Assembly (NCBI GenBank): GCA_001275005.1
Contig: JWZX01002620.1
Span: forward strand, 1-24,800
DNA length: 24,800 nucleotides
Direction of reading: 5' to 3'
Origin: Chrysochromulina tobinii
Lineage: Eukaryota; Haptophyta; Prymnesiales; Chrysochromulinaceae
The notes beneath the pieces are model-generated. The model was not told the origin of the DNA, ran no database searches, and saw only the letters and a list, made by a program, of their open reading frames with translations. How positions within the stretch are numbered: position 1 is the stretch's first letter; each line of letters starts with the position of its first letter. Positions 1-24,800 of the stretch are shown one piece after another. The translations under genes were made by a program, and so were the position numbers.

Positions 1-99
1 CTCCGCGGCAGAGAAAGGATTGTGCAGCATGCGGCGCTCCTCCTTGCTCGGCAGGCCCGTGTTGCGCGCGTTACGTACGACGTTCTCGGCAACGTCCAT
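1..99 (-). CDS. 5' end of an unidentified gene, cut by window edge
   Basis: An ATG at 99-97 opens a frame of 33 codons that reaches position 1 without a stop, so only the N-terminus is visible. It begins MDVAENVVRNARNTG and continues with a charged stretch (PSKEERR). No domain can be recognised from so little. The upstream bases (ACACAAATGG) are a reasonable eukaryotic start context. The frame could also be a chance open stretch, since GC-rich DNA often lacks stops for 100 bases. It would be transcribed leftwards, in the same direction as the lipase gene whose stop lies near 891. Confidence 0.4.
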   Translation of the reverse strand, partial: MDVAENVVRNARNTGLPSKEERRMLHNPFSAAE

Positions 100-860
100 T
101 TGTGTTAGTGTCGCTTTTCAACCGAACAAAGTGCGCCGAGAAATGCGAACCGGCCGACTTGCCGACACTGGACTCCGAAAGCGCTCGGCTTCTTCAAAAG
201 GAGTTCCGAGGACCGCCGATTGTCGCGTTACGTAACTTTAGGGTCCCAATTGAGAACAGGAATGGGGGCCTGTCGCAATCTCGGCACTCGGAAGGCGCAC
301 ACTCGAGAGGCGCGCAATATAAACTGAAGTGATCAGTGATGGACCGCTGCCCCGCCATGTGCTGAGCAACTTTCTTCTGAGCCGGCCAGTCTCTTGCAGC
401 GTCGACGTCGTCGCGAATCGTTGCAGGCCTGATTTTTGAGGGATTTTGAGGAATTGACACCCCGAAGCCACTGCTTTAAGAAACGTCCGCAATCCCCACC
501 AATGCCTATTGCCTTGGTTGCGTGTGAGAGAGCAGTCAGCAGAGACGGAGAATATACTGTTCTGCTCGTTCATCAACACGAAACACAGAGTGGAGGGGTG
601 ACACCGTGCAAGTTTGCGCGCCACCCCTCAGAAGTTCAAGCCTGCGAGATCGCATCTGGCCATCTCTCGGAGATCGGATCTCGCGACGCACGGCCTCGAC
701 GGCACGGTCTCTGCTCCGACGCCCGACGAACGACGCGAGTCTGCGCCGCTCATCGCCGATCGCGTGGCCCGGGCGATTTCCTCATAGGGAAGGGAGAGGC
801 CCTACGCTCCCTCCCGGGGGTCCGGCTCCCGGCTCCCGCGCCGGAGCGCCTCTGCGGCTC
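100..860. other. Intergenic stretch, no convincing gene
   Basis: This stretch lies between the partial gene start at 99 and the lipase-FYVE stop near 891. It should hold the promoter of the first and the 3' untranslated region of the second. Open frames cross it on both strands but show no recognisable domain and overlap one another. An A/T-rich patch (CAATATAAAC, near 317) is the only TATA-like string seen, and its orientation does not clearly match either neighbour. I see no RNA gene or mobile element here. Confidence 0.5.
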
Positions 861-895
861 ATTCACAATTCACAATTCACAATTCACAATTCACA
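861..895. repeat. Five tandem copies of heptamer ATTCACA
   Basis: Five perfect copies of ATTCACA run from 861 to 895. The stop codon of the lipase-FYVE gene (TGA on the minus strand, 893-891) lies inside the last copy, so the array covers the end of the coding region and the start of the 3' untranslated region. Confidence 0.95.
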
Positions 896-3816
896 TGGCA
901 AATCCATCGTACGAGCACGGGCGGCACACGCGCACCGGCTCGAGGTGCCCGCGCGAGGGCAGTGGGCAGCGCCGATCGGGCAGCGTCAGGAACTCCCCAA
1001 GGGCATCTCCCGCCACGCGATCGCCCGCCGGCGCGCAGAAGGCGCAGACCACGTGGCCGCAGCCGCGGCAGTTGTGGGTCGCGCCGACGCGGGAGGCATC
1101 CGACGTACCTGTGGGGAGGCGAGGGCGCCGCGGTGAGCACATACATGCATGCAGGGGCGGAGGCTTGTGTGCGATTCGTCAAAGAGGCATCCGACGTACC
1201 AAAGGCGCAGACCCAGATGACGTCGCTCCCGCAGACGTTACACGCCTTCCACTGACCGGTGGGCGTACGCGCCGGTGCGAAGCGCACGGGCGGCGTCGTC
1301 GTGGGCACATGGCCGCGGGCTCGCCACACCGACCGGAGTGCCATCGCGTAGCGGTCCATGTTGTGATCCGAGACCGCCCGTTGGCTCACGACGACGCGTC
1401 GCAGTGTGGGCAGCCTCGAGTCGCCCGCGACGGCGCGCGTGCTGCCCTCGCGCCCATGGAGAAGAACGACTCGACCGGCCACCACAAGCGCCGGCCACTC
1501 AACTGTCGTCTCTGCAAGCAGCTGCAGCTGTGAACCATGTAGCTGTGAACGGAACCCGGGTGTTTCTGGCGTTTGCGCGGTGCCAACAGCATCGAGATGA
1601 TCGGCGCCATCATCGAGCTCTATTCGTATCTCCTCGGAAGCCGATGGCCCCTGACTGCCCCTGCTGGCCTCCGAGTGGGGCTGATTACCCCTGATCATCT
1701 CTTCGGAAGCAGAATCTTCTTTGGCCCCTCCCGCGTGCGACATCGATTGCACCTGCGCACAGTCAGGAGCACCACTCCGCGCCATCAGAGGAAAGGAGGG
1801 GCCAACAGTGGTCCTCATAAGCACTCATAAGCACTCAGAAGCACTCAGAAGCACTCAGAAGCACTCAGAAGCACTCAGAAGCACTCGGGGGCACTCAGGA
1901 AACCTTGCCAAGGGTCTTGACGTAGTTGTAGTACGCGCTCTTGTCCTTAGCGAACCGCTCCTTGTAGAGAGCATCGTCCGCGATCAGGTCGAGGGCCAAT
2001 TGATGGCAGTTGCAATCACTCAGCCGTGGCACGAGGTCATCATTGTGCACGATCGAGAGCACCAGCGGCTTGAGGGCGTCCGCCAACGGCTCCGAAACAC
2101 AGGCGGGAGCGGCGAAGGCAATGCAAGTGATCGTGGGGAAGTCGCCCACCAAGAGCGCGGTCAGCAACGACGCGACGCCGGCCCCGAGGGAATGACCTAC
2201 GATCGTGAGTGTGTACCTAAGGGGAGACCCGGCGCCGTGGTGAGCACTTGCATGCGCCGAGGGCGTGACGCACGATCGCGAGTGCGTACCCGGCGTCCTG
2301 CAGCTTCGTCAGCGCCGCGCGGCAGCCACATTCGTCGAGGATCACACGTGCCGCCTGCAGCATGCCCCCATGCACGTGGTAGATGACGCCGTTCATCTCC
2401 AGCGGAGCGGGCGCGCTGTCGAAGTTGATGCGCCAGTCATTTGGGGATTTGGAGCCACGCACCTAATGAGGGAGGCAATCAGAGTCATTTGGGGATTTGG
2501 AGCCACGCACCGAATGAGGGAGGCCATCAGAGTCATTTGGGGATTTGGAGCCACGCACCTAATGAGGGAGGCCATCAGAGTCATTTGGGGATTTGGAGCC
2601 ACGCACCGAATGAGGGAGGCCATCAGAGGCCTTCAGAGGCCGTCAGAGGCCCTCGGAGGCCACCTCAGGCCCTCAGATCACGCACCGTGAGCACCGCCCG
2701 TTGATGCTCGGGCTGTGCAGCGAGCAGCCACGCAGCAAACGACGTCTTGGCCGGGTACGTGGGAACGACACAGGCCTCTGTGGAGGCGGCGCCGACGCAC
2801 GCGACGGTGATCCAGCCCTGATGGGTCGCCTGCTGCGCCGCGTACCAGGCCGCCCACTCACTTGTATCGTGCGGCGCTGGAAGGTCGTACGCCGCGTACA
2901 GCCACTGCGCAGGCCCGACCCACTCGGCGGCCAGCTTGAGGGTTTCGTCATCCGCGTCATCCGCGTGCCCGTCGGGCTCGTCCGCTCGGCACAGCGCGTC
3001 CATGGCCTCGGTGCACCCCAGGTAGTAGAGCCGGAGCGCAAGCTCCGCCTCCCGCGCGCCGTAACGGTTGGTGGAGCACACGACCACATTCTTGGCGTGC
3101 CGCGAGAGCATCGGTAGCACTCGCTCCACGAAGACTTGGAACGCCGGGCTGAGAAGCACCCCGCTAATGCCAGCCGTGGCGACCTTGGCCAGCGTGACGA
3201 CGTGGCCATACCCGGCCAGGTCCACCGCGGTCATCGCGAGCGGCCTCAGCCGCCGAGCGGTCGCCGTCATGTCGCTCGCCACCACGGCCACGCCCGGCCG
3301 TGGATAGAGCTGAGGCGGCGAGGCCGGCAACCCCGCCGCCTCGAGCCGCGCACCGAGCACCGCGAACTCGAGAAATGCATCGGCGTTAGCCGAGATGGCC
3401 GCGTGCAGCGCGTCGCGGAACTCGGCGCACTCCTTGGCCGCCTTCTCCGCATCAAGCGCTGCATTCCCCGCCGCCATGAACGCCTTCTCCTCCGCACTCT
3501 TCACACCCAGCGTCTGCTTCGCCACGACAACCCCAACCTCGGCCGTCTGCTTGGCTATGCCAACACCGACCTCGGCAATGGTCGCGATGGTCTTGAAATT
3601 CACACTCTGAGCTCGCGCGCTCAGCGCGGCAGCCTGCCCCTTGAGCTTGTCTGCGTGCTCTGCAGCCTGCTCCTTGAGCTTCGAAGCCTCGGCGTACTCG
3701 CTCGCGGCCGCAGCAATTGTGCTCGCCTGCGCAATGGCCTTACCTGCCTGTGCTGCCGCCTGCTCCTTGAGCTTCTCAGCCTGCGCAGCCGCCTGCTCCT
3801 TGAGCTTCGCAAACAT
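891..3816 (-). CDS. Class 3 (diacylglycerol-type) lipase with C-terminal FYVE zinc finger, five exons
   Basis: Predicted exons are 3816-2686, 2462-2290, 2216-1904, 1752-1200 and 1108-891, giving about 795 residues. Every junction has GT and AG and keeps frame. Residues 1-70 are KLKEQAAA-type helical repeats. The Lipase_3 domain starts where exons 1 and 2 join (AVLTVRGSKSPNDW, oxyanion region). It continues through GHSLG (nucleophile Ser about 444, created only by splicing exon 2 to exon 3) and HNDDLVP (likely Asp about 495) to VSDHNMDRY (likely His about 669). The C-terminus has CNVC, then NCRGCGHVVCAFC and VRVCRPC, the cysteine pattern of a FYVE finger, which in known proteins binds phosphatidylinositol 3-phosphate on endosomes. 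A membrane lipase recruited to such membranes is inferred. Introns 2 and 4 are introner-like, and introns 1 and 3 are full of tandem repeats. The least certain junction is intron 3. Confidence 0.85.
1109..1199 (-). mobile_element. Introner-like element A (lipase intron 4)
   Basis: This 91-bp intron separates the first FYVE cysteine pair from the rest of the finger. Its first 16 nt (GTACGTCGGATGCCTC, 1199-1184) are repeated exactly as the first 16 nt of the next exon (1108-1093). The interior holds GCATG, then GTGCTCACCGCGGCGCC, a run of C/T and CACAG, matching the core of elements B, C and D. Removing it restores the FYVE frame. Compared with the other copies, the core has a small insertion after GCATG. 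Confidence 0.75.
1753..1903 (-). other. Lipase intron 3, largely a decamer tandem repeat
   Basis: The donor is AAG|GTTTCC at 1904/1903 and the acceptor is GCGCAG|GTGC at 1753/1752. Both flanks are phase 0, joining LGK to VQSM. Without splicing a TGA follows two codons after the donor. From 1811 to 1900 the plus strand is nine decamers of the type GCACTCAGAA with minor variation. The acceptor choice is the best AG before the open frame, not proven. Confidence 0.6.
2217..2289 (-). mobile_element. Introner-like element B (lipase intron 2)
   Basis: This 73-bp intron splits the lipase nucleophile region. Its first 36 nt (2289-2254) match the first 36 nt of the following exon (2216-2181) at about 29 positions. 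The remainder is the shared core GCATGCAAGTGCTCACCACG followed by GCGCC, a C/T-rich run and CCTTAG. The intronic copy, if translated, would read IVRHALGA where the exon reads IVGHSLGA, so it is a decayed duplicate of the active-site motif. It is the most diverged duplication of the four, suggesting the oldest insertion. Confidence 0.8.
2435..2626 (-). repeat. Four 48-bp units spanning lipase intron 1 and exon 2 head
   Basis: The unit is a 28-nt exon-2 head (minus strand GTGCGTGGCTCC...) plus a 20-nt intron tail ending CCTCATTAG or CCTCATTCG. The 28-mers lie at 2435-2462 (the exon itself), 2483-2510, 2531-2558 and 2579-2606. The 20-mers lie at 2463-2482, 2511-2530, 2559-2578 and 2607-2626. The junctions alternate TAG, TCG, TAG, TCG, which hints at a 96-bp higher-order unit. 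The intron itself is 2463-2685, and its donor GTGCGTGA again resembles the exon head GTGCGTGG. Confidence 0.9.
2627..2680. repeat. Decamer repeat AGGCCNTCAG in lipase intron 1
   Basis: Directly beyond the 48-bp array the plus strand runs through about five degenerate decamers (AGGCCTTCAG, AGGCCGTCAG, AGGCCCTCGG and so on) up to the donor site near 2685. The last intron unit (GAGGCCATCAG) fits the same pattern, so the longer array may have grown out of this shorter one. Confidence 0.8.
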
Positions 3817-3975
3817 TGACTTCTTGCCTCACACGTGTGCGGCTTCCTCGCCTCGGCACAAAAGCGAGCCCTTTTGCGCGACCTCCAACGAAACTCATCG
3901 CGCTGATTGAAAAATGCGTGTTAATAGCGCGGATCATCACAGTGAGTGCAGCTCTCTGAATGAGTGGCTTCATCA
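3817..3975 (-). promoter_or_regulatory. Short gap holding the lipase-FYVE promoter
   Basis: These 159 bases separate the lipase ATG at 3816 from the stop of the next minus-strand gene at 3976. Promoter and 5' leader of the lipase gene must lie here or within the upstream gene's 3' end. No TATA box or distinctive palindrome was seen. Confidence 0.35.
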
Positions 3976-4956
3976 TCAGTCCTTTTTCAGACCCGAAAGG
4001 AGCGCTGCGTAGTTGTCGCCTCGTCGTTCACAGCCCGTGACCGGCACGGGGGCTGGACCCCGCTCGCGAGCGAGGAACCTTGCGACGGTCTGCGCAGTGG
4101 GATCGCTCAGAATACCGCTGATGCTGAGCGAGCTGGTCGCTAGCTGCGAACCCAAATCGTATACCTCAAACGTAGCCCCCGCAGCGGAGGCCATCGAGGC
4201 GCATTCCGTTGCCACCGCTGCCACGTCGGCGCGAGAAATGCTACCGGCCACCTCATCACCTTGATTGACCTCGAGTGCATCGGGACCCCGTGCAGGAAGC
4301 TTCGCAGCCCAATCCGCGTCACGCAGCCCGGACGGCCGCACGATGGTGTATGTAATCCCGGGGGGTGCACTCGCGTAGAGCGCGCGCAAGGCAGACTCGC
4401 CGGCGAGCTTGGCGTCCATTCTGCCGCCGAAGCGATTCAGGAAGCGATACGCAGGCGATCCCTGCTTTGTGACGCCGGCGCCCGAGATGAGGACGAGGCG
4501 CGGCACCGAGTTCGCAATGCATGCGCGTGCTGTCGATTCCAGGCCGATCCAATCAACCTCTCGTGGCGAGCCAAACGCAGGAGCTGTGATGGCGAAGATG
4601 ACGGTGCTCGCTCCCGCCACAGCAGCGCCTAGGGTATCGGGCTTCGTTACGTCCGCAGAGACGCAAGTCACCAGAGGTGACGCTGCACCTAAGAGTGCGA
4701 CGGCATCAAACTCACCGCTGCGCGTGCACGCGCGCACAGCTCGCCCAGTCGCCACGCAGAATTTTACAATCTCCCCACCTGTGCGCCCGCTTGCTCCAAG
4801 CACAGCGATTGTGCCACCCAGCTTGCTTGGCATCCCGGACACTGCTGAGAAAGCGTCCACAGAGCTGGGCCCTCGAAGTAGGACAGCCGCAGTGACAAGC
4901 CCTTTAGCGAACTCGCTTCGAGTCATTTTGCTGACAGCCATCGGCGGCGTCCGCAT
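3976..4956 (-). CDS. NAD(P)-binding atypical short-chain dehydrogenase (NmrA/SDR-like), probably organellar
   Basis: The single exon of 326 residues starts at ATG 4956. After a leader of about 45 residues comes a Rossmann nucleotide-binding motif (IAVLGASGRTGG, glycines near 54, 57 and 60). Conserved-looking blocks follow: VSADVTKPDTL, VIFAITAP, LVLISGAG and YTIVRPSGLRD. This is the pattern of atypical SDR proteins of the NAD(P)-binding/NmrA group, which often reduce or sense nucleotides rather than act as classical SDRs; the usual YxxxK pair is not obvious. The leader contains a short hydrophobic stretch (LVTAAVLLRG) followed by VDAF, resembling the signal-peptide cleavage site with Phe at +1 used by complex red plastids. 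Plastid targeting is an inference. No substrate can be assigned. Alternative starts at internal Met 6 and Met 11 would shorten the leader. Confidence 0.8.
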   Translation of the reverse strand: MRTPPMAVSKMTRSEFAKGLVTAAVLLRGPSSVDAFSAVSGMPSKLGGTIAVLGASGRTGGEIVKFCVATGRAVRACTRSGEFDAVALLGAASPLVTCVSADVTKPDTLGAAVAGASTVIFAITAPAFGSPREVDWIGLESTARACIANSVPRLVLISGAGVTKQGSPAYRFLNRFGGRMDAKLAGESALRALYASAPPGITYTIVRPSGLRDADWAAKLPARGPDALEVNQGDEVAGSISRADVAAVATECASMASAAGATFEVYDLGSQLATSSLSISGILSDPTAQTVARFLARERGPAPVPVTGCERRGDNYAALLSGLKKD

Positions 4957-4985
4957 TCACGACCAAATCTTGTCGCTACATTTAC

Positions 4986-4999
4986 CGGTACATGTACCG
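4986..4999. promoter_or_regulatory. Perfect 14-bp palindrome CGGTACATGTACCG
   Basis: The palindrome ends 29 bp upstream of the SDR-like gene's start codon at 4956. Its position and perfect dyad symmetry fit a dimeric transcription-factor site, but that role is inferred. Confidence 0.5.
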
Positions 5000-5750
5000 C
5001 ACGCTCGCTTTCTTGGGCAGCCGTAGCACCGGTTGTCGCGTCTGTCGTGTTAACGTTCACGAGACAGACACACGAACCACACAAACCGAACCACCTCCAA
5101 ACCCTCCAAACCAACCCCACCCACCGACTCACGCGCCAGACCACACCCGATTACTCCTATAGTTAACATGAGCGAGGAAACACACAGGGGGACCCAACAA
5201 CTGGATCGGTGGTCTAGCTGCAGGAGCTGTGCAGGAGAGTTAGAGCGACTGGTTGCTGCGAGCCCACCCGCTCGCGAAGTGGTGAGGCACAGGCCGCGCT
5301 CCCCGCTAGTGTATGAGGCCCTTTTTCGAACGAGGCGATCCCCTCGTTCGACTGAGGTTCGACTGAGTGCTCAAGCGGTGGCGGCGCGCGCGCCTGCGCG
5401 CGGGACTTGGTCTTGTTCATCAAACCATTCTCAGCACATTCAGAAACGTCTCCATCTCAATCTCGTGTTCTCGTCCACGTCCACCTCGACCGGGGTCTAC
5501 GGTGGCGATGCACATGTTAGTGCTGTCGAGTCCTTATGTCCTTTACTCGAAGGGACACCAGCCCCGGAGTGGGGCGTTGACGCCGGCGTAAACGTGAATG
5601 AGGAGCCTCCGGCCTCTGTGCACCGTGAACGCACCCGTCCGAGACGGCGAGGCGAACATTCGTGGATGGTCAATAGACGTGCCTGACAAAACCGCTTGAG
5701 TGGATCGTCCACGCTTGTCGTTGCGGCGCCGCCCAGGGCCTCCTTCATTT
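5000..5750. other. Intergenic stretch with hairpin, no supported gene
   Basis: This stretch lies between the SDR-like gene and the U-box stop at 5751. Bases 5085-5150 are poor in G on the plus strand, with repeated CAAACC and CCACC strings. A perfect 8-bp stem (CGAACGAG 5327-5334 with CTCGTTCG 5343-5350, 8-nt loop) is followed by further copies of GTTCGACTGAG. A plus-strand frame of 172 codons at 5168-5686 exists but shows no domain and has the Arg/Ser-rich look of a chance GC-rich frame. The left part should be promoter of the SDR-like gene and the right part 3' untranslated region of the U-box gene. Confidence 0.5.
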
Positions 5751-7290
5751 TTAGGAGGCAGAGGAGGAGGAAGAAGCTGGATTGCCTCTGAACCGTAACC
5801 CACCCAAGTAATCGACTTTGGGATCAGCTACAAAGTGAGGAAGATGCCGTATCGGGTCGAACTCGATCTTGAAGCCGGGCGGCTGCGAGCGAGACGGCAC
5901 CAAAGCGCACCACACGGCCGGCGGTGTGAGCATGGCGCGCGCGCCGCGCCACCGATGCGAAGTTGCTATGTGGGGGGGGCGCTGGCGTGTAGCGGGGCGC
6001 CGTGCTGGGCGCCGTGCAGTGCCCCGTGCAGGGCGCGTCGGGCGCACCAAGAAGATGTTGAAGCCGAGAATGAGCTCGTGGTGGCCAAAGAAGAGTTTGA
6101 GCACGCGGTCGATGACGTCCAGCGTGTCGATGCACTGCGCCTTGAACTCCTTCATGATGTCGAGGAACTGCCACAGGACGCGCGTGCATTTCGTCAGTAA
6201 GCCGGCGTGTGCGCGTGCGCGATGCGCGCACGAGAATGTCCATAACAATGGCGCCGACGTGTGGCTCCGGCGTACGGCGCACGCGCCAACGATGCGCGGC
6301 GCAAGCGCATACCTTGTTGTAAATCTGAGGCTGCCTTTCGAACTTCATCTTGACTTGGCACAGATACGCGATGGCGTCCTGAGCCGTTGGGCGGCCGGAT
6401 GCCATGGGCACGGCGCCGCCAGGGAGCGGGCCCTGCGGTTCGTACTGGCCGCCCGGACCACCCATCGGCGCTCCGAGCTTGGCGCCGGGACGTTGCCCAG
6501 AGGAGTGGTGGAAGGGAGAGGGGCCGGCGGGAACGTGGCGGTCTGGCACAGCCCCCGCAGCGCTGCCTGCTCCTCGGCCGCGCTGGTCGCCCGCGCGAAG
6601 CCCCCCATCGCCAGCAGCATCGCTGCCGTCGGGGAACATGGGTCTTCCCGCGAAGTGTGAGATGCAAGGGAAAGGCTCGACGGTGCTGCTGGCGGCGGGC
6701 GCTGGCGCAGCAATAGAGAGGGACATGGCCGCCGCGCTGCCTCCGCCGCCACCGCTGCCCGCCACCGCTTTCTTCCGGTGCCACTGGAGAACTGACTCCC
6801 GGCGCCGGCGGCGAGCGTCAGCGACGGCTTTCAGGCGCATTTTCCCACTCCGGGGCTGGTCGCGGGCTGCCTTGACGATGGCCTCAGCCTGCCGGGTGCT
6901 CTCGGCGCAAAGACTCTGCTGCTCCGGAGAGGAGAGACTTGCCTTCAGGAAGGTAGCAACCTCCTTCGCTGCCTCACCGCGCATACGGCTCGCGTCTGCC
7001 TGTGCGGCATTGACGATCTGCGTGGCGGCGTCCGTCGCCTCGTGCAACACTTTCGCCGCAGGAGTCGAGTGCCACTCCTCGATGGAACTGCGAAGCGCGT
7101 GGTTGGGTATGAGCACCTTATTGGGAAGCTGTGCCCCAGTCCTTGGGCTCGTGTTGTTCGTTGCGAGCCAGCGCTCAATGCTGGCGCGCTCGTAGCTGTG
7201 ACCGTCGGCACAGTTGACGGGGTCGCGCATGATCTCCCGGCCGATAGGGCACAAGAAGGATGGGAAGGCTGCATCGTCCATCGCGTCCAT
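5751..7290 (-). CDS. U-box E3 ubiquitin ligase-like protein with C-terminal Sin3-type PAH domain, three exons
   Basis: Predicted exons are 7290-6313, 6167-6048 and 5882-5751, about 409 residues. The introns (145 and 165 bp) are fixed by restoring one continuous PAH domain: [22 protein letters not shown], then [20 protein letters not shown] and [15 protein letters not shown], then PPGFKIEF. Residues 9-73 form a U-box ([28 protein letters not shown]), the RING-like fold without metal that recruits E2 enzymes. A helical segment with [13 protein letters not shown] and a Gly/Pro/Ala-rich linker separate the two. PAH domains are known from the Sin3 corepressor, where they hold short helices of transcription factors. 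A ligase that recognises such partners is inferred. I chose the Met just before the U-box as start; the frame stays open to 7503. The gene shares a divergent promoter with the gene at 7485. Confidence 0.82.
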
Positions 7291-7484
7291 GCTTCGGCGG
7301 TGTCGAGGAGGGAGCAACACTCGAGCAGCACAGAGACTTTCCGAGCAGCGTGCAAAGTACTCGAGCGCTCGATCACAGGAGCTCGCTTTCCGTTGTTGAA
7401 AGCGGTGTGTGGAATCTGCAATGATCACCCGTAACGAGATAGCTATCATCACGCGTGGCTCCGCACGTCTCATGTGCCGTTGAA
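7291..7484. promoter_or_regulatory. Divergent promoter between U-box gene and glycosyltransferase-like gene
   Basis: Less than 200 bases lie between the two start codons, which face away from each other. Regulation from one shared nucleosome-free region is likely. No TATA box or clear palindrome was seen. If the U-box start were further upstream in its open frame the gap would be smaller still. Confidence 0.5.
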
Positions 7485-8845
7485 ATGGCGTGTGTGGGAC
7501 CATTTTTCACACCTCCCGCGAGCCCATTCACGCGGCGCTCCCTCCATGTACAATCGTATCATGTCGAGCTCGCGGCGCTTCCAATTGACGCTTCAACTTG
7601 GCGGTCCCAACCCATGCACACGGAGCAAGGGCATCCAACCAACAGCACCACGCGTAACGTGCTCCGCGCACGGTCGTACTCTCCTGGTCGCCTTGCGGTG
7701 TGCATGGTTGGCGGGCTCCGGACGCTCATCCAGCCGACGGTTTTCCAAAGCATCAAGGCCAACCTGCTGGACAGCCAGGTCGAACCCGTGGATCTATTCA
7801 TCAATACGCACCTGAAAGTCGGCAGTGGTGACATGTCCCTCAACAGAGCAGGAGGTAGTCCAGTTGCTGCGGACGATCCACGCCTTTTGGCCGCTATTTC
7901 CCACCTGAAACCTGTCCAATATGTGCTGCGTCGTACCAACGACTGCAGTCAGCCGGAGGTGATGTACCACCGTGTCTGCCAAGACAAACGCGTCCCAAGC
8001 AACGATGTGCACCTCCACGGCTATCTGCAATTCCTGTGGATCGTCGAGGCTCACCATGACGTACTCCGGTAAGTACAGCCACTCACATCCTCCCAGTTCC
8101 GGGCCAACCTCTCTTGACTCGTCACGTGTGCGCGCGCGTACGCAGGTACGAGCGGGCTTACATACGGGGGCGGTATGCGGGGGTGCTGCGGACGAGGCCC
8201 GACGTTGCCTTTATGGCACAGATGCCGCGCATGCACACGTTGAACATGGCAAATGTCATTTTCCAGTCCGTGCACACAGAGAGGGGGCTCTGGGACGGGC
8301 TATGGCTGGTGGGGCGTGAGAGGGCCGAGCTGCTCATCCGCGCCTTGGAGACGTTCATCAATGTGACGGCTCGAAAGGCAAAGGTCAGCTGGCTTTCGTT
8401 TCCAGTCCTGGACTTTCCAGGATCTCTGAAGCTGCCACGAGGAGTCTTCACGATAGATCTCCCATGGCCTCCCGAAGAGCATATGCTGTCAGGAGCTGCG
8501 AGCTATGGGGGTCCAACGATGACGTGTGCGCCGTTTCCGGCCGTGATCGTGCGCGCCAACGACGCCAAGTCGGGCCTGACAGTCTCTTGCTTGCAGCACT
8601 CCGAACAGTGCACTGAGTTCCAAAAGGGACGGTGCTTGCCAGACCAGGCAGAGCCAACTAAGTGGGTCCCGTTGGGCACGGCCTGTGCGCAGTTTGCTGC
8701 GAGGATGAACGCGGATACGTTCAATGAACACGTGAGACCATCCGAGGCAGGTCACTGCGAAGAGATGAGTGCGCGAAAAAGGAAGCGCGCGGCGGGCGGC
8801 GGCGGCGCGTCACCGCGTGACACGCATCGACACAGCGCGCTGTGA
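7485..8845 (+). CDS. Glycosyltransferase-like protein, two exons
   Basis: Exons are 7485-8068 and 8146-8845, about 427 residues. The 77-bp intron has a textbook donor (CG|GTAAGT) and acceptor (CGCAG|GTACG), and splicing joins HDVLR to YERAYIRGRYAG in frame. The N-terminal part has RLAVCMVGGLRTL, an FQSIKANLL helix and PVDLFINTHL, the opening beta-alpha-beta pattern of putative glycosyltransferases found in algae and large algal viruses. Exon 2 continues with GVLRTRPDVAFM, another block typical of that group, then GLWDGLWLVGRE. I see no signal peptide or membrane anchor, so a Golgi location is not shown. The C-terminus ends in a basic run (ARKRKRAAGGGG). The start could also be the later Met at 7614. 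Donor and substrate are unknown. Confidence 0.7.
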
Positions 8846-8940
8846 CACAGCAGTAACAGCAGACGAGCAGAGGGGGAGGGTGTCCCTTTTTGTTCACAAC
8901 CCTTTTCACAGGGTGAACGAGTGCGGACACCGCGAAAAAC

Positions 8941-9891
8941 ATGCGTGCCGTTCGTGCAACGGCTCATCGCCGCGTGCACGCAGCACGTTCGCGAGCCATT
9001 CATTGGTCGTTCGGCAAGCCGCCACGTCGGGAAGTGGCGCCCATTCCCGAGGGCTCTGGGCCCATTGTGTCCATCGTGTACGGTTCGTTTGAGAGCGGCA
9101 GGTCGAAGCGCGATGCACATGCCATGTACCAGCTGCACACGTCACACGCACGAGGGCTTCGGGTGCGCGAGCCGCAGAGCGGGCACGAGTTCGACTTCAA
9201 TTTGCTGCAGGCAACCGACATCTTGATTCTGTGCTGCTCCAGCCAGACAGGCTACCCGCCAGCCAACCTAGTCGAATTCGCTCATCAGCTGCAGCTCGCT
9301 GCTGAGACGGGCGTTGCCGGGTGCCTGGGCCATTTGCGGCACGCTGTATGGGGCAATGGCGATTCACGCTGGCTCACCACGTTCATGAACGTGCCGCGCA
9401 CCATGGACGTGCTGCTCGAGGCATGCGGCTCACGCCGCTTCTACGCCCGAGGCGAGGCCGGCGAGCCTCACGCGCCCACGCGGACGCAGTCGAGTGATCT
9501 GGCCAGTTGGGCGGCGGGCATGTGGGCAGAGGCCTCCACGCTAGCTGCCCCTTCTGCCGCGGCGACGACCGACCGAGGCGGCAGTGGCGATCGCACACGG
9601 GAGGTAGGCGCTCAGCACGGCGCTCTATCGACCGTTTCGTGGGACGCGCAATGGGTGGCTGGCGCCAGCCCGCACCACCACGCAGTGACGCCGTGGGCGC
9701 TCGAGACGCTCGTGCGCCGCAACGGTGAGCTTCAGCGCGCGCCGTCGGTCTTCGCGAAGCCGGAGACACTCGCGTACCAGAGCATGCTCGAGAGGGTGCG
9801 AGAGGAGGTTCGCATGCAGCAGGAGGAGCAGGCGCGCAGGCGTGCGGCTCGCACTAGGGCGAAGGCGGGCACGGTGGAGCCGAAAGTGTGA
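8941..9891 (+). CDS. Flavodoxin-fold (FMN-binding) protein
   Basis: The single exon of 316 residues starts at ATG 8941. Residues 41-175 fit a flavodoxin-like fold. IVSIVYGSFESGRSKRDAHA is in the place of the phosphate-binding loop, ATDILILCCSSQTGYPPANLVEF is the second flavin loop, and HAVWGNGDSRWLTTF with VPRTMDVLLEACGSRRFY is the third loop and last helix. The same module occurs as free flavodoxin and at the N-terminus of diflavin reductases, but no FAD/NADPH-reductase half follows here. The C-terminal third is low-complexity, ending with a basic helix (LERVREEVRMQQEEQARRRAARTRAKA). The P-loop departs from the usual TxTGxT, so flavin binding is inferred. The gap to the upstream gene on the same strand is only 95 bp. 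Confidence 0.72.
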   Translation: MRAVRATAHRRVHAARSRAIHWSFGKPPRREVAPIPEGSGPIVSIVYGSFESGRSKRDAHAMYQLHTSHARGLRVREPQSGHEFDFNLLQATDILILCCSSQTGYPPANLVEFAHQLQLAAETGVAGCLGHLRHAVWGNGDSRWLTTFMNVPRTMDVLLEACGSRRFYARGEAGEPHAPTRTQSSDLASWAAGMWAEASTLAAPSAAATTDRGGSGDRTREVGAQHGALSTVSWDAQWVAGASPHHHAVTPWALETLVRRNGELQRAPSVFAKPETLAYQSMLERVREEVRMQQEEQARRRAARTRAKAGTVEPKV

Positions 9892-10171
9892 GGATATATA
9901 GAGATCCACAGTGCGGTGTCAGAGCAGACAAAAGCGAGAGTCTTAAGCGAGAGGCTGCCGTTCATTCAACGTTCATTCTACATCCCGGGTTGCACGACCA
10001 AATGTCGTGAAAGTTGCAACGACACAACAAACACGTTCACACAAATCGAATCGTTCGAATGCTCGTGGCGGACGACGCAGCCTCAATCACACGGCCCAGC
10101 GACGGCACACCTCGGGCCCCGGCTGAGATCCGTTGCAACCATTCACACCCCTCTTTATTCACGGCGACGTA
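9892..10171 (+). promoter_or_regulatory. Gap holding the SET-gene promoter
   Basis: These 280 bases follow the flavodoxin-like stop and precede the SET-gene start. They are less GC-rich than the flanks. An A/T-rich string GGATATATAGAG (9893-9904) just after the stop is the only TATA-like element. Direct repeats of GTTCATTC occur near 9960-9977 (CGTTCATTCAACGTTCATTC). No coding region is supported. Confidence 0.4.
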
Positions 10172-11161
10172 ATGTCCGACCGTACGCGGAAGAAGAGCAA
10201 GCTCGCGCCGTCGCGCGCTGAGCTCAAGCTCACGGCCGAGATCGCATCGGCCGCACGTCGCGCCCACGAGCTGCATGCCAAGCAAACGAAGCTTAGAAAA
10301 GAGGCCAAGGCAGGCGGTCAGCAGCTGGATGCGTTGCTGGCGCACTTGGAGAGTGGTGTGTCCACCAGCCCGCCGCCAATGCCGCAGCGCGCCGAGTTCC
10401 TGCCGACCGAGGAGTGCACATACGAGCGCAATGATGAGGTGTGCTTGAAGCGCTTGAAAAGGAGCCCGCATGGCCTCGCAGTTCTCAAGGCGCTGCGAGC
10501 CTGCTCGGAGGTGGACAGCGACCAGGCTCATTGGGGAGGCCCCTTTGGTGCGGAGCTGCGCGCGCTGGTTGACGGGCGCGGCTCACCGAACCCAAACATT
10601 CGCGTGATGCGCGCCGCCGACCCGTCGGTCAACCCTGTCGCGTTGCTCACGCCTCCGGGTGAACCGGCGCTTGCGGCGGTTGCCGCGCAACACATCGCCG
10701 CGGGTACGCCAGTCGCTCTGTACACGGGTGAGCTGGTAGTGGACGGCGAGGACAGTGAGCTGCCCTCGAGTACGTACGTGTACAAGGTCACGCGTGACTT
10801 TCTGCAGGCGCGCGGCTACCCCGATGATCTCCCTGCGCCCTGCATGGACGCCTACCGCGGCGGGCTGGCGCGCTTCGTCAATGACAAGTGGACGCCCCTG
10901 GGCTGGCCGACGCGCACGCCGAATGTGTACATGGACACCGTGTACGACGGCACACGGCGCGAGGTGCACCTGTGCTTCTTCGCAAGCGCGCCGATCGCCA
11001 AGGGTCGCGAGCTCATCGTGGATTACGGGCCCGAGTACTGGGCGACGGCGCTGCGGCTGCTGCTGGCGGCGCACGTCAAGGTAGTGAGGCAATTGGAGGG
11101 TCGGCTTGGCGGGAAGGCCGGGGCGTCCAGCGCTGCGCTGAAGAAGGAGGAGGACGAGGAG

Positions 11162-11203
<42 letters not shown>

Positions 11204-12010
11204 GACGAGGAGGAGGGCGACGACGGAGAGGAGGGCGAGGAGGACGACGAGGGCGAGGAGGAGGGCGAGATCTTCGACCTCGGGTTGGAGCGCCTTCGCG
11301 AGCGCCTGGCCACACAGGACCTTGACCTGATCCTGTTCGACGACCTTCCCGAGGCCGCTGAGGGCGAGGAAGAGGAGCGCACCCTCGCCTCGCTCCTCAA
11401 ACTCGAGCACCTGTTGCTGCCGCTGACGGTGGCGAAGCTCGCCACGGAGATTGCGGAGTCGATGCGCGGCATGTGCGCCGAGTGGGACGAGGATGAGACG
11501 GCGCTCTCCGATGCACTCGTGGTCAAGATCCTGCGGCCCAAGGTGGCCGAGGCCGCGCAGGCCGTGGCGGCAGCGCGCTGGCCAGTGGCACTCGGCACGC
11601 TGCTGGGACTGCTGCTCTTCTGTTCTATCGAGGATGGCTGGCTGCTCGATAACCGGTGCCATCAAGAGTGGCCGAGCTGGTGCGCGCTCTTCGAGCACCT
11701 CTCGGACGCGTGGCGTGCGGTGCTTGCGAAGGATGACCGCACGCTCGGCCTGCGGCCCAAGGGCGGGCGTCCGGAGGGTTACCGGCCAAAGCTGGTTGCT
11801 CTCCTCCGAGGCTGGCAAGAGGAGGCCAATGAGGCATTGGCCGGGTACGACGGGCTTCTCAACGAGGGCGTGCCTTGCATACAAGTGCCCACCACGGCGC
11901 CCCCCCCTCCCCCCCTCAGGTACGACGGGCTTCTGGGCGGTGGACTCGCGCGGGTCACCGCGTGCGCGGACGAAACGAAGGAGAAGAAGGAGAAGAAGAG
12001 GAAAAAGTGA
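10172..12010 (+). CDS. SET-domain protein (candidate lysine methyltransferase) with acidic tract, two exons
   Basis: Predicted exons are 10172-11844 and 11920-12010, about 587 residues. The N-terminus is basic and helical (SDRTRKKSK). The SET fold occupies about residues 165-290: AAGTPVALYTGELV, the STYVYKV strand, MDAYRGGLARFVND (the RFxND block that shapes the cofactor pocket), TPNVYMDTVY, HLCFFASAPIAKG and ELIVDYGPEYW with the catalytic-type Tyr. It uses S-adenosylmethionine in known relatives. A tract of more than 40 nearly pure Asp/Glu residues follows, encoded by GAGGAC repeats near 11140-11275, then a helical C-terminal region and a Lys-rich tail (KEKKEKKRKK). Acidic and basic tracts suggest a nuclear, chromatin-associated role, which is an inference. 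The 75-bp intron is introner-like and contains no in-frame stop, so its retention adds 25 residues. Confidence 0.82.
11845..11919 (+). mobile_element. Introner-like element D (SET-gene intron)
   Basis: This is the only copy in plus orientation. Its first 15 nt (GTACGACGGGCTTCT, 11845-11859) are repeated exactly at the head of the next exon (11920-11934). The interior holds GCATACAAGTGCCCACCACG followed by GCGCC, a long C/T-rich run and CCTCAG. It differs from the core of element B at only two of the first 20 positions. Length 75 is a multiple of three and there is no stop, so the coding frame alone cannot prove that it is spliced. The match to elements A, B and C is the argument. Confidence 0.72.
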
Positions 12011-12503
12011 ACGCTATCAGTTTCTGAAGTGAGAAGTGAGTGTCGGGGCGGGCTGGCAAGAGGAGTCAGGAGCTGTGGGGAGCATGGTGGAGGGCGGAGC
12101 GCCGACGGACGGCGGACGCAGCGCCGAATGCGACTGCCCGTGCGGACTGCGTGGTCTGACTGAGGAGAAAAGTGATTGAGTGATTTTTGTGCGGCTTGGG
12201 ACGCTCAAAAAAAGGCGTGCAATCGACATGCGAATCCATCCACAGACGAGTGGAGCGCGGGGTCGGTTAAGCCGGGACCGCTCAGGTGGTCCGGTGGAGT
12301 GCCATGGTCCTGGCGCGGCGAACACCGATTCACCGAGCGAGCAGGACTTGACCCCGCGGCGCCGTGCGATCTATAGTCACTAGAGTGCGACAGCCTAGCG
12401 ATCGGGCACTAAAGAAACCAGAGGCGGCTGTTGTCGGTGCCGCCGCCTCCTCGAGCACCTGGCCGCGGCCCGCGCATCGCACGGGTTCTCTATGCATGCC
12501 TGC
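12011..12503. other. Convergent 3' intergenic stretch
   Basis: This stretch lies between the ends of the plus-strand SET gene and the minus-strand gene ending at 12504, so it should hold both 3' untranslated regions. Short frames cross it without any recognisable domain. I looked for tRNA-like folds in the GGTGGTCCGGTGG region and saw none that was convincing. Confidence 0.5.
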
Positions 12504-12995
12504 CTACTGCGGATGGATCGTGATCCCCATCTCGTGATCGTGATCGCCATCTCCGTCCGCTATGGGCATCGCGCCGCGGGTTCCGCTAGCCGAGCGCTGC
12601 GACCGTGCGCGTTGCAGCCTCTGGGCGTAAAGACCTCGCTGGGGGCTGCTGGTTTCGATGGCTGACGAGGGCACGTTGTCCTTCCTCGTCGGCTTCCTCA
12701 CTCCGCGGCGCTTGAATGACGTACATCTGACCACTCGCACCTGCGTCTTGGAAGGCTCGAGTGCGTTAAGAGGAGCTTGAACTGCACTTGTGGATGAAAC
12801 TGACTGCTGCGGCGGCTCTGGAATGGATGGCGGTGGCGGCAGCGGCGGCGCAGTCACAGCTGACTGCTCGGCAGAGCTTTCCTTCAGAGCACGCAGCTTG
12901 GCCTCGCGTGCGGCCAGACGTGCCGTCGCCCGCGCTTCAGCATCTGCGCGCAACTTAGCCGCCAGCGCAATAGACTCAGCATCGTCGTCGTCCAT
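12504..12995 (-). CDS. Small charged helical protein of unknown function
   Basis: The 163-residue frame starts at the ATG at 12995 (MDDDDAESIALAAKLRAD); the frame remains open upstream but without a better start. Residues 1-40 form a strongly charged Ala/Arg/Glu helix, probably a coiled coil. A proline-rich stretch (PPLPPPPSIPEPP) and a basic segment (CTSFKRRGVRKPTRKD) follow, and the C-terminus is His/Asp-rich (DGDGDHDHEMG). I do not recognise a family. Its 5' leader (about 13062-13150) is nearly the same as that of the gene at 15053-16486. The start is the least certain point. Confidence 0.55.
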   Translation of the reverse strand: MDDDDAESIALAAKLRADAEARATARLAAREAKLRALKESSAEQSAVTAPPLPPPPSIPEPPQQSVSSTSAVQAPLNALEPSKTQVRVVRCTSFKRRGVRKPTRKDNVPSSAIETSSPQRGLYAQRLQRARSQRSASGTRGAMPIADGDGDHDHEMGITIHPQ

Positions 12996-13454
12996 CGTGG
13001 CCGGTAGCCTACGCGCTGGAGTCAAAACCGGCGCGGGGGTCGCGTGAAAGAACGACGAAACATTCACGTTCTCGTTCACGAAAAATTGCCATATCGGCAA
13101 GACGCACCACCACAGGTCCCGTGGAGATACAACGTGGAGGGCGCAGACAAACACAGACACCAGATCGGACAGTCACAAGGGGGCGGGAGTGTATGTTCCA
13201 ACCATGTATGTTCCAACCACGCCATTGTGCATTGATCATCGTACATGTATGAGTACTTGGAGATGTAGTGCAGGCACCGAGAGATGAGGCACCGGCCACC
13301 ACGTGTGCAGGCAGTCTGGGCGTGCGGGCGAGAGCAGAGGGCCCTCGTGACGCTTGTCGTGACGGTCTCATCTCTCATGCGGTATGCTTCGAGAGCTTGT
13401 GCTCTCGGGCTTGTGCTTCATGTTGTGTGCTTCGAGAGCGTGTGACGGCCTCAC
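12996..13454. promoter_or_regulatory. Leader and promoter of the charged-protein gene; 3' flank of F-box gene
   Basis: Bases 13062-13150 match the leader of the Ala/Lys-rich gene at 15053-16486: GCCATATCGGCAAGAC at 13088-13103 and GGTCCCGTGGAGA at 13115-13127. Upstream, a perfect 15-mer (TGTATGTTCCAACCA) is repeated head to tail at 13190-13204 and 13205-13219, which would suit a transcription-factor site. Near 13387-13441 several GAGAGC and TTGTGCTT strings recur close to the end of the F-box gene. Confidence 0.5.
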
Positions 13455-14783
13455 TCACGCCGAGACGATTTGGAGGAGCCTCGTGGCATCGAGTACCGGG
13501 CCATCCGTGACTCCAGTCTCCTCGAGAACTAACACGTGCGGCGCAAGGAGCTCCATGGCCCAGCTCATCGCGAGCTTCGCCACACGCCCCTCGAACGCCA
13601 CGTCCGCCGCGTTCGTCGCGGACCATCGCGACAGAGCGACGAACAGGCTCGTTCGGGCCTGGGTGGGCCACTGTGTGGGGAAGGAGGCTGCCCGTGCCCA
13701 GGCGCGAAGGGTCGCCACGGTGCACAAGCAGCCCCGAGTGCCGATCCAATCTTCTGCCTCCGCCCCGTCCTCTTGCTCTCGAAGGTGGTCGATGAGGTCG
13801 ACTACGTCTGCAATCGGCAGCGCGGCTGAGGCGACGAAGAGGCCGATTCGAGCGGCATCATCTTCCGTGAAGTCGTAATCATCGAAGAAGCAAGCGAACC
13901 ACGACATGATCACCTTGGATCGATCCGAACGCACTGGCATCTTGTCCAGGCACAGTTTCAAGACCGCCTCATCATCGACACTGCCGAATGCTCTGGCAAA
14001 GCTCTTGACGTCGCATGCGAGGAAGTGAGCTTCCTCGACATTGAGGGTCGAGATGCCGTTCGTATCGAGGGTCGAGATGCTGTCCGTAGACGCCGTATGG
14101 GTATGCGTATACATCTTCATCAAGCCCAAAATGTCCTTGCACTCAAGGACCTTCTCTGCGCTCCACTCGGAGGCATGCCTGCACTTGTTGAGAGCTTCGG
14201 CAAATTTTCCAAACCCCAGAAAATAGATGAAGAGTTCCTCGCTGTCGCGTGCAACCATGACGGGCGCCATGCGACGTACCAGCTCGATCGTACTGGCTGG
14301 CCCGTCAAGTCGGCATGTAACGGCACCGAGGAGACGCAACGCGTCGTCCGCGACGGCATGGGCCATGCTGCGTTTGCTGCCTGTGCATGCGGCGTACTCA
14401 GATTGCAGGCTCGTGTGGAAGTCGGCCGAGACGAGGCCCTGAGCAAGGGCAGCATTCCAGACGGTGGAGACGAGAGCGAGGCGCGCGGCTGCGTGCACTG
14501 GTAAGTGAGCGATGATGAGAGGGTACACCTCGAGCGGCAAGTCGTCCATAGTCTTCGCGTGCGCGCGGGGACCGGCTGCGGCGCTCCGGAGCGGCTCGGA
14601 TGACGGCGGCTCCGGAGCACCAGGTGGCTGCCAGCGCTTGCGCTTCAAGGCCTGCAAGTGGCGGTCATCCTGGAAGTCGCCATCCTCGTCCTCGTCGTCG
14701 CCACCCGCTTCAGTGCCAGAGCGATCATTCGCCCGGCTCATCGCCGCCGGCGAGCTAGTAGTCGAGGAGCCAGCCGGATGCAT
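13455..14783 (-). CDS. F-box protein
   Basis: The single exon of 442 residues starts at ATG 14783, with an alternative Met at 14741. An acidic, disordered N-terminus (GGDDEDEDGDFQDD) precedes an F-box near residues 79-113 (MDDLPLEVYPLIIAHLP, ARLALVSTVWNAAL), the segment that binds Skp1 in SCF ubiquitin ligases. The remaining 330 residues are helical with Trp and Cys scattered through and no LRR, WD or Kelch pattern, so the target-binding part is unassigned. A 24-bp imperfect tandem duplication at 14040-14080 yields SISTLD then GISTLN. A role in targeted protein degradation follows from the F-box family; the substrate is unknown. Confidence 0.7.
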   Translation of the reverse strand: MHPAGSSTTSSPAAMSRANDRSGTEAGGDDEDEDGDFQDDRHLQALKRKRWQPPGAPEPPSSEPLRSAAAGPRAHAKTMDDLPLEVYPLIIAHLPVHAAARLALVSTVWNAALAQGLVSADFHTSLQSEYAACTGSKRSMAHAVADDALRLLGAVTCRLDGPASTIELVRRMAPVMVARDSEELFIYFLGFGKFAEALNKCRHASEWSAEKVLECKDILGLMKMYTHTHTASTDSISTLDTNGISTLNVEEAHFLACDVKSFARAFGSVDDEAVLKLCLDKMPVRSDRSKVIMSWFACFFDDYDFTEDDAARIGLFVASAALPIADVVDLIDHLREQEDGAEAEDWIGTRGCLCTVATLRAWARAASFPTQWPTQARTSLFVALSRWSATNAADVAFEGRVAKLAMSWAMELLAPHVLVLEETGVTDGPVLDATRLLQIVSA

Positions 14784-15052
14784 CGACGGTGCGAAGCGAA
14801 GGCGGACGCCTCGAAGTACGCGAGAGATTATCGTCCAGACGCGGTGCGGAACGGGAAGAAGAATTTCGTAAGCGATCTTGCATGCACAATAGGTCCTACA
14901 AGCGACATGATGCGAATTCTGTCAATCCGCCTACACAGGGTCAACCTGACCAATGCTGACCGCGCTTTGCGTACTGTATGGAGGAGGATATATCCCTCCG
15001 GCCTCCGGCCACGTCTCTGTTGGATACTGAGACTTGCACTCTGTATTCGCAC
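14784..15052 (-). promoter_or_regulatory. Gap holding the F-box gene promoter
   Basis: These 269 bases lie between the F-box start and the stop of the upstream minus-strand gene. They include an interrupted dyad around 14983-14999 (GGAGGA, TATA, TCCCTCC) and are richer in A and T than their neighbours. The TATA within the dyad is a candidate core-promoter element on either strand. Confidence 0.4.
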
Positions 15053-16486
15053 TCATCTGTTCTTTCCGTTCTTCCCTCCGTCCCCAGCCTCGTCGGCGGC
15101 CGACCCGACCGCTGACGCACGCGGCGGAGGCGGTGGTGCCGCCCCATCGGCCGCTGACACACGCGGCGGAGGCGGCGGTGCCATCGGCGGTGAGCCCTCC
15201 TTGACGACCGCCTGAGCCGCGCTCGCTTTCCGGGCTTCATCGAGCAGGACGCCGCCAATGGCCGCGGTGCTGAGCACTGCGAAGCCCGCCAGCACCGGCG
15301 TCGCGTCGACGTTGCTTTCTGTGGATGCCGCGGCGGCCCGGCTTGCCGGCGAGGCTGCCGGACGTGACAACGCCTCGTCGAGCTTATCGAGTGTGCTGCG
15401 AGGCTGCACCACTGCCTTCTCCACTGCCTCGGCGGCGGCGGCCTCGGCGGCGGCGGCCTCGGCGACGGCGGCCTTGGCGTCGGCGGCGTCGGCGGCATCG
15501 GCGGCTGCGACCCTTCCCGCCTCGAGGGCTGCGCTTTGCGCCTCTCCCCGCTCGAGCGCCGCGCGGGTGGCAGCGTCGGCCGCCGCCTTCTCGGCCGCCG
15601 CCTTCGCGGCCGCCGCCTTGTCGACAGCCGCCTTGTCGGCAGCCGCCTTGTCGGCCACTGCCTGCTCTGTCGCCGCCTTCTCCGCCGCCGCCTTCTCCGC
15701 CGCTGCCGCCTCGACGGATGCGGCCGCCCTCACCTTGCCCGCCGCCTTCTCGGCCTCCTTCTCAGACGCTGCCGCCTTGGCTGCAGCCGCCCTAGCGGCC
15801 TTCTCCGCCTTGGCTGCCGCCTTATCTGCTGCTGCCACCTCGGCGGCCGCCGCTTCACGCTCGGCACGCGCGCTGGCCGCAACAGCCTGAGCGGCCGCGC
15901 TTGCCGCCGCGCGCTCGGCGCGTGCCATCCGCGCCGCCGCTGCGCGCTCGGCCGCACGGGCCTCCGCATACGCGACGCTAGTCTGTGACGGCGCAGATAG
16001 CGATGGCCGCGAGGCCAGCGAGGCGAACCGCTCGGCGACGACGGGTGGCGCACCGAGCGAGCTGAGCGTCGTCGGGTCGGCAGATGCGATGAGGAGCGCG
16101 GCCACGATGTTGAAGGCCACGATGTTGAAGGCCAGGGGCCCGCTGGTCAGGGTGCTGAGCAACTGCGTTTGGTACTCCTGCTGCTTGCGAGACTTGGTGA
16201 GGATGGAGGTGCCGCTGCGCGACCTGACGCTCTTGCCCGAGGTGCGGATGGTGACTCGCTTGCTCGTGGGCGTGGCTCTAGCGGCCCCTGGCGGGAAGAG
16301 CCAAGGGCTTTTGGTGCCACCAGCCACAGGCTGTTTGCGGCCTGCGGCCTTGGAGGAAGGCTTTGTAGGCGACAGCTCAGTGTTGATGCCTAGCACGGGG
16401 TTGATGATGGGACGACCACCTGTGAGGGACACGCTCGCTGCGTGCTGGGCGACGAGCAGAAGCAGGGTCGATCGCAGACGAGGCAT
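15053..16486 (-). CDS. Secreted or membrane-anchored Ala/Lys-rich helical protein
   Basis: The coding exon of 477 residues starts at ATG 16486. The N-terminus is a clear signal peptide (RLRSTLLLLVAQHAASVS). A basic, disordered region follows, then a hydrophobic stretch (GPLAFNIVAFNIVAALLIA) that contains a perfect 15-bp tandem duplication at 16100-16129. Residues about 165-370 are a long Ala-rich charged helix built from units such as ADKAAADKAA and AEKAAAEKAA, similar in composition to TolA-like or late-embryogenesis-type helices without proving kinship. A second hydrophobic segment (VLAGFAVLSTAAIGGVLL) and a Pro/Ala tail end the protein. Passage through the secretory route, possibly to a plastid or the cell surface, is inferred. 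The leader carries a 262-bp intron upstream of the start. Function unknown. Confidence 0.68.
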   Translation of the reverse strand: MPRLRSTLLLLVAQHAASVSLTGGRPIINPVLGINTELSPTKPSSKAAGRKQPVAGGTKSPWLFPPGAARATPTSKRVTIRTSGKSVRSRSGTSILTKSRKQQEYQTQLLSTLTSGPLAFNIVAFNIVAALLIASADPTTLSSLGAPPVVAERFASLASRPSLSAPSQTSVAYAEARAAERAAAARMARAERAAASAAAQAVAASARAEREAAAAEVAAADKAAAKAEKAARAAAAKAAASEKEAEKAAGKVRAAASVEAAAAEKAAAEKAATEQAVADKAAADKAAVDKAAAAKAAAEKAAADAATRAALERGEAQSAALEAGRVAAADAADAADAKAAVAEAAAAEAAAAEAVEKAVVQPRSTLDKLDEALSRPAASPASRAAAASTESNVDATPVLAGFAVLSTAAIGGVLLDEARKASAAQAVVKEGSPPMAPPPPPRVSAADGAAPPPPPRASAVGSAADEAGDGGKNGKNR

Positions 16487-16946
16487 TGGCCGTTTAGGTT
16501 CTCCGATCCGCCGTGTTCATCGCGCTGCATCGCAAGAATCTTTGGACCGGAGAAATTTTAATTAGGAACACGGAAGTTTTTGATGACAAGTTTATAGGTT
16601 CACGTTCACGTTCAAGTTATTTTGCCATCTCGGCAAGACACACACCTGCGGCAGACACGATAGACCGGTTAGTAGCCGACAGAAAAGCAGCGGCAGACAA
16701 AGCAGCAGCAGTCAAAGCAGCAGCAGACGAGACCAACTAGGTCCAAGGGCTCCAAGCAGAGGCGGACAAAGTCGATGAATACAAATAATAAAAGCAGCAG
16801 CAGCTAAAGCAGCAGCTGACCAGGCAGCTAAGGATAAAGCAGCAGCAGAGCAGGCAGATAGAGAAATGAAAAAAGCAGCAGCGGACAAATGAAAAAAAGC
16901 ATCTCACCGGTCCCGTGGAGACACGCACCGGTGGGGGGCGCAGACA
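16487..16946 (-). promoter_or_regulatory. 5' leader of the Ala/Lys-rich gene with a pyrimidine-rich intron
   Basis: The leader starts near 16946, about 15-20 bp after the stop of the upstream gene, and shares its sequence with the leader at 13062-13150. An intron is predicted at 16646-16907: donor CCG|GTGAGA, branch site CTACTAAC (16668-16674, reverse strand), acceptor CCGCAG|GTGTG. On the transcribed strand it is T/C-rich with repeated GCTGCTGCTTT. Splicing brings GGTCCCGTGGAGA (16909-16921) close to GCCATCTCGGCAAGAC (16624-16639), as they are without an intron in the other gene. Confidence 0.65.
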
Positions 16947-16960
16947 TTATATTAAGAAGT

Positions 16961-18206
16961 TCATGGGTACGTCAACATCGGCAGGCTCACGGCCGCCGCA
17001 ACGCAAAGCACGCCGAGCGCCGCCGCCGCGACAGCGCCAAAGCCCGTCATGCAGTTTCGCCACTCGAGGCCCGCCGCCTTCCCAAAGGCAAAGCGCGGGC
17101 TCCAGCTTGGGCTGCCGCTGCCCCTCGACCATGCGCTCGACATGGCGCTCCAAAAGGCCGAGTCTGGCGAGCCCACGCGCGCCCGGCGCGGCGCGTCGTC
17201 GGGCGCGTCATCGTGCGCGTCGTCGGCTTCGCGCGCTGGCCCGGGCGGCACGGCCCACCAGGCAGGGGAGTTGGCGTCCCTGTCGGGCTGCTTGAGGTGG
17301 CGGAGGGGCACGGCGGCGGCGTGGTACCAGCGCATCCACGCCGCGGCGACGCCCATCACGACGCCCTCTCGGAGGGCGCGTGAAGCCCCCGTCGAGGCCG
17401 AGCCCGAAGACCAAAACCGAGCGTGACGCTCCGCCACTCGTCTGTGGAGCGACTCCGCGGCGCGCACCTGTGGGGAGAGGAGAGCGCCGTGCTGAGCACT
17501 TGCATGCGCGCCGCCCCGCCACACGTCTGTGGAGCGACTCCGCGGCGCGCACCCGCTCTGCGGTGGTCTCGCTGTAGCAGCGCGCGCGCGCGCACTGCGT
17601 CTCGGCGCGCCTCTGGGCCTTCCGGCGTGCGCGCTTCGTCAGCGGCATCGGCGCCTCGACCGCCGCGCCGCTGCCGCCCTCGGGTGCCTCGGGTGCCTCG
17701 CCGCCGTAGGCACTGAACACGCTGTCGGCTGACGGCACTGCGGCAGGTGTCAAGGTGAGCGTTCGTGCAAAGGTCTCGCTACTCTCAAAGGCGAGGGTCA
17801 CGAGCTGCTCGAGCGGGCGCTGCACACCACCGAGGTATGCCTCCGACGCATCCAGGGGCAGCTCGCGCCGGCACCGCTGCCGAAGGAGATGGTCCGAGGT
17901 CACGACGCGCAGCTCGTGAGGGTCGGCCGACAGCAGCGCATCGACGGCACTGACGATCAGTGTGTCCGCGTCCGCGTCGCCTGAGAAGGCGACGGCCAGC
18001 GTTGCTGACAGCGCAAAGGCCTCTTGGCGAAGGCCGTGGTCGATGGCTAGCACCACGAGCGGCGGCAAGCGGCGCGCGGTTTCGAGCGAGGCGGCCCAGC
18101 GCCGGATCGCTTCGCAAAACAAGCTCAGCTCCGGGAAGTTGCACGCGCCACGGATGTTCATGCAGTCCAGCAGCCAAACGTCGCGCCCGCTGAGGCACGA
18201 GTTCAT
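16961..18206 (-). CDS. PIN/NYN-like ribonuclease-type protein with C-terminal membrane anchor, two exons
   Basis: Predicted exons are 18206-17553 and 17467-16961, about 386 residues. The frame is open to 18254, where only GTG is available, so I start at the ATG at 18206. The N-terminal 130 residues fit a PIN/NYN nuclease fold: VWLLDCMNIRG (first acidic residue plus Asn), PLVVLAIDHG, VAFSGDADADTLIVSAV (acidic cluster) and HELRVVTSDHLLRQRC. Such domains cut RNA with a metal ion held by three or four acidic residues. A linker with a basic stretch (TKRARRKAQRRAE) follows. The last 30 residues hold a hydrophobic segment (GFGAVAAAALGVLCVAAAVSL), which would anchor the protein to a membrane with the nuclease in the cytosol; this is inferred. 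Intron C removes a frameshift that would otherwise lose the anchor. Confidence 0.7.
17468..17552 (-). mobile_element. Introner-like element C (PIN-gene intron)
   Basis: This is an 85-bp intron whose first 37 nt (17552-17516) match the head of the next exon (17467-17431) at 36 positions. The interior contains GCATGCAAGTGCTCAGCACG, GCGC, a C/T-rich run and CCCCACAG, one base different from element B over 20. Splicing joins ETTAER to VRAAESLHRRVAER in phase 0. The near-perfect duplication suggests a recent insertion. Confidence 0.8.
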
Positions 18207-18361
18207 TGAAAGAGAGAGGAGGTGGTCCTCGTGTGAAAGCGCCGCGTCGAGCACATTCTTTGATCATGAAATACTCTTGTTCTCTGAGAACGTGAGTGAG
18301 TACACCGGTATATCGAAATCTGGCTCCACCCCGCACCCGCGCGCAGCTACCTTCATGTCCG

Positions 18362-18575
18362 TCACGTGAAACGGTTGCGAGGGCCGTGCAGAGAGTGTGT
18401 GGCTACGCCTGCGTGCGCTGCCGCCATGTGCGCGTTCAGATGCTGCCGCCACTGGCGTTGGAGAGCTTCGGTCATCGACTGCAGCGCTGGGTTGACGCCT
18501 GCAGCCGAGGGCGCATTCGCGAGCGGAGCGGCGCGGGGGAGTTGGGGCTCGCCGGCATGCAGCACGGGCAGAGTG

Positions 18576-18607
<32 letters not shown>

Positions 18608-19582
18608 CGGCAGCTTCGCTTCGCTTGCCGAGCGCGCCTGGCTCAGCTCTTCCATATAAGTCGCGAAGCCACTCCCAAAGCGTCGGGCCGAGTGCATCCC
18701 AGGCGCCCTCTCCACCCCTCCGCCAGGAGTCCGAGCTTGACGAAATGCATCAGCACCGGGTGAGGCGGGGATGGCCGGCAGCTTGCGCGGCTCACGATCC
18801 ATCTTGAACAGCTCGAGCTCCTTTTCCAGCCGATGCATCCGCTGCTGCGCCTCCGCTAGCTGCCGTCGGCTCGTGCCCAACTCGTGAGTGACGCGCCGCA
18901 TGCCCTCCAGCGTTTCGTCAAGTTCGTGCGATTTGGACGCGGCGGCACGCTGCGCTGCGAGTGTCACCTCGCGCAATCTCGAGTGCTCGGTCGCCCACGT
19001 CGCCTGCGCGCGCTTGGCGGTGCGCACGGCCGCGGCGACCACGCCGCTCGCAGCCGGCCTGCGTCGCAGGTACAGCTCCTCCTCGGCTTTCGTTGGGGCG
19101 AGCTCTGCACGCCGACGAGCGGCCCCGATGGCGTCCTCGAAGGAGTCGGCGTCGCTGGCGAGCGCTTCGGTGAGCGCCCTGCTCACGAGCTGCTCCAGCT
19201 CTTCATCAGTAGGCGGCGGCGGCGGCGGCGGCGCAGCAGCAGCAGCAGCAGCTTCGGCAGGGGCCGGTCGGCCCGCCTTGAGCTCCTTCTGCGCGGCCCT
19301 GAGCAGGCCATTCAGCCTCTCGATCTCCTTGCTCTGCCCATCGATGAACGCATTGAGTCGCTCAATTTCGTTGCTGTCGATCAACCCATTCAGGCGCTCG
19401 ATCTCGCTGCTTTGCACTTTGATGACCCCGCTCAGGCGATCGAGCTCGCAGCCCTGCTCCAAATTGTCGATGCGGAGCCCGTCGAGCTCAGTCTGCAGAC
19501 CGCGCATGAGGCCGTCGGTGACCGATGCTGAAATGGGTGGCACGCCCGATGCAACAACGGGAGCCGTGTCCGTGCACGCCAT
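18362..19582 (-). CDS. Coiled-coil protein of unknown function
   Basis: The single exon of 406 residues starts at ATG 19582. Residues 30-100 form a leucine-rich heptad region with repeated EIERLNGLI and EIERLNAFI units. A poly-Ala/poly-Pro stretch follows, then two further helical segments (EELEQLVSRALTEALASDADSFED; RVTHELGTSRRQLAEAQQRMHRLEKELE). A run of about twelve prolines precedes a C-terminal helix (LQSMTEALQRQWRQHLNAHM). No catalytic domain is visible. A scaffold or cytoskeletal role would be typical for such architecture but is not shown. It diverges from the thioredoxin-UBA gene across a gap of 246 bp. Confidence 0.65.
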
Positions 19583-19828
19583 TCCGATCGATGGCGGGCA
19601 GCCAGGGCTCGACGGTACCTGCGTCCAGAGTCAGTTCGTCTCCTTCATGAATGAATCGTCCGCGGAAGTCAAGTCAAGTCAAGAAAGTATCGATCAAAAA
19701 GTGAATGAAAACGGTGAAAGAATCGAAACGAACCTGGATTCCCGCATGCGGATTTCTGGTCAATGTTTGACTTGTCTTGACTTGTCTCATGTTTGCGAGC
19801 GCTCCATCCATCGACCGACTCGGCACCA
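19583..19828. promoter_or_regulatory. Divergent promoter with TTGACTTG repeats
   Basis: The gap between the coiled-coil start and the thioredoxin-UBA start contains three head-to-tail AAGTC units at 19666-19683 and, about 80 bp further, the opposite-strand motif TTGACTTGTCTTGACTTG (inside 19760-19784). Together they form an imperfect inverted pair. The 25-nt segment 19760-19784 recurs with two mismatches at 20999-21023, just before the start of the PARP gene. Confidence 0.6.
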
Positions 19829-20623
19829 ATGCGCCAGATCGCCACCAAAGACGAGTTCGACGCACTCCTCGCGCAGAACTCCGCCTCGTCGACCACCACC
19901 TTTGTCGACTTCACGGCCACGTGGTGTGGCCCTTGCCAAAGGATCGGCCCAATCTTCGAAGCCCTCGCCAAGGAGTTCCCACAGGCGACCTTCGTCAAGG
20001 TCGATGTAGACGAAAATCAGGAGACAGCCGCCGCGTACGCCGTGCGCGCCATGCCCACCTTTCAGACGTTCGTCAAGAAGAACAAGGTCGACGATCTGAC
20101 TGGCGCCGATGAAGCGGGCCTGCGGGCGATGGTCATGAAGCACGCCGGGAGCAAGTTTGTGGGCGCGGGCCACACCCTCGGCGGCGGCAGCGCGACGGCC
20201 ACGACGGCGGGCATGACCGATCGCGAGAAGCGTCTCGCAGCTCTCGAGCGGCGTGGCCTCGGCGGTGGCAGCGGGAGCAGCGACGCACCGCCTCTCGATC
20301 ACTCATCGAAGCCACAGGCGGTTGCCGCTGCGGCTTCCGCCATTGCGCCTGCCGCTTCGGCCAGCGCGCCTCCGGCTCCGCCGCCCGCGCCCGTGCCCAT
20401 GCCGGCCTCGGCACAGCCCGTATCGGCACCAGCGCCTGCCGCACCACCGCCGCCCGCTGCCCCGCCAATGGCGCCGCCGCCAGTTCTGTCCGCTGTGTCG
20501 CCCGCTGCGGGGGCGATCGCGCAGCTGCAGGCCATGGGATTCGCCGACGTCGAGGCCATCAAGCTGGCGCTCGAGGCATCGAATGGCGATGTCGAACAGG
20601 CGCTCGCGTTGCTCGTTGAGTAA
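19829..20623 (+). CDS. Thioredoxin-domain protein with C-terminal UBA domain
   Basis: The single exon of 264 residues starts at the ATG at 19829. Residues 1-105 are a complete thioredoxin domain with the intact redox motif WCGPC (Cys 33 and 36), VDVDENQETAAAYAV and the cis-proline strand AMPTFQTF. A middle part with GMTDREKRLAALERRG and a Pro/Ala-rich linker of about 70 residues follow. The last 36 residues (AIAQLQAMGFADVEAIKLALE, then NGDVEQALALLVE) are a UBA domain, which binds ubiquitin in known proteins. A disulfide reductase directed to ubiquitylated clients is inferred. No leader is seen, so a cytosolic or nuclear location is likely. The UBA end and 3' flank are duplicated in the next gene. 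Confidence 0.85.
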   Translation: MRQIATKDEFDALLAQNSASSTTTFVDFTATWCGPCQRIGPIFEALAKEFPQATFVKVDVDENQETAAAYAVRAMPTFQTFVKKNKVDDLTGADEAGLRAMVMKHAGSKFVGAGHTLGGGSATATTAGMTDREKRLAALERRGLGGGSGSSDAPPLDHSSKPQAVAAAASAIAPAASASAPPAPPPAPVPMPASAQPVSAPAPAAPPPPAAPPMAPPPVLSAVSPAAGAIAQLQAMGFADVEAIKLALEASNGDVEQALALLVE

Positions 20624-20955
20624 TGGAGACGGGGCTGCCAAGAACGGGCATGGATGAAGCGTGATGAGCTTGCATGCGTGCGCGAGGGAAAGAGAGTGTG
20701 AAAGTTGCCTCTTTTGCGCGCTCGTCCATGACGGTATCCGCGGTATCTGCGTCCGAGTCTGTGTGCATCGGATCGCCTCGTGCGCGGCGCCCTCTTGTCG
20801 TGTGGCTTCGTTTCGCCGCGTCCCGGCTACATTGTAGGACGGAGACGGGCGGGGACTGTTTATACTGTCCCCTCCGTCCGCGACGACAGAGCGGGGCGTC
20901 GAGCGATTTTGGATTTCTGATTATCCCGTACCACATACCGACGCTCCTAATAACG
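20515..20955 (+). repeat. Segmental duplication, copy 1 (UBA end plus 3' flank)
   Basis: Bases 20515-20829 match 22619-22933 almost exactly at a constant offset of 2104. This covers the UBA coding end, the stop codon and about 200 bp of flank. Similarity continues with gaps to about 20955 (ACCGACGCTCCTAATA). The rest of the gap up to the PARP gene is not otherwise explained. No gene lies between 20624 and 21035. Confidence 0.9.
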
Positions 20956-21035
20956 TCAAGTCGGAACGTGTACAGTATTGTACCCGACAGGCGGCTTGTC
21001 AGTGCTTGACTTGTCTTGACTTGCGCCAATGCTGT

Positions 21036-22727
21036 ATGCTCACGGAGGAGCTCGTTTCCGTGTTGAAGCTGTACGACTTGAACGGAGATGGCGTGTTTGA
21101 CTTCGATGAGTTCATCCAACTCGTAAGCGATCTGCTCTGTCTCCGTGACGGCGAGCTCTCAGCTCCGCCTCAAGCGGGGCGCAATCTTGCCGTGGTCCTT
21201 GCAAAGCAAATTCCGGGCCCGGCACGAGACACGATCGAAGTGGCAGATCTTGTTGAGCTGGACGGTCGCTGGGCGAGCCTCATCACGCAACCTGACATGG
21301 TGGCCGCCGGCGGTGACGGGCTGCGGTCGCTCAGCGATCAAAGTCTCCACAGAGATCTGAAGGATCTTCGTGCCCAACGAGTGGTATGGGTGGTGACGCT
21401 GTACGACTTGAACGGAGATGGCGTGTTTGACTTCGATGAGTTCATCCAACTCGTAAGCGATCTGCTCTGTCTCCGTGACGGCGTGCTCTTAGCTCCGCCT
21501 CAAGCGGGGCGCAATCTTGCCGTGGTCCTTGCAAAGCAAATTCCGGGCCCGGCACGAGACACGATCGAAGTGGCAGATCTTGTTGAGCTGGACGGTCGCT
21601 GGGCGAGCCTCATCACGCAACCTGACATGGTGGCCGCCGGCGGTGACGGGCTGCGGTCGCTCAGCGATCAAAGACTCAGCAGAGATCTGGAGGATCTTCA
21701 TCGGCTGCGCGCAGTCCCGCCGCCGCCGCCACCGCCACCATCCGACACCGTACTCCTCGCCCCCGGCGCGCCACTCGCGCAACTCCATGCCTTTCCTGGG
21801 GACTACGATACGCCTCCGCCGTACTGGAGCCACCCCGGCAGCCAGGACGGGCTCCAGCAAGAGCTGCGTCCAGAGTCACCCGTCTTTCAAGAAGTACTCC
21901 AGATGCTTTGCGACTCCGGGACGGATCCGGCCTCGCGTCGCCGAACGGATCTGGCCTCGCGTCGCCTCTCGGCTATCTACTGCGTCGAGAACCGGGGCTT
22001 CTTCCGCGAGTACCAGGCGCGTCGGACGACGATGTTAAGCCTTCCGCGACTGAACGAGCGCTGGCTGTGGCACGGCACGGACGAGAAGTCAATCCCGCTC
22101 ATCCTTGCCAACGGATTCTTGCGTGACTTCAACACGCGCGGCGCGCATGGAAAGGGTGTGTACTTTGCCCGGCAGGCGGCTTACTCACTCTCGCCCAGGT
22201 ACTCGAAGATCGACCCCGACACCGGCGAGCACTACCTCCTCCTGTGCCGCGTGCTCATGGGCGAGGCATGCGTCGGCAGTTCAGGGATGGAGCGGCCCAC
22301 ACAGAAGCCAAACAGCAACGCGATGCACGAGAGTATGGTCGACCGGCTACCTGTAGAGCAGAGCCAGATCGTCGTACTCTCCGCAGGCAGCGACAAGCAG
22401 GCCTACCCCGAGTTCGTCCTCAAGTTCCAGAAAAGAGATGAAGGTGGCGGAGGCGGTGGTGGCGGCGGCTCACGGGCGCCTGCGCCCGCTTTGGCTGCGT
22501 CGTCCGGGTTCAGTCTTGGAACTCCTGGTCTCGCCCGGCCCGACCTGATCGCTCTCCAGCACGGCAGCCGAGGAGGCGGCGGCAGCGGGAGCAGCGACGC
22601 ACCGCCTCTCGATCACAGGATCGCGCAGCTGCAGGCCATGGGATTCGCCGACGTCGAGGCCATCAAGCAGGCGCTCGAGGCATCGAATGGCGATGTCGAA
22701 CAGGCGCTCGCGTTGCTCGTTGAGTAA
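21036..22727 (+). CDS. EF-hand / PARP-type ADP-ribosyltransferase / UBA protein
   Basis: The 563-residue frame starts at the ATG at 21036; the open frame begins at a TTG further up. Two EF-hand loops of canonical form (DLNGDGVFDFDE, residues 14-25 and 124-135) sit in a 110-residue module present twice in tandem. A proline run precedes the PARP catalytic domain: RWLWHGTDEKSIPLILANGF (His about 346), GAHGKGVYFARQAAYS (Tyr about 376 and 383), LLCRVLMGEA and QAYPEFVLKF. It would transfer ADP-ribose from NAD. By eye the third triad position, Glu in PARP1 and tankyrase, falls on the Gln of SQIVVL, so single-unit transfer is more likely than chains. A Gly-rich linker and a UBA domain like that of the preceding gene end the protein. 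Calcium control is inferred from the EF-hands. Confidence 0.85.
   Translation: MLTEELVSVLKLYDLNGDGVFDFDEFIQLVSDLLCLRDGELSAPPQAGRNLAVVLAKQIPGPARDTIEVADLVELDGRWASLITQPDMVAAGGDGLRSLSDQSLHRDLKDLRAQRVVWVVTLYDLNGDGVFDFDEFIQLVSDLLCLRDGVLLAPPQAGRNLAVVLAKQIPGPARDTIEVADLVELDGRWASLITQPDMVAAGGDGLRSLSDQRLSRDLEDLHRLRAVPPPPPPPPSDTVLLAPGAPLAQLHAFPGDYDTPPPYWSHPGSQDGLQQELRPESPVFQEVLQMLCDSGTDPASRRRTDLASRRLSAIYCVENRGFFREYQARRTTMLSLPRLNERWLWHGTDEKSIPLILANGFLRDFNTRGAHGKGVYFARQAAYSLSPRYSKIDPDTGEHYLLLCRVLMGEACVGSSGMERPTQKPNSNAMHESMVDRLPVEQSQIVVLSAGSDKQAYPEFVLKFQKRDEGGGGGGGGGSRAPAPALAASSGFSLGTPGLARPDLIALQHGSRGGGGSGSSDAPPLDHRIAQLQAMGFADVEAIKQALEASNGDVEQALALLVE
21069..21369 (+). repeat. Internal tandem duplication in the PARP gene, copy 1
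   Basis: About 301 bp here match 21399-21699 with only a handful of substitutions, at a period of 330 bp (110 codons), so the reading frame is kept. It encodes an EF-hand loop and a downstream segment containing AKQIPGPARDTIEVADLVEL. Differences cluster just after the loop (GELSAPP against GVLLAPP) and at the end of the unit. Confidence 0.95.
21399..21699 (+). repeat. Internal tandem duplication in the PARP gene, copy 2
   Basis: Second copy of the EF-hand module. It is followed by a different sequence, the poly-Pro stretch leading to the catalytic domain, whereas copy 1 is followed by a 29-bp spacer encoding AQRVVWVVT. Confidence 0.95.
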
Positions 22728-23107
22728 TGGAGACGGGGCTGCCAAGAATGGGCATGGATGAAGCGTGATGAGCTTGCATGCGTGCGCGAGGCAAAGAGAG
22801 TGTCAAAGTTGCCTCTTTTGCGCGCTCGTCCATGACGGTATCCGCGGTATCTGCGTCCGAGTCTGTGTGCATCGGATCGCCTCGTGCGCGGCGCCCTCTT
22901 GTCGTGTGGCTTCGTTTCGCCGCGTCCCGGCTAGGGCGGAGACGGGGGACCGTCGGACTGTTGATCATGTTCGCCCCTCCGTCCGCGACGACAGAGCGGC
23001 AGCGGGCGTCGCGAGCGCGTTTTGCCCGTTTTGGGATTTCCAATTATCCCGTACACCAGCTTGCAGCTACCACATTACCACATTCGATTACCGACGCTCC
23101 TAATATC
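22619..23107 (+). repeat. Segmental duplication, copy 2 (UBA end plus 3' flank)
   Basis: Matches 20515-20955. A shared 36-nt linker just before (22581-22616 against 20267-20302) is separated from the UBA by 2 nt here but by 212 nt in the thioredoxin gene, an in-frame difference of 70 codons. The stretch 22728-23231 otherwise holds no gene. Confidence 0.9.
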
Positions 23108-23130
23108 GTATCGAAAACCTCGATACGATA
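23104..23130. terminator. Perfect 11-bp inverted repeat between convergent genes
   Basis: TATCGTATCGA (23104-23114) and TCGATACGATA (23120-23130) pair perfectly around a 5-nt loop (AAACC). It lies between the ends of the PARP gene and the LRR gene, just where the duplicated flank stops matching copy 1. A role in 3'-end formation or as a protein-binding dyad is possible. In a nuclear genome this is not a classical terminator. Confidence 0.4.
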
Positions 23131-23231
23131 CCGTGCACAGCAGACCGTGGTCCGGTCACATTTATGTTTGAACTCGGCGCCCCTAGGCTATACTGACGGT
23201 GACGCTACCTCTAAGTTCTCACAGTTGACAT

Positions 23232-24623
23232 TTAGTCGAGCCGAAAGTAGTCTTGGCAGAGGGGATGCTCCTGCCAAGGGAGCAGATCATCAAATGGCCC
23301 GCCCGTCACCGGAGTGACAAGCTGCCGCGTGACGACCACGGCCACATAAGCGTACCATGCAAGTATGTGCCTGAGCTCTGGCTGCATGTATCCACTTCCG
23401 TCCCAGTCGAAATTCGCCATCTCGTCCAAGTCTTCTTCACGGCTCATGTGCAGCTCTAGAATGTCCATTGTAAAGAAATCGACGAGGTCCTTCTCATACG
23501 TAGAATTCCAATAGAGCAAGCACCTCAAGCACGGCAATGCCTCGCGATCCAGCAAGGTGCTCAACCCAGCGTCAGTCACCTCAGCATAGGCGATGCGAAG
23601 CGTATCCAGACGCGTGCAGTGCTCTACCACGATCCGAAGCATCTCGTCAGTGAACGAGTCGCTGCTGTTCAGCTCGAGAACGAGAAGGTTGGGCACGTGA
23701 CTCACAGTTTCCAGCAGACAGGAATTCGTCAAGACGGCCCTTGGGCTGTAGTCCACGTTGAGCCACTTGAGTCTCGTCCAGTGCGACCTCGTGCGCTCTG
23801 CCGGCGGCGTTGCAGCCACTCCCTCGCTTCCGGTAATCGTCAGGACTGAGAGGGTTGGCGGCAGGGCCAGAGTCAAGTCGAGCCCATCCACACTGCACTC
23901 AAGCAAGTGCAGGCGGCGCAAGCTGCTGCAGTTGAACAGAAGGGCCACTTCTTGCGCAGCCGCATTGCGGAGGTACAGCTGCAGGATGCGCGCCGCCGCG
24001 AGGGGTCTCTCGCACACTCTGCGAATTTGCGCGGGAGGGATCTCTACGTGGAGCTGCTCGAGGTCGGGACAGGCGTCGAGAAGATCCGCCAAGGTCGAGC
24101 ACGGCCGGTCCACGTTGTTCAAGAAAGCCTCGCTCGGCATGCGCACGCGGCGCAGCTTGCTCATCTGGGCGAGCTCGGAGGCGAGCGATGCCGACCAGAG
24201 CGGGTCGGCATTCCGATAGGCCACCCAGTCCTTCAGTCCCAGGGTCTGAACATTGGGACAGCACACCCGAATCGTCCGTAGCATCTCTGAGCTGGGGTGC
24301 GGCATGAAGCTCATCTTTTCAGACCAAATCCTGCCCCGCTCGTCCCCCACGATACCGGGCGCCCACAGCACCCTGGGTTGCTGGTCAAGGCGGAGCGTGT
24401 GCACAGCCGTGCCACACCATCGCAGTGCGTGCAGTAGGCTGCTGAGCTGCGTCACGGTGATCGAGCGCGTGATGTCCGTGATCAGGTGCAGCGGGCCGCG
24501 CTGAAGTGCACGATGGGCGGCGGTACGTACCGTGCACTTTGGCACCAACCGAGGCAACTCGGGGACGGTCGAGATGCGCATCGAGCGCAGCGCGTTGCCT
24601 TTAGACAGTAATAGACAGTACAT
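23232..24623 (-). CDS. Leucine-rich repeat protein (F-box/LRR-like)
   Basis: The single exon of 463 residues starts at ATG 24623. From about residue 110 onward the protein consists of irregular LRR units: LRTIRVCCPNVQTLGLKDW, CPDLEQLHVEI, CSSLRRLHLLECSV, TRLKWLNVDYS, VPNLLVLELNSSDSFTDEML, CTRLDTLRIAYAEVTDAGL and LPCLRCLLYWNS. The CPxLxxL and Cys-containing spacing is that of the F-box/LRR (cysteine-containing) class. No F-box is evident in the first 100 residues, so either the protein lacks it or an upstream exon lies beyond the window. The C-terminus after the repeats contains a hydrophobic stretch (HILAWYAYVAVVVT). A substrate-recognition role is typical of the class but unproven here. Confidence 0.68.
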   Translation of the reverse strand: MYCLLLSKGNALRSMRISTVPELPRLVPKCTVRTAAHRALQRGPLHLITDITRSITVTQLSSLLHALRWCGTAVHTLRLDQQPRVLWAPGIVGDERGRIWSEKMSFMPHPSSEMLRTIRVCCPNVQTLGLKDWVAYRNADPLWSASLASELAQMSKLRRVRMPSEAFLNNVDRPCSTLADLLDACPDLEQLHVEIPPAQIRRVCERPLAAARILQLYLRNAAAQEVALLFNCSSLRRLHLLECSVDGLDLTLALPPTLSVLTITGSEGVAATPPAERTRSHWTRLKWLNVDYSPRAVLTNSCLLETVSHVPNLLVLELNSSDSFTDEMLRIVVEHCTRLDTLRIAYAEVTDAGLSTLLDREALPCLRCLLYWNSTYEKDLVDFFTMDILELHMSREEDLDEMANFDWDGSGYMQPELRHILAWYAYVAVVVTRQLVTPVTGGPFDDLLPWQEHPLCQDYFRLD

Positions 24624-24630
24624 AGTCCTT

Positions 24631-24697
24631 TCAGGACGCCTTCGGGCTCGAGGATGCCATGACCCTTTCAGGACGCCTTAGGGCTCAAGGGTGCCAT
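24631..24697 (-). promoter_or_regulatory. Two tandem upstream ORFs before the LRR gene
   Basis: A 37-bp direct duplication on the minus strand places two 9-codon upstream frames in series. MAPLSPKAS is encoded at 24697-24668 and MASSSPKAS at 24660-24631, each ending in TGA. The second stop lies 7 nt before the main ATG at 24623. Such frames commonly reduce translation of the main frame; transcription through this segment is assumed. Confidence 0.5.
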
Positions 24698-24800
24698 GCA
24701 ATAGTCTCCTAGACACACTTGGTGTTGTGAGATCACATTCACTTTGTGCAAACGCGACAAGGCGCGGTGATGAAGGAATCATCAAGCTGAGACTCCTCAG

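Follow-up and report, generated by a model that had tools for sequence, protein, structure and literature searches.

A very short repeat recurs in the genome of Chrysochromulina tobinii within introner-like introns, and the first 11 to 45 nt of each of 91 clean introns (median, 29 nt) are a copy of the start of its own downstream exon. On balance, we lean toward the reading that the repeat was copied into exons at nicks or a staggered break, each insertion duplicating 11 to 45 nt. The 24-nt core, GCATGCAAGTGCTCACCACGGCGC, had 2,410 matches in the 53.15-Mb genome at up to 3 mismatches, compared with 5 for the reversed pattern, and it occurred four times in the window (the whole 24,800-nt stretch of contig JWZX01002620.1 analyzed here), where 0.01 copies were expected from 100 dinucleotide shuffles.

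Core copies in three genes of the window

A first-pass annotation made from the letters of the window had reported four core copies with duplicated exon heads in three genes. All four are present where it placed them, the three genes fit, and the duplications are close to its counts:

1109..1199, minus strand: intron copy in the FYVE part of the lipase-FYVE gene, 91 nt; donor GT, acceptor CACAG; frame broken
1129..1148, minus strand: core, 3 mismatches
1184..1199, minus strand: first target copy (donor side), 16 nt, 16/16
1093..1108, minus strand: second target copy (downstream exon start), 16/16
2217..2289, minus strand: intron copy in the Lipase_3 domain, 73 nt; frame broken
2236..2255, minus strand: core, exact
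2257..2289, minus strand: first target copy, 33 nt, 6 mismatches; splice-site-anchored repeat
2184..2216, minus strand: second target copy; splice-site-anchored repeat
2463..2685, minus strand: intron of a second sort in the lipase-FYVE gene, 223 nt, 48-nt units
11845..11919, plus strand: 75-nt insert in the SET-domain gene, either an intron or an in-frame insertion; frame open
11877..11896, plus strand: core, 2 mismatches
11845..11859, plus strand: first target copy, 15 nt, 15/15
11920..11934, plus strand: second target copy, 15/15
17468..17552, minus strand: 85-nt intron copy in a gene without a Pfam match; frame broken
17488..17507, minus strand: core, 1 mismatch
17512..17552, minus strand: first target copy, 41 nt, 2 mismatches; splice-site-anchored repeat
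17427..17467, minus strand: second target copy; splice-site-anchored repeat

The stretches holding the 1109 and 2217 copies both occur in the homologue P0125, one Lipase_3-FYVE protein, which fits these two copies lying in a single gene. Joining the exons across 1109-1199 gave a Pfam FYVE match of 32.6 bits, and reading through gave none; joining across 2217-2289 gave a Lipase_3 match of 82.8 bits, and the read-through fragment had no Pfam match. P0125 is continuous across the first site and, at the second, through GHSLGAG. The intron of the second sort in this gene consists of 48-nt units, each combining a copy of the opening 28 nt of the downstream exon with a CTGATNGCCTCCCTCATT-type filler. 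The intron holds three such units, the exon contributes the fourth 28-mer, and the exon junction is backed by VRGSKSQNDWRINF in P0125.

The SET-gene insert is 75 nt long and keeps the frame open, and the frame therefore does not force its removal. Among the homologues, P0001, which derives from another assembly, has the insert, and P0002 is without the insert and without one YDGLL; a third, P0003, was uninformative because it diverges just past the insertion point. The joined protein of the gene carrying the 17468-17552 intron had no Pfam match.

Size and form of the family

The core is preceded by a variable stretch (0 to 63 nt in the 91 clean introns) and usually followed by a C/T run ending in CACAG, which formed the intron edge in 74 of the 91. 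A longer 5' form, in which TGATTGCCACTGATGACCTGCCCTT directly precedes the core, was matched at 21 places with 3 mismatches or fewer, and because of this form the element is without a fixed 5' end. Exact matches derived from the core numbered 912 for a 16-mer and 461 for a 24-mer, counts by which point changes and truncation are not separable; truncation is not measurable because the right half of the core, TCACCACGGCGC, is common by itself, both in exons and within tandem repeats of 18 nt. The introner-like family described earlier is supported, and it is multicopy and partly recent. The findings that the first-pass annotation had named as refuting it did not turn up where a check was possible: there were more than 2,000 further matches in the genome, anchored duplications in 107 of 180 copies and homologous proteins free of the insert.

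A structured RNA element was considered and rejected, since two composite sequences of the family and two window introns folded no better than shuffles (z, −0.90 to 0.63) and neither the window nor three loci had an Rfam match at gathering scores. Beyond the host, the exact core had one match in GTDB genomes, on a bacterial contig and with no GCGC after it, which we read as chance, and one in IMG/VR, at the extreme end of a contig and followed by GCGC, a C/T run and CACAG, which is probably a stray or chimeric end; these collections may omit records of the host or of a very near genome.

Target duplications

Of 180 sampled copies, 107 carried a duplication anchored at both the donor and the acceptor, compared with 16 of 703 mispaired controls, in a test that admitted GT or GC donors and AG acceptors only and on a sample that was directed rather than random (the first-listed core matches, 20 places from a search requiring GCGCCCTC, four loci of the longer 5' form and the window). 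CACAG was present without an anchored duplication in 29 of the 180, indicating that the duplication is not universal or that it decays.

The first-pass annotation had given GGT(A/G)C as the preinsertion sequence. This holds at the four window sites and fails for the family: GTGC or GTAC stood at the downstream exon start in 41 of 91 clean introns, and of 18 copies with a repeat but no acceptor, only 2 had GGTRC at the repeat edge or close to it. Several of the 18 have repeats that run into the element (tandem copies) and hence an undefined target edge. We rejected GGTRC as an insertion motif on this count; GTRC is most simply what splicing keeps and looks like the result of splicing selection, not a property of the insertion site. 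The acceptor-less copies, which are few and partly tandem, showed a distance divisible by 3 in 11 of 18, and their 3' ends, in copies chosen for lacking an acceptor, were scattered at different points 3' of the core.

A search for repeat-filler-repeat structures returned 46 in 198 kb, compared with 0 in one shuffle; 11 contained the core, 14 arrays and 21 other fillers, and some of the 46 are probably ordinary gene or satellite repeats. Long duplications are thus not specific to the core, as satellite arrays and other fillers are flanked alike. The long, variable duplications that had been singled out as unusual for the element are borne out by the 91 introns; that they are peculiar to it is not.

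Proposed removal of the inserts, and insert-free relatives

When the exons of the 91 clean introns were joined, 51 showed one coding phase, compared with 28 when the insert was kept, which is the chance level; the codon model is noisy, calling the downstream exons 71 sense and 16 antisense and, with both exons, the 91 introns 53 sense, 32 unclear and 6 antisense. A weaker version, which asked for a sense frame free of stop codons, found one in 50 of the 91 after joining and in 36 without joining. Insert lengths left remainders of 0, 1 and 2 on division by three in 29, 26 and 36 of these copies, and joining regained the Pfam domains FYVE, Lipase_3 and DSPc. Furthermore, homologous proteins without the insert and with a single repeat exist at three of the four window sites; the insert-free relatives found in all (P0002 and P0125 for window sites, together with P0004 and P0005), of the kind the first-pass annotation had suggested seeking, were compared as proteins only. 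Structure, copy number, insert-free homologous proteins and restored coding phase are observed, and from the reading frames and protein domains we infer that the inserts are removed by splicing. These findings support the earlier proposal that the duplicated target is the source of the donor and that the insert brings a C/T tract, an acceptor and CTCAC as a putative branch-like site.

Possible local origin of copies

Evidence on where new copies come from was mixed, and a local origin is weakly shown. Stretches preceding the core matched their own contig in 9 of 27 cases, compared with 0 of 27 for reversed stretches; matches anywhere numbered 20, compared with 16 reversed, and were mostly 11-mers. 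The base after the core clustered by contig (25 pairs versus 4.6; 2 of 5,000 permutations), with most pairs coming from one contig, C8, which has tandem copies, and similarity of the C/T tract within contigs was not clearly above chance (247 of 2,000 permutations were as high). Two copies 1.06 kb apart have in common the 16 nt before the core except the last base, and they are a probable parent and daughter.

Mechanism of insertion

In the favored copy-in reading, the DNA would most likely be opened by a staggered break or by a nick in each strand, 11 to 45 nt apart; an existing intron copy would serve as template for a patch joined between the opened ends, and fill-in would create the duplication. 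The upstream duplicate, which starts with GT or GC, would become the donor, the insert would provide the remaining signals, and removal would restore the original message. Insertions that were neither spliceable nor frame preserving would mostly be lost, and such loss would account for the sharpness of the CACAG edge, for repeats that start like a donor and for the surplus of multiples of three in acceptor-less copies. Because the duplications are not core specific and the ends vary, copy-in at a nick or staggered break is more plausible than a cut-and-paste transposon, and a transposase recognizing fixed ends is very unlikely to be the mover. Break repair alone does not explain some 2,000 uses of one core, for which a preference or an abundant source is needed. 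A more general process, which we take seriously without giving it an even chance, would duplicate exons without any transposon: two nicks 11 to 45 nt apart would be opened and receive a patch copied from a satellite array, an intron close by or some other sequence, fill-in would duplicate the exon, and introns would spread as selected repair patches, a good patch being one with a branch site and an acceptor.

Target-primed reverse transcription, in which the reverse transcriptase of a resident retroelement would copy intron RNA at a nick in the fashion of a SINE, seems to us rather doubtful. The first nick would set the acceptor edge, a variable second nick the repeat length and incomplete copying the variable 5' end, in keeping with the variation of both duplications and 5' ends across the 91 introns. 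This route accounts for the high number of one sequence; the genome has 26 reverse transcriptase matches, 22 of them above the Pfam cutoff, and by the noisy codon model the acceptor-less copies seemingly include both orientations. However, the 3' end, which as CACAG in 74 of 91 introns has been selected by splicing, differs among the 18 acceptor-less copies (which were chosen for lacking an acceptor), fillers unrelated to the core carry the same duplications, and the one reverse transcriptase frame scanned had RVT_1 only, with no endonuclease domain.

The remaining alternatives are much less probable. Many introners have been explained as nonautonomous cut-and-paste DNA transposons, but this reading is disfavored and very unlikely here, given duplications of no fixed length and a 5' end that is not fixed. 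No terminal inverted repeats were evident by eye in the listed copies, and not all published introner families have them. According to PMC9860276, most known families of introners that show duplications or inverted ends are read as such transposons, but published duplications measure 3 to 9 bp. Fungal introner-like elements have been proposed to spread by reverse splicing, in which the excised intron RNA enters a message or DNA, and this route would match the exact acceptor edge of most intronic copies (CACAG in 74/91). It is not known to leave a target duplication, however, and we found one in 107 of 180 copies, as well as copies without splice sites; we consider it similarly improbable. That the inserts are not introns at all, but translated or meaningless repeat insertions or assembly artifacts, is hardly credible: although the 75-nt SET-gene copy keeps an open frame in the window and in P0001, and frame-preserving acceptor-less copies exist, the 91 insert lengths spread over all remainders, joining restores coding phase and three Pfam domains, and the P0001 insert comes from another assembly.

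Comparison with known systems

The origin of new introns is a long-standing question, of which a very short sequence gives an unusually clear view. One genome offers insert-free homologues, perfect and eroded duplications, frame-keeping inserts without acceptors and several fillers in one format, and this variety makes insertion preference separable from what splicing later keeps. SINE and LINE insertions primed at the target have variable target duplications and variable 5' ends. The introns described here are like them in both respects and differ in that they lack such a tail and that several unrelated fillers occur.

As in the introners described in PMC9860276, many similar, recent introns lie at unrelated sites; the duplications reported there are 3 to 9 bp, whereas here they are 11 to 45 nt and there is no fixed 5' end. 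DNA-transposon introners of the Micromonas, Aureococcus and Symbiodinium type, with their 3- to 9-bp duplication, are not matched by a median of 29 nt. Moreover, about one-third of the intron is locus specific here, and similarity stops short of the 5' splice boundary that the pipeline set out in PMC9860276 requires. Screens demanding similarity up to both splice sites could miss this type, and such intron gain may therefore be undercounted.

Neointrons of Daphnia pulex, which the account in PMC4202315 reads as repair of staggered double-strand breaks, likewise repeat the exon start at the opposite intron end (here in 107/180 copies versus 16/703 controls), but their repeats are given there as 4 to 12 bp and most of their insert sources as unknown, whereas here a single family was used approximately 2,000 times and other fillers share the format of the recurrent core. 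Direct repeats of 4 to 30 bp (mean, 11.4) at or near the borders of 213 introns of all classes have been linked to insertion (PMC11782384); as presented there, they are shorter on average, near rather than exactly at the borders, and not tied to a single amplified insert family. In mammalian cells, fill-in at breaks with complementary 3' overhangs yields small tandem duplications (PMC8355091), which, as that source describes them, insert no recurrent intron sequence, unlike here. Within the open-access literature searched, we found no report of introner duplications of such length.

Results

An exact or near-exact copy of the core was present in each of the four window introns to which the first-pass annotation had assigned one (1109-1199, 2217-2289 and 17468-17552 on the minus strand and 11845-11919 on the plus strand, with 3, 0, 1 and 2 mismatches, respectively; 0.01 expected in shuffled sequence). 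The proposed duplication of the downstream exon head also held at all four, in the same order except that the last two are exchanged: 16 of 16 positions, 33 with 6 mismatches, 15 of 15, and 41 with 2 mismatches. In the genome, an assembly of 2,253 contigs (53.15 Mb) in which the window is C1467, there were 1,163 forward and 1,247 reverse core matches with at most 3 mismatches, versus 5 for the reversed core pattern. Two contig pairs, C101/C235 and C692/C760, carry the same intron copies with flanks identical in the pieces compared; the assembly thus contains duplicated or allelic regions, which could serve for presence/absence tests. The last bases of an IMG/VR contig (L029, 4495-4554) comprise the exact core followed by GCGC, a C/T run and a CACAG that resembles an acceptor; the remainder of that contig looks unrelated.

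We assembled 180 unique core copies with at most 4 mismatches from 65 contigs, a nonrandom sample drawn from 20 long stretches, 60 short ones, four loci and the window. Each copy was tested for an anchored repeat, that is, a direct repeat between intron start and exon start (donor GT or GC, acceptor AG, score of at least 10). Such a repeat was found in 107 of the 180 copies, compared with 16 of 703 mispaired controls whose sides came from different contigs. The 73 remaining copies had CACAG within 45 nt (29), CCCAG only (3) or neither (41). After 16 were dropped (acceptor more than 40 nt off, 7; same downstream exon, 5; nested or tandem, 4), 91 clean introns were left.

In these 91 introns, the duplication spans 11 to 45 nt (quartiles 22, 29 and 33.5), the stretch between repeat and core 0 to 63 nt (median, 5; zero in 20). 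The tail between the core and the acceptor has a median length of 22 nt, and whole introns measure 44 to 133 nt (5th and 95th percentiles, 63 and 91.5). Repeat length and pre-core stretch were negatively correlated (Spearman coefficient, -0.48), as expected if the distance from donor to branch site must be held. CTCAC within the core presumably matches the branch site consensus and is a putative branch site. Donors were GT (71) or GC (20), the last exon base was G in 73 and the acceptor was CACAG in 74. The GGT(A/G)C insertion site put forward from the window copies did not extend to the family, since the downstream exon starts with GTGC or GTAC in only 41 of 91. Repeat copies differed at 101 of 2,022 compared positions, with 24 of the 91 pairs perfect, and cores differed at 46 of 1,820 positions, which indicates that some insertions are recent.

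Predicted removal of the inserts from RNA was assessed with a codon model for which genes of the window served as the training set. The flanking exons were in one phase in 51 of 91 cases when joined versus 28 when the insert was kept (chance, 30). Joining the exons around 1109-1199 gave a FYVE match (32.6 bits) and around 2217-2289 a Lipase_3 match (82.8 bits), neither of which was obtained on read-through; in contig C37, a 74-nt insert interrupts a dual-specificity phosphatase, and the joined piece matched DSPc (52.3 bits). Removal is unnecessary for some copies: the frame stays open through the 75-nt copy in the SET-domain gene.

Insert-free homologous proteins were found for the SET, lipase-FYVE and phosphatase genes. 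For the SET gene, P0002 (94% identity) has a single YDGLL and lacks the insert, P0001 (98%) has the 25 additional residues, and P0003 diverges at the insertion point and is uninformative. P0125 (67%) is continuous with single copies at three intron places of the lipase-FYVE gene, reading VRGSKSQNDWRINF, YSLTIVGHSLGAGVA and CAVAASDASRVGATHHC, and P0004 and P0005 (99% and 98%, respectively, across the part used in the search) are continuous at the phosphatase site in C37. Such proteins could derive from insert-free DNA or from spliced transcripts, each of which would support the reading differently. P0124 (96%) stops a few residues beyond the donor of the lipase gene's satellite intron, as expected for an open frame from unspliced DNA; this suggests, without proving it, that ENA entries of this kind derive from DNA. 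In one search with one gene, the named proteins closest to the lipase were from Pelagophyceae sp. CCMP2097 and Aureococcus (45 to 52%), which makes a pelagophyte-like stramenopile a likely host without establishing it.

Among the 41 copies with neither CACAG nor CCCAG, 18 carry a repeat with a score of at least 13. The distance between repeats was divisible by 3 in 11 of these few copies, against 6 expected. Some of the 18 are tandem: C40, C395 and C816 contribute two apiece and C343 contributes four. The codon model placed C310:2465, C343:2650 and C343:2860 antisense to the gene and copies in C40 and C386 in sense. GGTRC was found at the repeat edge or close to it in 2 of the 18. The best reading is therefore that splicing selection keeps both GTRC and the sharp edge at CACAG.

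The window and the 20 long stretches, together 198 kb, were also scanned for repeat-filler-repeat structures (repeat score of at least 18, 36 to 200 nt apart, no 10-mer common to filler and repeat). There were 46, versus none in one dinucleotide shuffle per stretch. Fillers were the core (11), tandem arrays (14; period 10 in seven, 20 in five, 5 and 6 in one each) or other sequence (21, a class that takes in arrays of lower regularity and probably some ordinary gene repeats). Further repeat-bearing features were as follows.

2463-2685, minus strand: satellite-type intron of the lipase-FYVE gene, with three 48-nt units
About 1800-1905, minus strand: TGAGTGCTTC tandem array that separates the lipase part of that gene from its FYVE part
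L009 (contig C8), about 2585-2700 of the reverse strand, also L016 and L028: GCTCACCACGGCGC occurring alone

The 48-nt unit consists of the first 28 nt of the downstream exon plus filler, and this filler shares TGATTGCC-type sequence with the form of the core element that extends farther 5'. The TGAGTGCTTC array is probably an intron, since P0125 joins the lipase and FYVE parts. GCTCACCACGGCGC, the right half of the core, occurs by itself in exons, in places as frame-keeping 18-nt tandem repeats. By eye, we also noted a repeat within 20530-22990: the final part of a thioredoxin-like gene, together with the region downstream of it, recurs where a second gene ends, and inside this second gene a stretch of about 300 nt stands twice in tandem (21060-21380 and 21400-21700).

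Discussion

A cut-and-paste transposase is disfavored by the variation in repeat length and in the ends, by the unrelated fillers and by the apparent occurrence of both orientations. Two mechanisms stay ahead of the others. In our judgement, the patching of a staggered break or of paired nicks is somewhat favored as the source of the insertions, and it explains mixed fillers and scattered ends better than target-primed reverse transcription does. The latter, which we consider less likely, better accounts for the high copy number of one sequence. Matches to reverse transcriptase number 26 in the genome (22 above the cut-off); the single frame that was scanned gave RVT_1 and no endonuclease domain.

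In contig C319, two copies that lie within 1.06 kb of each other (at 16244 and 15183) have AGCCATCGCACCTCTC in common ahead of the last pre-core base; in copy 15183, nearly all of this sequence falls in the copy's own exon repeat. The two look like parent and daughter. AGCC is also the end of the daughter copy's own repeat, so the pair may have joined at short shared sequence. Wider tests for a local origin of inserts had a mixed outcome.

In the published accounts compared here, introner duplications are 3 to 9 bp (PMC9860276), or 3 to 5 nt in Amoebophrya (PMC7789003), new Daphnia introns have exon-intron repeats of 4 to 12 bp (PMC4202315), and 213 introns of all classes have direct repeats of 4 to 30 bp (mean, 11.4) near their borders (PMC11782384). 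As in one introner layout described in PMC9860276, the insert provides the 3' splice site and the target repeat the 5' site; unlike the introners described there, the duplication here is long and variable, the 5' end is open and the duplication format is common to other fillers. We file the core family as introner-type intron gain of a new form, outside the DNA-transposon introners.
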